Origin: Siminovitchia terrae | GTDB lineage: Bacteria > Bacillota > Bacilli > Bacillales > Bacillaceae_C | DNA length: 56,332 nt | Reading direction: 5' to 3' | NCBI RefSeq assembly: GCF_003605405.2 | Contig: NZ_QYTW02000034.1 | Span: 1-56,332 of the forward strand | Shown here: piece by piece, positions 1 to 56,332 of the stretch | How positions within the stretch are numbered: position 1 is the stretch's first letter | Layout of the letters: every line of letters begins with the position of its first letter | Position numbers and translations under genes: made by a program | The notes under the pieces: generated by a model | The model's input: only the letters and a program-made list of their open reading frames with translations | Told to the model about the DNA's origin: nothing | Database searches by the model: none

Positions 1-234
1 GAATACAAAGCAAAATGGTATGGCAAGCAAGTAGTGGCTGTGTCAAAGACATTCGCAAGTTCTCAACTATGTTCATGTTGTGGTTACCAAAATAAAAACG
101 TTAAGAATCTAAATCTTCGTGAATGGGATTGTCCATCTTGTGGCACACATCACGATAGGGATATTAACGCAGGACAAAACCTTAGAAACGAAGCTATAAG
201 ACTTCTAACCGTAGGAACTACGGGGATAGCCTAA
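1..234 (+). CDS. tnpB: TnpB (IS200/IS605 family) C-terminal fragment, truncated by the window edge
   Basis: The frame is open from base 1 and ends with TAA at 232-234, so only about the last 77 residues are present. It carries the TnpB C-terminal zinc ribbon (CSCCG, then CPSCG) followed by [12 protein letters not shown], which holds the last RuvC-like catalytic Asp. TnpB is the RNA-guided nuclease of IS200/IS605 and IS1341-type transposons. The GTG at 34 is internal to the frame and not a true start. The element right end follows immediately. Whether the gene is intact upstream cannot be seen. Identification is secure from the DRD-N-A context and the two CxxC pairs. Confidence 0.9.
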
Positions 235-318
235 TCAAAACTTTCGGTTACGAAGGTGTTCTTAGGAATCTCCCACTTCAAACAGACCGTAAGGTTGTTA
301 AGTGGGAGTAGTTCAAGT
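235..318 (+). mobile_element. Right end of the tnpB element, probable omega-RNA scaffold
   Basis: Directly after the tnpB stop there is a short hairpin (CTTTCG gtta CGAAGG, 241-256) and then a 9-bp stem, CTCCCACTT (270-278) with AAGTGGGAG (300-308), followed by TAGTTCAAG. In IS200/IS605 elements the right end carries a subterminal hairpin and is the 3' part of the TnpB guide RNA, so the guide would start just beyond about 317. The exact boundary is inferred, not seen. Confidence 0.55.
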
Positions 319-830
319 AAAGATACCTGAGCGTTGTTGATGTGGGTGGATTCACACTATCTTGATCCTACAAGGGGGCGGATTAACCCCAGAATTTTGG
401 ACATAAGCTCACTTATTCTCTGATTATCTTACTTTCTTACTTTTTTGATCTTCTTTACATATCTGGTAAAGCAGCCAAGTGGCTTGACATGGAACCTTTG
501 CGGGCAAAAATCCGCTGCCAAGAGACCACCTTTATAAGGGTGGATGCACCGAACGAGGGTATCATGCCCGCCACTCCAGATAAAGCCGTGCTCAGGCTTA
601 AATCAACCCTAAACACGAATCTCCCTTGATTTTCATAGGTTTTTCCTTACTCATTTCGTAGAATTCTATTGGTGATAAACCCAAAATGCTAGAATGCATT
701 CTTCGATATTGTAGAATCAATGGTATATATAGCTTCCCATGACTGCAAAGCTCTTTGCTTCAAATTCATCCATCCAATACGGTTACAGCCATTCACTGCC
801 CGGAATTCATGAATTTTTCTGTATGTTTGT
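319..830. other. Gene-free stretch with a highly structured segment at 460-599
   Basis: No convincing gene. Bases 460-599 can fold into a multibranch structure. TATCTGG (460-466) closes with CCAGATA (576-582). Inside lie AGCC/GGCT (473-484), GCGG/CCGC (500-515), a 7-bp stem CCACCTT (526-532) with AGGGTGG (537-543), and GGG/CCC (557-569). Just outside is AAGCC/GGCTT (583-599). I matched it to no riboswitch, group I/II intron, RNase P, SRP or tmRNA core. It could be a structured RNA or transposon-end sequence. The minus strand also has a short open frame here, which I did not call. Confidence 0.3.
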
Positions 831-836
831 TATAAT
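828..836 (+). promoter_or_regulatory. Extended -10 promoter for the helicase gene
   Basis: TGTTATAAT reads as a TGn extended -10 plus a consensus TATAAT (831-836), 40 bases before the ATG at 876. No good -35 box is visible, which fits an extended -10 promoter. A ribosome binding site AGGAGG lies about 8 bases before the ATG. Confidence 0.45.
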
Positions 837-875
837 GGGTACTAATATTGGGGCAACTAGGCAGGAGGTAGGGAC

Positions 876-3800
876 ATGGAATCCAATATTATATGCGATT
901 ATGAATATGATAAAAAGATAAGCTTTGCCCTCCAACAAAATCATGTGCAAATAATAAAATATGTATCTATTAAAAATAACGGTTTTGAGAAATTGACAGA
1001 CGTGCGCATCCACATCACTTCCAATCCTGGGTTTTCCGAACCTGAAACGCTGACTTTAGAGGAATTGAATGCTGGAGAGGCTGTCGAGCTCCGTCCGGAT
1101 CTGATCTTGTCGACAGATTATCTAAGCCGTTTAGATGAGAGCATCAAAGGTTACCTTGAAATAAAGGTCACTGCCGGAGAACGCATTCTTTTTAACAAGT
1201 ACCTGCCTGTTGATGTTCTTTCATTTGATTCGTGGCCGGGGTCCTCCGTTCTTCCTGAGATTATTTCCAGTTTTATTACCTCGAACCGCCCATTTGTGAT
1301 GGAAGTGATTACAAAGGCCTCCGAGATTCTTCAGCAGCACACGAAATCAAGTTCTATGGACGGTTATCAGAGCGGTGACCCCAATCGTGTGATTGCACAG
1401 CTGTCTGCGATTTTCTCTGCTTTACAATCGTATAACATTACATATGCAAATCCACCTGCAAGCTTTGAATCCGAAGGGCAGAAAATCCGCTTTCCTGATT
1501 CGATCAAGAAGCATAGACTGGCTACATGCCTTGATTTAACATTGCTTTATGCAGCATGTGCCGAGGCAATCGGCATCCACGCTATTGTTGTATTTTTCAA
1601 AGGCCATGCTTGTCCGGGCTTTTGGCTGAAGGAGTATGCTGCCGCCGAAAGTTTCCAGGATGATAAGAGCGTGCTCACTAAAAGCATAGCCAGCGGAATC
1701 AATGAAATGATTTTAGTCGAATCGACTTATGTCACAAATCAGCAGGCTGCTTTTTCCAGCGCTGTCCATTTAGCTGAAAACAGCTTGACGAAACCAGATT
1801 ATTTCGAGTTTTTTATCGATGTGCAAAGGAGCCGGATCGGGCAGATTAAACCGGTCTCCATCAAGGCCGAAAGCGGTGCTACCATTCAAGCCGCACCGGA
1901 AATAGCAGAGCCGGTTCAAGCGGAGGGCCACTTTGATGTTGAAAATGTGGAGATGATTTCGGAAGATGAACCGGCAGAACAGTTGGAGCAGTCAAAAGAT
2001 AAGGTGATGTATTGGAAAAATAAACTGATTGATATGAGCCTCAGGAACAATTTGCTCAATTACCGGCTCTATACTCAAGGAGTGCCGGTTGTATCTTCCA
2101 GTATCGATTCGATTGAGGATACGTTGTCCATGGGCAAAAAAGTTTTTATCCTTCCTCTTCCCAATGAGTTGCGCAATAAAACCAGGGATTTCAGGGGACA
2201 GAAGGAGCTGCTTAATTCTCGGATTCTAACCGAAGATATGAAAAACAACAGATTACGCTCCACCTTGACGAATGCCAGCCTGGAAAAGGAGCTTGTCAAG
2301 CTGTATCGGAAAGCAAAAAATACGCTGGAAGAAACCGGGGCGAACGCGTTATTTATCGCCCTTGGTTTTTTAAAGTGGTTTGAACCTAATTCTTATTCAA
2401 AGGAAAGGTTTGCGCCGATTTTATTGCTGCCTGTAGATTTAGTGCGGATGTCAGCCAAAAGCGGATACTATATTCGCGCTCGGGACGAAGAGGTTCAAAT
2501 CAATATTTCTTTGATAGAATACCTTCGGCACAAGTTTGGAATGGACGCTTCCAAACTTTATGATATTCCAAAAGATGACCATGGGGTTGATGTAAGAAAA
2601 GTATTGACATCTATGCGCCGGCTGATTATGCAGATGGAGAAATGGGATGTGCAGGAAGTCGCCAGTATCGGTTTATTTTCTTTTTCAAAGTTTGTCATGT
2701 GGAATGATCTCGTAAAGCATTCCGATCAGTTAAAAGAAAATAAAGTAGTCGCAAGCTTAATAGAAGGAAATTATATAAATGAAGAAAACAGTTCCATAAC
2801 GGCCGAAGAGGACGAAGAGATAAAAGTATATGCCCCTTTAAGTTCAGATAGCACTCAATCAGAGGCGATATGGGCGGCTGGCGGGGATAATAGCTTTGTT
2901 TTGCACGGACCTCCCGGCTCCGGAAAATCACAAACCATTACGAATATGATTTCTCATGCACTTGCAACAGGAAAAACAGTTTTATTTGTTGCTGAGAAAA
3001 TGGCAGCATTAAACGTTGTTCAAAAACGGCTGGCTGAAATTGGACTAGCAGATTTCTGTTTGGAAATATACTCCAATAAAGGACAGAAAAAAGACATTCT
3101 TAAGCAGCTGGAAAATTCTTTTGAAGCACAGCACAAAACAAGAGACACTGACTGGAGCGAAAAGTTTGCAGAAATTCAAGCTCTTAAGAAAGAGTTAAAT
3201 CAATATGTCCATGACTTACATCGACCGACTGCACTCGGCCAAAGCATTTATGAGATGATTGAAACCTATTCGAATTTGAAAAAACCGGCAACCGTCATGG
3301 AATATGATAGAGAGAATCTCATTGCAATGGATGAAGTCACGTTGAAGAGGTCAAAGCAGTTCATTGAAAACATTGCGATTGCCGGGGAAGATTGTGGTGA
3401 TGCTGTTGAAAATCCCTGGATCGGCATAAAACAGACCCACTATTCGTTAAAGCTGCATGACCTGATCCAAGAGGAACTGACAGCGTTCCAAGCAGAGATA
3501 CCTAAGCTCCGCAGACTGGAAAACACTTTGGCACAAATCGGTATAACCGATTGTAAAAAAAACTTTCATTGGTATCAGTTCCTATTTAAATTTATACCGT
3601 TCTTGCAAACGGCACCTGAAGTCAACCTGGATCTATTAAGTGAAGACGAATTTGAGCTTATCATTTCAGACATAAGGGACGCAGTGGAGCTGGCAAGACA
3701 GCATCATCAGGATTCCGAAAAACTGGAAGAGCGCTTTGATCCGTCCATCTTAAAAATAGACGCCGACCAGTTATTAAAAGAATTTAGGCTTGCTGAAAAC

Positions 3801-6680
3801 AGCTGGTTCATGAAAAGCTTACTCGGTAAGAGAAAAATAGCAAAAGAACTGAAACAATACGTTAAGAAAAAAGAAAAAATAAACTTCGATGAATTGGAAA
3901 CAATCATTACCACGGTCAAAGAAATCCAGGAAAAAGAGCAGGTCATCAAACGATACAGCCAGCAAATGGCTGACTATTTCCCTGCATTTGAGCTTGGCAG
4001 CCCAAGCGGACGGGAAGAAACAGAAGCCTCGTTAAACTGGCTGACATTGGTCCGATCCATCATTTTGGATTACGATCAGAGTCCCTCATTCATTCATGCA
4101 CTTACGAAAAAATTGTTGAAAAACAAGCAGGAAATGGGCACAACTGATCTAGAAGAACAAATGACGAACTATATGACGGAATATGAGGCAATGATGACCC
4201 GCATGCAAACAGTCGAAAAGGAATTGGTTTTTAATGATCTGTTTGAACGTGAACAGGAAAATTGGCTCGACTTTGCAAAAGATAAGGCCAGCCGTTTGAT
4301 CGGCGCCCTTCCCCAACTAAAAGATAATTGCAAGCTGGCACATGCCATTCAGGAAGCGGAAGCATACGGGCTAAATGATGTAACACAATTATATAAGGCG
4401 AAGAAATTAAGAAATCATGAACTGCTGCCTAATTTTTTGTACAGCCTTTACCGCACGCGGATTGATGAAGAGATTGCCAAAAGCAAATGTTTAGCTCAAT
4501 TTTCCAAAGCTGGCTTTGAGAACAACATAAACCGTTTCAAACAGTTGGACGATGAATTAAGTGAGCTGACCAAGCTTGAGGTTTATGTGAAATTGATGAG
4601 ACATGTTCCCAACCTCATGGATCATATGATTCAAAGCTCTGAGCCTGGAATTTTACTAAAGGCGATCAAAAGCAAAGGAAGAGGCATTGCGATACGGCAG
4701 TTATTCAGGAAAATTCAAAACCTATTGCCAAAAATTAAACCATGTATGCTGATGAGTCCATTGTCCGTAGCCCAATATCTCAATCCGTCATCTCCCAAAT
4801 TTGATTTGGTGATCTTCGACGAAGCTTCCCAGCTGCCTACAAGTGAAGCAGTCGGTGCTATGGGAAGAGGCAAAAACGTAATCATTGTAGGAGATCCGAA
4901 GCAGCTGCCGCCTACTAGCTTCTTCAATGTGCAACAGGCAGAAACAGACTTTGATCTGCAGGACATGGAAAGCGTTCTGGATGATTGCTTATCGATCCGC
5001 ATGCCGCAAAAACATTTAAGATGGCATTATCGGAGTGAACATGAAAGTTTGATATCTTTCTCAAATCACCATTTTTATGAAAATAAGCTGATCACTTTCC
5101 CTTCGGTGGATGATCTTCATTCAAGGGTCACATTCAGAAACGTGCACGGAGTTTACGACCGCGGGAGGTCCAAGCAGAACAAACTGGAAGCTGAAGCTGT
5201 GGTCAATGAGATTTTCTCAAGATTAAGCCAATCTGAAACACAGCATGAAAGCATAGGGGTTGTCACCTTCAGCCAAGTTCAGCAGACACTGATTGAAGAT
5301 ATAATAGATGAGCGCTTAAAACAAGATGCTGCCTTGGAAAAATTTTTTACTGATGAAGTCCCGGAGCCGGTCTTCATAAAAAACTTAGAAAACGTGCAAG
5401 GAGACGAACGCGATATCATCCTGTTTTCAGTCGGATATGGACCTGATGAAACCGGCCATCTGACTTTGAATTTCGGGCCATTGAACCGTGACGGCGGATG
5501 GCGCCGGCTAAATGTCGCCATCTCTCGTGCCAAAAAGGAAATGGTTGTTTTTGCCTCCATGGAACCTGATAAAATCAACCTGTCAAAGACAAATGCTGAA
5601 GGAGTGCACAGTTTAAAAGCCTTTATCGAATTTGCCAAAAAGGGAAATGTGCATTTATCGTTCGAGAACCGGCACAAAAATCAAACAATGAATTCCAAGG
5701 TGATCATCCCTAAAATCCGTAGGGCGCTTGAAAAAGAAGGTTATCAAGTAAAGACAGATGTCGGGAATAGTGAATTTAAAATAGACCTTGCAGTTGTCGA
5801 CAATAATAAAAGCGGCCATTATCTGGCAGGCATTCTCATAGACGGATATCGTTATGCTCAGCGCCGGACTGTACGCGACCGCGATAAACTGAGTGAACTT
5901 GTGCTAGGCCGGCTTGGCTGGCACATAATCAAAGTGTGGTCGATAGAATGGTGGTACGATGAAGAAAAACAAATTGAAAGCATTTTATCGCAAATTCACG
6001 AAATTGAAAAGAAGCCATTAGAGGAAAGAAACGAAACAAACATTCCAGAGGAAAACAATCGGAAAAAGGAATCCATCCAAGATAAAATAAATTCGTTCAT
6101 TATCCAGGAAGAAGAGGGTGAGAAGGAAACTGTTTTTGAGCCTGTCGTATTAGAAGATGTCAGTTTGCCGAATAAATCTTTTTATACGTCCAAAGGCTTG
6201 CCAATAATCAGGGAACAAATTAGGCAAATAATCGATTGCGAGTCCCCTGTCAGCTTTTCCAGACTGTCAAAAATAATCATCCATTCATGGGGATTCAGCA
6301 GAAGCGGCGCACAACTGGAAGCGGTTATTCAAGATTCGCTAAACAGTATGATGCTTTTTGAGACGATTGAAGAAAAAGGCAAGTTTCTTTGGAAGGATGA
6401 AAAGCAATTTGAGACATACTCTATATTCAGACAAAAAGGTGAAGAACGGCGGGAACTGGAGGATATTAGCAAAGTTGAATTGGCAAATGGGAATTATAAC
6501 ATCATGAAAACAGCCCTGCGGCTGCCTAAATCGGATTTGATGCGTGAACTATCCAAACAATTAGGATTCAGCCGGGTAACCGGTAAAACTGAAACATATC
6601 TTCAGGAAGCCATTTGTTTTATGAAAGAAAAAGGACTAATTACAGAAACGGAAGATGAGTATATCGAACTTCTCAAATAA
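876..6680 (+). CDS. Giant DUF4011 / SF1 helicase / Vsr-like nuclease / DUF3320 protein (Hhe-type defence candidate)
   Basis: 1934 residues. In order: a transglutaminase-like segment with Cys about 218 and His about 243; DUF4011 from about 377 (KNKLIDMSLRNNLLNYR); a UPF1/Dna2-like SF1 helicase with Walker A GPPGSGKS at about 678, a long coiled-coil-rich insert, Walker B DEAS at about 1314, then GDPKQLPP, HYRS, and motif VI (NVAISRAKK) at about 1545. Next come a Vsr/DUF559-like PD-(D/E)XK domain at about 1605-1695 (FKIDLAVVD, then GILIDG) and DUF3320 at about 1766-1820. This architecture is known from the defence candidate Hhe (DUF4011-helicase-Vsr); the role here is inferred. All core helicase motifs look intact. 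It is a single-gene unit with a strong ribosome binding site and its own terminator, next to a tnpB element. Confidence 0.85.
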   Translation: MESNIICDYEYDKKISFALQQNHVQIIKYVSIKNNGFEKLTDVRIHITSNPGFSEPETLTLEELNAGEAVELRPDLILSTDYLSRLDESIKGYLEIKVTAGERILFNKYLPVDVLSFDSWPGSSVLPEIISSFITSNRPFVMEVITKASEILQQHTKSSSMDGYQSGDPNRVIAQLSAIFSALQSYNITYANPPASFESEGQKIRFPDSIKKHRLATCLDLTLLYAACAEAIGIHAIVVFFKGHACPGFWLKEYAAAESFQDDKSVLTKSIASGINEMILVESTYVTNQQAAFSSAVHLAENSLTKPDYFEFFIDVQRSRIGQIKPVSIKAESGATIQAAPEIAEPVQAEGHFDVENVEMISEDEPAEQLEQSKDKVMYWKNKLIDMSLRNNLLNYRLYTQGVPVVSSSIDSIEDTLSMGKKVFILPLPNELRNKTRDFRGQKELLNSRILTEDMKNNRLRSTLTNASLEKELVKLYRKAKNTLEETGANALFIALGFLKWFEPNSYSKERFAPILLLPVDLVRMSAKSGYYIRARDEEVQINISLIEYLRHKFGMDASKLYDIPKDDHGVDVRKVLTSMRRLIMQMEKWDVQEVASIGLFSFSKFVMWNDLVKHSDQLKENKVVASLIEGNYINEENSSITAEEDEEIKVYAPLSSDSTQSEAIWAAGGDNSFVLHGPPGSGKSQTITNMISHALATGKTVLFVAEKMAALNVVQKRLAEIGLADFCLEIYSNKGQKKDILKQLENSFEAQHKTRDTDWSEKFAEIQALKKELNQYVHDLHRPTALGQSIYEMIETYSNLKKPATVMEYDRENLIAMDEVTLKRSKQFIENIAIAGEDCGDAVENPWIGIKQTHYSLKLHDLIQEELTAFQAEIPKLRRLENTLAQIGITDCKKNFHWYQFLFKFIPFLQTAPEVNLDLLSEDEFELIISDIRDAVELARQHHQDSEKLEERFDPSILKIDADQLLKEFRLAENSWFMKSLLGKRKIAKELKQYVKKKEKINFDELETIITTVKEIQEKEQVIKRYSQQMADYFPAFELGSPSGREETEASLNWLTLVRSIILDYDQSPSFIHALTKKLLKNKQEMGTTDLEEQMTNYMTEYEAMMTRMQTVEKELVFNDLFEREQENWLDFAKDKASRLIGALPQLKDNCKLAHAIQEAEAYGLNDVTQLYKAKKLRNHELLPNFLYSLYRTRIDEEIAKSKCLAQFSKAGFENNINRFKQLDDELSELTKLEVYVKLMRHVPNLMDHMIQSSEPGILLKAIKSKGRGIAIRQLFRKIQNLLPKIKPCMLMSPLSVAQYLNPSSPKFDLVIFDEASQLPTSEAVGAMGRGKNVIIVGDPKQLPPTSFFNVQQAETDFDLQDMESVLDDCLSIRMPQKHLRWHYRSEHESLISFSNHHFYENKLITFPSVDDLHSRVTFRNVHGVYDRGRSKQNKLEAEAVVNEIFSRLSQSETQHESIGVVTFSQVQQTLIEDIIDERLKQDAALEKFFTDEVPEPVFIKNLENVQGDERDIILFSVGYGPDETGHLTLNFGPLNRDGGWRRLNVAISRAKKEMVVFASMEPDKINLSKTNAEGVHSLKAFIEFAKKGNVHLSFENRHKNQTMNSKVIIPKIRRALEKEGYQVKTDVGNSEFKIDLAVVDNNKSGHYLAGILIDGYRYAQRRTVRDRDKLSELVLGRLGWHIIKVWSIEWWYDEEKQIESILSQIHEIEKKPLEERNETNIPEENNRKKESIQDKINSFIIQEEEGEKETVFEPVVLEDVSLPNKSFYTSKGLPIIREQIRQIIDCESPVSFSRLSKIIIHSWGFSRSGAQLEAVIQDSLNSMMLFETIEEKGKFLWKDEKQFETYSIFRQKGEERRELEDISKVELANGNYNIMKTALRLPKSDLMRELSKQLGFSRVTGKTETYLQEAICFMKEKGLITETEDEYIELLK

Positions 6681-6685
6681 GCTCC

Positions 6686-6719
6686 GAAAGCACCTCCCGC
6701 TTGCAAGGGAGGTGCTTTC
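6686..6719 (+). terminator. Terminator hairpin after the helicase gene
   Basis: Perfect 13-bp stem, GAAAGCACCTCCC (6686-6698) with GGGAGGTGCTTTC (6707-6719), starting 6 bases after the stop codon. There is no long T run, so it may be bidirectional or weak. Confidence 0.7.
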
Positions 6720-6765
6720 ACATGCCGTCGTTCTCCTAATTTATCCAAGAAGCTATGTCTCCATC

Positions 6766-6883
6766 AAGAAAAGCGCGCAAGGCGCCCGCATATCGGGGAC
6801 AAGTGCAAGGCGAATGGTGAGGAGGCAGTTCTTCAGCCACCACAGCCATTTGGCTTGTGACCTCGAGGGGCTAGGCGCTGGAC
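6766..6883 (-). repeat. R2-type dispersed intergenic repeat, minus orientation
   Basis: The segment begins AAGAAAAGCG and ends with GGCTTGTGACCTCGAGG and GGCGCTGGA. Read on the minus strand it contains CTCGAGGTCAcAAGCCAA, also present as CTCGAGGTCAtAAGCCAA at 48480-48497, and it ends in CTTTTCTT as the 38-kb and 48-kb copies do. I recall similar sequences as common intergenic repeats in Bacillus genomes; this was not checked by search. Confidence 0.5.
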
Positions 6884-6905
6884 CTTTAAAAATTGAAAAA
6901 TGTAT

Positions 6906-7098
6906 TTAACTTCATTCAGCAGAAGTCTCCCACTTCTGTAAGAGGTGAGATGAATGCATATTGGTATTCCATTCAGTGGGGGGGCAAACCCCGGATGAAC
7001 AAAGTTAAAGCCTTCGGCGGATGCCACTGATTTTCAGAGGGAATTTATTGAGCGAAGCTCGATAAAATCTGGGCGCAAATACGCCAAGGCGCATTTGA
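6906..7098 (+). repeat. R1 repeat, copy 1 (193 bp)
   Basis: Starts TTAACTTCATTCAGC and ends GGCGCATTTGA, followed by T. Domain I is closed by TTAACTTcATTCAGC with its imperfect inverse. Domain II is a CAGATTTT/AAAATCTG-type stem enclosing TTATtGAGC gaa GCTCGATAA. Domain III is a terminal AAATaCGCC/GGCGcATTT hairpin. This copy is diverged: GTGAG stem changes, and CACTGA instead of CACAGA puts a stop in the otherwise open frame. Confidence 0.9.
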
Positions 7099-7284
7099 TT
7101 TATGGCTTAAACGTTCTACTATAGTCTTGCCGCTCGGAGCTTTGCCATTTTAACTCTGCTTTTTTGTCTATACGAGAGAGACCAGATTGGGCTTAGTTAG
7201 CTTTTCTGATTAAGCCTTTTACCTCATGTGAAATGTATATACACAAAGAGAAAGGAATCCCAACGAAAATGACAAAGTCGATTT

Positions 7285-7899
7285 TTATGAGAATGCTCTT
7301 TTTCTAATGATGAATTCTGCTATAAGTAGATTAAGAGTCCAACATAACCAGACAGCTATCGTGTAGGCATTTCCATAGGAAAAATTCATCGCGTTATGGG
7401 CAATGGCTACGATTATATAAATAGTCATATTCGCAAAGGAAAGAAAGAAACTTCGAATGATCCATTGACTATGTAAGGTTACTTTTTGTCTCTTGATGTA
7501 CCAATAACCAAGGATAGTTGTTCCGAGCCATAATGTATTTAAAATAAGAAACCCTATTGTGCTTGGCCAGCCCCCGGTTGCAAAGAAAGAGACATAGACT
7601 CCGGGAATGAAATTTAAAATGATAGACAAGACATACAATCGGCCATTCCAACGGTGGAACTTGATAGATTTCACTCGTATTCTTTTAATAACGCCTAACG
7701 GGCCCGTGAGAAGGGAAATAATAGCCAGCAAAATATGAATACGAATCATGAATATCCATAGGGATTGATCTGTTAGAATCAGATCTTTTCTAGAAATAAA
7801 TTTTTCGAAAGCAGGATCAACCATAAAATTCTTTGAAAATGTATGAAATACCCACATGATTGGGAGGATTAAAACGATTATTCCAATAGTTTTTTTCAT
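7285..7899 (-). CDS. DUF2306-like multipass membrane protein
   Basis: 204 residues with about six hydrophobic helices. It contains the His-rich pattern typical of DUF2306 membrane proteins: RIHILLAIISLLTGPL, then KFHRWNGRLY, and HSQWIIRS. The function of the family is not established; conserved histidines near the membrane suggest haem or metal binding (inference). It is the last gene of a minus-strand group with the membrane protein at 7924 and the DJ-1 protein. Starts with ATG; GGAGGAA lies just upstream. Confidence 0.6.
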   Translation of the reverse strand: MKKTIGIIVLILPIMWVFHTFSKNFMVDPAFEKFISRKDLILTDQSLWIFMIRIHILLAIISLLTGPLGVIKRIRVKSIKFHRWNGRLYVLSIILNFIPGVYVSFFATGGWPSTIGFLILNTLWLGTTILGYWYIKRQKVTLHSQWIIRSFFLSFANMTIYIIVAIAHNAMNFSYGNAYTIAVWLCWTLNLLIAEFIIRKRAFS

Positions 7900-7923
7900 T
7901 AGGTCTATTCCTCCATTGAATGT

Positions 7924-8358
7924 TTAGGAAAACAAACTGCGGTTTGTCATCATAAAGATAGAAGCAACGATGAGTAAAAATGTGATCCAGCTGCACCATT
8001 TTAACTCTGACTCATGTTCTAATAATTTCTTCTCAGGGTTCTCTGCAAAAATGATCCTTTTTATGTTTTTATGCAGCATTCCTATCAGGCCACCAATAAG
8101 GATCAGCAGCAGGATGGCAATCCCTATCCATAGGATAGAAGGATAGGATGAATACGCAACGACCATCCAAACCCCTGAAATCATTAAAAGAACTAATGCA
8201 TAATGACTTGCTCGCGTAAAGCTCAAAGCTGTTTTAAGTGCTGTCTTTAAATCATTACCCGTGCGAGAAAAAAAGCTATTCATTACTAAAGGGAGAGCTA
8301 GCAAGCTTCCCAAAAATAAAGCACTAACTACATGAAAAAATACAATAATTGAATACAT
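7924..8358 (-). CDS. Four-TM membrane protein, CopD/DUF2269-like
   Basis: About 144 residues, starting at ATG (MYSIIVFFHVVSALFLGS) with GGAG 8 bases upstream; a GTG three codons earlier is less well placed. Four predicted membrane helices, with His in helix 1 (FFHVVSA) and in RASHYALV, as in CopD/DUF2269-like proteins. Its stop and the next gene's start are 24 bases apart, and the DJ-1 gene's stop is 15 bases upstream of its start, so the three genes are probably cotranscribed. Family assignment is moderate. Confidence 0.55.
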   Translation of the reverse strand: MYSIIVFFHVVSALFLGSLLALPLVMNSFFSRTGNDLKTALKTALSFTRASHYALVLLMISGVWMVVAYSSYPSILWIGIAILLLILIGGLIGMLHKNIKRIIFAENPEKKLLEHESELKWCSWITFLLIVASIFMMTNRSLFS

Positions 8359-8373
8359 CGTTCCCACTCCAAT

Positions 8374-9378
8374 TTAAGAAATACGATGTCCAGTTAATTT
8401 AGATGAAGGAAGCATTCCGGCTTTTGCTTCACCATACATCTTGTTCCCAACTACAGTAACGATAAATTTTAAAGTAAGACGCATGGGCTTAGTCACTTTC
8501 ATAGACCACTTTAATTGATTCCCTTCAAGTACAGGTTTGTCCAAAGCGACAATTTCTTCTCCTTGCTTTGCAGTTCCTACTATTTGTCCATCTTTAGAAG
8601 TTAAATCTAATAAAACGGAAAGTTTTCCAAGAGGAGTGGAAATGGTAGTATCCCATTTCCCTTGAAAATTAACATCCTTATGAGCTTGGATAGAGGAATG
8701 ATCCCTTGTCGCTTCAATTGGATTTTCTTGTTGGCTTTCTTTAGGTGCATTTCCTTCAGCTTTCCAAACCGTACCTCTCCGTTCATACTCAAATAATTGT
8801 TCCACAGCAAGTGCTATCCGAGGACCTAATTCTCGTTCAACTAAGTAAAGGGCAACATCGAGCCCTGAAGTAACGCCACCGCCAGTAACAAGATCGCCAT
8901 CATCTACGATACGGGCATTAACTGGAATAGCGTTGGTAGCACTCAAAAGACCCATTCCCATATGATGCGTTACTGCATGGCGCCCCTCTAATAAACCATC
9001 CATTGCTAAAATGAGAGAACCCCCACAAACTGTGGAAAGTAAAATATCAGCTTTCTTCATTGCTTCTCGTAGTAGATTGCTTAATTCAGTTTCAGCGGCT
9101 TTTTTTAACTTTACGGGAATGGAATCTGGCCCATTATCATGAACAGTACCAGCTGCTCCCGGAACAAGAATGATCCCTTTACGGGATAAATCAAATTTCC
9201 CAGTTGCTTGAAGTTTTAACTGATTAATTCCACTTGTAACCATTCCCGCACCTTCAGCGGACACAAGCTCTACTGTTATCTCTTCATTGGAGAACATGGC
9301 AGCAGCAGAGAATACTTCATATGGTGCAAGGGCATCTAATAAATCAAATCCATCAAATAATACAATTTGAACATGCAT
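8374..9378 (-). CDS. DJ-1/PfpI family protein with a C-terminal beta-rich extension
   Basis: 334 residues from the ATG at 9378 (MHVQIVLFDGFDLLD), which has GGAGG at a good distance; an upstream start at 9420 lacks this. Residues 1-200 form a DJ-1/PfpI glutaminase-like fold with the nucleophile-elbow Cys in STVCGGS and an acidic residue in LAPYEVF, as in ThiJ, isonitrile hydratase and AraC-associated members. Residues about 235-334 (GKWDTTISTPLGKL...) form a beta-rich domain unusual for the family, possibly a calycin-like ligand domain. Substrate unknown. Confidence 0.75.
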   Translation of the reverse strand: MHVQIVLFDGFDLLDALAPYEVFSAAAMFSNEEITVELVSAEGAGMVTSGINQLKLQATGKFDLSRKGIILVPGAAGTVHDNGPDSIPVKLKKAAETELSNLLREAMKKADILLSTVCGGSLILAMDGLLEGRHAVTHHMGMGLLSATNAIPVNARIVDDGDLVTGGGVTSGLDVALYLVERELGPRIALAVEQLFEYERRGTVWKAEGNAPKESQQENPIEATRDHSSIQAHKDVNFQGKWDTTISTPLGKLSVLLDLTSKDGQIVGTAKQGEEIVALDKPVLEGNQLKWSMKVTKPMRLTLKFIVTVVGNKMYGEAKAGMLPSSKLTGHRIS

Positions 9379-9459
9379 ACATATTACCTCCATTTTAAAA
9401 TAGTTATCAGTCGAAACCATCCGGTCTAATTTGAGATTCTGTGACGCTTGAGGTATTTC

Positions 9460-9681
9460 TTATTTTATAAGAAGATCTTTTAACCTTTCATATTCCGCCT
9501 CGTCAAGTTCTCCCTTGGCTAACCGGATTTGAAGAATCGAGGTGATGTTTCGGTCTCCTTGTTTGGAAGCACGATAACGATATCGAATTTCAAATATTCG
9601 AACCGCCGCAAAACAGAAAAGAGTAAGGCAAAATAATGCACCGAATGGAAAGAATGCGAAACTGTCATTTTCGAATCCCAT
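9460..9681 (-). CDS. Small membrane protein with a C-terminal SHOCT domain
   Basis: 73 residues: one N-terminal membrane helix, then SHOCT-like ILQIRLAKGELDEAEYERLKDLL. SHOCT is a short helical oligomerisation motif at the end of many small Bacillus membrane proteins. The ribosome binding site AGGAGG lies just upstream. It is divergent from the two-component system at 9942. No specific function can be assigned. Confidence 0.65.
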   Translation of the reverse strand: MGFENDSFAFFPFGALFCLTLFCFAAVRIFEIRYRYRASKQGDRNITSILQIRLAKGELDEAEYERLKDLLIK

Positions 9682-9941
9682 TTGAAAATCCTCCTTTTAA
9701 GTAGTTAAAGAGTGGGCGAAACATTACACTCAGTTTGTGGTGGATATTCGCTGATCGCTCACAATGAAAGAATAACCTTTAAGTGTCACAAACGATGGCG
9801 CAAAAAAGTCACGAAACAATCACAATCCATTATCAAACCTATAACTTTCCTTGTTCCTTATGGAAAAAATGATAAACTAAACATGAAATTTGATTGATAG
9901 GTTTATCTAGGGAGAGTCATCGGGGGAAAGGTGGGATTTTC

Positions 9942-10628
9942 ATGAAGGAATTACAGACGATTCTAGTCGTGGATGATGACAAAAGCATTGCCGAACTATT
10001 GAGGGACTTCTTAGAGAATGACGGTTTTCATGTGGAAACTGCTTTTGATGCCACTGAGGCACTGGCTGTGCTTATGCATGGTACAATTCATTGCATCATA
10101 CTTGACATCATGATGCCAGGAAAGAATGGTTTCGAGGTATGTCGACAGATTCGTATGGAAAGCAACGTACCCATCCTTTTCTTGAGTGCTCGCAGCGATG
10201 ATGTAGATAAGATTCGCGGTCTCGCACTTGGAGGGGATGATTATATAGTTAAAACCGCTTCACCGGGTGAGATTGTTGCCAGAGTGAAGGCTGTATTACG
10301 ACGCTCCAGTTCTCACCAAGAATTGCAGAGGAGGGTATTGGATTATGGACGTCTTACGCTGGATTTGTCCACAAGAGAAGTATTTGTAGAAGGGCGACCC
10401 ATCTCACTCACACCGAAAGAGTATGATTTGCTGCTACTGTTTGCCGAACATCCAAAATATGTTTTTTCATATGACCAATTACTTGAAAAATTTTGGAGTG
10501 GAATTGGCGACAAACATACCATTCGCGTCCATCTAAGCCGACTTCGTGAGAAAATTGAAGCCGATCCGAATGATCCACAATTCATAATCAATGTATGGGG
10601 CATCGGTTATCGTTTCAAAGGTGAATAA
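9942..10628 (+). CDS. OmpR/PhoB-type response regulator
   Basis: 228 residues from the ATG at 9942, which follows GGGGGAAAGGTGGG; an upstream frame start at 9894 has no ribosome binding site. Receiver domain: acidic pocket VVDDD, phosphoacceptor Asp in IILDIMMPG, Thr/Ser in LSAR, and Lys in VKTA (usually KPF; here the Pro-Phe is replaced by Thr-Ala). C-terminal winged helix with LTPKEYDLL and TIRVHLSRLREKIE, ending in the GIGYRF motif. It overlaps no gene but is followed after one base by its histidine kinase. Target unknown; the neighbouring minus-strand membrane genes are candidates. Confidence 0.9.
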   Translation: MKELQTILVVDDDKSIAELLRDFLENDGFHVETAFDATEALAVLMHGTIHCIILDIMMPGKNGFEVCRQIRMESNVPILFLSARSDDVDKIRGLALGGDDYIVKTASPGEIVARVKAVLRRSSSHQELQRRVLDYGRLTLDLSTREVFVEGRPISLTPKEYDLLLLFAEHPKYVFSYDQLLEKFWSGIGDKHTIRVHLSRLREKIEADPNDPQFIINVWGIGYRFKGE

Positions 10629-10629
10629 A

Positions 10630-11994
10630 ATGAAAACAATTCGCATTCGTAAGTTTACAATACTCAGCTTATTTCTTATCCTCACTCTCCCATGGTTATT
10701 CTATGTAGCCGCGCATTTTATGGAAACGAAAACTGTCAGATTAGGAATGGATGATTCTCAAAAAGAGAATGTGGAAGCAACGATTCACTTGATCGAGACA
10801 AACACCGATAACTGGACAGACCCCGCTTGGCAGGAACAATTGAGCAGACAGTTAGAGAAAATGAATATGGATGTGTCGATTCTATCTGACTCCAATCAGG
10901 AGATTTTCCGAACGGATTCTGAACGGGAGCCCTCCTTTAAGCGAACAGAGCATTTTTCGATCATTCAGGATGATCAAGTACTTGGAAGGGTTGCTATTTA
11001 TCAAGCAAATTCAAAAGTAACTCAAATGATTGCGGCATTCTTTGGTCTATTATCGGCTTTTTTTATTGTCGGATACGCCATTCGAAGATATATTCTCATA
11101 CCTCTGGAGAAAACGAGCCAGTGTGCTCGGCAGATTGCAGAAGGAGATTTGGATGTCCAATTACCTACATCTAGGATCACAGAAATTGCTGAGGTTCATG
11201 ACGGATTTAAAGTGATGGTAGATGGTCTAAATGAATCTTTTCAAAAACAAGTGGAATTAGAAGATGAACGGCGATTTGTGATTGCTGCTGTTGCCCATGA
11301 TTTACGGACACCGTTATTCGCCTTACGAGGTTATTTGGACGGCCTAGAGAAAGGCATTGCCAATTCGCCGGATAAAATGGCAAAATATTTGGCGGTTTGT
11401 AAGGAAAAGTCAGCACAATTGGACCGACTCGTAGAGGAACTTTTTACATTTACAAAGACAGAATATTTAGATGCGGAACTTAAAGAAAACACGGTTGATC
11501 TTCCACTTGTGTTACAGAAGTCGATTGACAGCCTGAATCCTTTAGCTCAGAAAAAGCACATCTCGATTATCGTGGATCATTCTGGGGAGGATTGCGTAAT
11601 CATGGGCGATTCACACTTACTGGAGCGAGCCATGAATAATTTATTGGATAATGCGGTCAGACATACACCATGCTACGGTAAGGTTTTTGTCCAATGCTTT
11701 AAGAATGGTAACAAAGTGATCTTTACTGTTCAGGATACAGGGGAGGGTTTCTCCTCGGAGGACCTCCAACGAGTATTTGAACCACTATATCGTGGGGAAG
11801 CATCGAGAAATCGTTCAACCGGAGGCGTCGGGTTAGGATTGACCATTTCAAAAAAAATCATTAGGCGACATGGAGGCGACCTAATGGTAGATAACCATTC
11901 AGAAGGTGGCGCACTCCTGAGAGGTTGGATCCCCTTCCTTGATGCACAAAACATGGGAACCAAGAAGCAATCTAAAGAATCAAAAGAGAAATAG
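10630..11994 (+). CDS. Sensor histidine kinase
   Basis: 454 residues from the ATG at 10630, one base after the response regulator stop. TM helix 1 at about 10-30, an extracellular domain of about 100 residues, TM helix 2 at about 135-155, HAMP (LEKTSQCARQIAEGDLDV), HisKA with AHDLRTPL (phosphoacceptor His), N box NNLLDNAVRHTP, G1 DTGEGF, F box FEPLY, and G2 GGVGLGLTI. All catalytic motifs are intact. The stimulus is not evident from the small extracellular domain. Confidence 0.9.
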   Translation: MKTIRIRKFTILSLFLILTLPWLFYVAAHFMETKTVRLGMDDSQKENVEATIHLIETNTDNWTDPAWQEQLSRQLEKMNMDVSILSDSNQEIFRTDSEREPSFKRTEHFSIIQDDQVLGRVAIYQANSKVTQMIAAFFGLLSAFFIVGYAIRRYILIPLEKTSQCARQIAEGDLDVQLPTSRITEIAEVHDGFKVMVDGLNESFQKQVELEDERRFVIAAVAHDLRTPLFALRGYLDGLEKGIANSPDKMAKYLAVCKEKSAQLDRLVEELFTFTKTEYLDAELKENTVDLPLVLQKSIDSLNPLAQKKHISIIVDHSGEDCVIMGDSHLLERAMNNLLDNAVRHTPCYGKVFVQCFKNGNKVIFTVQDTGEGFSSEDLQRVFEPLYRGEASRNRSTGGVGLGLTISKKIIRRHGGDLMVDNHSEGGALLRGWIPFLDAQNMGTKKQSKESKEK

Positions 11995-12105
11995 ACATAA
12001 AATAATAGCTGTCTTTTGATGGGAAAGCAAAGTAAGAGAGATGTTCCTTCCTTCAGTGAATATATTATTTTACACATCAAGGGAAGGTGGAGAGGGGAAG
12101 GGGTT

Positions 12106-12466
12106 TTGAATAAAGAAAGAAAAAAATTTATGTTTAAAGCATTGAAATTAATTAGCTTTTCTGTAGGTATTTTGGTTTTTGGTCACTTTGTATCTTTTAT
12201 TGGTAGCTGTTATCACAGAATCTATACCCAATCCTACTAAGCAACAACTTAGCGAAGCAAAAAAAGTATCCATAGACTATTTAAAGGAAAAAAATGGAGT
12301 AGAAATTATAGACACATCGTCTAGCCATATAGGAGAGATGTATGATCGTACCATTCATGTTGAGGGATATTCAAAAGATCATCCTCAACAAGTATTTCGT
12401 GTAAATTTTGATCAGTTAGCAGATAAACAACAATTCTTTTGTTCGAATGGGAAGAAAAATGAATGA
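12106..12466 (+). pseudogene. Small membrane-anchored protein, frameshifted
   Basis: A TTG start at 12106, preceded by GAAGGGG, opens MNKERKKFMFKALKLIS and a membrane helix that breaks at about 12175. The helix continues in the next frame (TLYLLLVAVITESIPN), followed by a soluble tail ending DKQQFFCSNGKKNE. Joining the two frames gives one protein of about 120 residues with a single TM helix. Either a one-base indel (sequencing error or real) or a decayed gene. Family not recognised. Confidence 0.45.
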
Positions 12467-12524
12467 TTTGTGGATTGTGGACAATCTGAAGCGGATTAGA
12501 GAAAGAATGGATTCGGCATTGTAC

Positions 12525-12720
12525 TTTCAGGAGAGTGGATTATCGGGACTGGTACAATCGGGTCGATGATTGCATTTGTCGCAGGTGGAATTCTTGTGAT
12601 ATTCGTCGGTTTGACATATGCAGAACTGGCATCATCAATCCTACGACAGGTGGAGCACTTAAGTCATTTGGTCGATCAATTATTTGGTGATGGAGCTTAT
12701 CAAGCCCCGCGCGATTCTTA
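12525..12720 (+). pseudogene. Amino-acid permease (APC family) remnant
   Basis: A short frame reads GEWIIGTGTIGSMIAFVAGG, then ILVIFVGLTYAELAS, matching the first membrane segments of APC-family amino acid permeases. A frame change then yields NPTTGGALKSFG, the usual P-x-x-GG continuation. There is no start and no remaining transporter body. Clearly decayed. Confidence 0.5.
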
Positions 12721-12842
12721 AATAAAACCATTCTACAAATATCCCGGTCTTCTTGCAAGATTTGCCGCATACAAGTACCAGGTTAGGCTTGGCATTGTTG
12801 CGTCTGCGCTTGACAGTGAAGTCCTAGAAAGTTTCACCGTTT

Positions 12843-12885
12843 GAGCTGTTAAGAAAGTCAGTCAAACCGACGTTCTTGACAGCTC
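12843..12885 (-). terminator. Stem-loop downstream of pdaC
   Basis: GAGCTGTtAAGAA (843-855) pairs with TTCTTgACAGCTC (873-885), 13 positions with one wobble. It lies 11 bases after the pdaC stop (minus strand). No T run, so termination strength is uncertain. Confidence 0.5.
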
Positions 12886-12895
12886 CATTCATAAA

Positions 12896-14350
12896 TTAAG
12901 AAACTTTTCCAAAATGAGGGCCTACACCTTTCTCTTTTTGAAGAGCAATAAGCTCAGATACTGTAATGAACTGGTAACCCTGATTCCTTAAGGATGCTAA
13001 CAGCTCTGGTAAAGCGTCCGCAGTTGATTCATGAATATCATGTAATAATACAATCGAACCATTTGTTACATCTCGTGTAACAGTATTGATTACAGCAGAA
13101 GCATTCAGACTCTTCCAATCTAGTGAATCGACAGACCATAGAATAATGGAATCCCCATTATTATTTGCATAGTTTATAACCTCATCATTATAAGCCCCAT
13201 ATGGTGGGCGAAATAGTGTAGGTTTTATTCCAGTAGCTGTTTCGATTTTATTGCTAGTTTCGTTAAATTCCTGTTTAATAGCTTCACTACTTAATTTAGT
13301 CAGATCTGTGTGACTGTAAGAATGACTAGCAATTTCATGACCAGCCTTTGCAACTTGTTCTGCAATTGTCGGATAGTATTCCACTTGTTTGCCTAGCATG
13401 AAAAAAGTTGCTTTTGCTTCATATTGCAGTAATACCTCTAAAACTCGTGGTGTAACTTTTGGATATGGTCCATCATCAAAAGTAAGTGCAATATATTTTC
13501 CATTTGGGTCTAGTTCTTTCTTTCCGTGTTCTTTTTTTTCTTCTTTATGTTTGGGCTCTTGCCCTTTCATTAACATACTATAATTTATGTATGAATCCAA
13601 TTTTTCAAAGGGAATTTCTACTTCTATTACTCCTTCAGCTCCACCGGTGATTTCATACTCATCAAAGTAAATCGTGAGAGCTTTCTCGCTTATTACCCAT
13701 TTCAAATCATCAAATCGTCTTAATGTTTCTTCCAGCAAATCTTCCATAATATTAAAATTCGAATCATTATCTTTTTTTATTTCTTCTTTAATCAATTTTT
13801 GAATTTCTTTTGAAGCTTCATCATCCATGTTGATGATATCGGTAAATTTTAAAATTTTATTCTGTTTCATATCTATTGTGAAGGGCTTAATAGTCTGCTG
13901 TTCGATTGTTCCCCCTGTATATCGGTTAACAGTAAATAAAAGGCTATATATTTCGTCAGTAATATTCTTTGTATCCAATTGAATATTTAAATGAGCCACA
14001 TCCCCATTCCCTAACTGATTGTTATTTTGTTTTACATCTTCCTTAAATTCTTTCTTCTGCTGTTCAATCCATTTTTGGATAGGGGTATTGACCATTTCAC
14101 TATCTGTTGTTGGAATACCTATGAACATCGTATATTTATTTGTTACTTCTGTTTCTGTTTGTAAATTCAATCCAGGTAGTTCACTCACATCATGGCTATA
14201 TGTGGTTGTGATAATTGAATTTTTAATTTTGTAATTGTTTGCAATGACTTTTTTTGTACCGATAGATTGATAGAATACACTCATTATGATTCCGATTAAT
14301 AAAATAAATACGATCCATCCTGGCCATTTGATTCGCTTTATCAAACTCAC
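12896..14350 (-). CDS. pdaC: Peptidoglycan deacetylase PdaC-like (DUF4163/DUF3298 + NodB)
   Basis: 484 residues with a GTG start at 14350; GAAGGG lies upstream. N-terminal membrane anchor (about 10-30), a DUF4163/DUF3298 ectodomain (about 45-265, same fold as the RsiV ectodomain), and a C-terminal NodB polysaccharide deacetylase domain. Catalytic motifs: TFDDGP (Asp and metal Asp), HSYSH (metal His pair), RPPYG, DSLDW and LLHDI. B. subtilis PdaC (467 aa) deacetylates peptidoglycan N-acetylmuramic acid and gives lysozyme resistance. The promoter has the same ECF motif as sigV, 560 bases away and divergent, so SigV control is likely (inference). Confidence 0.85.
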   Translation of the reverse strand: MSLIKRIKWPGWIVFILLIGIIMSVFYQSIGTKKVIANNYKIKNSIITTTYSHDVSELPGLNLQTETEVTNKYTMFIGIPTTDSEMVNTPIQKWIEQQKKEFKEDVKQNNNQLGNGDVAHLNIQLDTKNITDEIYSLLFTVNRYTGGTIEQQTIKPFTIDMKQNKILKFTDIINMDDEASKEIQKLIKEEIKKDNDSNFNIMEDLLEETLRRFDDLKWVISEKALTIYFDEYEITGGAEGVIEVEIPFEKLDSYINYSMLMKGQEPKHKEEKKEHGKKELDPNGKYIALTFDDGPYPKVTPRVLEVLLQYEAKATFFMLGKQVEYYPTIAEQVAKAGHEIASHSYSHTDLTKLSSEAIKQEFNETSNKIETATGIKPTLFRPPYGAYNDEVINYANNNGDSIILWSVDSLDWKSLNASAVINTVTRDVTNGSIVLLHDIHESTADALPELLASLRNQGYQFITVSELIALQKEKGVGPHFGKVS

Positions 14351-14435
14351 TTTAATCTACTACCCTTCGTAATATTCTTGAAAAAAGACTAATTCCATAT
14401 CATATATCATTCATTATTAAAAACAGACCAGTTAA

Positions 14436-14465
14436 TAGACGAAATCACCGAATCATTTAGTTTCA
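14436..14465 (-). promoter_or_regulatory. ECF sigma-type promoter upstream of pdaC
   Basis: On the minus strand TGAAAC (14465-14460) and CGTCTA (14441-14436) are separated by 18 bases. The -10-like box lies 85 bases before the pdaC GTG. The same two hexamers with the same spacing occur before sigV. Confidence 0.6.
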
Positions 14466-14908
14466 TTAAAAAGATAAAATATTTATTTCTAGTACATTTT
14501 TTTTGAAGGCAAACTTTGTGATTATATTAAACGTCTTTTTATTTGAAGAGACAGCAACACATTTTATAGCTGTTACGATTATAAATTGATAGGAGGAATT
14601 TGTTTTTACTTATAAATGCATAGTCTAACTCTACCGTCCTTCGACGGATATAAGCTTTTAGCCTTAATCATTGTGTCCATACTATAGTAAGAGGTGATAG
14701 GGTGGGCGGTTATAGAAAATGTAGTCATGCAGGATTGAATTTCAGGAACTCAAGGAAAGACTTTTGGGACAACATTTGTGGGTGTCCGTTCAGGAATCAT
14801 ATTGCCAATCAATTCAATGAGAACGACATATTCAAGATAGAAGAAATCCCATAATGATAGGAATGATCTTGTTTTCTTATTGCAAATATCTTCTTGAATA
14901 CCCTCATA
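14466..14908. other. Intergenic region between pdaC and sigV, no gene called
   Basis: 443 bases. A small perfect hairpin CCGTC cttc GACGG lies near 14637. On the minus strand a frame of about 60 codons ends IPERTPTNVVPKVFP near 14755; it matches nothing I know, lacks a clear start and may be a gene remnant. Otherwise AT-rich spacer. Confidence 0.3.
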
Positions 14909-14938
14909 TGAAACTTTTCGATAACACTTCTTCGTCTA
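14909..14938 (+). promoter_or_regulatory. ECF sigma-type promoter upstream of sigV (autoregulation)
   Basis: TGAAAC (14909-14914), 18 bases, CGTCTA (14933-14938); 52 bases before the sigV ATG. TGAAAC/CGTC is the recognition pattern of Bacillus ECF sigma factors (SigV, SigM, SigW, SigX), though the usual spacer is about 16-17. Confidence 0.6.
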
Positions 14939-14990
14939 TAGTACGTAACAGCTTATAACATGTACTTTGTAAAAGGAGCTCTTTGAATTA

Positions 14991-15488
14991 ATGATAAAAA
15001 AAGATGTGAATGAACTATTTGTTACCTGTATAAATGATCACAAAGAAGATTTTTATCGCTTAGCGTTTAGTTATGTGAAAAATAAAGAAGATGCGTTGGA
15101 TATTGTTCAAGAATCAATAAAAAAAGCTCTTATCTCTATAGAAGCAATTAAAAATCCTAGCTCGATAAAAAGCTGGTTTTATAAAATTGTCGTTTATACA
15201 GCGCTCGACTTTCTAAGAAAACAAAAGAAAATAACACTTGCGGATGATCAAACGATTGAATATTTAAGACAGGGAAAAGAAGACGCATACAAGGATATTG
15301 ATCTTTACAATGCTTTAGATGAATTACCACTTCATTATAAAACTGTCATTACTTTACGCTACTTTGAGGATTTAAAATTAGAGGAAATTGCGGAGATTGT
15401 GGATGAAAACATTAATACAGTGAAAACACGGCTTTACAGAGGATTGAAGCTATTACGCATCACAATCACCGAGGAGGAATTAACATAA
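14991..15488 (+). CDS. sigV: ECF RNA polymerase sigma factor SigV-like
   Basis: 165 residues, usual length for SigV. Region 2 (FYRLAFSYVKNKEDALDIVQESIKKAL) binds the -10 box and region 4 (LPLHYKTVITLRYFEDLKLEEIAEI, then NTVKTRLYRGLKLL) the -35 box. Ribosome binding site AAGGAG lies upstream of the ATG. It overlaps the next gene, which is closely RsiV-like, by one base (TAATG); that is the main reason for choosing SigV over other ECF factors. In B. subtilis SigV is released when lysozyme binds RsiV and triggers its proteolysis, and it activates peptidoglycan O-acetylation and D-alanylation genes. No oatA follows here. Confidence 0.85.
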   Translation: MIKKDVNELFVTCINDHKEDFYRLAFSYVKNKEDALDIVQESIKKALISIEAIKNPSSIKSWFYKIVVYTALDFLRKQKKITLADDQTIEYLRQGKEDAYKDIDLYNALDELPLHYKTVITLRYFEDLKLEEIAEIVDENINTVKTRLYRGLKLLRITITEEELT

Positions 15489-16342
15489 TGGATAAGAAAT
15501 TAGAAACTTTAAGAGATGAATATAAGAATACACCGATACCCGATGAATTGGATTTCGTCGTGAAGAAAGCCCTCAAGCAAAAAAAGAAAAGACATGTGAA
15601 TAGGATAAGGAGTCTTGTTGGGGTCGGAGCAGCAGCTATTATATTAATCACAGGGATTAATACTAGCCCCACCTTTGCAAATGCCTTATCAGAAGTGCCA
15701 TTAGTTGGCTCGCTTGTCAAGGTGCTAACTTTTACAGAATTTAAAGTAGATGAAGGAACGGCCAAAACCGATATTAAAGTACCTGCCATTACAAACATGG
15801 AAAATAAAAAGTTAGAGGCCACATTAAACAACAAATATCTAGAAGAAGGTGAAAAACTTTACAACGATTTTATGGCTGAAATGGAGGAATTAAAGAAAAG
15901 TGGCGGAGGGCATTTAGGTGTAGAAAGCGGTTATGATGTCAAAACCGACAATGATCAGATTCTAGCCATTGGCAGATATGTTGTAAATACGGTTGGTTCT
16001 TCCTCGACAACATTTAAATATGATACGGTAGACAAGAAAAATCAACTTTTGATTACCCTGCCAAGTTTATTTAAAGACGATAGCTATATCAGCCTAATCA
16101 GTGAAAATATTAAAGAGCAGATGAGACAGCAGATGAAGGAAGACACCGAAAAGAGCTATTGGGAAGAAGATGTACTCGAAACATTTGATAAGAATCAGAC
16201 ATTCTATATTAACGATCAAAGTAAACTTGTCATTGTTTTTAATAAATACGAAGTCGCCCCAGGGTATATGGGAGTGATTGAATTTATCATTCCGACCAAT
16301 GCGATTGAAGATGTATTAGTAAGTAACGAATATATAAAATAA
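15488..16342 (+). CDS. rsiV: Anti-sigma factor RsiV-like (DUF3298 lysozyme-binding ectodomain)
   Basis: 284 residues, the same size as B. subtilis RsiV. It starts MDKKLETLRDEYKN and has a cytoplasmic sigma-binding N terminus, a TM helix at about 40-60 (LVGVGAAAIILITGI), a region ending TFANALSEVP where signal peptidase can cut, and a DUF4179/DUF3298 ectodomain. Near the end it has VIVFNKYEVAPGYMGVIEF, very like RsiV. RsiV holds SigV at the membrane and is a direct lysozyme receptor. Cotranslated with sigV (TAATG overlap). The ectodomain is homologous to that of PdaC next door. Confidence 0.88.
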   Translation: MDKKLETLRDEYKNTPIPDELDFVVKKALKQKKKRHVNRIRSLVGVGAAAIILITGINTSPTFANALSEVPLVGSLVKVLTFTEFKVDEGTAKTDIKVPAITNMENKKLEATLNNKYLEEGEKLYNDFMAEMEELKKSGGGHLGVESGYDVKTDNDQILAIGRYVVNTVGSSSTTFKYDTVDKKNQLLITLPSLFKDDSYISLISENIKEQMRQQMKEDTEKSYWEEDVLETFDKNQTFYINDQSKLVIVFNKYEVAPGYMGVIEFIIPTNAIEDVLVSNEYIK

Positions 16343-16473
16343 AAATCGAAATCGAGAAATCACATCTGGTAAGTTTATTTTGAAACCGAATTTATAGTGC
16401 TGCGAATTAACTGGCAAGTTGTTTTTAAAACCCTGTACCAAAGCTTATCAGTAGCGGATTTTTAATGTTTCAC

Positions 16474-16630
16474 TTAACTTCATTCAGCAGAAGTCTCCCA
16501 TTCCATTCATTGGGGGTCAAACCCCGGCTGAATAAAGTTAAAGCCTCCGGCGGATGCCACAGATTTTCAGAGGAAATTTATCGAGCGAAGCTCGTTAAAA
16601 TCTTTATCAAATACGCCAAGGCGCATTTGA
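16474..16630 (+). repeat. R1 repeat, copy 2 (157 bp, internally deleted)
   Basis: Same ends (TTAACTTCATTCAGC ... GGCGCATTTGA). About 34 bases are missing between CTCCC and ATTCCATTCA, which removes the right arm of the first hairpin, and the segment after AAAATCT reads TTATCAAATACGCC instead of GGGCGCAAATACGCC. Decayed but clearly the same family; it lies between rsiV and the convergent dmf operon. Confidence 0.88.
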
Positions 16631-16821
16631 TAAAGATTTCTTTGTGTTCAACGTCTGTCGAGGGCTAACAACTCTCTGTTCTAATGCTTGAAAGCCTTTA
16701 GAGAACCTTATTTCGGACCTAACCAAAAACAATGAGATGAAAAAGATTCAAGTTGTTCTCGCTGCTTGGTAGATTGATAAATGACTTTTACACAAAGACA
16801 TACTCTTATGGAAAATTAAAC

Positions 16822-16866
16822 AGCCCAGAAAATCAGCAAAATCTGATTTTCTGGGCTTCTTTTTAT
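16822..16866 (-). terminator. Bidirectional terminator downstream of dmfA2
   Basis: Perfect 15-bp stem, AGCCCAGAAAATCAG (16822-16836) with CTGATTTTCTGGGCT (16843-16857). On the plus strand it is followed by TCTTTTTAT; on the minus strand by a shorter T-rich run. It lies just after the dmfA2 stop. Confidence 0.8.
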
Positions 16867-19157
16867 ATAAACTCTACTTTTTCACGCTTCGTGCTCATTG
16901 GCAAAGGCTCATCTGAGATAAATTTCTTCAATACATTTTCTGTGAGTTTCGAGATGTTGTTGTCATAGTTGTTATGGGACAAACTGCCGCAGTAAGAGAT
17001 GGAACTGGTGGAGAATACTGCGCCTCCGTTTGGTGTCGGATAGTAGACCATGTCCGCTCTTACTCTTGGATTTTCATCCCCAGCCATGCCAGGAACATTA
17101 AAATACAATTCTTCGGCTACCGGCATATAGACGCTCGAATGGTCTTCCGAAGAGGCGATGATGACGGCATGCGGCGGTGTACCCAGTTCATTGTCATAGA
17201 TATCCAGTTCTAGTCCTGCAGCTCCGCCCCCAACTAGGCCGAAGTCACCAATCTTCTCATCTTCAATGCCTTCAAAGATCCAGGAGACGCTTGGGTGATG
17301 GCTGTCTTCCGTCCGGCGGAAGTAGGAGGATATTTCAAATCCCTGAGCTACATAGCCTGTGCCGCCGATTTTTTGCGGAGCTCGACCTCTGTGTTTCCAG
17401 ATGGTACCGAATTCTCCAGTCAAACTCAAATGCACTTCGCCCGGCCATGCTTTCCATGCGTTGTTCCCGAAGTTTTTCCGAACTTCCATAATGCTCGGGT
17501 TATTGGGGTCAAACGTAACGATCCAGTAAAATCCGTTGGAGCCCATATACATAAAGCGTCCACCGCTGGCCTGGAAATCCTCTATGGCATCCATCATCGG
17601 TCCGGAATAATATTCAGGATGGGATCCTGTTAAGGCAACATTATACTGGTTTAGCAGATCTGCCCCTTCAAAATGTACATCTTGATCCGTCACCACATCG
17701 AATTTGAACCCTTTTTCGGTAAGCCAATCGACCAAATGGAGGTCCGCATTAAACTGCCACAATGACGGAGACAGTGTATGCCGGTATTTTGGCCTCATGT
17801 TCAAAATCGGACGCAGGCTAGAGGAGAAGCAGACGCCCGTTCCGTCGTTATGGAAATCGTATGTGGATAGTCCATATTCGGCGTGCTCTCCGAGGTACAT
17901 GTCATCTTGTTGGACAACTGGTGCCCTTCCAAACATGACTTGCGCCAATGGGACATCCTGGAACCTGTTATTTGCATAGGCCAGATAGCTTGCTGTTGGC
18001 AGGATCAGAACTGCCTTTGCTGTCGGCTTTCCTTTTTTCGGTCTGACGAAGAATGTGATATAGTCCTCATCATCACCTGATACTACATGTGCTGCGTATA
18101 CACCGCTTGGCAGATCTTCAGGAATGGTCCATTCAAAATCCACATCCCAGCCTGCATCTGTCAAATCATCGTCGTGGAAGTGGATCGCTCCGTATTGTTC
18201 CGGGGCATGGACAAATTTATGCTCCTCGGAAGTCCAGTTATATCCTGTCACCGCACGTGTCGGCATGTTGACGGTTTCCCCGTGGATCTGATTAGGCGAA
18301 GTGTCAAAGACTCTTCTAATATCATCAAAGCCCTTTTTGGAAATTCCTTTTGAAAAATCCCAGGCAGCCGCAATGCTGGCGCCGGAAGGATTTTCAATCC
18401 ATGTTTCCATTTTTTCTTTCGTCAGCGCTGTACTCGCCACTCTAGGTCTGTCGATTTTACCGTTAAAGCGTTTGATAGCTTTGAATTTCCCATCGTCCTG
18501 TTTATCTATCAAGCTAGCGATAGTGAAAGGGGCACCATTGTCTGCATTTGGTTCGATGTTTATTTCCTTTTCAATGCTTGCATTGTGCTCCTCAATTCCA
18601 TAGGCAAGTGAAAATTTTCCGTTTGTTTTTGTCACTCTCGCTTCTTGAAAAACGGTTGCTTTCCCGCTTTCTGCGTCGAAGGAGGCACCCACAAAGAACC
18701 ATACCCCATACATTAGCGGTTTACCTGTACTGATATTTTCCACGTTTCCATTTTTGTCTCCAATCCATAGAGAAATGCAGCCTTCTTTATCAATAAATAG
18801 CCCGTACCCTTTGTTTTCCTTAGGGTCCCACTTAGAAAGAAGCGCTTGCTCTCCGAGGTCTGGCGTGGTTGACATGATCATCGCCTGCAATGAAAAGCTC
18901 TCAAGGCTTTGCAAGGCGGGGGGATTATCGAATTTTATGTAAGACCCCATATAGATTTCTTGTTTTTTGCCATCATAATCTTTATTTACTTTGGCATTTA
19001 CTTTTTCTACTTTTAAACCGGGGCCTTCCGGGTCGGTATCCCCATGAATCAACCGAACTATTTCTGTACGATATTTTCCGTTTTCGCTATTCACCATAAA
19101 CTTTACATTCTGTCCGGGTTGGACACTCATTTTATCTGTATAACCGTTAATAGCCAT
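16863..19157 (-). CDS. dmfA2: N,N-dimethylformamidase large (beta) subunit
   Basis: 764 residues, matching the 762-residue large subunit of known N,N-dimethylformamidase. N-terminal beta/LamG-like region to about 300 (including GSYIKFDNP and WDFSKG), then the catalytic C-terminal domain. In known enzymes the mononuclear iron is held by one Tyr, one His and one Glu; here SHPEYY at about 512-517 gives His513 and Glu515, and Tyr433 in STYDFHNDG fits the Tyr. The enzyme hydrolyses dimethylformamide to dimethylamine and formate; the real substrate here may be another small amide. The start overlaps the small-subunit stop (TAATG). Confidence 0.88.
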   Translation of the reverse strand: MAINGYTDKMSVQPGQNVKFMVNSENGKYRTEIVRLIHGDTDPEGPGLKVEKVNAKVNKDYDGKKQEIYMGSYIKFDNPPALQSLESFSLQAMIMSTTPDLGEQALLSKWDPKENKGYGLFIDKEGCISLWIGDKNGNVENISTGKPLMYGVWFFVGASFDAESGKATVFQEARVTKTNGKFSLAYGIEEHNASIEKEINIEPNADNGAPFTIASLIDKQDDGKFKAIKRFNGKIDRPRVASTALTKEKMETWIENPSGASIAAAWDFSKGISKKGFDDIRRVFDTSPNQIHGETVNMPTRAVTGYNWTSEEHKFVHAPEQYGAIHFHDDDLTDAGWDVDFEWTIPEDLPSGVYAAHVVSGDDEDYITFFVRPKKGKPTAKAVLILPTASYLAYANNRFQDVPLAQVMFGRAPVVQQDDMYLGEHAEYGLSTYDFHNDGTGVCFSSSLRPILNMRPKYRHTLSPSLWQFNADLHLVDWLTEKGFKFDVVTDQDVHFEGADLLNQYNVALTGSHPEYYSGPMMDAIEDFQASGGRFMYMGSNGFYWIVTFDPNNPSIMEVRKNFGNNAWKAWPGEVHLSLTGEFGTIWKHRGRAPQKIGGTGYVAQGFEISSYFRRTEDSHHPSVSWIFEGIEDEKIGDFGLVGGGAAGLELDIYDNELGTPPHAVIIASSEDHSSVYMPVAEELYFNVPGMAGDENPRVRADMVYYPTPNGGAVFSTSSISYCGSLSHNNYDNNISKLTENVLKKFISDEPLPMSTKREKVEFI

Positions 19158-19546
19158 TAGGCATGTCCCCCTTTAACATTTAAGTCTACATCCAACAGGC
19201 CAAATTTTTTCAAACGTTTTAAAAAGAGTGCATGCTCGGCAGCCTCACGGCTATCGTAGGTTTCATCATCGTAAACTTCATAATGTATCCCTCTTCCTCC
19301 GGGATGACGGCCCAGACACCATTTTTTATGAGGCTCCAGGTTTATGATTAAATATTTTCCTTCAATTTCTTCATGATGCCTCCGAAGGTAATTGAGGACT
19401 TTGAGCAGGTGGGCACTGTGTTTGCCAACGGGCGTACGTCGGTGTTCCTCAATTAATTCCTCGGTGATTAGCGGCTTGATGTTGTTTTCGAGGATAAACT
19501 TGTCCTTCTCCAAATACACTTTCTGTGCTTGTTCATTGACAATCAT
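19157..19546 (-). CDS. dmfA1: N,N-dimethylformamidase small (alpha) subunit
   Basis: 129 residues, against 132 for the known alpha subunit. Mostly helical; contains HLLKVLNYLRRHHEEIEGKY and a C-terminal segment DSREAAEHALFLKRLKKFGL that resembles the known subunit. It has no catalytic residues and is needed for assembly in studied enzymes. ATG at 19546 is preceded by GGGGAGG. First gene of a two-gene minus-strand operon, translationally coupled to dmfA2. Divergent from the FadR-type regulator at 20307. Confidence 0.82.
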   Translation of the reverse strand: MIVNEQAQKVYLEKDKFILENNIKPLITEELIEEHRRTPVGKHSAHLLKVLNYLRRHHEEIEGKYLIINLEPHKKWCLGRHPGGRGIHYEVYDDETYDSREAAEHALFLKRLKKFGLLDVDLNVKGGHA

Positions 19547-19958
19547 TCAAAAACCTCCCCTTTGAAAATTCCAACAATTTAGATTTTATCATGCGTTTTA
19601 TGTATTTTAGTCATTTATCGTTCTCTATTTTACTTGTCATATTTACCTGTTTTTCCATAAAGTTAAGCTTTCTTCCTTAATTCGATAGAGAAAGAAGTAT
19701 AAACATGAAATATCTGTTGGTAATATGTCATTCCGTATTATCTTTTCGTGAATGTATTCGAAGGGAAAGAAAGGTTGCTATTAGTGTGAGAACAGGCAGC
19801 TAATCTAGGTGTTTAAAGAGGATAGTTGGAGGGGTGAGGAGTATGATATCTCCTGATCCCTCCTTAAATTTTTCAAAAGATTTAAGGGTTTTAGGCAATG
19901 AGTTAATTGAAAATTTTATGTGGTTGATAAATTTATAAAATAAAAAACAAAAAAAGTA
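19547..19958. other. Divergent intergenic region with one hairpin
   Basis: AT-rich spacer between the dmf operon and the gntR operon. A nested stem-loop at 19828-19863 (GGAGGG with CCCTCC, inner AGGAG with CTCCT) is followed by TTAAATTTTTC and resembles a terminator on the plus strand with no gene before it. It may be an attenuator or the end of a lost gene. No clear promoter for dmfA1 was found. Confidence 0.35.
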
Positions 19959-19987
19959 TTGAAAGTATAAAAAGGTTATAGTATATT
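19959..19987 (+). promoter_or_regulatory. SigA-type promoter of the gntR/hydantoinase operon
   Basis: TTGAAA (19959-19964), 17-base spacer, TATATT (19982-19987). It lies 320 bases before the gntR ATG, leaving a long leader that contains the operator and R1 copy 3. Confidence 0.6.
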
Positions 19988-20004
19988 AATCCTACATTCG
20001 GTTG

Positions 20005-20021
20005 AACTGGTTCCACCAGTT
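20005..20021 (+). promoter_or_regulatory. FadR-type operator AACTGGTtccACCAGTT
   Basis: Perfect 7-bp inverted repeat with 3-base centre containing TGGTnnnACCA, the established consensus of FadR-subfamily GntR regulators. It lies just after the predicted transcription start, where binding would block transcription. The FadR-type regulator is the first gene of this transcript, so negative autoregulation is likely (inference). Confidence 0.7.
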
Positions 20022-20076
20022 TCACCACTAAAATATTTCATTTGATTGCAAGCGTTACCAATAAACTGGAAGCAGA

Positions 20077-20269
20077 TTAACTTCATTCAGCAGAAGTCTC
20101 CCACTTCTGTAAGTGGTGAGATGAATGCCTATTGGTATTCCATTCAGTGGGGGTTCAAACCCCCGCTGAATAAAGTCAAAGCCTCCGGTGGATGCCACAG
20201 ATTTTTAGAGGGAATTTATCGAGCGGGGCTCGATAAAATCTGGGCGCAAATATGCCAAGGCGCATTTGA
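20077..20269 (+). repeat. R1 repeat, copy 3 (193 bp)
   Basis: Full-length copy with standard ends. The loop of the GAGC hairpin is changed (GAGCggggCTC) and the terminal hairpin has AAATATGCC, which keeps pairing through a G.U wobble. It lies in the leader of the gntR operon, between operator and start codon. Confidence 0.9.
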
Positions 20270-20306
20270 TTTTTAAAAAAATAAAATGATTTAAATAGGT
20301 GATAAT

Positions 20307-21026
20307 ATGAACGGCGGTAGCAGTCTTTTTAACAGCGTTATTGTGGATATTGAAAAAAAGATAAACGATGGGGATCTGAAAGAAGGGGATAAATTACCCT
20401 CGGAGAGAGAATTGACGCGAACTTATGAGATCAGTAGGCATGGAGTTAGACAAGCCTTAACAGTTCTCAAGGAAAAGGGGTTGATTAAAATCACTCCTGG
20501 AAAGGGCGCCTTTATCACCTCTTACAATGAAGATATTTTAACAGAGTCTTTTAAGAGAGTTGCCCAAAAATATGATTCTACTATAGAAGAGATTTTAGAG
20601 GTGAGAGAGGAGCTGGAATTATCGGTCATCTCTAAAGCGGTCTTGAAGGCAACTCCGAAAGATATAGATACTCTGATCGAAATATGCAAAGAAATGGATC
20701 AAGTGATAGATGTAAGCGGTTTTTTAGAGTGTGATTTGAAATTTCATAAGGCATTGGCTGATGCTTCTCAAAATTGTATATTTGCGGCTTTAGTTCATTC
20801 CTTTTTTGAAATGACTGAGGAATCCCCGTTTTCGTTGACTAAGTATACAAGTAATTTTCTGGATATTATTAGTAAGGCGCAGAAGCAGCATTGGGTGATG
20901 ATTGAAGCATTAAAAACCAGAGATCAGGATTTGGCTATGAAAACGATGACAGAGCATATGGAATTGTTTAGAGAGGAAGTAGATTTTTTGAGGAGTAAAA
21001 ACATTAACTTTAAGGAGGTGAGGTAA
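20307..21026 (+). CDS. GntR-family (FadR/FCD subfamily) transcriptional regulator
   Basis: 239 residues. Winged helix at about 10-75 with the GntR signature LPSERELTRTYEISRHGVRQALTVLKEKGLI, and an all-helical FCD effector domain (about 90-225) with metal-ligand type residues in DLKFHKAL and in TEHMELF. FadR-type members sense organic acids. A perfect FadR-type operator lies 290 bases upstream. First gene of a probable operon with a transporter and hydantoinase genes, and divergent from dmfA1A2, so it is the likely regulator of the amide/hydantoin island. Confidence 0.88.
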   Translation: MNGGSSLFNSVIVDIEKKINDGDLKEGDKLPSERELTRTYEISRHGVRQALTVLKEKGLIKITPGKGAFITSYNEDILTESFKRVAQKYDSTIEEILEVREELELSVISKAVLKATPKDIDTLIEICKEMDQVIDVSGFLECDLKFHKALADASQNCIFAALVHSFFEMTEESPFSLTKYTSNFLDIISKAQKQHWVMIEALKTRDQDLAMKTMTEHMELFREEVDFLRSKNINFKEVR

Positions 21027-21072
21027 CAATAGCAGTAGCTTGTTGTTATCCCAATGAAAGGAGGAATTTTCT

Positions 21073-21189
21073 GTGGAGAAAAAACTCCCGAAATTTCACC
21101 CAGGTATCCCAGCAATCATGAGTATCATCTTCGCATTGATTACAGGTATTATTTGTGCTAAATGGCTCAATATCATTATGAACCTTTAA
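21073..21189 (+). CDS. Small single-TM protein ending at an R1 repeat (complete or truncated)
   Basis: 38 codons from a GTG with a strong AAAGGAGG ribosome binding site 8 bases upstream: VEKKLPKFHPGIPAIMS, then the helix IIFALITGIICAKWLNIIM. The stop codon TAA (21187-21189) is part of the TTAAC end of R1 copy 4, so a longer membrane protein may have been cut short by the repeat, or a small protein ends there by chance. Not recognised. Confidence 0.45.
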   Translation: MEKKLPKFHPGIPAIMSIIFALITGIICAKWLNIIMNL

Positions 21190-21358
21190 CTTCATTCAGC
21201 AGAAGTCTCCCACTTCTGTAAGTGTTGAGGTATTCAGTGGGGAGGTAAACCCCGGCTGAATAAAGTGAAAGCCTCCGGCGGATGCCACAGATTTTCAGAG
21301 GAACTTATCAAGCGGAACTCGATAAAATCTGGGCGCAAATACGCCAAGGCGAATTTGA
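21186..21358 (+). repeat. R1 repeat, copy 4 (173 bp, internally deleted)
   Basis: Standard ends. About 20 bases are missing after AAGTGTTGAGG, removing the GATGAATGCATATTGG segment. The GAGC hairpin has decayed (TATCAAGCGGAACTCGATA) and the terminal hairpin reads GGCGAATTT. It lies within the gntR operon; its end is 17 bases before the next start codon, so the next gene's ribosome binding site directly abuts it. Confidence 0.88.
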
Positions 21359-21375
21359 TTTTGGAGGGATAAAAA

Positions 21376-21705
21376 GTGAAACCACCTTTAAAGTTTGCTT
21401 TATATTCTGTTTTGTATGCTTCTGAGGATGGGGTTTGGGAATATGAAATTTATGAGAAATTGAAGGGGCACTATAACCCTCGGGCATTAAGTAAATTAAG
21501 ATCCATCCTCCTTGAATTGCACAATAAAAGCTGGACTGATGAAGTCGATGCAGAGGTATATGGAGAAACCGTTTTTAGAAAATATAAACTTCAAGAACGC
21601 CACAGGGAATTTGTAGATTATCAGCTTTCACCTCTTAAGATAATAAAGGAACTCGGATTGGACGTCGGGAAAGGAGAGGTGAAGCATGAACCAGTCGCTA
21701 AATGA
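21376..21705 (+). CDS. Unrecognised soluble protein in the transporter operon
   Basis: 109 residues from a GTG with GGAGGG 7 bases upstream. It starts [29 protein letters not shown] and has a mix of helices with a winged-helix feel ([17 protein letters not shown]), but no family is recognised. Its end overlaps the next gene's start by 20 bases, which indicates translational coupling to the transporter. It might be a partner or a regulator of that transporter (inference). Confidence 0.6.
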
Positions 21706-22690
21706 TATTAAGCTTCTTCAAGAATCCCGGAAGGTTCGCATCGGAATGGTCTATGCTGCTCTTGGAGCACCTATGCTAGGTTTGGCATTTGGCTTCGCAG
21801 GAATGGCTGGTGCGCTGCACCCATTTGACATGGCTTATCCTACAGGTCCTATGACCTTTCAATTCTTTGAATATATGTTTGGAGTCCTTACGATCTTTAT
21901 CTATTCATTTATAGTGGGCACTGCCAAAGATAATTTCAGGGTATTCAGATCGAAAATCTCCTGGTATGGCGTTTTTATGGCTATGACTGGCATGATGGGA
22001 GATTTCCTGTTTTTTGCATCTTCCGCAATAGTAGGAGGAGCCATTGCAGGTCCGTTAGCAGGGTTGTTTGGTTTTTGGGGAGCTGTCGTCACCTCTATCG
22101 TATATAGAGAAAAGATCATGCAGAAATGGACTTTAATTGGAATTGCATTTATTGTCATAGGCATTTGGGTCGCTTCAGGCGGGATGGCGCTGGCTGCTCC
22201 TGCAGGTGTTTCATCTACTGCCATTTTAATCGGTGCTGGAATGGGACTGTTGGCCGCGATTGTATATGGAATTGAAAGCTTTGCTATTGCTGCAGGGTCA
22301 GATATGATGCCTGAAGAAAGTTCGCTTTTCTGGCGAGCAGGCTGGGCATTAGTTGGTGCTGTCATCATAAACTTTGTTATTATGCCAAAGTTTACAGATA
22401 TTGCTAGTGTTATGCTGCAAGATCCAAAATGGTGGGCGTATGCTGCTGTTACAGGAGGAGCATGGGGAACTTATATGATTGTCTCATTGTACATCGGTAT
22501 TAACACGGCTGGGACTGTCGGAGGAGGTTTGCTTGCGAGCACAGGCTTTGTCTGGACAACTTTCCTTTCGATGACCGTTTATGGCGGCAACTGGAGTACT
22601 TCTTTAATGCTTGGAAGTTTAATCTTGTTCCTTGGAATAGGAGTTATGCTTTTAAGGCCAGCCGAATTGATAGCGAAAGTGCGAAGTTGA
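21686..22690 (+). CDS. EamA/DMT-like 10-TM transporter
   Basis: 334 residues with about ten membrane helices rich in Gly and Ala, in two halves (FFASSAIVGGAIAGPLAG, then TMIVSLYIGINTAGTVGGG-like segments), as in drug/metabolite transporters. ATG follows GGAGAGGTG. The placement between a FadR-type regulator and hydantoinase genes suggests import or export of the amide/hydantoin substrate or product (inference). Substrate unknown. Confidence 0.7.
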   Translation: MNQSLNDIKLLQESRKVRIGMVYAALGAPMLGLAFGFAGMAGALHPFDMAYPTGPMTFQFFEYMFGVLTIFIYSFIVGTAKDNFRVFRSKISWYGVFMAMTGMMGDFLFFASSAIVGGAIAGPLAGLFGFWGAVVTSIVYREKIMQKWTLIGIAFIVIGIWVASGGMALAAPAGVSSTAILIGAGMGLLAAIVYGIESFAIAAGSDMMPEESSLFWRAGWALVGAVIINFVIMPKFTDIASVMLQDPKWWAYAAVTGGAWGTYMIVSLYIGINTAGTVGGGLLASTGFVWTTFLSMTVYGGNWSTSLMLGSLILFLGIGVMLLRPAELIAKVRS

Positions 22691-22715
22691 CTCTATTTTG
22701 AAAGGGGTTACAAAT

Positions 22716-22955
22716 GTGGACCAATTAAAAGATGAATATATAAAGATTACAAAAAGCGAGCATAAGTATCTGGCTGTCGGAGTTATCTTAGCCTCAATGG
22801 TCTTTGTTGTCCCGTTTCTTATCATTATTGCCAATGGTTGGTGGGAACCTCTAGGCTCAGCTTCAGATGGCTGGAAATGGGTTTTCACATCCATCGTATT
22901 ATTATCACTGATTTATGTTTCATTGCTTTTTGATAAATTCTATCGGAAGCATTAA
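22716..22955 (+). CDS. Small two-TM membrane protein
   Basis: 79 residues from a GTG with GAAAGGGG 9 bases upstream (MDQLKDEYIKITKSEHKYLAV); a start 6 codons earlier has no ribosome binding site. Two membrane helices with the loop NGWWEPLGSASDGWKW. It is 25 bases after the transporter and probably an accessory subunit. No family recognised. Confidence 0.6.
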   Translation: MDQLKDEYIKITKSEHKYLAVGVILASMVFVVPFLIIIANGWWEPLGSASDGWKWVFTSIVLLSLIYVSLLFDKFYRKH

Positions 22956-22959
22956 TCAT

Positions 22960-23153
22960 TTAAATTCATTCAGCAGAAGTCTCCCACTTCTGTAAGTGGT
23001 GAGATGAATGCCTATTGGTATTCTATTCAGTGGGGGTTCAAACCCCGGCTGAATAAAGTCAAAGCGTCAGGCGGATGCCACAGATTTCCAGAGGAAATGT
23101 ATCGAGCTTAAGCTCGATAAAATCTGGGGGCAAATACGCCAAGGCGCATTTGA
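22960..23153 (+). repeat. R1 repeat, copy 5 (194 bp)
   Basis: Starts TTAAATTCATTCAGC and ends GGCGCATTTGA. The central loop is GAGC ttaa GCTC (one base longer), which keeps the stem but breaks the frame. It lies between the small membrane gene and hyuA; its end is 34 bases before the hyuA ATG. Confidence 0.9.
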
Positions 23154-23187
23154 TTACATCATCAGTTTTTATAAGGGAGGAACATCA

Positions 23188-25221
23188 ATGAGTAATTATA
23201 TTAGTGGTATAGATGTAGGTGGTACATTTACGGATTTTGTTTCGTTTGATCCAGAAACGAGGGAAATGAAGGTTTGGAAGAACCTGACAACACCTGGCCA
23301 CCCAATAAATGGGGTATTAACTGGTTTAAGCGAATTTGAAAATGTAGAAGAGATTGATCAAATCCGACATGGTACAACGATTGCAACCAATGCGATTTTA
23401 GAAAGAAAAGGAGCAGAGATTGCTTATATTACCACTAAGGGCTTCAAAGATGTCCCTTTTATTCAGAGAGCAAATAGAAAGTCACATTATGATTTAAGCT
23501 GGATCAAGCCTAAACCGCTTGTGAAGCGGCGAAATTGCTTTGAAATCAGTGAGCGTCTAACACATAAAGGGGAGACATTAGCCGAAATTGATGTGGAAGA
23601 AGTAAAACAAGTGGCGGAGCAAATTAAAGAGAGAGGAAACATCGATGCAGTAGCCATTAGTACACTCTATTCTTATGTAGACCCTAAACATGAAGAAAAG
23701 TTAAGAAGCCTACTAGAGGAATTCTTGCCTGGCATGCCGATTTCCATTTCTTATGATGTTCTACCGAAATGGAAAGAGTATGAGAGAGGAAGCACTGTCA
23801 TCGCTGATGCTTATATTAAACCAATTGTTTCTTCTTATTTAGACCAATTAGGTGAACGCTTTCAAGAGAAGAATATCACAAAAAATGTGGGTATTATGAA
23901 GTCCAATGGCGGCATTATGACTTTGTCTGCTACTAGAAAAGCTCCGATCAATACTGCTGTCTCAGGTCCTACAGGCGGAGTTGTAGGAGCAAAGAGGATT
24001 GCGGAACAATGCAACATTGGCCATCTCGTTACTTTAGATATGGGCGGCACCAGTACAGATGTCGCTATTATTAAAAATGGAAACGAAGAACTGACAACCA
24101 ATTTTGAAATTGAATGGGGTATTCCGATTCAGGTGCCGATGATTGATATCAGAACGATTGGTGCAGGCGGCGGAAGTATAGCTTGGATTGATAATGGCGG
24201 CATGCTTAACGTAGGACCGGAAAGTGCGGGAGCTGATCCTGGACCTGTATGTTATGGAAGAGGTGGAGAAAATCCAACAGTGACAGATGCCAATCTTATT
24301 CTAGGAAGATTAAGCCCGGATAACTTCCTAGGCGGATCAATGGAGATTGATTATGATGCGGCTTACCAAGCCTTAGAGAGATTGGGCAAAAAGCTGAATA
24401 TGTCAGCTGAAGAGACAGCCGATTCCATTATTAAAATTGCCAACAACAGTATGGTGGGGGCACTAAGAATGGTATTGGTAGAGGAAGGGCATGATCCAAG
24501 GGATTTCACATTGATGAACTTTGGCGGAGCAGGTCCGTTGCATGCAAGTGATCTCATGGAGATAGCAGAGATTCCAAGAGCTTTGATCCCTATGCATCCT
24601 GGACAGTTTTCCGCTGTTGGTTTTATGTATTCAGATGCCCGTGTCGATCTCCAGCGCACTGTTCAAATGACCTCTAAAAAATTCGATATTGCCAGAGCTA
24701 ATGAAGTTTTCCAGCAGCTGAAGAAAGCAGGTTTAGAGGATTTATCTTCACAGGGTTATACGGATAACTACAACATCATCACATCGATTGAAATGCGCTA
24801 TCTTGGCCAGAACTATGAGTTGGATATTCCTTTTAACGAAGAAGAAATCAATGAAGAAAACGTCCAAACCATATGGAATACATTCCATTCCATGCACGAG
24901 GAGCGATTTGGTTTCAAGATTGATGGAGAAGTGATGGAAGTCGTTACATTTAAAGTAACGATTATCAGTGAAACGGACAAACCTGCTGCTAAAAAAATCG
25001 ATAGAGCAAACGGAAGCCAAGCTGTGCCAAAAGATGAGAGAATGGTTCGTTTTGATAGAGAGTCTCTTATGACGACTATTTATGATCGGGAAACTCTTTT
25101 AGACGGCCATGAAATTGTTGGACCGGCAATTATTGAGGAGAATGCCTCATCCACAATAGTAGGTCCACAGCATAAGTTAACGGTTGATTCTTTTGGAAAT
25201 ATGCATATCGAAAAAAGATAG
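23188..25221 (+). CDS. hyuA: Hydantoinase/oxoprolinase subunit A (HyuA)
   Basis: 677 residues, the usual HyuA length. Hydantoinase/oxoprolinase N-terminal domain with the phosphate-binding GIDVGGTFTDFVSF (7-20), then the actin-like ATPase motif LDMGGTSTDVAI (about 284), and a C-terminal HyuA domain. It partners with HyuB for ATP-dependent opening of cyclic imides, or related carboxylase chemistry in the N-methylhydantoinase, 5-oxoprolinase and acetone carboxylase families. Substrate not predictable. Ribosome binding site GGGAGG before the ATG. hyuB follows after 13 bases. Confidence 0.88.
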   Translation: MSNYISGIDVGGTFTDFVSFDPETREMKVWKNLTTPGHPINGVLTGLSEFENVEEIDQIRHGTTIATNAILERKGAEIAYITTKGFKDVPFIQRANRKSHYDLSWIKPKPLVKRRNCFEISERLTHKGETLAEIDVEEVKQVAEQIKERGNIDAVAISTLYSYVDPKHEEKLRSLLEEFLPGMPISISYDVLPKWKEYERGSTVIADAYIKPIVSSYLDQLGERFQEKNITKNVGIMKSNGGIMTLSATRKAPINTAVSGPTGGVVGAKRIAEQCNIGHLVTLDMGGTSTDVAIIKNGNEELTTNFEIEWGIPIQVPMIDIRTIGAGGGSIAWIDNGGMLNVGPESAGADPGPVCYGRGGENPTVTDANLILGRLSPDNFLGGSMEIDYDAAYQALERLGKKLNMSAEETADSIIKIANNSMVGALRMVLVEEGHDPRDFTLMNFGGAGPLHASDLMEIAEIPRALIPMHPGQFSAVGFMYSDARVDLQRTVQMTSKKFDIARANEVFQQLKKAGLEDLSSQGYTDNYNIITSIEMRYLGQNYELDIPFNEEEINEENVQTIWNTFHSMHEERFGFKIDGEVMEVVTFKVTIISETDKPAAKKIDRANGSQAVPKDERMVRFDRESLMTTIYDRETLLDGHEIVGPAIIEENASSTIVGPQHKLTVDSFGNMHIEKR

Positions 25222-25234
25222 GAGTGTAAACAAT

Positions 25235-26914
25235 ATGGATGTAGTATCAGTTAATATTATTAACTCTTCAATGGTATCAGTCTGTCGTGAGATGGGTATT
25301 ACACTTATGAAGACATCGTATTCAACGATTTTCAATGAAGCGTTGGACTTTACCTGCGGGCTCGCCAATGCGAAAGGCGAACTTATCGCCGTTGCAGATT
25401 ACTGCCCGGCAATGATTGGCGGAATGCCGACTTTGATAGAAAACTGTATAAAAGAGATCCCATCATCGGAAATGAATCCGGGTGATGTAATCCTTCACAA
25501 TGATCCATACAGAGGCGGGCTGCATCTTCCGGAGCACACAGTTTTCAAACCCATTTTTATTGACGGTGAAGTGGTGGCTTATGCGGTTGCCATTGGACAT
25601 CTGGCCGAAGTCGGGGGAATGACTCCGGGAGGATTCGCTGGAGAGGCTACTGAAATTTTCCAAGAAGGACTTAGGCTTCCTCCTGTCAAGATCGTCAAAG
25701 AAGGAAAAGATAACGAAGAAGTATGGAAAATCATGCTCGCAAACGTGAGAACACCAAGGTATAACTTTGGAGATTTAAGGGCTCTTATCAGTGCCGCTGA
25801 TCTCGGTGAAGAGAGATTAAAAGGGTTAATTCTTAAATATGGAAAAGACTTTTTCATGAAAACAGTAGATGATTTAATGGATTACTCTGAACGCCGGATG
25901 CGTGCAGAAATCAAAGAAATTCCAAATGGTTTATTTCAATTTGAGGACTATGTTGAAAATGATGGAATTGAGGATAAAGTTTTTACGATAAAAGCAAATG
26001 TGTATGTTGAAGACGAGGAAGTCATTATCGATTATGAGGGGACTTCCCCGCAAGCCAGAGGTCCTATCAATGCAACATATGGAGTATCCGTGTCAGCAGC
26101 CTACAATGCGATGCTAAACTTGACGGATGCTTCTATTCCCAAAAACTCCGGTTGCTTCAGGCCCATCAAAGTAGTGGCGCCTCCAGGAACAGTGGTAAAC
26201 GTTGATTACCCTGCACCGGAAGTAGGAGGAAATACAGAAACTCATCCTAGGATTGCATTTGCCGTGCTTGGAGCATTCTCTAAAGCCGTTCCGGAAAAAG
26301 TCATTGCCTGCGAGGGCGGTACTCATCTCAATTTTGTTTTTGGCGGGTATCATGATGACTATGAGGAATATTATGTTTGTTATGATTTGGAAGCGGTTGG
26401 CTGGGGAGCCCGTCCATATGCCGACGGAAATGATATGGTTGACTCGATCAATGGAAACTGCCGAACAACACCTGTTGAAGTGTTTGAAACTAGATTTCCT
26501 TGGCTCGTAGAATCGTTTCATCTAAATCAAGATTCTGGTGGTGCAGGAAAATATCGCGGAGGCTTGGGTGCAGAGAAAATACTAAAATGTAATGCCGATT
26601 TAATCACAATCAGCCAAATGACAGATCGACATCATATTGCTCCTTATGGATTATTTGAAGGAAAAGAAGGCGGATTTGGAGCCACATTGGTTCAGAAAAA
26701 TGGCGATGAAGATTGGAAAGACGTTGTCGAGGGCTATGGAAAGGTTTCGTCCAGTAAGTTCTCCAATATTCCGATAAGACGAGGAGACAGAGTCAAAATC
26801 GTCACACCGGGCGGTGGTGGCTATGGTTCACCGAAAGAAAGGGATAGAGACATGATCAGGGAAGATGTACTGGATGGATTTATATCTAAAGAGGTAGCAG
26901 AGACAATCTATTAA
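25235..26914 (+). CDS. hyuB: Hydantoinase/oxoprolinase subunit B (HyuB)
   Basis: 559 residues from the ATG at 25235 preceded by GGAGTG; an upstream start inside hyuA is not needed. Typical HyuB features: early SVCREMGITLMKTSYSTIFNE, then GDVILHNDPYRGGLHLPEHTVF, and late GGAGKYRGGLG and VTPGGGGYGSP. Forms the complex with HyuA. Intact. Confidence 0.88.
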   Translation: MDVVSVNIINSSMVSVCREMGITLMKTSYSTIFNEALDFTCGLANAKGELIAVADYCPAMIGGMPTLIENCIKEIPSSEMNPGDVILHNDPYRGGLHLPEHTVFKPIFIDGEVVAYAVAIGHLAEVGGMTPGGFAGEATEIFQEGLRLPPVKIVKEGKDNEEVWKIMLANVRTPRYNFGDLRALISAADLGEERLKGLILKYGKDFFMKTVDDLMDYSERRMRAEIKEIPNGLFQFEDYVENDGIEDKVFTIKANVYVEDEEVIIDYEGTSPQARGPINATYGVSVSAAYNAMLNLTDASIPKNSGCFRPIKVVAPPGTVVNVDYPAPEVGGNTETHPRIAFAVLGAFSKAVPEKVIACEGGTHLNFVFGGYHDDYEEYYVCYDLEAVGWGARPYADGNDMVDSINGNCRTTPVEVFETRFPWLVESFHLNQDSGGAGKYRGGLGAEKILKCNADLITISQMTDRHHIAPYGLFEGKEGGFGATLVQKNGDEDWKDVVEGYGKVSSSKFSNIPIRRGDRVKIVTPGGGGYGSPKERDRDMIREDVLDGFISKEVAETIY

Positions 26915-26938
26915 ATATTTTAGGAAAGGACTGTTCTC

Positions 26939-27133
26939 ATGAAATTTTCAAGTAACGGTTACTATGTCGAAAAATATGAGAAATGTTCTGTATGCGGAAA
27001 GCTGGTATATGAGGAACGTATAGAACAAGTAAACATAAAAGAAGAACCTGCGCTGTATTGTTCCGACTGGTGCGTAGAATGGGAAAAGAAGAGAGAAAAG
27101 ATTAAGCAGGAAGCGTTGGTAGAGTCAAATTAA
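26939..27133 (+). CDS. Small zinc-ribbon protein of the hyu operon
   Basis: 64 residues with CSVCG near the middle and CSDWC later, a likely Cys4 zinc site. It follows hyuB by 24 bases (AGGAAAGG before the ATG) and precedes the operon terminator. Acetone-carboxylase-type complexes have a small Zn-containing third subunit, so this may be the equivalent (inference). No family recognised with confidence. Confidence 0.6.
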   Translation: MKFSSNGYYVEKYEKCSVCGKLVYEERIEQVNIKEEPALYCSDWCVEWEKKREKIKQEALVESN

Positions 27134-27147
27134 TATAAGGTTTGATA

Positions 27148-27179
27148 AAAGCAAGGGCTGAGGGGCTCTTGCTTTTTTT
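27148..27179 (+). terminator. Terminator of the hyu operon
   Basis: AAAGCAAG (27148-27155) pairs with CTTGCTTT (27168-27175), followed by a run of seven T. Confidence 0.85.
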
Positions 27180-27324
27180 GAAAGAGTTCAATCGTGCTAT
27201 TTTTATATTATTGTTCTTCCTGCTATTTTTTTACTTCCAAGTTTAGTTTTTTCGCTAAAGCATTATTGATTTCGAAATCATATGACATGCCAAATATTTA
27301 CAGGTACATTAGTATGGCGTTTTT

Positions 27325-27636
27325 TTATGGCGCAAAATCAATTTGTCCAGTGAACAACAGGATAATGGTTATAATCCAAAAGATGAAGAACGATGACGAT
27401 AATATTAAAGAGATCACAGGGATTGTATTTTTCTCCGTTTTTTTAAACAAAGCTATAGCAGAGAGTACCATGCCTACACCTGTCAGTACAAAGGTGATAT
27501 AATCTCCAACCAGGTTTCCGACATTAGCGATTCTAGTTGGCGTAACAAAAACAATGAAAAAGCAGATGATGCCAATCAACAAGGCAAAATAGCTGATCAG
27601 ACCATGTTTCTTTTGAGCTGCTGAATGATTGTTCAA
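27325..27636 (-). CDS. Small 3-TM membrane protein, unknown function
   Basis: 103 residues: a short N terminus (MNNHSAAQKKHG), then helices SYFALLIGIICFFIVFV, YITFVLTGVGMVLSAIALF and VISLILSSSFFIFWIITIILLF. A decayed piece of a related sequence appears at 32921-32990. No function can be assigned. Upstream, a clear start context with GGTGG. Confidence 0.6.
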   Translation of the reverse strand: MNNHSAAQKKHGLISYFALLIGIICFFIVFVTPTRIANVGNLVGDYITFVLTGVGMVLSAIALFKKTEKNTIPVISLILSSSFFIFWIITIILLFTGQIDFAP

Positions 27637-27795
27637 AAAAACACCACCCTTCTAAGGCCGTTTATTATATAGTACGGTTGGGTGCGTATTAAAGATTCAA
27701 ATTTCAGATTTTTATCGTTGCAAATTAAAAGGGGAAAATTAACAGCGAATCGATACCATCTATGTGGGAAGAAAATAATCTCCATAATATGAAAA

Positions 27796-27829
27796 CCGGA
27801 ACGAAAACACTGTCTCGTTCCGGATTTTT
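27796..27829 (-). terminator. Bidirectional terminator downstream of the phosphodiesterase
   Basis: CCGGAACGA (27796-27804) pairs with TCGTTCCGG (27815-27823); ATTTTTC follows on the plus strand and a TTTTC run on the minus strand. It lies 16-50 bases after the stop of the minus-strand gene. Confidence 0.75.
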
Positions 27830-27845
27830 CTGTAGTTTAGAAGTT

Positions 27846-30167
27846 TTATTTCCTTACATGAACTTCAATTGGTTCACCGACAACATTCCATTCCTGTCCC
27901 AACATGGAGAAGGTATGTTTCACGAAGACTTGGGCCGTTCCAGGGGAGACGGCTTCGATCGTATTGCCATTGACTTTAACCACATCGGTATTCTCTGCTA
28001 CGAACAATTCTGATGCGATGTTTTCTTTTTTTGCAGTACGGTAGTCTACGAAAGCTTTTGCACGAACGGTAGATGTTTTACCCGGTTTAAGATTGACTTT
28101 CTTGATTGGTGTTTCCAGGCTGATCGGTGAATCTGTGAGCCATTGCATGTAGTCGGTGATGGGTCCGATCAGTCCTTGTGCCAGTTTATCACGGAACGGC
28201 TCCTCGTCGCGGAAGGTCCAATGCATCGTCAGCATGCCGCGTTGTCGCATGTATTGGATGAATTCCTTGTAGGTGCTCCCGTAGCTTGCATTCAGTGTAA
28301 CGTTATGAGTTGTTCCATAGTTCATCATCTTTTTTGCATTTTGGATTTTGGCACTTTGTGCTTCTGGGACTCCCGCAGAGTAGAGATATCCAATCGGAAT
28401 TTCAGGATTCAATTCATAGCTTTTCACCATACTGCCAAGATTGAAGCTTTGAAGTACGACTTGGTCAATCATGCCCTCTTCCTGGATTTCTCTCATCACT
28501 TGCTCCTCAATGCCTTCATCTTTTAATTCAACGAGAAGGATAACATCTTTCCCTTTGAATGCTTGTAAAAACTCCCGGAAGGTTGGAACCTTTTCACCAG
28601 CGAATTCTTCGCCGAACTTGATTCCAGCGTCAAGCTGGCGGATTTCTTCCAATGTGAGACTGCTAACCGCTCCTTTCCCATTTGTTGTCCGGTCTACGGT
28701 GGTATCATGCATGATGACAAGGTATCCATCTTTAGTAAGCTGCAAGTCTGTTTCAATTTGATCCGCACCTAAATCGTAGGCGAGTTGGTAACCAGCCATT
28801 GTATTTTCCGGTGCCATAGACGGAACTCCCCTATGTGCTGCAACGATTGGCCGCTGAACGATTGTATTTTCTGGATATTTCCCCAGTGACTCAACAGTGG
28901 CAGCCGGATTGTTCGTGATGATTCCATCCACTCCTGTATGGATAAGCTCATGGGCAGCATCCTCTGTTTCGGCTCCCAGACCCCACACCGCCACCATTCT
29001 TGTGTGCAAATAGTGAACAGTTTCTAACGTGAGTACTTTTTGCGGGATGAGTGCAACTTTGGCATTGCTTGAATGGACAGTACGGACGAGTTGATTAAGG
29101 TCATGTTTGTTAAAAGAATTTTTGGTATATACGATTCCGCCGCGAGCTGTTGGCATCAGCGTTGTGATTTCTTTTACTATTGCCGGGTTTGAAGAGACGA
29201 TATGTACGTCTGTTGTCTGTGTTTCATTTAGAATAGTAACAACGTCTTCCTCAATCCCCTTTTGTTCGATTTGCAGGATTGGAATGTGTTTATTTTGAAC
29301 GGATGACAGTACTTCTGAAAGCGGCTGATCGTTTGTCATTAACTTTCCGGAGCCATTCCGTTCAACTTTCAGGAGGACGGATGCTGTATTTGAATTGGCC
29401 GCTTCTGGAAGAGAGCTGCCGATCAATGTTGGAGCATTAATAATATTTGTTTCAGTTTCTCCAGGAAGGAAGGCGCCTGAGTTATCAACTGGCGGCAGGT
29501 CCTGGTCGAATGTCGACACCTTCACGTTGTCAAAAAGGACAGTAGATCCGTTTGCTTGAAAGCCGATGTCGCCGTTGGTCCAATTTGTTGCCTGGTCTGA
29601 ATTGATGACAAGTTTGTTATTAATAAATTGCTGTACCCGGTTTTTGCTAACGATGATTTTGATCCGGTACGGCTTTTTGTACTCAAATTTTTCCGTAAAG
29701 AATGTTGCTTCCGGGACAAACCATTGGTTTTGAGCGTTGCGCTCAGCAAATTCAACCCCATTTAATGCGGTTGTTCCTCTTCGAATTGCAAATTGGTAGT
29801 ATGGATAGTTTTCAGATTGAACTCTATACATTAAGGATGCCCAACGAGTGTCGTCGACTGCGGAGTCAAATGTCATATCAGCTTCAAAAACAATGTTTTC
29901 ATTTTTATCGGGGAGGGGTACAACTACTCTAGCTGGTGCTGAAGAAGAAGGTGAGGTTAACTTTAATTTTCCATTCTCGACTTTGGCTTGTCCTTCAATG
30001 GTTTTCCATCCATTTGGCAAACCGCCATCCACCTGATCAAAATTCTCTTCAACCAATACCGGCTGTTCTGCATGGGCGGTATTGCCGGGGTTGAAGGTAA
30101 AGCTTGCAGCAGTGATAAACATGATGATTGTGGTGATGGCTAGTTTCATGTGTTTCTTGTTCTTCAT
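27846..30167 (-). CDS. Secreted glycerophosphodiester phosphodiesterase, multidomain
   Basis: 773 residues. Signal peptide with cleavage likely after AHA (about 33), an N-terminal LamG/DUF1080-like beta domain (about 35-215), a degenerate TIM-barrel half (about 230-430), then the GDPD catalytic domain from about 440 (AAHRG, ENTMAGY, QIETDLQLTKDG, MHD: all catalytic His, Glu and Asp residues present), and a C-terminal Ig-like domain ending EVHVRK. Such enzymes cleave glycerol-3-phosphate from glycerophosphodiesters or teichoic acid. Much larger than B. subtilis GlpQ. Pho-box-like repeats upstream suggest phosphate control. It could feed the ugp system at 38-44 kb. Confidence 0.88.
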   Translation of the reverse strand: MKNKKHMKLAITTIIMFITAASFTFNPGNTAHAEQPVLVEENFDQVDGGLPNGWKTIEGQAKVENGKLKLTSPSSSAPARVVVPLPDKNENIVFEADMTFDSAVDDTRWASLMYRVQSENYPYYQFAIRRGTTALNGVEFAERNAQNQWFVPEATFFTEKFEYKKPYRIKIIVSKNRVQQFINNKLVINSDQATNWTNGDIGFQANGSTVLFDNVKVSTFDQDLPPVDNSGAFLPGETETNIINAPTLIGSSLPEAANSNTASVLLKVERNGSGKLMTNDQPLSEVLSSVQNKHIPILQIEQKGIEEDVVTILNETQTTDVHIVSSNPAIVKEITTLMPTARGGIVYTKNSFNKHDLNQLVRTVHSSNAKVALIPQKVLTLETVHYLHTRMVAVWGLGAETEDAAHELIHTGVDGIITNNPAATVESLGKYPENTIVQRPIVAAHRGVPSMAPENTMAGYQLAYDLGADQIETDLQLTKDGYLVIMHDTTVDRTTNGKGAVSSLTLEEIRQLDAGIKFGEEFAGEKVPTFREFLQAFKGKDVILLVELKDEGIEEQVMREIQEEGMIDQVVLQSFNLGSMVKSYELNPEIPIGYLYSAGVPEAQSAKIQNAKKMMNYGTTHNVTLNASYGSTYKEFIQYMRQRGMLTMHWTFRDEEPFRDKLAQGLIGPITDYMQWLTDSPISLETPIKKVNLKPGKTSTVRAKAFVDYRTAKKENIASELFVAENTDVVKVNGNTIEAVSPGTAQVFVKHTFSMLGQEWNVVGEPIEVHVRK

Positions 30168-30211
30168 TCCAATTCCTCCTCATAAAAAAATTCTAATCAC
30201 AATCGATTAGT

Positions 30212-30284
30212 AGTATATAGCATTAATAATTTTCCAGATAGACAAATATACAAATATTTACAATAGATTTACTGTAATTTTACA
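30212..30284 (-). promoter_or_regulatory. Pho-box-like direct repeats and -10 upstream of the phosphodiesterase
   Basis: On the plus strand TTTACA (30257), TTTACT (30268) and TTTACA (30279) are spaced exactly 11 bases, the PhoP-box pattern of Bacillus. A minus-strand TATACT (30217-30212) about 40 bases away could be the -10. The repeats read opposite to the gene, unlike most activating Pho boxes, which lowers confidence. Confidence 0.45.
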
Positions 30285-30709
30285 AAGGTAGTTCTTTTTG
30301 GCTAAGGTGTGAGCAGCTTGGACTAAATATTGCATAGGGCTAAACGAGTGAATTTTGTAATATTTTGTCACTCATCATGCATTATGAACATAGAGTTACG
30401 ATAGATTACTATTAAGGTTTGGAAGAAAAAGAATGAAGGTATGTTGAGGGGGACAGAAGCTCCTATCAAAGATAAGAAGAAAGAGGCAAATTTGTCATAG
30501 CTGTCATCGGTGGAATTGGAGGGAGGGGCATTGCATTGTCTGGGCTGCTAAACTCTAATCGGCGGTTTGGATGGAGTGATTACGTAATCGAAGAATATGC
30601 ACAGTTTACAGGCTGATCACAGGATTAGCGGGAGCTGCGGCTATTGCTTTAGCCTAAGGCCTTCATAGAGGAAGAGAGGATTGCATAGCGTTGAAGTTTG
30701 GATCATCCA
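30285..30709. other. Gene-poor region with an unrecognised decayed frame
   Basis: Around 30490-30650 a short frame reads KFVIAVIGGIGG and later RFGWSDYVIEEYAQ, then continues in another frame with ITGLAGAAAIALA. It looks like the broken end of a membrane protein. No start or family can be named. Confidence 0.25.
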
Positions 30710-30901
30710 TTAACTTCATTCAGCAGAAATCTCCCACTTCTGTAAGTGGTGAGATGAAAGCATATTGGTATTCATTCAGTGGGGGTTCAAATCCAGGCTG
30801 AATAAAGTTAAAGCCTCCGGCGGATGCCACAGATGTTCAGAGGAAATTTATCGAGCGGAGCTCAATAAAATCTTGGCGCAAATACGCCAAGGCGAATTTG
30901 A
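30710..30901 (+). repeat. R1 repeat, copy 6 (192 bp)
   Basis: Standard ends with small changes: GATGAAAGCATATT, one base lost in TATTCATTCAG, GAGCggaGCTC hairpin, and GGCGAATTT at the end. It lies downstream of yitT (minus strand) in a gene-poor region. Confidence 0.9.
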
Positions 30902-30955
30902 TAGAATGCCCGTGACCCGAGGGCAACTCCGTTCGGATCATCGGGTTTAACATAT

Positions 30956-31870
30956 TCACCTTGCAGTTTCGTGAAATTTGGATAAGGAAAAGCCTCTTCC
31001 AAGAATTTCGGATGCGTTGAGGAAGACGACGAAGGAAGCGGGTTCCTGTTCCTGCAGTACTTTTTTCAAATAAACGGCTTCCTGCTGTTCAACAACGCAA
31101 AAGATCATTGTTTTTTCCTGATTGGAGAAACCGCCGATTGAGCGGATTTTTGTCAGGCCCCTGTCAATTTCTTCCTTAATGATCGTCTGAATCTTTTCTT
31201 CCTGCTCTGTGATGATGAGCACTAGTTTTGAAGGTGAAGTTTGCAATTGAACAAAGTCGATCACTTTGCTTGTCACATAAATGGCCATCATCGCATATAG
31301 AGCAAGTTCAAGGTTAAAGACGAACGCAGAAGTGATGACAACTAGCCCATCGACAATTAACTGCGAGTAGCCACTGGACAGGCCTGTGAATTTTTTTACG
31401 ATTTGCGCGACAGTCGCCAGACCTCCGGTCGATCCTTTTCCACGATAAACTATGCCAAGACCAATGCCCAGAAGGATTCCCCCATAAATTGCTGCCAGTA
31501 AAGGATTATCAATCGTAAAAGGGATGTCGGAACTGATCCAAATGGTGAACGGAACGAAGAAAGTTCCCACTAGCGTCTTTAAGCTGAAATCTTTGCCAAG
31601 AAGCATAAGACCGATGAAAAAGACTGGAATATTTATGAGCCATTGCACATAGGCGGGATTATATTGATACAACTCATAAAGAATTGTACTGATACCGGAT
31701 ACTCCGCCTGCTGCCAGTCTGGCCGGCAGGAAAAAAATATTATAGGCTAAACCGACCAAAGCGGCGCCAAAAATGATGGAAAGATATTCTATAATCAATT
31801 TTGTCTGGGGTGTGAGCTTCAAAATTGTATTCAGTCCTTTCTTTAAAAAATACCATTGCCATCTTAACAT
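30956..31870 (-). CDS. YitT family membrane protein (DUF161 + DUF2179)
   Basis: 304 residues. About five membrane helices of the YitT/DUF161 domain (FFLPARLAAGGVSGIS, then GIVYRGKGSTGGLATVAQIV) and a C-terminal cytoplasmic DUF2179 domain (about 220-290) of the YitT/YpjC/YqfU/YvjA type. Function unknown in the family. A TTG at 31822 (LKLTPQTK) with AAGGA upstream is a better translation start than the ATG at 31870, which lacks a ribosome binding site. Confidence 0.85.
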   Translation of the reverse strand: MLRWQWYFLKKGLNTILKLTPQTKLIIEYLSIIFGAALVGLAYNIFFLPARLAAGGVSGISTILYELYQYNPAYVQWLINIPVFFIGLMLLGKDFSLKTLVGTFFVPFTIWISSDIPFTIDNPLLAAIYGGILLGIGLGIVYRGKGSTGGLATVAQIVKKFTGLSSGYSQLIVDGLVVITSAFVFNLELALYAMMAIYVTSKVIDFVQLQTSPSKLVLIITEQEEKIQTIIKEEIDRGLTKIRSIGGFSNQEKTMIFCVVEQQEAVYLKKVLQEQEPASFVVFLNASEILGRGFSLSKFHETAR

Positions 31871-32235
31871 AGAATGGAGAAAAGCTGGAAAGGTTTGAGA
31901 AGTGAGAAAAAATCAAGTCAAGAAGAGCTTTTTGACATGAGGCTTGCGGGACTTAATTTTCATTAACCACTTTTTTGCAGTTTCGTTTACCTTATAGCCT
32001 CTTTGTTTTCCATTTAAAGAGTGTTGCGTTTGGATTAGTGACAAGATGGACTATTTTCATTTTGTCCACAAAATGGAATGGATAAGCTTACAGGTTAAGC
32101 TGGATGTTGGCTATCATTGATCCAGAAGCAGATTATGAATGAACAGGATCCCTCTAATTTTTATGGTAGAATTACCTCTTGGGTATTTGAAGGGACTCTT
32201 GTCTATTAAATAAAACTGAAGGGGGAAAAGTTAAA
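31871..32235. other. Intergenic region, nothing recognised
   Basis: 365 bases between divergent genes. No repeat, strong hairpin or convincing promoter was seen beyond a GGGGG ribosome binding site just before 32236. Confidence 0.3.
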
Positions 32236-32787
32236 ATGAAATATTTTGCGTACATTTTTCTTTGTGCACTTGTCATGCTGACAGCGGCCTGCAACAAAGG
32301 AGCGGGTGACCCAGTTTCAACTCCAAAAGAGGAGGTTGTTGAAAAAGAATCCGAGTCTAAGAAAGAAGAAGTCTCTAAACCGGAGAAAGAAGAGGGAAGT
32401 GCTGCAGAAGAGGAAGAAACAAACACTGATCCGGAAAATCAAAATGATGAAAGCTATATTCATCCGGAGTTGGCAAATAACCCCAAGTACGTAGAAGTGA
32501 TGAACCGCATTTATGATGAACCAAATCAGTTAGCGGTGACGAAAGAAGAACAATTTGCTGCAGTAACGAAGTTATTTTTCTTAAATCCAGAGGTATTGGA
32601 TGATAAATCTCGGGCACTTGCTTTGAGTGACGCTCAGTTGAGCGATGGAACAAAAATGATTTATATGGCGGCGGTCGGGGAACGGATGGGGGCTTTTTAT
32701 TTTTATCATCCGGGCACAGATGAAATTGCAACGGAAATGAATGCAGAAGAAGCATTTGGGGAAATTCCTGAAATCAGTTATGAGTGA
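32236..32787 (+). CDS. Lipoprotein of unknown function
   Basis: 183 residues. Signal peptide with lipobox LTAAC (Cys about 19), a Glu/Lys-rich low-complexity linker (about 30-70), and a folded C-terminal region (HPELANNPKYVEVMNRIYDE...). Anchored outside the membrane. No family recognised. Ribosome binding site GAAGGGGG. Confidence 0.7.
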   Translation: MKYFAYIFLCALVMLTAACNKGAGDPVSTPKEEVVEKESESKKEEVSKPEKEEGSAAEEEETNTDPENQNDESYIHPELANNPKYVEVMNRIYDEPNQLAVTKEEQFAAVTKLFFLNPEVLDDKSRALALSDAQLSDGTKMIYMAAVGERMGAFYFYHPGTDEIATEMNAEEAFGEIPEISYE

Positions 32788-32811
32788 TCAATGTTACATA
32801 ATGTTGTTAAC

Positions 32812-32831
32812 TGGGGCTTTTTCAAGCCCCA
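32812..32831 (+). terminator. Short hairpin after the lipoprotein
   Basis: TGGGGCTT (32812-32819) pairs with AAGCCCCA (32824-32831); no following T run, so only a weak candidate. Confidence 0.4.
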
Positions 32832-32920
32832 AAATCAATTGGCAGGATGAATAGCAGGAAGATCATGGAAGAATACTAATAATCGATTAAAGAAATCGGA
32901 GGAATTGGATTCTGCGTTGT

Positions 32921-32990
32921 TTTTTTGGGTGACCCTATGCTATATTGGTCATTATAGTTCTAACCAGGTTTCTGACATTGGCGGAGTTAA
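32921..32990 (-). pseudogene. Short remnant related to the 27325-27636 membrane protein
   Basis: AACCAGGTTTCtGACATTgGCG here matches AACCAGGTTTCcGACATTaGCG within the 27325 gene. In translation it keeps ANVxNLV and little else. Part of a 380-base gene-free stretch before the cold shock gene. Confidence 0.35.
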
Positions 32991-33166
32991 TGATAAACTT
33001 TCACAGAGCACGGTCGAAAAATTTGCTATTTTAAGACACATTTGTTATCCTTAAGAGGAGTTATTTTTGCTCTTTCAGATTGAGAAGTGATTTTGATTTT
33101 CGTCTAAGGTATTTGAGCAAGGATAGTAACACATTGTGCGGATAACCGCACCAGGAGGCAACAATT

Positions 33167-33367
33167 ATGGAACAAGGTACAGTTAAGTGGTTTAATGCAG
33201 ACAAAGGTTTTGGATTCATCGAGCGCGAAGCAGGAGAAGACGTATTCGTTCATTTCTCAGCGATTCAAGGCGAAGGTTTCAAATCTTTAGACGAAGGTCA
33301 AAAGGTAACTTTTGACGTAGAACAAGGACAGCGTGGTCCACAAGCTACAAACGTTCAAAAGGCTTAA
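33167..33367 (+). CDS. csp: Cold shock protein, CspA/CspB family
   Basis: 66 residues, full length for the family. Single OB fold with RNP1 KGFGFIE and RNP2 VFVHFSAI. An RNA chaperone binding single-stranded nucleic acid in the cytoplasm. AGGAGG before the ATG; the 200-base upstream region without genes can hold a long cold-shock leader. It has its own terminator. Confidence 0.95.
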
Positions 33368-33379
33368 TGAAGCCAATGA

Positions 33380-33408
33380 CAGCCCCTGGAAGCAGGGGCT
33401 GTTTTTTT
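33380..33408 (+). terminator. Terminator of csp
   Basis: CAGCCCCTG (33380-33388) pairs with CAGGGGCTG (33393-33401), followed by seven T. Confidence 0.92.
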
Positions 33409-33423
33409 GTGCACAATTTTGTG

Positions 33424-33469
33424 GAGGGGTCAGACCCCCTTTAAGCAAGTAAAGGGGGTCTGACCCCTC
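33424..33469 (-). repeat. 19-bp perfect inverted repeat with GGGGTCAGACCCCC arms
   Basis: Arms 33424-33442 and 33451-33469 are perfectly complementary around an 8-base loop. Each arm itself contains a near-palindrome GGGGTCaGACCCC. It lies 3 bases past the stop of the minus-strand EamA gene and could terminate it, but no T run follows; it may be a dispersed palindromic repeat. Confidence 0.6.
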
Positions 33470-33471
33470 AT

Positions 33472-34335
33472 TCAATTGCTGAGAGCCACGGATATGATTC
33501 CAATGACCATGATGACTGCGGCAGCTGGCCTCCTTACTCCCATTCCCTCTGTCAGTACTTTGGTTCCCAGGACTGTTCCGATTAAAATACTAATCTCCCG
33601 AACAGGAGCTACATGGCTCACGGGTGTAAATTGCATCGTTATCAACACCAGAATATAAGCCAGCGGGCTTAAAATTCCCACTCCGATTGCCTTCTTTTTA
33701 TTCATGTCCCATTCTTTCTTCACTTTTTCCTTCTCTTTAAGAGCCAAAGGAGTCATTAACAGAAACTGGCCTAGGATGGAACCATAGTTTAATAGTAATG
33801 GAGATATAAGAATAAAACTAACAGCTCCCTTATCCAGCAGGGTATAGAAAGAGATTAGCAAACCGGTCAACAATCCGTAGAAAACTGCTTTTCCACTATT
33901 ATTCTGCTTAAAGCGGCGTAGGTCCCCTGTTAAAATAAAAATGCTTAGAACAATGAAGCTGATTCCGATCATTCCTATGATGGAGAGTCTTTCTTCAAAG
34001 AGAAAAAAAGCTGCAACTGCAATAAGCATGGGAGCAGAACCTCGAGCTAACGGATACACAATGGAAAGATCACCTACTCTATACCCCTTTTGTAGTGTTA
34101 AGGCATAGGCCATATGTACAATGGCACTCCCAAAGATAAATACAAATTCCATCCAACCAAAATGTACCTCGCTTATAAAAAAGAAACCTATAACAAACGG
34201 AAGGTAAACGATAGTGCTGACAGCCATATAAAGCCAAACAAAAATAAATCCGCCCTCTGATTGTTTCGCCAAATAATTCCAAGTGGCATGCATGAATGCC
34301 GAAATAAGAATTGTGATAAAGGCTAATAAAGACAA
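33472..34335 (-). CDS. EamA-family (DMT superfamily) transporter
   Basis: 287 residues, ten membrane helices in two EamA halves; typical FMHATWNYLAK at the start, ARGSAPMLIAVAAFFLFEERLS in the first half and PVREISILIGTVLGTKVLTEG in the second. An inner-membrane transporter of small metabolites with unknown substrate. Single gene. Confidence 0.85.
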   Translation of the reverse strand: MSLLAFITILISAFMHATWNYLAKQSEGGFIFVWLYMAVSTIVYLPFVIGFFFISEVHFGWMEFVFIFGSAIVHMAYALTLQKGYRVGDLSIVYPLARGSAPMLIAVAAFFLFEERLSIIGMIGISFIVLSIFILTGDLRRFKQNNSGKAVFYGLLTGLLISFYTLLDKGAVSFILISPLLLNYGSILGQFLLMTPLALKEKEKVKKEWDMNKKKAIGVGILSPLAYILVLITMQFTPVSHVAPVREISILIGTVLGTKVLTEGMGVRRPAAAVIMVIGIISVALSN

Positions 34336-34456
34336 ATGCAGTCAACCTCGCTTTCGTCAGGAACTTTTTTGCAACAGGTACTCATTCTATATCGTAAAGG
34401 AATGCCGAGTTCTAATTGAGACACCTTCATAATTGCAAGTGGCACAATTGCCCCAG

Positions 34457-34807
34457 TCATGATAGTGATTGTCTACGTCCGAGATTGGATTTCATGAATA
34501 TAAAACACCCCAAATAAGCCACACTAGTAACTCCAAACAAAGCAAAAATTCCCGGCGTAAAGACTAAATATAAACTGAACGGCAATGACCATATAAATGC
34601 AATTGGCATAAGAGATTGCTTAGATGTTAATGAGGAAAGGATTGCTAAGCAGGCGGGTAGCAATAGCATAAGAAATGAGGTTACGACCGTTTCAATCCCA
34701 TTCATATTAGAATAAGGATTAAAAAAATTTAGTACAATCCATAAGGATATACTTGCCGCCCCACTTAATATCCCCAAAACTTTTCCTGCTTTTTGAATTG
34801 TATTCAC
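34457..34807 (-). CDS. Small 4-TM membrane protein, unknown function
   Basis: 116 residues with four hydrophobic segments (VLGILSGAASISLWIVL, FLMLLLPACLAILSSL, MPIAFIWSLPFSLYLVF, IFALFGVTSVAYLGCFIF). GGGGGTG lies before the ATG. No family recognised. Confidence 0.6.
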   Translation of the reverse strand: MNTIQKAGKVLGILSGAASISLWIVLNFFNPYSNMNGIETVVTSFLMLLLPACLAILSSLTSKQSLMPIAFIWSLPFSLYLVFTPGIFALFGVTSVAYLGCFIFMKSNLGRRQSLS

Positions 34808-34902
34808 CCCCGGCTTTTGATTAATCTAAAATATATGAAGTTCTTCCTCTGCTCTTTTCATATATACTATAAAAAAAGAAGAGCTATTAAAAGGGGAATT
34901 AT

Positions 34903-35613
34903 ATGAAGATTGGAAAAAAGTTGTTAATTGCTTTACCTGTGGTTATAGTCACAGGTCTCGCAGCTTGGCTCATCAGTGCCTTTTACGGCTTGCCATGGAA
35001 GGAAAAGGCGGTGGCAGGGAAACTGGAAAGCTATTTGGAGGAAAAATATGAACAGGATTTTATCTTGAAAGAGTCTTTTTATAATTTTAAAGACGGGAGC
35101 TATGGGGCGTGGTTTTATCCTGAAGCGAAGCCGAAGCTTGAGTTTCACGCTGAGGAAGGCTTTGCAGAGTATACATATGTTGATAATTATCCTGAAATTT
35201 TGTGGGCCCGCCAATTAAAAGAGGCGGTAAAGCCGATTGTCAAGGACATTTATTCTGCCGCATCGGTTGATACGAATTATGTCACTTATGAAAGCTTGGA
35301 TATCGTAAAAGGGCCGGAGATTCCTCGTTTCGATGAAACTGAGGCCATGTTGGGGGTCCGTATTGAAATAGGAATGTCTTTTTCAGAAAATGATGATCAA
35401 TGGCAACAGCTGGCCACTCTGATTGAAAAAATACAAGCTCTCTCACCAGCAATTGATTCTTCGTTCGACTTTATCAATAAGAAGGAAGGCATCGAAACTT
35501 TCGTAACTTGTCCGTCAAAGGAAGAAGCTGAAATCAAATCTGTCCAGCAGGCAAAGAAATCCTGTTCGGTAAGCAAATATGATATGGAGACGGATATGAC
35601 TTTGGACGACTAA
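34903..35613 (+). CDS. Membrane-anchored extracytoplasmic protein, unknown function
   Basis: 236 residues. N-terminal TM anchor (KLLIALPVVIVTGLAAWLISAFYG), then an extracytoplasmic domain with many aromatic and acidic residues (YNFKDGSYGAWFYPEAKPKL). No family recognised. Ribosome binding site AAAAGGGG. The DUF4349 lipoprotein follows after 54 bases and may be cotranscribed. Confidence 0.65.
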   Translation: MKIGKKLLIALPVVIVTGLAAWLISAFYGLPWKEKAVAGKLESYLEEKYEQDFILKESFYNFKDGSYGAWFYPEAKPKLEFHAEEGFAEYTYVDNYPEILWARQLKEAVKPIVKDIYSAASVDTNYVTYESLDIVKGPEIPRFDETEAMLGVRIEIGMSFSENDDQWQQLATLIEKIQALSPAIDSSFDFINKKEGIETFVTCPSKEEAEIKSVQQAKKSCSVSKYDMETDMTLDD

Positions 35614-35667
35614 AATTGTAATTTTTTTCACGTTGAACCGTCTAATGTAGAAAGGGGGATCAGTGTT

Positions 35668-36564
35668 ATGAGTAAGAGGTGCTTCAAAGGTCTGCTTGCT
35701 GCCTTTTTTCTTATCTTTTTGGGGGCGTGCAGCTCGAGTGATTCGGAGGAATCAAAGTCAATGAATGATATGGCTCAGATGGATAAGGCTGCCGACTCAA
35801 ATGAAATTGCCGTTCTTGACGAGGAAGACCAGTCTACTGTTGAAGAAACGAAGGATGATCAGGTTAACACAAGTGACCGCATGATCATTCACCGGGCAAA
35901 CTTGGAGGTTCGGGTGAAGAGTCTAGATAAAGCCCAGCAGAATATTGAGAAGAAAGTGAAGGAATACGGCGGCTATATCGTCGAGTCTAACGAATATCGT
36001 GATGAAAATGAAATGAAAAGCGGAAACGTCATCGTCCGAGTTCCCGAAAAACAATTTCAGGCGTTTTTGAATGATACGGAAGATGAAGTTGCTGAAGTTA
36101 TGGGCAGAAATGTTTCGGGGCAGGACGTGACGGAGGAATACGTGGATTTGGAATCCCGCTTGAAATCGAAGCGGGCGGTAGAGGAAAGGCTTCTTAGTTT
36201 TATGAAAGAAGCACAAAAGACCGAGGACTTATTAAAAATATCCAGCGACTTGGCGAAAGTGCAGGAGGAAATAGAGGTCCTTGTGGGGAAAGTGAAATAC
36301 CTTGAAAATCAAACTGCCTTTTCGACCGTGGAAATCTCCATGCAGGAAAGCAAAGTCGTTGTACCGGGAGTAGGCGATGGTGACCTGGATACATGGGAAA
36401 AAACGAAGAAGCAGCTGGCTGTCAGTCTCAACTTTTTGCTTGCTGCAGCATCAGGAATGGTTGTGTTCTTTGTAGGGAATCTGCCTGTCATTCTTCTTTT
36501 AGTGTTAATTGGAGTGGGGATTTTCTATCTGGTGAAAAGAAAGCGAAGGAAGCTAAAGGAGTGA
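35668..36564 (+). CDS. DUF4349 lipoprotein
   Basis: 298 residues. Lipobox LGAC (Cys about 21), a low-complexity acidic linker, then DUF4349 (about 70-215: RANLEVRVKSLDKAQQNIEKKVKEYGG, DVTEEYVDLESRLKSK), a coiled-coil section, and a C-terminal membrane helix (about 250-290) with a basic tail. Function of DUF4349 unknown; the topology is an outer-face loop tethered at both ends. AAAGGGGG before the ATG. Confidence 0.85.
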   Translation: MSKRCFKGLLAAFFLIFLGACSSSDSEESKSMNDMAQMDKAADSNEIAVLDEEDQSTVEETKDDQVNTSDRMIIHRANLEVRVKSLDKAQQNIEKKVKEYGGYIVESNEYRDENEMKSGNVIVRVPEKQFQAFLNDTEDEVAEVMGRNVSGQDVTEEYVDLESRLKSKRAVEERLLSFMKEAQKTEDLLKISSDLAKVQEEIEVLVGKVKYLENQTAFSTVEISMQESKVVVPGVGDGDLDTWEKTKKQLAVSLNFLLAAASGMVVFFVGNLPVILLLVLIGVGIFYLVKRKRRKLKE

Positions 36565-36579
36565 ATCATCCAAGTTAAT

Positions 36580-36622
36580 GGGCAACAGCTGCTTCCAGTG
36601 AAAGATGGATTGGCTGCTGCCC
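36580..36622 (+). terminator. Stem-loop after the DUF4349 gene
   Basis: GGGCAaCAGC (36580-36589) pairs with GCTGcTGCCC (36613-36622) with one mismatch; a large loop and no T run make it a moderate candidate, shared by the convergent genes. Confidence 0.45.
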
Positions 36623-36640
36623 TAATATTTCAACGCTCCA

Positions 36641-37183
36641 TTACATCAAATTGAATTCTGCTCCTTGGGGATACAGAACAATATATTCTTCATCTTCCGG
36701 ATTAGAGTAGGCAATTTTTGCATCTTCCAATAGAGCATTATCCTTTAATTCTTCCATGATTGTCTGCGCAGCCTTTTCCACATCTATAACATAGTTGAAA
36801 ATGTTGGCTGTTCCACTGCCAATATCTCCACCGTCACAATAGCCATTCCCAGTCCAGCCTAAGCATTCGTTCATCAAATCTTCAACATCATGTCTTTTTT
36901 CAAGTGTTGATTCCATATCGCTCTCTTTGTAGCTGTATTGGATAACCAGTTCGATTAGTCCATCTTCATCCAAATAATCAAAGCCTTCATTTAATTTCTC
37001 TTTAGAGAGTTCATCCATGACTTTTTCTGCCTTTTTCAATAAGGGCAGCTTCTTTTCTTCCGTTTCTCCAGTATCTCCAACAGTACCGTAGTGCAGGATA
37101 AGAGTCTTGCCGTCTTGCCAAACTTCCCAATACAAAATTTCATCATCCAACTGTTTAATCATTTTAATCAATTGAAACACCAC
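36641..37183 (-). CDS. WGR-like domain protein, unknown function
   Basis: About 180 residues. The first 60 residues (YWEVWQDGKTLILHYGTVGDTGETEEK) resemble a WGR domain; the rest, with GYCDGGDIGSGTANIFNYV near 118-136, is acidic and unrecognised. The start is uncertain: a GTG at 37183 or the ATG seven codons later (MIKQLDDE). Confidence 0.55.
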   Translation of the reverse strand: MVFQLIKMIKQLDDEILYWEVWQDGKTLILHYGTVGDTGETEEKKLPLLKKAEKVMDELSKEKLNEGFDYLDEDGLIELVIQYSYKESDMESTLEKRHDVEDLMNECLGWTGNGYCDGGDIGSGTANIFNYVIDVEKAAQTIMEELKDNALLEDAKIAYSNPEDEEYIVLYPQGAEFNLM

Positions 37184-37283
37184 CGTTTCTCATCAACTGT
37201 CTCGTTTGCCATAAAACAAGGTTACAAAATAACAAAGTCGGAGGCAATATCTTTTCGGAAAGTGGATTAAAATTGTGTTGAGT

Positions 37284-37338
37284 ACCCTTTTAAGGGTTCT
37301 GAAACATACTTGACTCCATGAAGTACACTTGATATAAG
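37284..37338 (+). promoter_or_regulatory. SigA promoter of glpP with an upstream palindrome
   Basis: TTGACT (37310-37315), 17-base spacer, TATAAG (37333-37338); 40 bases before the glpP ATG. A perfect 14-base palindrome ACCCTTTTAAGGGT (37284-37297) sits just upstream and may be a regulator site. Confidence 0.6.
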
Positions 37339-37377
37339 ACGTATTATCAATCAATCAACAAGAGGAGTCGCTCAAAT

Positions 37378-37965
37378 ATGATAAAAGTTTTTGAAGAAAG
37401 GCTGAAAAAACATAAATTAATTGCCGCTATTAAAGAGCCCAGATCTATTGAAAAGGCAATCAAGTATAAAGATCATATTTCGGCTGTCATCTTAATGACA
37501 GGGACTATTTTGAATGTGAAACAGTATGTGGATGTGCTTCAAAGTGAAGGGCTCCCAGTTATTTTGCATGTGGAGAAGATTGGCGGATTGCAGGTAGATC
37601 AGCATGGGATTGATATCATAGTTGATTATGTTAAGCCGTTTGCCATTGTCACTACGAAATCCAGCATCATTAAACGGGCTAAATCAAAGGGAATGTTCGT
37701 CATTCAAAGGGTGTTTCTGATTGACACGGAGGTTTATGATCATTTGCTGAACAGCCTGGAGCATTTACAGTCGGATATCATTGAAATCATGCCCAGCAGA
37801 GCTCCCGATTTCCTGGAAAAATTGTCGGAGGTTTCCCCGGTTCCTGTCATTACGGGAGGGTTGCTGGCAACAGCCGAGCATGCAAAGGAAGCCTTGGAAC
37901 GTGGAGCGGCAGCAGTGACCACATCCAATACAAAGCTGTGGAAATTGGATTTCAATCATCTTTAA
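37378..37965 (+). CDS. glpP: Glycerol operon antiterminator GlpP
   Basis: 195 residues, the usual length. TIM-barrel GlpP family: KEPRSIEKAIKYKDHISAVILMTGTI, HVEKIGGLQVDQHGIDII, EIMPSRAPDFLEKL and ITGGLLATAEHAKEALERGA. GlpP binds glycerol-3-phosphate and leader mRNA and prevents termination at leader terminators of glycerol genes. Here it stands alone upstream of a ugp-like operon with a terminator in between, rather than before glpFK. Confidence 0.92.
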   Translation: MIKVFEERLKKHKLIAAIKEPRSIEKAIKYKDHISAVILMTGTILNVKQYVDVLQSEGLPVILHVEKIGGLQVDQHGIDIIVDYVKPFAIVTTKSSIIKRAKSKGMFVIQRVFLIDTEVYDHLLNSLEHLQSDIIEIMPSRAPDFLEKLSEVSPVPVITGGLLATAEHAKEALERGAAAVTTSNTKLWKLDFNHL

Positions 37966-38050
37966 GAAATCTTTACATTCAATTCATAAGAACTAAATAA
38001 TAGATCGGTATATTGATAATCGAAAAGTAAATAGCAAACAGGCGCGAATA

Positions 38051-38103
38051 GAGAGGCCGCAAATATCTGTTGTTTAAGAACAGTATATTTGTGGTCTCTT
38101 TTT
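38051..38103 (+). terminator. Leader terminator between glpP and ugpB (likely GlpP-controlled)
   Basis: GAGA-CC-CAAATAT-CTGTT (38051-38071) pairs with AACAG-ATATTTG-GG-CTC (38079-38098) with small bulges, then five T. It is about 330 bases before the ugpB start. It may simply end glpP, or be an antitermination target read through when GlpP is active. Confidence 0.7.
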
Positions 38104-38170
38104 GGCTGGTGAGTAAAGAAAGTATAACTTGCTATGGAAAATTTTATTCAAAGGAAGGTTTTTCTTTATC

Positions 38171-38355
38171 CAGATGCGACGCACAGGACGTGCTAGTGCC
38201 ACCGAAGCCACAGGATGTGGCGTCTTGAGGCGGCCGACGTACAGGAAGTACTAGTGCCACCGAAGCCACAGGACGTGGTAGCTTGAGGCGGCCGACGTAC
38301 AGGAAGTCGCGTTCTGAGCCTGCCCACACTGACCAAGGCGCATGCGCTTTTCTTA
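38171..38355 (+). repeat. R2 array: mini-hairpins with AGGA loops, 58-bp tandem duplication
   Basis: A 58-bp unit (TAGTGCCACCGAAGCCACAG...) occurs twice, 38194-38251 and 38252-38309. The segment holds five ACAGGA hairpins: GCAC/GTGC (38181-38193), GCCAC/GTGGC (38207-38221), GTAC/GTAC (38239-38251), CCAC/GTGG (38266-38278), and CGAC/GTCG around 38293-38309. It ends in GCGCTTTTCTTA as other R2 copies do. It lies within the leader of the ugp operon. The open frame running through it into ugpB is not used. Confidence 0.75.
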
Positions 38356-38432
38356 AGGGGGTTTTAAAAAGCGTCATAACAGCTCTAGTTTTACCGGGAC
38401 AATATCTCAATAAGAAAGAGGTTGAAAAAACA

Positions 38433-39770
38433 ATGAGAAAAACACCAATATTTCTGGCACTCTTATTATTTGTTTTTACTGTGCTAAGTGCATGCGGCAG
38501 CAACTCTTCAAGTTCGGATGGCAGCAAATCAGGTGCTTCAAAATCTGGAGAATCCAATGGGGACACCATTGATCTGACCTGGTATTACCCAGTGAATGTC
38601 GGCGGTGAAATTACAAAAGTGATTGACGGATATGCCGAGGAGTTCAACAAAGAAGGAATAGAAGTGGATGGAAAAAAGGTCACGGTAACACCGGTATACA
38701 GCGGAAACTACGATGAGTCCATGACAAAGGTGCAGACGGCCGTTAAAAACGGAAAGGCTCCGGATTTGGCAGTTCTTCTGTCAGTGGATCTCTTCCAATT
38801 GAAAGATGCCATTCTACCTTTGGACGACATGATTGAAAAGGATCCTGAAGCAAAAAAAATGATGGATGATTTCTTCCCGGGATTCATGCTGAACTCACAG
38901 GCGGAAGGAAAAACTTGGTCTGTTCCATTCCAAAGGAGCACGGTCTTGCTCTATTACAACAAAGATCTATTCAAGAAAGCTGGTCTGGATCCGGAAAAAG
39001 CTCCTGAAAATTGGGATGAGGTTGTCGAATATGGTAAAAAACTTTCGAAAGACGGGCAGTGGGGAATTGAGCTGCCGGCTACCATCAGCGGCTATTGGAT
39101 CTATCAGGCACTTGCGCTGCAAGCAGGTCAAGGAAATCTAATGAGTGATGACGGTAAAGAGGTATATTTTAACTCTGACGCAGCCAAAACAGCTCTTCAA
39201 TACTGGGTTGATTTGTCCAAGAAACATAAAGTGATGCCAGAGGGCGTGCTTGACTGGAATACAGTTCCTTCAGACTTCATCGAAGGAAAGACAGCGATGA
39301 TGCTCTCAACTACAGGGAACCTGACGAATGTTAAAAACAATGCTGATTTTGAATTTGGTGTCGCTTATTTACCAGAAAATGAGCGTGCTGCCACTCCGAC
39401 AGGTGGAGGAAACTTCTATATTTTCAAGGATATTTCTGAGGAGAGACAGCTTGCTTCAATGGAATTTATCAAATGGATTGCGGATTCCGAACGTGCAGCA
39501 CAGTGGAGCATTGACACAGGTTATATTGCTACGCGTCAATCAAGCTATGAAACTTCTGCGTTAAAAGAGTACACGGATTCGTTTCCGCAGGCGTTGACAG
39601 CGATGCAGCAGCTGGAAAAAGCTCATAAAGAAATTTCAGTTTACGAGCAGGGGAAAATCATTAAGATTTTATCTGATGCCATCCAGGCGGTTATTGGTGG
39701 TTCGGATGTAGACGAAACTCTGGAAAAAGCACAAAAAGAGGCTGATGCTCTGTTAAAGCCATATAAGTAA
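38433..39770 (+). CDS. ugpB: Glycerol-3-phosphate ABC transporter, substrate-binding lipoprotein (UgpB-like)
   Basis: 445 residues from the ATG at 38433; an upstream frame from 38283 runs through the R2 repeat and is spurious. Lipobox LSAC (Cys about 23), Ser-rich linker, then SBP_bac_8 family domain (TWYYPVNVGGEITKVIDGYAEEF, PFQRSTVLLYYNKDLF, GGGNFYIFKDISEE). Binds glycerol-3-phosphate or glycerophosphodiesters outside the cell. Specificity comes from context: glpP upstream and the order of the operon. Confidence 0.88.
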   Translation: MRKTPIFLALLLFVFTVLSACGSNSSSSDGSKSGASKSGESNGDTIDLTWYYPVNVGGEITKVIDGYAEEFNKEGIEVDGKKVTVTPVYSGNYDESMTKVQTAVKNGKAPDLAVLLSVDLFQLKDAILPLDDMIEKDPEAKKMMDDFFPGFMLNSQAEGKTWSVPFQRSTVLLYYNKDLFKKAGLDPEKAPENWDEVVEYGKKLSKDGQWGIELPATISGYWIYQALALQAGQGNLMSDDGKEVYFNSDAAKTALQYWVDLSKKHKVMPEGVLDWNTVPSDFIEGKTAMMLSTTGNLTNVKNNADFEFGVAYLPENERAATPTGGGNFYIFKDISEERQLASMEFIKWIADSERAAQWSIDTGYIATRQSSYETSALKEYTDSFPQALTAMQQLEKAHKEISVYEQGKIIKILSDAIQAVIGGSDVDETLEKAQKEADALLKPYK

Positions 39771-39791
39771 TCGTTCAATGAGGTGAAGGAA

Positions 39792-40676
39792 TTGGGAAAA
39801 AGCAAACAAATAAAGGAAAATGCATCTGCTTGGCTTTTTCTCCTTCCGTCCCTTATTTTCCTCATCTTGTTTACGTTGTATCCGATTATTAAGACCTTGC
39901 TTATGAGCTTTTTTCAATCGGACTTATCAACTGAAGAGCCGATTTATATCGGTTCGGAGAACTTTAAAATGATGTGGGAGGATGAGGTATTTCGGAAGGC
40001 GTTTATCAACAATCTGCTGTTCGCTGCCGGGACAGTCCCAACAAGTGTGTTGATCGGAATGGGGCTGGCTATGTTGGTCAACCGGACGGTGCTTGGAAGC
40101 GGCCTGGCACGGACGTTTTTCTTTTATCCAGTAGTCATTCCGATGGTGACCGCAGCGTTTATATGGCTGTTCTTTTATACACCTGAATATGGGATGATTA
40201 ACAACCTATTTAAGTTCTTCGGTGCAGGGGAAATGAACTTGCTTGGAAATTCAAGCACGGCTCTTATTGCTATCATGGTGATGGTTATTTGGAAGGAAGC
40301 TGGATTCTTTATGATCTTTTATCTGGCCGCGCTTCAAAATATTCCAAAGGAATTGCTGGAAGCCTCCTATATGGATGGGGCTTCGAAATGGGTCCAATTC
40401 AGAAAAATCATTTTCCCGCTGATTATGCCGACAACTTTATTCTCTTTTGTCATTGCCACAACAAATGCATTTAAAACCGTGGATCAGCTTGTTGTGATGA
40501 CACAAGGCGGTCCTAATAATGCAAGCAATCTTCTGCTTTATTACATTTATGAAAGTACATTCCGTTTCCTGGATTACGGAAAAGCATCTTCAGCAACGGT
40601 GGTAGTGCTGGTTTTGATGCTTGTGATTGCCTCCATTCAGTTTTTTGGAGCGGATCGGAAAATTCACTACAGCTAA
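39792..40676 (+). CDS. ugpA: Glycerol-3-phosphate ABC transporter permease (UgpA-like)
   Basis: 294 residues with a TTG start at 39792, 6 bases after AGGTG; the GTG at 39783 has no ribosome binding site. Six membrane helices and the EAA loop EASYMDGASKWVQFRKIIFPLIMP that contacts the ATPase. First permease subunit of a heterodimer with the next gene. Confidence 0.9.
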   Translation: MGKSKQIKENASAWLFLLPSLIFLILFTLYPIIKTLLMSFFQSDLSTEEPIYIGSENFKMMWEDEVFRKAFINNLLFAAGTVPTSVLIGMGLAMLVNRTVLGSGLARTFFFYPVVIPMVTAAFIWLFFYTPEYGMINNLFKFFGAGEMNLLGNSSTALIAIMVMVIWKEAGFFMIFYLAALQNIPKELLEASYMDGASKWVQFRKIIFPLIMPTTLFSFVIATTNAFKTVDQLVVMTQGGPNNASNLLLYYIYESTFRFLDYGKASSATVVVLVLMLVIASIQFFGADRKIHYS

Positions 40677-40688
40677 GGTGGTGTACAG

Positions 40689-41474
40689 TTGAGTCGCCTG
40701 ATTAATATTTTGACATATGTTTTGGCTCTTTTTTGGGCTCTTCCCCTCTTCGGGATCATCTATATGGCCTTTAAAGATACAAATACTCAAGGATTTTCAT
40801 TTACATTTAGTAATTTTGCGGTGGCCTGGAAAACGGCCCCTTTCGCTCAGTATTATCTCAATACCATAGTTATCGTCATTATGATTTTAGCTGTGCAGCT
40901 TGTCACGATGACGCTTGCGGCCTATGCGTTTGCGCGGATGAATTTCATCGGACAGGGAATCATGTTCCTTCTTTATCTTGTGCAGATCATGATTCCTATT
41001 GAACTGCTGATTTTTCCAAACTCAAATACGATTGCTCAGCTGGGCATTTATGATACGAAGCTGGCCATCATGATGCCATATTTCATTTCCGCGTTCGGTA
41101 TTTTCCTGCTCAGGCAGACGTTTAAAGGGATTCCGTATGAACTGGAAGAAGCTGCAAAGATGGAAGGCTGCAATCGGCTCCAGATAATCTGGCATGTATA
41201 TGTTCCGTTGGCAAAGCCGACGTACATCGCCTTTGGGCTTATCTCAGTATGTCATCAATGGAGCAATTTCCTATGGCCGTTAATCATTACAGACTCCGAT
41301 GAAAATCGTCCACTGACGGTCGGGCTGTCTATGTTTGCCAAAGCATCCGATTCCGGTGCTCAATGGGGAGTGGTTGGTGCCGCTACTTTATTTGTTGCTT
41401 TACCGCTTTTGATGGCCTTCTTCATTTTTCAAAAGCAGTTCATATCGAGTTTCATGCATTCAGGAATCAAATGA
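40689..41474 (+). CDS. ugpE: Glycerol-3-phosphate ABC transporter permease (UgpE-like)
   Basis: 261 residues with a TTG start, 7 bases after AAGGTGG. Six membrane helices and the EAA motif EEAAKMEGCNRLQIIWHVYVPLAKP. Second permease subunit. 12 bases after ugpA. Confidence 0.9.
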   Translation: MSRLINILTYVLALFWALPLFGIIYMAFKDTNTQGFSFTFSNFAVAWKTAPFAQYYLNTIVIVIMILAVQLVTMTLAAYAFARMNFIGQGIMFLLYLVQIMIPIELLIFPNSNTIAQLGIYDTKLAIMMPYFISAFGIFLLRQTFKGIPYELEEAAKMEGCNRLQIIWHVYVPLAKPTYIAFGLISVCHQWSNFLWPLIITDSDENRPLTVGLSMFAKASDSGAQWGVVGAATLFVALPLLMAFFIFQKQFISSFMHSGIK

Positions 41475-41492
41475 CGGAAAGGGTGAAGCGGA

Positions 41493-42293
41493 TTGAGTTA
41501 TTCAATTTCAACCTATACATTGTTTACACTGCCCATTGAGGCAGCGGTTGAAGCCCTCATTTTAAAAGGCTGGAAATCGATTGAGATCATGGGAGAAGGA
41601 GAATCTCATGGCAGACTGCTGCTCGACATGGATAGAACACAATTGGAGAAGGTTGCGAGACTTGGAAAAGACAATGGTGTCTCGTTTGGTTTTCATTTGC
41701 CGATTGTTGGATTTAATCCCGCAAAGGTAGAGGAAGAAACGAAGCATATTTGGGAGAAATGCTTGTTTATAGCCGAAATGTTGGAAGTGGAATATGTTTT
41801 ACTTCATCTTGGCAGTAATCCGTCTGTTGGTGACGGGCTGGAATCAGCCGCCAACTTTTCAAAGAAAATGCTCCGGGAGCTGCCTGAAAAAACAAAGCTT
41901 GTTGTCGAAAACGTCCCTTATGCCAAAAAGGCTGTGGGCACTTCTATAGATGAGCTCAATAAGGTAATTGAAATGATTGATAACCCGCGTGCAGGCATCA
42001 TGCTTGATACAGGGCATTGTTATATGAATGAGCAGGCACGGTTTTTAGGGGAATGTACAAAAGCTTTTCCACACTTGTACGGTCTGCATATCAATGACAA
42101 TCATGGTGTGAGTGATGAACATTTGCAGATTGGGGAAGGGACTATTCCTTTTGGGCCTTTATTGTTTGCTTTAGAGGACAGGTCTGTGAAGTACGTGTTT
42201 GAAACAAATACGGTTGAACGAGCCGAGAACTCGATGAATTTTGTAAAAATAAATAACTGGGGGAAGCCGGATGTCGAAAATTCAATTAAATAA
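41493..42293 (+). CDS. Sugar-phosphate isomerase/epimerase-like TIM-barrel protein
   Basis: 266 residues with a TTG start after AAAGGGTG. AP-endonuclease-2-like TIM barrel (Xylose isomerase-like) with metal-ligand candidates in FHLPIVG, LLHLGSN, VVENVPY (Glu), LDTGHC (Asp, His), HINDN (His) and ETNTV (Glu). In this position the E. coli ugp operon has the phosphodiesterase UgpQ. Possible roles are phosphodiester cleavage or sugar isomerisation; unknown. Overlaps ugpC by 23 bases. Confidence 0.75.
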   Translation: MSYSISTYTLFTLPIEAAVEALILKGWKSIEIMGEGESHGRLLLDMDRTQLEKVARLGKDNGVSFGFHLPIVGFNPAKVEEETKHIWEKCLFIAEMLEVEYVLLHLGSNPSVGDGLESAANFSKKMLRELPEKTKLVVENVPYAKKAVGTSIDELNKVIEMIDNPRAGIMLDTGHCYMNEQARFLGECTKAFPHLYGLHINDNHGVSDEHLQIGEGTIPFGPLLFALEDRSVKYVFETNTVERAENSMNFVKINNWGKPDVENSIK

Positions 42294-43392
42294 TGTATGC
42301 AAAACATATCCTGGCAACCAAGGGCATTCTGTTAAGAATTTCAACTTAGATATTGAAGAAAAGGAATTTATTGTACTTGTCGGCCCATCAGGATGCGGAA
42401 AGTCAACTACTTTAAGAATGATTGCAGGTCTGGAAGACATTTCTGAAGGAGACTTGTTGATTGATGGCCGCAGGGTCAATGAGATAGAACCGAAAAATAG
42501 GGGGATTTCCATGGTTTTCCAAAATTATGCGTTATATCCCCATATGACGGTGTTCGAAAACATGGCTTTTGGATTGAGGCGTCAAAAGACGGCAAAAGAT
42601 CAAGTGAAGGCAAAGGTTGAGGAGGCTTCCGAAATCTTAGGATTGACCAGCCTGTTGAAAAGAAAACCGAAGGAACTTTCTGGAGGACAGAGGCAAAGGG
42701 TAGCCTTAGGGAGGGCGATCGTTCGTAACTCAAGTATTTTTCTGATGGATGAACCGTTATCGAATTTAGATGCCAAACTGCGTGTGCATATGAGGGCGGA
42801 GATTATTAGACTGCACCGTCAGCTGGGAACAACGACGATTTATGTCACTCATGACCAAACGGAAGCCATGACGATGGCCACAAGAATTGTCATTATGAAA
42901 GACGGGGTAATTCAGCAGATAGGCACCCCTTCAGAAGTTTACAGCACACCTGAAAATATGTTCGTGGCAAGTTTTATTGGGCTTCCGGGCATGAATTTTC
43001 TGCATGGCAGGGTGCAGGGCGATCGATTTGTTTTTGGCTTGGGCGAAGCATCCTATTCATTCTCGAAAAGTGAGAAAAACATTGTGAATACCAATAATGG
43101 TGAAGCTGTTGTTTTGGGAATCCGGCCGGAGGATATTGCTATAACCATGGAAGAAACCACTTTAAAAGGAGTGGTGGAATTAATCGAAAGAAATGGGGCG
43201 GAAATGCTTGTTCATACGCGATTGGCCAATCAAGAAATTGTCATTAAATGTAAAACGGACGAGACCTTGAAAATGGGCGATAGGATCAATCTTAACTTTA
43301 ACAAAGAATCCACTCATATTTTCGATAAAAAGACGGAAAAGCGGCTAATAGAAAATGAGATTCAAAGAGAGGCTTTGCTTACATCTTGTTGA
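42271..43392 (+). CDS. ugpC: ABC transporter ATP-binding protein (UgpC/MsmK-like)
   Basis: 373 residues. Walker A GPSGCGKST, Q-loop VFQNYALYPHM, signature LSGGQRQRVALGRAI, Walker B FLMDEPLSNLD, H-loop THDQTEAM, then a C-terminal TOBE domain (about 240-360) as in carbohydrate-type (CUT1) ATPases. Energises the UgpAE permease. Start ATG inside the end of the isomerase-like gene. Confidence 0.92.
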   Translation: MSKIQLNNVCKTYPGNQGHSVKNFNLDIEEKEFIVLVGPSGCGKSTTLRMIAGLEDISEGDLLIDGRRVNEIEPKNRGISMVFQNYALYPHMTVFENMAFGLRRQKTAKDQVKAKVEEASEILGLTSLLKRKPKELSGGQRQRVALGRAIVRNSSIFLMDEPLSNLDAKLRVHMRAEIIRLHRQLGTTTIYVTHDQTEAMTMATRIVIMKDGVIQQIGTPSEVYSTPENMFVASFIGLPGMNFLHGRVQGDRFVFGLGEASYSFSKSEKNIVNTNNGEAVVLGIRPEDIAITMEETTLKGVVELIERNGAEMLVHTRLANQEIVIKCKTDETLKMGDRINLNFNKESTHIFDKKTEKRLIENEIQREALLTSC

Positions 43393-43410
43393 CAACGGGG
43401 GAATCAATCG

Positions 43411-44208
43411 ATGAATATTGATGATTTTGAAGCATATTGTTTTGATTTGGACGGGACGGTTTATTTGGGGAATGAAATTTTGCCTGGAGCAAAGGAAACG
43501 CTCGACTTTCTGAGGATGAATGATAAAAAAGTATTATTTATTACGAACTCGCCCACCCAGACACGAGAAGGCTGCCAAAAACGACTGGAGGCATTGGGGG
43601 TAGACGTAACTAGTGATGAAATACTAACGGGTCCTTTTATTTCGGCTTTGTATTTCTCGGAGAATTTTCCCGACGCCCTCATTTATGTTGTTGGGGAAGA
43701 AGCAATCAAGACAGAGTTCAATCATTTCTCATTGAAAATGACGGATGATCCCTTGGAAGCGACACATGTATTGGTTGGGCTGGACCGCTCCTTTACGTAT
43801 GATAAGTTGAACCTGGCCATGACTGCTGTCAGAAATGGGGCGAAGATCATAGTGACAAATCCAGATCCGACCTGCCCAGTTCCGGGGGGAGTTGTTTCCG
43901 ATACTTATGCGATTGCCCGCGCAATTGAAGTTGCGTCAGGACAGCCTATCTTTGAAGTGACAGGGAAGCCTTCGGCTTTTTACGGAGAGCGAATTCTTAA
44001 ACAATTAAACGTGGAGAGAGATCGGTGCTTGATTGTGGGCGATCGGCTGGAAACCGATATTCTATTGGGCAAGTTTAGTAAAATTCGTACCTGTCTTGTC
44101 CTTTCGGGAGTGGCAAAGAAAGAGGATGTTGACCAGATGAAAATTTATCCAGATTATATCATCAAGGATCTTAATTCATTATTTTTTAAAGTGAAACAGC
44201 CTTGCTGA
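43411..44208 (+). CDS. HAD-IIA family phosphatase (NagD/AraL-like)
   Basis: 265 residues. HAD motif I FDLDGTVYLG, motif II ITNSPTQTREG, motif III Lys in VTGKPSAFY, motif IV VGDRLETDI. C2-cap type IIA as in NagD, AraL and glycerol-phosphate phosphatases. In this operon it may dephosphorylate imported glycerol-3-phosphate or a related sugar phosphate (inference). 18 bases after ugpC; last gene of the operon. Confidence 0.88.
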   Translation: MNIDDFEAYCFDLDGTVYLGNEILPGAKETLDFLRMNDKKVLFITNSPTQTREGCQKRLEALGVDVTSDEILTGPFISALYFSENFPDALIYVVGEEAIKTEFNHFSLKMTDDPLEATHVLVGLDRSFTYDKLNLAMTAVRNGAKIIVTNPDPTCPVPGGVVSDTYAIARAIEVASGQPIFEVTGKPSAFYGERILKQLNVERDRCLIVGDRLETDILLGKFSKIRTCLVLSGVAKKEDVDQMKIYPDYIIKDLNSLFFKVKQPC

Positions 44209-44219
44209 AGAAGCGGTAG

Positions 44220-44251
44220 AAAGAGGGGCGTATAAGTCACTCTTTTTTTAA
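44220..44251 (+). terminator. Terminator of the ugp operon
   Basis: AAAGAG (about 44220-44225) pairs with CTCTTT (44240-44245), followed by T residues. It overlaps the end of the convergent SLAP gene. Confidence 0.6.
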
Positions 44252-44632
44252 TGGTAAATGAACATGTATCATCCAGTTATTGGGATCAATACTCGGCCTT
44301 ATAACGGAATCCTTGGAAAAAACAAATGACCAAGGCAGTGCAGATTCCGCTTGCAATCGAAGGTCAAGTTCAAATTCTTCTTCAGCAATCAAAATGTTAT
44401 CTCTGTCTAAAATTTTGGCTTTCACACGCTCGATATCCATTGGTTTTTCAAAACCATTCCTCAACAACACAGTTGCGACTGCTCCGCCGTTTTTCTTATA
44501 TTTTCCTCTGACAAGTGCAACACCGAATTCCTTATGTATCGGTGCCAGCCCCTCAAAAAATGTAAACAGCTCTTCTTTTTGCTTTTGTGTCAGTTTGTCT
44601 TCCCATACGGGATGGAACTGTAATCGGGTCAT
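44237..44632 (-). CDS. SLAP domain protein
   Basis: 131 residues from the ATG at 44632 (MTRLQFHPVWEDKLT); a start 6 codons earlier has no ribosome binding site. SLAP domain (LTQKQKEELFTFFEGLAP, AVATVLLRNGF, LPWSFVFSKDSV), a Bacillus domain named from S-layer assembly/stress proteins. Function unclear. Single gene, convergent with the ugp operon. Confidence 0.8.
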   Translation of the reverse strand: MTRLQFHPVWEDKLTQKQKEELFTFFEGLAPIHKEFGVALVRGKYKKNGGAVATVLLRNGFEKPMDIERVKAKILDRDNILIAEEEFELDLRLQAESALPWSFVFSKDSVIRPSIDPNNWMIHVHLPLKKE

Positions 44633-44865
44633 GTAATCCCTACTTTCCAAATGTTTTATATAGATTAATCAATTTTCAAATTGTATGGAGTGGCATTTCC
44701 AGAAATACAGAGATTGTATTCGACATATTTCCCGAGAAATAATTTTCTGATCCTATACCAATAGGACATTAAAAACACACTTCAAAGTATCAATAAAATT
44801 TTAATCATTTTAAGTTCCTATCTGGGGAGGCTTTTTATGCTATCTTCTCAAACTACACAATGCTT
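44633..44865. other. Intergenic, nothing recognised
   Basis: 233 AT-rich bases; no strong repeat or promoter recognised. Confidence 0.3.
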
Positions 44866-45486
44866 TTATTTGATCGTAGATTCACAGACTATTCCTCTTT
44901 TAATTAGATTCATCTCCATTTTTAGATTTTCCAGCGATTCCTGATGGGGTAAATCATGGGCGAATGTTTCGACCAAATTTCTGAATGTAATTGTCGTGAT
45001 GATTTGCAGGACATGAAATAGTTCCTTCTCGCTGGAAATGTTCAGGCTGCTTCGATCAATCAAAGCTGCGGTTGTCTTGAAATTTTCTCCATGCTTATTT
45101 CTATCACTGATCATTCGGGAAAATGAGCTTTCTATTTTTTGTGTCATGTTCAGAAATGCATTTTTCAAAAAGTGAAAATGCTCCTCTTCCTCAAGCATCC
45201 GTTCATAAAAATCAAGAGCTGTTTCAAACAGGTCTCCTTCGCGTTCTGTTAATATGGAGAGAAAATTGTATTTTTCTTTTTCGGACAGCTCATTGAGTAA
45301 GAAGAAAAAGGCATCGTCTTTGTCCTCAAAATATTGATAAAAGCTTCCACGCGGAATTCCTGCTGCTTTTACAATATTGGAAATGGAGGCATCAAACAGA
45401 GGTACCCTCGAAAATTCTGTTTTGATCGCTTGAATCAATGTTTGTCTTTTTTCATCTGGTAAATTGTAAAATGTCAATTTAGGCAT
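44866..45486 (-). CDS. TetR-family regulator
   Basis: 206 residues from the ATG at 45486 (MPKLTFYNLPDEK); the ATG 4 codons earlier sits directly on the ribosome binding site. N-terminal TetR helix-turn-helix (ISNIVKAAGIPRGSFYQYFEDKDD, about 35-60), helical ligand-binding domain after. Last gene of the operon with ywnF and a small alarmone synthetase; two TetR-type palindromes lie upstream of the operon. Confidence 0.88.
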   Translation of the reverse strand: MPKLTFYNLPDEKRQTLIQAIKTEFSRVPLFDASISNIVKAAGIPRGSFYQYFEDKDDAFFFLLNELSEKEKYNFLSILTEREGDLFETALDFYERMLEEEEHFHFLKNAFLNMTQKIESSFSRMISDRNKHGENFKTTAALIDRSSLNISSEKELFHVLQIITTITFRNLVETFAHDLPHQESLENLKMEMNLIKRGIVCESTIK

Positions 45487-45501
45487 GATTTCTTTCATCC
45501 T

Positions 45502-45930
45502 TTAATAATAGTTTTCTTTATTTTCTGCTTCCAAAAATTTTACAAAGTAATTGATTGCCAATACTGGCGACTCCTTCACCAATTCAGCGTATTTTCTTTT
45601 CAAAGAAGGAGAAGCAATATCACTTTTTTCAATTCGCCCGATGATATAATCTGCGCTGATTTGTTGAATTTTTTTCCGCTGGTGTTTCGCTTCCCTGGAT
45701 AGGGCCATGCCGAAAGCCCCTAGAACAGCATACAGGATGATGGTTAGCACCATGTTTTGCCTGTTTGGGATGAAAAATAATATAGTGACTAGATTGAAAA
45801 TAGAAATAAGAATTAAAGGCAGGGACCAGAATCCGTATTTGGATGATTTTTTTAATAAAGGGGTTATAAGCTCATTTAATTTTTCAAGTTCCCTCTGTAT
45901 AAAAGGAGGAACATTTGCGATTGGAAACAT
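45502..45930 (-). CDS. YwnF-like DUF5392 membrane protein
   Basis: 142 residues from the ATG at 45930 (MFPIANVPPFIQRELEKL) with AAGGAG upstream; a longer frame start at 46017 overlaps the synthetase gene. Two membrane helices (about 38-75), then a charged helical tail (REAKHQRKKIQQISADYIIGRIE). Resembles B. subtilis YwnF (DUF5392), function unknown. 15 bases from tetR and 7 from the synthetase stop. Confidence 0.75.
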   Translation of the reverse strand: MFPIANVPPFIQRELEKLNELITPLLKKSSKYGFWSLPLILISIFNLVTILFFIPNRQNMVLTIILYAVLGAFGMALSREAKHQRKKIQQISADYIIGRIEKSDIASPSLKRKYAELVKESPVLAINYFVKFLEAENKENYY

Positions 45931-45937
45931 AATTGCT

Positions 45938-46675
45938 TCACTCCTTATTTTGTTGTATTTGTCGTAAGATTTCTTCGGTAATTTGAAGCGGGCCATCAAA
46001 TGGCAGACTTTGCTCAAATTGACTATGTTTTTTGATTTTGTTCACCTGGTCATGGATATTTTCCATTTTCTCATCAAGCTTCAACGCTGAAAACGCAGCT
46101 TCTGTCAATTCTTCCTTGAGTTCTTTTGGTATTTCACCGCTATATTTATAATAGATTTTATGTTCAAGACTGGACCAGAAGTCCATGGCAATCGTTCGAA
46201 TTTGTACTTCTACATACACATCATTTACTCGATTGGACATGAAAACCGGAATTTGAATAATTAAATGTAAACTTCGATAGCCATTGGGCTTCGGGTTTTT
46301 TACATAATCTTTCACTTCAATCAATTTGATATCTTTTTGATTTTGCAGCATGCGGCTTATCTTATAAATGTCGGAAATGAAAGAGCATGTAATCCGTACA
46401 CCAGCAATATCTCGGATGTTTTCCTTGATGGACGAAAGTGTAAGGTCAAATCCTTTTCTGTAAGCTTTATTAATAATGCTTTCCGGAGACTTGAGTCGCG
46501 ATGTGATATGTTCAATCGGATTATAATCATCAGCGTATTGGAACTCTTGCTTTAAAATATTGATTTTTGTATTCACTTCTTCTAAGGCAAATTTGTAGGT
46601 CATCATGAAACGGACAAATGAGTCCTTCAGATTTTTCAAACTGTCGAGTTCATTTTCAACTATCGTTGCCATCAT
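45938..46675 (-). CDS. Small alarmone (ppGpp) synthetase
   Basis: 245 residues, longer than the about 210 of RelP (YwaC) and RelQ (YjbM). Synthetase-domain motifs: RLKSPESIINK, IRDIAGVRI, KNPKPNGYRSLHL, and VEVQIRTIAMDFWSSLEHKI; no HD hydrolase domain, so it should only make (p)ppGpp from ATP and GTP/GDP. A coiled-coil-like tail follows (about 195-245). First gene of a three-gene operon with a TetR repressor; AAGGAG before the ATG. Confidence 0.88.
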   Translation of the reverse strand: MMATIVENELDSLKNLKDSFVRFMMTYKFALEEVNTKINILKQEFQYADDYNPIEHITSRLKSPESIINKAYRKGFDLTLSSIKENIRDIAGVRITCSFISDIYKISRMLQNQKDIKLIEVKDYVKNPKPNGYRSLHLIIQIPVFMSNRVNDVYVEVQIRTIAMDFWSSLEHKIYYKYSGEIPKELKEELTEAAFSALKLDEKMENIHDQVNKIKKHSQFEQSLPFDGPLQITEEILRQIQQNKE

Positions 46676-46688
46676 ACAGACTCCTTTT

Positions 46689-46737
46689 GTGACACAATGT
46701 CATATCTATATGTCCAGTGTAAATGACAATGTGTCAC
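46689..46737 (-). promoter_or_regulatory. Twin TetR-type operators upstream of the alarmone synthetase
   Basis: GTGACACAATGTCAT (46689-46703) and ATGACAATGTGTCAC (46723-46737) are near-perfect inverted copies (14 of 15). Each also contains a palindrome TGACAnnnTGTCA. They start 14 bases upstream of the ATG, and the space between can hold a promoter; I could not fix its -35/-10. The cognate regulator is likely the TetR in the same operon. Confidence 0.65.
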
Positions 46738-46963
46738 TAGTCAATTTATCTTTGATAAAAAATGATCTTAAGTACAAAAAAAGAAGAGTTAAAACAATAG
46801 ATTGATATAATTGTTAAAAAATGGTTGGAAACAAGCTATATGAACTAATTGTATCCTTTTGCGCGATTAGGTCATTCGTTTTGTTTTATCTCGAAAAGCA
46901 CTCAGATCACTTTGTAAATGCTATGATACTTGTTGATAAAAATTGTAAAAAGGGGATTATGGA

Positions 46964-48214
46964 ATGAATGTTAAAAAGTTTGTCATGTTGATGATGGCAG
47001 TCCTTTTGCTTGGAGCATGTGGGAGCAAGGCCGACGATAAAAAAGAAAAGGCGAAGCCGGCCTCAACTGAAGAGAAAGCAGATGACAAAAAAACTGTTGA
47101 AGCGGATGCCGAGCAAAAAGACGAGGAGAAGAAATCCGCAAAAAAAGAAGATGATGGTTCCGAATTGAATTCGTATATTAAAGAAAAAACAGGCGGGGAT
47201 GTCAAAGTTGTTTATACAAACAAAAATCCTGGATTAAAGCACGCTTATAGTGAGGACGTGACGATTGAAATTGATGAGTACCAAATCGTTCACGTATCCA
47301 ATATGAACGAGTCCGCCAAGACCGATTTTGACGATGAGAATGAAGGGTATGTCCTCACTTATAAAATGACTTTGGATAATAAGGCCGATGAGGACGTTTA
47401 TTATGCAGGCGGTGTTTCTTTGCTATCAGATGATGGCGAAGAATATATTATTCCAAGACAGCATTTTGTCGATCGGGATGAATGGCTGAAGGACGACAGC
47501 ACGGAACATGCCTCTCAGTATTCCAAAGGGAAAAGTTTTACAGGAATGAATGCCCACTCGATGACAAAAGCGCAATTTGAAAAGTTGACTACGCCTACGC
47601 TGAAAATTGACTCATTGTTCCTTGATGACGACGTCAGCAAGAAACTTGGTGAAGACGCAGTTTTCAAACTGCCTTTTAATGAGGGTGGTGCAAAAAAAGC
47701 AGAAACAACAGCAGAGCTTTACCAAGATAAGATGGTAACAGACAACATTGCGGATAAAGAAATCTTTTTCCAAAAGACTGATATGAAAGAGACTAAAGAA
47801 ATCGATGGAGTTAAAATCACTTTAGATGGTGTTCAGTATGCTAATGTGACTCCGACAGATGCACATGCTGATAGATTCACCAATTTTGGCGATGGTGGAC
47901 TGGTCGCATTGACTGTGAAGACGACAATTGAAAACGGAAGCGAGACTCCTTTCGATAAGTTTTTGATAGACAGAAAACTGATAATTGATGATGACCGTGG
48001 AACGATGTTCAACCAGGGAATGCTTGAACCGAGTTATAGCGGTACGTTCAACCCTGGCGACAAAGATGAGATTCTCACTGTGTTCCTATTCAGGAAAGAC
48101 GAGTTTGACATTTTCAAAAAGTTTGAGCTGCAAATCGGACCGCTGAAAGATGAAAACGCCAAGGCTTTATTCAAAGAGAAATCTGTCTCATTTGACTTGC
48201 CTGTGAAGAAATAA
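46964..48214 (+). CDS. DUF5068-like lipoprotein
   Basis: 416 residues. Lipobox LGAC (Cys about 20), a long Lys/Glu/Asp-rich linker (about 23-65), and two beta-rich repeats of a DUF4352/DUF5068-type Ig-like domain (about 80-245 and 260-415, each with a VALTVKTTIENGS- or YVLTYKMTLDNKA-type strand). Outer-surface protein of unknown function. AAAAGGGG before the ATG. Confidence 0.8.
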   Translation: MNVKKFVMLMMAVLLLGACGSKADDKKEKAKPASTEEKADDKKTVEADAEQKDEEKKSAKKEDDGSELNSYIKEKTGGDVKVVYTNKNPGLKHAYSEDVTIEIDEYQIVHVSNMNESAKTDFDDENEGYVLTYKMTLDNKADEDVYYAGGVSLLSDDGEEYIIPRQHFVDRDEWLKDDSTEHASQYSKGKSFTGMNAHSMTKAQFEKLTTPTLKIDSLFLDDDVSKKLGEDAVFKLPFNEGGAKKAETTAELYQDKMVTDNIADKEIFFQKTDMKETKEIDGVKITLDGVQYANVTPTDAHADRFTNFGDGGLVALTVKTTIENGSETPFDKFLIDRKLIIDDDRGTMFNQGMLEPSYSGTFNPGDKDEILTVFLFRKDEFDIFKKFELQIGPLKDENAKALFKEKSVSFDLPVKK

Positions 48215-48231
48215 TGATTGGGTGGAAAATG

Positions 48232-48277
48232 AATCCGGCCCAACATGATAAACATTTCATGTTGGGCCGGATTTTTA
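48232..48277 (+). terminator. Terminator of the DUF5068 lipoprotein gene
   Basis: Perfect 17-bp stem, arms 48232-48248 and 48257-48273, 8-base loop, then TTTATTT. Confidence 0.92.
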
Positions 48278-48318
48278 TTTGAAAGATAAGAAAATCCCTA
48301 GTGACTAGCAAACTTCGC

Positions 48319-48371
48319 AATCCTTTCCTCGAAAAAGCTACGCTTCTTCTGCGTGGATGTTTTTCAAGGAA
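48319..48371 (+). repeat. Long imperfect hairpin upstream of R2
   Basis: CTTtCCTcGAAAAA at 48319 pairs with TTTTTCaAGGAAG at 48359-48371; an inner stem ACGC ttcttct GCGT sits at its tip. It lies directly before the R2 copy and may be part of the same composite repeat. Confidence 0.5.
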
Positions 48372-48409
48372 GTGGTTTCAGGGCACTAAGATAAGTCAAC
48401 ATCGGCTTC

Positions 48410-48522
48410 GACGCACAGGACGTGCTAGTGCAAGCGAAGCGACAGGATGTCGCGCCCTGAGCCTGCTGAGTGCCATCGGCTCGAGGTCATAAGCCAAGCG
48501 CTGCTAAACGGACGCTTTTCTT
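48410..48522 (+). repeat. R2 repeat with two AGGA-loop hairpins
   Basis: GCAC AGGAC GTGC (48413-48425) and GCGAC AGGAT GTCGC (48439-48453) match the 38-kb array, followed by CTCGAGGTCATAAGCCAA (48480-48497), shared with 6850-6867 in reverse, and GGACGCTTTTCTT at the end. Its end overlaps the stop codon of the convergent merR gene. Confidence 0.7.
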
Positions 48523-49285
48523 ATTCCATTTCTGTTTGTTGCGTATAATATTCCATTGCTTGATTCAGCCAATTTTGTTCATCTTCTGTAAATGGAGAAG
48601 GTGTGTTTTCAAGCTCTTGAATATCCAGTTCTTCCACGTCGGTATTAGCCAGCTTTTGTATTAAATCCTCACCTAGAAACTCAAGAGACGCTTCCAGATA
48701 CGTTTTAACCATTTCTTGTACTTCCGGATCTTCTACAGGCCTGCCATACAATTGTTTTACTTCCTTAGCCAATTGAATATAGGATTGATCTAAGGTGATC
48801 TTTTCTTCTTCCGTTTTCTTTGATAACTCTTCCGCTATATCCGTTAGCCTGTGCTTTTCCATCCATTCATTTTGTATATTTTCCGTTTGCCAGCCATGAA
48901 TAAGGCTGAACAGGATGGCGCTGTCTACTTCTCCTTCTTCCTCAAGTAATTTAATCACTCTCTGAATTGCAGACATTGATTGTTCAATTCGTTCCTGTTC
49001 TTTTTTTAGTGCTTGCAGGTGGAGGGTTAAAGTTTCGTTTAAATCAGTTGTAATACTCGATTCGTGTAACAAATCCAGAATTTTATCCAAGCTATATCCG
49101 AGGAACTTTAGACTTATGATTTTCTGTAAGGTTAAAATATCTTGGTGCTTGTAAATCCGGTGGCCTGACGACGAATGCTTTTCCGGCTGTAAGAGGCCAA
49201 TTTCGTCATAATAATGTAAAGTCCGAATAGAAATCCCTGTTTTTTCTGAGAATTCTCCAATAGAATACTTATTATTTTCTTTCAT
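48521..49285 (-). CDS. MerR-family regulator with TipAS-like effector domain
   Basis: 254 residues from the ATG at 49285 (MKENNKYSIGEFSEKTGIS); a longer frame start is upstream of the promoter and not used. MerR winged helix 8-75 (SIRTLHYYDEIGLLQP), a dimerisation coiled coil, and a TipAS-type helical domain (about 125-250, with FSLIHGWQTENIQ). Such regulators bind hydrophobic drugs or peptides. An excellent MerR-type promoter lies just upstream, so it is probably autoregulated. Confidence 0.88.
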   Translation of the reverse strand: MKENNKYSIGEFSEKTGISIRTLHYYDEIGLLQPEKHSSSGHRIYKHQDILTLQKIISLKFLGYSLDKILDLLHESSITTDLNETLTLHLQALKKEQERIEQSMSAIQRVIKLLEEEGEVDSAILFSLIHGWQTENIQNEWMEKHRLTDIAEELSKKTEEEKITLDQSYIQLAKEVKQLYGRPVEDPEVQEMVKTYLEASLEFLGEDLIQKLANTDVEELDIQELENTPSPFTEDEQNWLNQAMEYYTQQTEME

Positions 49286-49315
49286 GCGAATACCCCCATA
49301 AAGAAGATTACAACC

Positions 49316-49346
49316 ATTATAAAACCTCACGCAACTGGAGGTTCAA
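49316..49346 (-). promoter_or_regulatory. MerR-type promoter with 19-bp spacer and dyad
   Basis: Minus strand: TTGAAC (49346-49341), 19-base spacer, TATAAT (49321-49316). The spacer holds the dyad AACCTC (49323-49328) N9 GAGGTT (49338-49343). A 19-bp spacer with an internal dyad is the signature of promoters activated by MerR proteins. It lies 30 bases before merR. Confidence 0.8.
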
Positions 49347-49415
49347 GTGGGATTTGTAACAATTTTTCGTTTCAGGCTGACACAATGAGATTAATCACTA
49401 GACGGGGAAGTCTGT

Positions 49416-49609
49416 TTAACTTCATTCAGCAGAAATCTTCCACTTCTGTAAGTGGTGAGATGAATGCATATTGGTATTCCATTCAGTGGGGGTTCAAACC
49501 CCGGCTGAATAAAGTTAAAGCCTCCGGCGGATGCCACAGATTTTCAGAGGAAATTTATCGAGCTTAAGCTCGATAAAATCTGGGCGCAAATACGCCAAGG
49601 CGCATTTGA
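49416..49609 (+). repeat. R1 repeat, copy 7 (194 bp)
   Basis: Standard ends. Central hairpin is the perfect palindrome TATCGAGCTTAAGCTCGATA (one base longer than most copies). It lies between divergent merR and pdxK; its end is 115 bases before the pdxK ATG. Confidence 0.92.
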
Positions 49610-49723
49610 TACAAAGCTGCCAACTTCTTGCCAAAGCTCTTATGGTTGCAGGATAATATGAATAGGATTTTATTTTCTAAAACTGATCTTTATTTGATTC
49701 AATAGTCAGGAAGGGTGGATCAC

Positions 49724-50551
49724 ATGAGTATACCTAGAGCATTATCGATAGCCGGTTCTGCCGCGCGAGGCGGAGCTGGGATTCAGGCGGATCTAAAGAC
49801 ATTCCAAGAGATGGATGTGTTTGGGCTTAGTGCCATTACGGCGATTGTAGCCAATCACCCACGTACAGACCAGGGTGTTTTTCCGATAGCTTTTGATGCT
49901 ATTGAAGCGCAGGTTTACACTGCACTGCGCGATATTGGAGCAGATGCGATAAAAACGGGGATGCTTTTTACCGAGGAAATTATCACCAATGTGGCCAAGT
50001 GGATTAAGGAGACGGACACTCCTAATATTGTTGTAGATCCAGTTATGATCGGAAAAATGGGATCTGCGTTGTTAAAGGACGACGCTATTGAGGCTGTAAA
50101 AACAAAATTGATCCCGTTAGCCACAATTATTACGCCGAATATGCCAGAAGCTGCGCGACTGTTGGAAACCGATCAGCCGCTTCATTCAGTTGATGATTTG
50201 AAACAAGCAGCAGTTGAATTACAAAAACTAGGTCCGAAATACGTCCTTGTTAAAGGCGGGCGTTTAGAGGGCCCTGCGGTCGATGTATTATTTGATGGTG
50301 AAAAATTCCACATGCTTAAAGCTCCCCGAATTGATACAATCCATACAAATGGAGCGGGATGCAGCTATTCAGCAGCTATCACGGCTCAGCTGGCCAAAGG
50401 AAAATCAGTCCAGGAAGCTGTGGAAGAAGCGAAAAAATTCATTACAGCAGCCATCCGGCACTCGATTACATTTAAACGCGGCGTTGGCCCAACATACCAT
50501 GCCGCCTACCAGAAATATGGTGAAACAGGGGTACACATCACAATTGAATAA
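49724..50551 (+). CDS. pdxK: Pyridoxal kinase PdxK (ThiD-like)
   Basis: 275 residues from the ATG at 49724 with GGAAGGGTGG upstream. ThiD fold: IAGSAARGGAGIQADLKTFQE near the start, DPVMIGKMG, TPNMPEA, and anion hole NGAGCSYSAAITAQLAKG with the catalytic Cys/Gly-rich turn. The sequence is closer to B. subtilis PdxK (YwdB) than to ThiD (GAGC rather than GTGC). Phosphorylates pyridoxal, and perhaps hydroxymethylpyrimidine, for vitamin B6/B1 salvage. Monocistronic. Confidence 0.82.
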   Translation: MSIPRALSIAGSAARGGAGIQADLKTFQEMDVFGLSAITAIVANHPRTDQGVFPIAFDAIEAQVYTALRDIGADAIKTGMLFTEEIITNVAKWIKETDTPNIVVDPVMIGKMGSALLKDDAIEAVKTKLIPLATIITPNMPEAARLLETDQPLHSVDDLKQAAVELQKLGPKYVLVKGGRLEGPAVDVLFDGEKFHMLKAPRIDTIHTNGAGCSYSAAITAQLAKGKSVQEAVEEAKKFITAAIRHSITFKRGVGPTYHAAYQKYGETGVHITIE

Positions 50552-50553
50552 AT

Positions 50554-50589
50554 GAAGAAGCCAGATCCGGGAGCGGATCTGGCTTCTTC
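50554..50589 (+). terminator. Terminator of pdxK
   Basis: Perfect 15-bp stem, GAAGAAGCCAGATCC (50554-50568) with GGATCTGGCTTCTTC (50575-50589). Confidence 0.8.
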
Positions 50590-50694
50590 ATGATATGCCC
50601 GGCATGTGGGCACACTAGTCTCGAGTTGCGAAGACAGAAGCGGCAGCTAGCCTAACACAAGAGTGTCCGCGATGACGCAGAATCTAGTCGTTTC

Positions 50695-51180
50695 TCACTG
50701 CTTCGATTTGTAATATTGGTGATGTAGTTGACGGACTTGCTCCGCAAGCTCGGGAACTGGGCCGTCTACTTCCGTATCACGAATGACTTCCTTGATCGGA
50801 AGACTGCGGACACGCGATGTTGCGGTAACTCCAAGCTCGTTCAACCATTGCCCCAATTGTTTGGAGGAACTTGCATAAACGATCCGACCTAATCTAACCC
50901 ATCCGTGTGCAGCAGCACACATGGGACAATGTTCTCCAGAGGTATACACTGTCGCCTTGCTTCTTTCTTCTGGTGTCATGTTCTGAGCCGCCCAGCGCGC
51001 CAATGCAAATTCCGGATGTTGGGTATGGTCGCCCCCGGCAACATGGTTATGGTCTTCTACAAGTACTTCTCCGTTGGCTGAGACAAGGATGGAGCCGAAG
51101 GGCTCGTCTCCCTTCTTTAAAGCAGTCCTTGCAAGATCAATACAACGTTGCAGATGTTTTAAATCTGTCTCATTAATCAT
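50695..51180 (-). CDS. Nucleoside/guanine deaminase-like protein
   Basis: 161 residues. CDA-fold zinc deaminase: HPEFALA provides the zinc His and catalytic Glu, HCPMCAAAHGW the two zinc Cys. Length and order fit GuaD-type guanine deaminases and related nucleoside deaminases. GAGGACTC before the ATG. The spacer between it and pdxK (50590-50694) holds no gene. Confidence 0.85.
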   Translation of the reverse strand: MINETDLKHLQRCIDLARTALKKGDEPFGSILVSANGEVLVEDHNHVAGGDHTQHPEFALARWAAQNMTPEERSKATVYTSGEHCPMCAAAHGWVRLGRIVYASSSKQLGQWLNELGVTATSRVRSLPIKEVIRDTEVDGPVPELAEQVRQLHHQYYKSKQ

Positions 51181-51380
51181 GATTGAGTCCTCCTTGTAAA
51201 TGTATTGGCAGCTCCTCGTTTACTCTTCTTCAGGATTAAGAACGTAACGAAGGCTATAATAAAAACTGTATTCCTTAACTTTTTAACCTGACCATGTATC
51301 GAGACCGCAATTTGTAAGGAACTAAAATTTAATGTGCTGCTTCATCCCTATGCCGTTGGACTTTCATGGCATTTGAATCC

Positions 51381-52094
51381 CTAACTTTTTTCATTTGCCT
51401 TTATTAATAGGCTTTCAATTTCCTTGAATCCAAGTTTTTTTGCGTGTTGCAAAGGAGTGATCCCATCGCTATCGCCTATATTCACATCTGCACCATGTTC
51501 GACTAGCAGTTGTACGATTTTTTGATGTTTTTCTCCACCATCTCCTAAAATAACTGCTTCCAATAAAGCGGTCCAATGCAAGTTGTTGATGTGATTGACA
51601 TTAATGTCTGAATGGGTAAGCAACTCGCGAACAACTTCAACATGTCCACGTTCTGAAGCTGGAATTAGAGCTGTACCTCCGAATCGGTTTGTAAGCTTTG
51701 TATCGGCACCACCTTCAATTGCAAGCTTGAGGATTTCAAGCTTCCCTGATGCTCCAGCATGCAGGAGCACATTGTCTAAATTTTTGTCGCGAATATTAAT
51801 GTCGGCGCCTTTTTGTATCAACGTCTTTACTGTATCTACTTGATTGTTATAAGTTGCTGCCATGACGGCTGTTCTTCCTTGGTCATCTGTTGCATTAATA
51901 TCTGCCCCATCTTGAAGCAATGCCAAAACATCATCAGTCTTTCCATTTTCTGCTGAAGCAATTAACTGTTGGTCCATTACTTCCACCTTCTTTTCACTGG
52001 ATTGTGGTTGTTTCTGTAAATCTTGTGAGGAGTTTGGAACACTCTGACATGCGGAAAGCAGAGCGACAATAAAGATTATGCCGTAACGATACAT
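51381..52094 (-). CDS. Ankyrin-repeat lipoprotein
   Basis: 237 residues from the ATG at 52094 (MYRYGIIFIVALLSAC) after AAGGAGGGTGG; a longer frame start at 52136 is unneeded. Lipobox LSAC, then about five ankyrin repeats (GADINATDDQGRTAVMAATYNN, GADINIRDKNLDNVLLHAGAS, GADTKLTNRFGGTALIPASERG, NVNHINNLHWTALLEAVIL, GADVNIGDSDGITPLQHAKKLG). Surface-tethered protein-interaction module of unknown partner. Confidence 0.88.
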   Translation of the reverse strand: MYRYGIIFIVALLSACQSVPNSSQDLQKQPQSSEKKVEVMDQQLIASAENGKTDDVLALLQDGADINATDDQGRTAVMAATYNNQVDTVKTLIQKGADINIRDKNLDNVLLHAGASGKLEILKLAIEGGADTKLTNRFGGTALIPASERGHVEVVRELLTHSDINVNHINNLHWTALLEAVILGDGGEKHQKIVQLLVEHGADVNIGDSDGITPLQHAKKLGFKEIESLLIKANEKS

Positions 52095-52218
52095 CGTCCA
52101 CCCTCCTTTTTTGACTCTATAAAAATATGGTAACATGAAGATATCTTAACGAAAAATATATATAAAATATGCTTTGCTAAGGTTTTTCGTATATAAGAAA
52201 AGGAGTGTCAATCAACGG

Positions 52219-52626
52219 AGCCTATAAGCTCAGTCAAAACTGGCTTTCAAATGTACCTAAAGAATTAATGACTTATTTTTAAGATCTAATTAAGGCTATG
52301 AATAATTGGGAAGAAGAAATATTTAACTACTTCAATTCCCCCATAACAAACACCTATACAGAATCCCTAAATCGATTAATTAAGATAATGAATCTGTTGG
52401 TCATGGTTACTCTTTTGAAGCCCTAAGAGCAAAGGTTTTGTTCCCCAAAGGTTATCGTAAAATTAAAAAGAAAAAGAAATTCAAAGAAGTTGAAATTACT
52501 TTCGGAAAAATGTTACCTGATCAATTCCCAAATTGGGAACAAACTGGTTATGAATGGGTGTATGAAGAAATCTATGGTGCTGATTTTTCCACACTGACTA
52601 AGGCAATGGAGGAGGGTTCTTTATAG
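52219..52626 (+). pseudogene. ISL3-family transposase remnant
   Basis: The C-terminal third of an ISL3-type DDE transposase: AYKLSQNWLSN, then after an in-frame stop EEEIFNYFNSPITNTYTESLN, then a frame change near 52405 to GHGYSFEALRAKVLFPKGY. The tail to 52626 is open. One stop and one frameshift make it non-functional. No flanking terminal repeats were recognised. Confidence 0.7.
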
Positions 52627-52852
52627 CCCTCTTTCCACACTATTTTCCGAATACCCCAAAAATAATGTTAGTGCCGTAAAAAGATGTGAAAGGAAGTTTC
52701 TTTTTCGAAAAAAGTAACCAATCTAATGCTCGCTAGGAGTTCAATCAGAGGTTACTATTTTGTTCGAATATGAGCTGTAAAGAATCAAGTAATTGGGACG
52801 ATAAGCGAAAAAATGGATTTTTCGACAAGCCAAGAGGGTTTGGGTCTGGCGA

Positions 52853-52919
52853 GGTTGTCAATATAAATTTGCTCCTTATGCTCCCTCCGGTCCGCTATCG
52901 CAAATTTATATTGACAACC
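52853..52919. repeat. 20-bp perfect inverted repeat, 27-base loop
   Basis: GGTTGTCAATATAAATTTGC (52853-52872) and its exact inverse at 52900-52919. The loop is GC-richer (CTCCCTCCGG inside) than the AT-rich arms. It does not border a gene end; it may be a transposon insertion-target type stem-loop or a remnant of element ends near the ISL3 remnant. The surrounding 52627-53067 has no gene. Confidence 0.8.
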
Positions 52920-53067
52920 GTAAAGTAAGTGCACCTGGCCCAGAGCAAGAATCGAATTTCTATAATGACAGTAATGCAAGCGCTGATTTATAGCTATTGC
53001 TTGTTACTCAATCTTTAAAAATAAGCATTTTTCATTTATAAATAAATTGACAAGGAGAGTTGATTCT

Positions 53068-53511
53068 ATGGATTTTGGAGCACAAATAAAAAAGATAAGA
53101 ACTAATGGTAAGTTAACTCAAGAACAGTTAGCACAAAAATTAAATGTATCAAGACAAACTATTTCTAGTTGGGAAAACAATCGAAATTTACCTGATTTGC
53201 AAATGGTGGTCCAAATCGCTCAAACATTTAATCTTTCTCTTGATCAATTAATTTTGGGGGATGATACTATGACAAACAAATTGGTAAAAGACGGAAGCGA
53301 AGTAAGAAAAGCAAGAATGAACTTGATAAGTATCATTTTGTTAACAATCGGAGCAATTTGCTTTTTAGCAAAGGCACTTATTGGATCAGAAGTAGATAGT
53401 AACGGCATGCTAAATGAACCATTTTTCCTAATTCCAATTGGGTATTTATTTTTATTGAGTGGAGTTATAGGTTTATTAATTGCTTTGGCAAAAAAAATAA
53501 TAAAAAAGTAG
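53068..53511 (+). CDS. XRE-family helix-turn-helix regulator with two TM helices (DUF3955-like)
   Basis: 147 residues from the ATG at 53068 after AAGGAGAG; an upstream start at 53047 is not needed. N-terminal XRE HTH (LTQEQLAQKLNVSRQTISSWENNRNLPDL), then two membrane helices (about 85-105 and 118-140) with a DUF3955-like pattern. A membrane-bound regulator. Lipid or envelope sensing is a guess. Confidence 0.85.
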   Translation: MDFGAQIKKIRTNGKLTQEQLAQKLNVSRQTISSWENNRNLPDLQMVVQIAQTFNLSLDQLILGDDTMTNKLVKDGSEVRKARMNLISIILLTIGAICFLAKALIGSEVDSNGMLNEPFFLIPIGYLFLLSGVIGLLIALAKKIIKK

Positions 53512-53536
53512 TTATTTGATCCTCTGATTCACATAT

Positions 53537-53578
53537 TCCCAGTTATTTCAGTAATAGACTGTTTAACTGGGATTTTTT
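53537..53578 (+). terminator. Terminator of the xre gene
   Basis: TCCCAGTTA (53537-53545) pairs with TAACTGGGA (53564-53572), followed by six T. Confidence 0.88.
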
Positions 53579-53758
53579 GTCTTCTTAGCCGGGGAGCGTC
53601 GCGTTTTTATTACCTATTAGACAAAGCCAGTGCAATACGATGCTATAATCCCCCAGTTAAATTCTACTCGCCCCGGCTGTAGTTAATGATGAAGCTCTAT
53701 ATAATGCTGTACGTCCGTATTTATTCCAAATTGCATCTAGCTTTTTAGATTAAAGGGA
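53579..53758. other. Gene-free region with an 8-bp inverted repeat
   Basis: AGCCGGGG (53587-53594) and CCCCGGCT (53671-53678) flank 76 bases. The plus strand after 53672 has a short open frame ending RPYLFQIASSFLD, a possible gene remnant with no known family. Confidence 0.3.
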
Positions 53759-53805
53759 TTGACATTTATAGACTACAGTTGTAGTATTTTGCAATGTTGT
53801 AGTCA
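53759..53805 (+). promoter_or_regulatory. Beta-lactamase promoter with a BlaI/MecI-type operator
   Basis: TTGACA (53759-53764), 17-base spacer, TAGTAT (53782-53787). Overlapping the -10 is GACTACAGTTGTAGTA (53771-53786), which differs from the staphylococcal bla/mec dyad TACTACATATGTAGTA only at the first base and the centre. A half-site TTGTAGT follows at 53797. The promoter is about 215 bases before the bla ATG. Confidence 0.7.
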
Positions 53806-54001
53806 AATGATAATTAAATGGTGTAAAGGTTGGGTATTACGTGGCTACATTAGTGATTTTGAATTAGTGTTATAAGTAAAGATACAGCAAACAGCCAACA
53901 AATTAATATATTTTTATTAGCAATCAGTAAAGAAATTACACACTTCATCATTGCTAGGTCAAAGAAGCAAGTTATATTTTGGATAGAACTAGAAAGAGGT
54001 T

Positions 54002-54937
54002 ATGAATTTGATAAAAACATATAAAAACAAATTCAGCATGCATCATTTTACACTGCTTATGTTGTTGGTCGCGGTGATTACACTCACTGCTTGCGTGGAT
54101 AAAGACAATTCGACTAATTCTCTGTCTAAAGAGGAGAATGAAGTGGGACAAACAGCAAATACAGATGAAAAGTTTGCCCAACTCGAGAACGAGTTTGACG
54201 CTCGGATTGGTGTCTATGCGATTGATACGGGCACGAATCAGACTATCGAATATCGACCAGAAGAGCGCTTCGCTTTTGCATCTACTTACAAAGCTTTAGC
54301 CGCAGCCATCTTGCTGCAGCAGAACTATTTGGAAGATCTTATGGAAGTTATCACCTACACCGAGGATGATTTAGTTTCCTATTCTCCGATTACAGAGAAA
54401 CACGTGGATACCGGGATGACCCTTTTGGAATTAAGTGAAGCGGCGGTCCGGTTCAGTGACAACACCGCGGGGAACCTCCTATTTGAGGCATTAGGAGGTC
54501 CTAAAGGATTTGAACAAGCCTTAAGGCAAATGGGTGATAACGTTACCCAAGCGGATCGCTTTGAACCAGATTTAAATGAATTTACCCTAGGAGAAACTCG
54601 TGATACCAGCACACCGAGAGCTCTTGCCACCAGTCTTCAGGCTTTCGGAGTCAGCGACTTACTTTCCGACGATAAACGTGAATTGTTCACAAATTGGCTA
54701 AAAGGCAATGCTACAGGAGATACACTAATTCGTGCAAGCGCACCTGAAGGCTGGGAGGTTGGTGATAAGAGCGGGGCCGGAGGTTATGGAACGAGGAATG
54801 ATGTTGCCATTGTTTGGTCTCCAAACAGAGAACCAATTGTCATTGCGATTCTGTCAAAAAAAAATACGGAGGATGCTGAGTATGACGATGCGCTGATCGC
54901 GCAAGCTGCTAAGGTCGCACTTAACACTCTAAAGTGA
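54002..54937 (+). CDS. bla: Class A beta-lactamase, lipoprotein type
   Basis: 311 residues. Signal peptide with lipobox LTAC (Cys31), then the class A fold with S94-T-Y-K97, S152-D-N154, E188-P-D-L-N192 (general base Glu) and K256-S-G258. All active-site motifs intact, so the product should hydrolyse penicillins at the outer membrane face. GAAAGAGG before the ATG. A BlaI-type operator lies in the promoter, but no blaI/blaR1 is in the window. Confidence 0.93.
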   Translation: MNLIKTYKNKFSMHHFTLLMLLVAVITLTACVDKDNSTNSLSKEENEVGQTANTDEKFAQLENEFDARIGVYAIDTGTNQTIEYRPEERFAFASTYKALAAAILLQQNYLEDLMEVITYTEDDLVSYSPITEKHVDTGMTLLELSEAAVRFSDNTAGNLLFEALGGPKGFEQALRQMGDNVTQADRFEPDLNEFTLGETRDTSTPRALATSLQAFGVSDLLSDDKRELFTNWLKGNATGDTLIRASAPEGWEVGDKSGAGGYGTRNDVAIVWSPNREPIVIAILSKKNTEDAEYDDALIAQAAKVALNTLK

Positions 54938-54969
54938 ATGAGAGGCTGATTAGTTTGTACCAAGGAGTT

Positions 54970-55629
54970 GGTGGGCAGAACTCGCTATCATTCGATTGCC
55001 GCTTGAGTTGGATGATTTTTCGGTTCTTCACCTTTATACGGAACCGTTTTATGTGATTACATCCAATAAGAAGAAGTTATTTAACTTCATTCAGCAGAAA
55101 TCTCCCACTTCTGTAAGTGGTGAGATGAATGCATATTAGTATTCCATTCAGTGGGGGTTCAAACCCTGGCTGAATAAAGTCAAAGCCTCCGGCGGATGCC
55201 ACAGATTTTCAGAGGAAATTTATCGAGCGAAGCTCGATAAAATCTGGGCGCAAATACGCCAAGGCGCATTTGATTGAAGACGTATCGCTTATGGATATTC
55301 AGGACCTGCCGCTCTTATTGCCCAGTACACAGGGGTTAGGTGTGCATTATTTGATTTTGGAAGCTTTTTCTCGATTTCACCTGCACCCCAAAATTATTGA
55401 AGAATGTTCAGACATTTCACTTTTGATGGATTTGGTTTCATCTGACTTTTGTGCATCAATTGTTCCAGAAACCCTGCTTAAGCGATATAAAGAGTATGCT
55501 ATATACGCTTACAAAATATCCAGTATAATGGAGATGGCTGCCCCGGTCGGATTAGTATGGCTGAAAAATCACCGTTTATCTAATACAGCCCAAAAGTTTA
55601 TAGAATTGTTCACAAACAAAGCGATATAA
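54970..55629 (+). pseudogene. LysR-type regulator, 5'-truncated and interrupted by R1 copy 8
   Basis: Before the repeat the frame reads AELAIIRLPLELDDFSVLHL and later EPFYVITSN; after it, EDVSLMDIQDLPLLLPSTQGL to KFIELFTNKAI. Both belong to a LysR substrate-binding domain. No helix-turn-helix part precedes 54970, where the sequence meets the bla downstream region. Excising 55081-55273 gives KKKLFEDVS in frame. Two independent lesions, so non-functional. Confidence 0.82.
55081..55273 (+). repeat. R1 repeat, copy 8 (193 bp), inserted in lysR
   Basis: Standard ends TTAACTTCATTCAGC and GGCGCATTTGA. The flanks joined without it read TTA TTT GAA in the lysR frame, so the insertion is exactly 193 bp with no target duplication. 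Boundaries are ambiguous by two T bases. Confidence 0.95.
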
Positions 55630-55874
55630 ACGTAGCATTATACGATTCATGAAGCTACCTTAGGCCCTTGGTTCGTGGATTAGACAATGACTCAGAGGGT
55701 GCGTGTAGATAAATTGGCTTTTGTTTAGCTATATGAACCAACTAACCTATATTAAAATAAACCTGTCCAGATCCCTTGGAAACCTCTGTTTTCCAAAGGC
55801 TCAGAAGTCTAATTGTATGTGATGTAGCTTTCGTTAATCATCCTCATTGGGGGGAATAATCAACCTCACCTCAA
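55630..55874. other. Intergenic, nothing recognised
   Basis: 245 bases between the lysR remnant and the convergent doxX; no strong hairpin, promoter or repeat seen. Confidence 0.3.
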
Positions 55875-56222
55875 TTATTTTCCTCGGTGATTATACAAGA
55901 CAAAAAGGAGCAAAATCATCACGATATCCAGCCTTGCAGCAAAAGCAAACTGCATGAACCCAGATGAAATCAAAGGAATTTTTGTCAATATCAATGCTGC
56001 CACCATGATTCCCATTAATGGCACTGCAGCCAGCCTTGTTCCCTTATTGATCAAAATCAAAATCCCGCACACAACCTCGGTCACCGCGACTGCAAGCATC
56101 AGCTTTTCGGGATACGGCAGCCTCAGCTGTATGAATGTGTCTGCCAGTTCCTGATTCATCCATTTCATGGCCCCGGAAACAATGAACACATAGGCGACCG
56201 CCCACCTTACCAAAGTGATCAT
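55875..56222 (-). CDS. DoxX-family membrane protein
   Basis: 115 residues from the third in-frame Met (MITLVRWAVAYVFIVSGAMKW) with AAGGGGAG upstream; the ATGs further up sit on or before the ribosome binding site. Four membrane helices of the DoxX fold, with EVVCGILILINKGTRLA in the middle. Family members are linked to oxidative and thiol stress; the role here is unknown. Confidence 0.75.
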   Translation of the reverse strand: MITLVRWAVAYVFIVSGAMKWMNQELADTFIQLRLPYPEKLMLAVAVTEVVCGILILINKGTRLAAVPLMGIMVAALILTKIPLISSGFMQFAFAARLDIVMILLLFVLYNHRGK

Positions 56223-56246
56223 TACCATCTCCCCTTTGTAAACTAT

Positions 56247-56267
56247 ATGTTTGTGTTGGACAAACAT
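56247..56267 (-). promoter_or_regulatory. Perfect dyad upstream of doxX
   Basis: ATGTTTGT (56247-56254) N5 ACAAACAT (56260-56267), a perfect 21-base dyad 25 bases before the doxX start. A regulator operator is likely; the cognate protein is unknown. Confidence 0.5.
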
Positions 56268-56293
56268 TGCTTGTTTTCATTTTTTATCATTTC

Positions 56294-56332
56294 CTGACAG
56301 AAGACTCCCACTTCAAGGAATATAAAGGGCGG
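56294..56332 (+). mobile_element. Possible element edge at the window end
   Basis: GACAGAAGACTCCCACTTCAA recalls the CTCCCACTT stem of the tnpB element right end (270-278) and of R1. It may be the left edge of another IS200/IS605-type element; the rest is outside the window. Confidence 0.25.

Follow-up and report, generated by a model that had tools for sequence, protein, structure and literature searches.

Palindrome-associated transposable elements (PATEs) are known from Haloquadratum and Halanaerobium, and the criteria given for them are an absence of terminal inverted repeats, palindromes near the ends, no target duplication and a length too short for a transposase gene (PMC3119063, PMC7290912). 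Their ends have been reported as related to an IS605-type transposon. The IS608 model combines hairpins, guide pairing, a target retained in the left flank and use of the lagging-strand template (PMC5934647, PMC7290912, PMC6006769). The IS605 elements of Halanaerobium are described as having no strand preference (PMC7290912), and lagging-strand bias is therefore not universal in the IS605 family. For REP sequences we follow the features given in PMC6006769 and PMC8266576. In the Bacillus cereus group, the repeats bcr1-bcr18 are interspersed mobile repeats of 100-400 bp whose mobility has been tied to TTTAT repeats (PMC6542083).

Here we describe R1, a short, non-coding, folded DNA repeat from a genome of the genus Siminovitchia (Bacillaceae), eight copies of which lie in the window, the whole 56,332-nucleotide stretch of DNA that was analysed. 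Like PATEs, R1 lacks terminal inverted repeats, has palindromes near both ends (the P1 hairpin and the right-end arm covary), shows no target duplication at four empty sites and, at 190 nt, cannot encode a transposase. It differs from them in its three-hairpin body with a conserved core, in a left hairpin extending into the target and in having relatives across several of the order’s families, and no IS605-type element sharing its ends was present among the Y1 and TnpB loci fetched. The lack of terminal inverted repeats and of target duplication also separates R1 from MITEs. Compared by description alone, R1 resembles bcr1-bcr18 as an interspersed mobile repeat of Bacillaceae and differs from their TTTAT-linked mobility. 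The preliminary description had proposed a non-autonomous mobile element, and the empty sites, sharp ends, roughly 500 copies and conserved structure all support that proposal. We consider it probable, though well short of certain, that R1 is a PATE-like, non-autonomous single-strand DNA transposon that moves as IS200/IS605 elements do.

Boundaries, copy number and distribution of R1

All eight copies in the window were located exactly at the starts first reported for them, on the plus strand and with the same sizes (193, 157, 193, 173, 194, 192, 194 and 193 bp). The unrelated flanks and sharp bounds also stood up in a larger sample: after 23 incomplete copies were excluded from 184, the flanks of the 161 full copies agreed in no more than a single T on either side (left 92%, right 98%) and a slight preference for A/T on the right. 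The ends, originally given as TTAA(C)...TTTGA, proved sharp but displaced. The mobile unit is 190 nt long, running from the C directly 3’ of TTTAA to the T after TTTGA (C..TTTGAT; Table 1), and TTTAA is part of the target, outside the mobile unit. The ends read CTTCATTC.. and ..GCATTTGAT, with no terminal inverted repeats at their extremes.

Table 1. R1 copies in the window and the structural parts of copy 7.
Feature	Position	Strand	Remarks
R1 copy 1, mobile unit	6910..7099	+	target flank TTTAA at 6905-6909
R1 copy 2	16478..16631	+	domain 1 carries an internal deletion
R1 copy 3	20081..20270	+	S. fordii empty site GGTTTAA|TTTT
R1 copy 4	21190..21359	+	carries an internal deletion
R1 copy 5	22964..23154	+	upstream of hydantoinase operon
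R1 copy 6	30714..30902	+	flanked by two minus-strand genes
R1 copy 7	49420..49610	+	
P1 5’ arm, copy 7	49415..49430	+	target TTTAA + CTTCATTCAGC; pairs with 49504-49519, covaries
P1 3’ arm, copy 7	49504..49519	+	GCTGAATAAAGTTAAA; final bases guide-like for TTTAA
Central hairpin P6/P7/P8, copy 7	49533..49585	+	GCC.CAGATTTT ... ATCGAGC/GCTCGAT ... AAAATCTGGGC
Right-end hairpin, copy 7	49587..49608	+	CAAATACGCC/GGCGCATTTG; outer-arm covariation
R1 copy 8	55085..55274	+	

The whole genome contains 507 core matches and a reversed control gave 0, which excludes a chance origin; if all 507 were full length, R1 would make up as much as about 1.8% of the genome. In 1.66 Mb the copies are dispersed, without arrays, and 5 of the 184 fall within ORF calls. 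A covariance model recovered relatives in 13 of 34 genomes of the family and, across the order, in 16 of the 299 genomes sampled, spread over several families. Genomes rich in R1 include G129, G158, G207, G232, G256, G278 and G319, and in G158 eight copies have similar scores. Each of 68 copies of exactly 190 nt from the source genome differs at 3 or more positions from its nearest neighbour. The amplification burst therefore looks past, and the mobilising enzyme may have been lost from this genome. Our best reading is of an old, patchily spread family with an unusual left end. Searches of plasmid, phage and viral collections with one copy from the source genome and two exact patterns gave no match, and a literature search confined to free-licence PMC papers, a scope that makes absence weak, returned no description of R1.

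Empty sites and target

Four empty sites were cleanly readable, and all read TTTAA| with neither target duplication nor loss. Three lie within other repeats (C23:5089, C23:40796 and C34:51715), and the fourth is the S. fordii counterpart of copy 3. TTTAA precedes 138 of the 161 full copies; as in the IS200/IS605 elements IS608, ISDra2 and IS605, insertion is 3’ of a fixed target that is kept in the left flank. TTTAA is also the target of H. pylori IS605.

A gap rule applied to the 16 of 161 copies that could be placed in relatives called 3 sites ‘empty’, 6 ‘filled’ and 7 ‘other’; one of the ‘empty’ sites was not exact. Among the 36 copies of C23, 6 could be placed, with two or three readable and none as clean as the four used here. 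A further candidate empty site, C1:262602, is inexact, and a sequence related to the locus of the C12:147640 copy lacks TTTAA. A sequence related to that of copy 1, at C12:362156, reads GTATTTAA|TTCC, without R1.

Orientation with respect to replication

Regardless of the direction of neighbouring genes, 178 of the 184 copies in 1.66 Mb are oriented with the leading strand, including 14 of 14 copies whose neighbours both lie on the lagging strand. Intergenic TTTAA has no such bias (964 vs 1038). The strand reading TTTAAC...TTTGAT is the G-rich (leading) strand, that is, the lagging-strand template, which is also the strand used by IS200/IS605 elements. The same preference was seen at 53 of 61 loci from 22 other genomes (53:8), some of them at orthologous places and so not all independent. 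These 61 come from 73 loci, the remainder having no core match or a repeated core, and the count is without the loci of genomes G095, G132 and G235. Outside the genus the ratio was 36:6 (36 of 42 sampled loci, p=2.8e-6); in one genome, G158, 0 of 2 copies lie on the G-rich strand.

Folded structure and covariation

The R1 body consists of three hairpins with a conserved core, including the stretch GCCTCCGGCGGATG, and its left hairpin extends into the target. This left hairpin is long and imperfect; its outer and inner boxes are fixed, whereas its tip varies. In copies from the source genome, paired positions change at 0.030 vs 0.069 for unpaired ones, the pair set including the rival pairings P4/P5 discussed below. 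The preliminary description had named two findings that would speak against it, namely covariation no higher than background and copies confined to larger duplicated blocks; we found covariation above background and copies that were not so confined.

Stem covariation was counted in 36 hand-anchored members (one, L406, aligns badly and was retained) against shuffles that ignore the relatedness of members. P6/P7 showed 28 doubly changed cells where shuffling gave 4.6, and P8 showed 11 where it gave 4.0; in either case 0 of 500 shuffles came as high. Covariation thus bears out the proposed CAGATTTT stem with its GAGC/GCTC cap, as it does the big first-domain stem. The terminal hairpin is upheld in its outer arm CAAAT/ATTTG (14 vs 5.0; 0 of 500 shuffles) and by genome G101, where it is rebuilt in the swapped form CAATAACTCC/GGAGTTATTG; the CGCC/GGCG part by which it was first recognised is not significant alone, with 1 doubly changed cell and 61 of 500 shuffles equally high. 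Bases of the right end covary with an arm 5’ of this hairpin. The inner ATTCAG..CTGAAT stem of the first domain fared less well: it competes with the big stem for one 3’ arm, and relatives with a minimal first domain retain the big stem only.

RNAalifold preferred a nested hairpin, P4/P5 (GCCT/AGGC, GGCG/CGCC), which in a 24-member alignment pairs at 94% vs 86% for the right-end hairpin. By double changes alone, P5 is no more significant than the CGCC/GGCG hairpin (76 of 500 shuffles as high), and P4 is nearly invariant, at 98.6% paired with zero double changes, so that it may still form. We set P5 aside, as it is broken in G101, where the right-end hairpin is rebuilt. A possible pseudoknot, CCTC/GAGG, showed no covariation of its own.

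Covariation also crosses the insertion boundary. The outside target flank and the inside arm share 7 doubly changed cells, against 1.5 after shuffling, a level reached by 0 of 2000 shuffles. The arm that resembles a guide forms the 3’ side of the left hairpin, within a 16-nt pairing. Among 147 copies of the source genome with a readable arm, 48 carry GTCAAA in place of GTTAAA; as 42 of them nonetheless sit at TTTAA, strict pairing at that base is not required; loci L068 and L078 are further cases of flank-guide mismatch.

A model for R1 movement

Insertion 3’ of TTTAA without duplication, leading-strand bias, end hairpins and covariation between flank and arm together point to IS200/IS605-like movement. 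R1 shares with these elements the subterminal hairpins and, in part, the pairing of the cleavage site with an inside guide, and differs in having no tnpA or tnpB. Their layout, with the guide 5’ of the hairpin foot (a tetranucleotide in IS608), fits the right end of R1; the left end pairs and covaries, but through the 3’ arm of the hairpin itself. In the model that we favour, the replication fork would expose the R1 strand as single-stranded DNA, and a putative tyrosine HUH (Y1-type) transposase acting in trans would bind the hairpins and cleave behind TTTAA and behind TTTGAT. The single-stranded circle presumably released could then enter another TTTAA, selected by pairing with the inside arm.

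R1 would on this model be a very abundant, replication-oriented, guide-paired single-stranded DNA element in ordinary Bacillaceae. With natural insertions in the hundreds and numerous diverged relatives, it offers a means of testing the evolution of target choice through DNA-DNA pairing, and the element itself is a clear search image for its mobilising enzyme. A bolder version, which we think rather unlikely, holds that R1 elements are a self-contained family of DNA-guided non-autonomous transposons in which the target lies within the left hairpin, landing sites are picked by the inside 3’ arm as an extended natural guide, and the enzyme falls outside the TnpA and RAYT groups. Were this true, the cross-species covariation of guide and target would be an evolutionary record of retargeting.

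Candidate enzymes and alternative explanations

R1 ends were absent from the Y1 loci fetched (4 in the source genome, 29 in relatives) and from the TnpB matches examined in 8 genomes (30 of 41, including 6 of 15 in the source genome). Within the family, Y1 presence was uncorrelated with R1 (11 of 13 R1-bearing genomes vs 19 of 21 without). R1 copies do lie near some transposase loci (L062, L208 and L215), but not as element ends.

Could R1 be an oversized REP/BIME-type element, the substrate of a chromosomal RAYT-like Y1 protein (C13:34510-35064)? Like REP/BIME sequences served by TnpA-REP (RAYT), R1 is a numerous, intergenic, non-autonomous hairpin repeat in a genome with a Y1-type enzyme, one expected to act on single-stranded DNA, and the five family genomes with matches of at least 71% identity (the source genome, G001, G003, G022 and G032) all bear R1. 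This protein was initially an attractive mobiliser, but some genomes that carry R1 have no match to it, which weakened the case: S. fordii (G005), G023 and G030 have none, and the 168 genomes matching at E<=1e-20 include neither G158 nor G278, both rich in R1. In the source genome, G001, G003 and G032 a GGGGTCTGACCCC-type GGGG..CCCC palindrome flanks the RAYT-like gene on both sides, and the core of this palindrome occurs 19 times in 1.66 Mb. In the five closest RAYT-like loci (BLAST, about 1.5 kb per side), R1 occurs in two (L357 and L358), some 800 bp off, and none lies near the source genome’s gene. The R1 consensus of the source genome, read by eye, lacks GTAG and is much longer than REP. 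We therefore judge this explanation unlikely.

The preliminary description had also offered a mobile structured RNA, which we found unsupported. As a SINE-like or intron-like RNA, R1 would be reverse-transcribed back with TTTAA as exon-binding site; the elaborate conserved structure around GCCTCCGGCGGATG, the lack of target duplication and the one reverse transcriptase encoded in the genome would suit this. An early impression that G-U asymmetry proved a folded strand did not survive counting: stems of 24 diverse members held 39 G-U pairs vs 34 A-C mismatches, and per-stem counts in the 36-member set were mixed, with no clear G-U excess in either. R1 had no Rfam match at gathering score and a few weak sub-threshold hits, the sole above-threshold hit within R1 relatives being an inserted Bacillaceae-1 RNA. 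Truncation lacks a 5’ bias (22 partial hits, some of them internal deletions or tile edges: left end missing in 8, right in 13, both in 1), and orientation is linked to replication. A mobile RNA is accordingly improbable.

Just as improbable, in our estimate, is movement on folded single strands by another recombinase, whether rolling-circle Y2/IS91 type or a tyrosine integrase on attC-like hairpins. The left hairpin, with its fixed boxes and variable tip, does resemble attC, and the orientation bias is equally compatible; against this, R1 copies are dispersed, not arrayed, and the guide-hairpin-end layout of the right end suits Y1 better. Finally, a fixed cis-regulatory or chromosome-organising repeat is very hard to credit given the empty sites, the unrelated flanks and a core-match count of 507 in this genome but 13 in S. 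fordii, even though paired positions change more slowly and some copies occupy orthologous places in several species, often right upstream of an apparent start codon. At the orthologous place of copy 5, B. norwichensis also has an R1 copy and S. fordii a hybrid copy.

R1 is a sharply bounded unit inserted directly 3' of TTTAA

We infer a mechanism in which R1, a structured repeat of about 190 nt, behaves as a non-autonomous IS200/IS605 derivative. The eight copies reported in the preliminary description were all recovered at exactly the given positions (see table) on the + strand of the window; six measure 192-194 bp, and deletions shorten the other two to 157 and 173 bp. A search of all 68 contigs of the genome (5,302,661 bases) for a 25-base core, allowing up to 3 mismatches, gave 507 matches, 289 and 218 by strand; the reversed pattern, a control, gave 0. 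Among 161 full copies out of 1,656,332 bases, conservation ran from T TTAAC to TTTGA T and the flanks outside were random, apart from a weak preference for A/T on the right side, bearing out the sharp boundaries and unrelated flanks first described.

Three empty sites were found where R1 lies inside other repeats: AAGATTTAA^TATGTC, GATTTAA^TAAGTC and TAGATTTAA^TAGAGG (caret, junction), the last with one substitution adjoining the junction. A fourth, GGTTTAA^TTTTAAAA, came from comparing window copy 3 with S. fordii, its filled site reading ATTAA. In all four the gained sequence, C...TTTGAT (190 nt in a typical copy), immediately follows TTTAA on its 3' side, and no bases are duplicated or lost; TTTAA or ATTAA is therefore the target. 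These motifs form the left flank of 138 and 10 of the 161 full copies, respectively. The remaining filled and empty pairs are too diverged for exact reading, and for the copy at C12:147640, on another contig of this genome, the related sequence lacks TTTAA.

The window also holds three copies of a 61-nt interspersed repeat, with more in other pieces of the genome. On the minus strand it resembles the Rfam Bacillaceae-1 RNA (33 and 28 bits, just below the gathering score of 35), and related repeats hold R1 insertions elsewhere in the genome.

Features of the window
Feature	Position	Remark
3' end of TnpB (Cas12f1-like) gene, then hairpin CTCCCACTT..AAGTGGGAG	1-330	hairpin resembles inner hairpin of R1 domain 1
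1934-aa protein	876-6680	DUF4011, AAA helicase, MTES_1575 nuclease, DUF3320; possibly a defence protein
R1 copies 1 to 8 (starts)	6906, 16474, 20077, 21186, 22960, 30710, 49416, 55081	+ strand
R1 copies 4 to 5	21186-23154	compared with S. fordii L262
EamA-like gene	21686-22690	between copies 4 and 5
61-nt repeat	38177-38295	
61-nt repeat	48409-48469	

R1 is oriented with replication

In 178 of 184 copies R1 followed the G-rich strand, taken as the leading strand from the GC skew of the contigs (+0.07 to +0.10, or about -0.11). Gene orientation does not explain this bias, because the 14 copies flanked on both sides by lagging-strand genes all run with the leading strand nonetheless; nor does a bias of the target, because TTTAA occurs 964 times on the leading versus 1038 on the lagging strand. 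Loci of 22 other genomes gave 53 leading versus 8 (36 versus 6 outside the genus), by a 3-kb local skew that was correct in 90% of windows of our genome, some loci being orthologous. The strand carrying TTTAAC...TTTGAT is therefore the lagging-strand template, on which IS608 and ISDra2 are described as acting (PMC6006769). Halanaerobium IS605 copies are described as having no strand preference (PMC7290912), which counts against strand bias as a family rule.

The target pairs with the left arm, and the fold covaries

The left hairpin starts within the target, its 5' arm, TTTAA + CTTCATTCAGC, pairing with GCTGAATAAAGTTAAA. As the R1 unit does not itself include the target, a match between flank and inside arm should reflect target choice or its maintenance. 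The five flank bases gave 7 doubly changed cells versus 1.5 shuffled (maximum 6 in 2000 shuffles), with the register set by the inside 11 pairs only and shuffles that ignore relatedness. These cells trace to seven elements, with flanks GTTAA, ATTAA, AGTAA, TGTAA, GTAAA, TTTCA and TTTAC (relatives' loci L066, L253, L073, L403, L409, L088 and L407, respectively), each having the matching base in its own arm. The matching base is absent for 12 of 19 non-TTTAA flanks, L068 has the arm of L088 yet lies at TTTAA, and 42 of the 48 copies with a GTCAAA arm (among 147 readable in our genome) are at TTTAA; thus not every flank base is read strictly. Non-canonical contacts are likewise described for IS608 (PMC5934647, PMC6006769).

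Covariation above background, the check proposed initially, was found: in 24 diverse members, 16 pairs changed compensatorily versus 8.0 shuffled (0 of 500 as high), and the structure scored 0.141, slid versions never exceeding 0.070. In a 36-member set drawn from more families, doubly changed cells numbered 28 versus 4.6 shuffled in the central stem P6/P7, which holds the GAGC/GCTC palindrome as described, 11 versus 4.0 in its cap and 14 versus 5.0 in the outer CAAAT/ATTTG arm of the right-end hairpin, none reached in 500 shuffles. The terminal hairpin was thus upheld in this outer arm, the inner CGCC/GGCG part originally named not being significant alone. Genome G101 carries versions reading CAATAACTCC/GGAGTTATTG (right hairpin) and GGCAGAAAAGTTG/CAACTTTTCGCC (central stem). 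A rival fold, P4/P5, paired better than the right hairpin on the 24-member set; P5 breaks in G101 and P4 is nearly invariant. In several members (e.g. L405, L400, L385, L250) the first domain has shrunk to a short hairpin, so the inner first-domain hairpins of our copies are optional.

Our copies changed at a rate of 0.030 at paired versus 0.069 at unpaired positions. G-U pairs (39) showed no clear excess over A-C (34), leaving the suggested mobile structured RNA, as a selected RNA, unsupported.

In relatives L066, L073 and L072 (genomes G026 and G040), a complete Bacillaceae-1 RNA (76-78 bits) is inserted in the central hairpin tip; two mobile-looking repeats thus nest at one structural position.

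R1 resembles PATEs, and Y1 enzymes do not track it

R1 shows all four features stated for palindrome-associated transposable elements (PATEs; PMC3119063): no terminal inverted repeats, palindromes near both ends, no target duplication and a length too short for a transposase. We keep it outside the IS200/IS605 family because its left guide layout differs and no related enzyme-bearing element was found among the loci examined.

Our genome has four matches to Y1 (tyrosine HUH) transposases, two with an open frame. By labels read from sequence, C12:346820 encodes an IS200-like protein with ends unlike R1, and C13:34702 a RAYT-like (TnpA-REP) protein whose gene is flanked on each side by a palindrome of its own. 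There are also 15 TnpB matches and one reverse transcriptase; no R1 ends were found at the Y1 and TnpB loci examined (6 of 15 for TnpB). Y1 presence does not track R1, occurring in 11 of 13 R1-bearing versus 19 of 21 R1-lacking genomes of the bacterial family. A close RAYT coincides with R1 in five genomes, and a RAYT match is absent from R1-bearing S. fordii, G023, G030, G158 and G278.

Distribution and age

Of 34 genomes from the bacterial family, 13 had R1 matches to a covariance model built on the 3' domain (E<=0.01); so did 16 of 299 sampled from the order, representing 9 of 117 genera, at E<=1e-4. Seven genomes of two other genera had at least 13 copies each in the order-wide search; no match came from plasmid, phage or viral collections. 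Core counts are 13 in S. fordii and 149 in Bacillus norwichensis, so our lineage had a separate R1 burst. Each of 68 copies in our genome with a length of exactly 190 nt is at least 3 positions away from its nearest neighbour, so R1 is probably not currently active here.

The hydantoinase protein adjoining copy 5 is 97% identical to B. norwichensis and S. fordii proteins, which places the genome with Siminovitchia (Bacillaceae). At the DNA level this operon is 94% identical to that of S. fordii, versus a mean of about 84% across 160 kb of contig C23 aligned in pieces. S. fordii L262 has one R1 bordered on the left by the flank of copy 4 and on the right by that of copy 5, and the intervening stretch with the EamA-like gene is missing, likely a deletion by R1-by-R1 recombination. 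Single diverged copies in the species pairs L066/L242 and L243/L253 share a downstream flank within each pair, just ahead of an apparent start codon, and may have been retained or domesticated.
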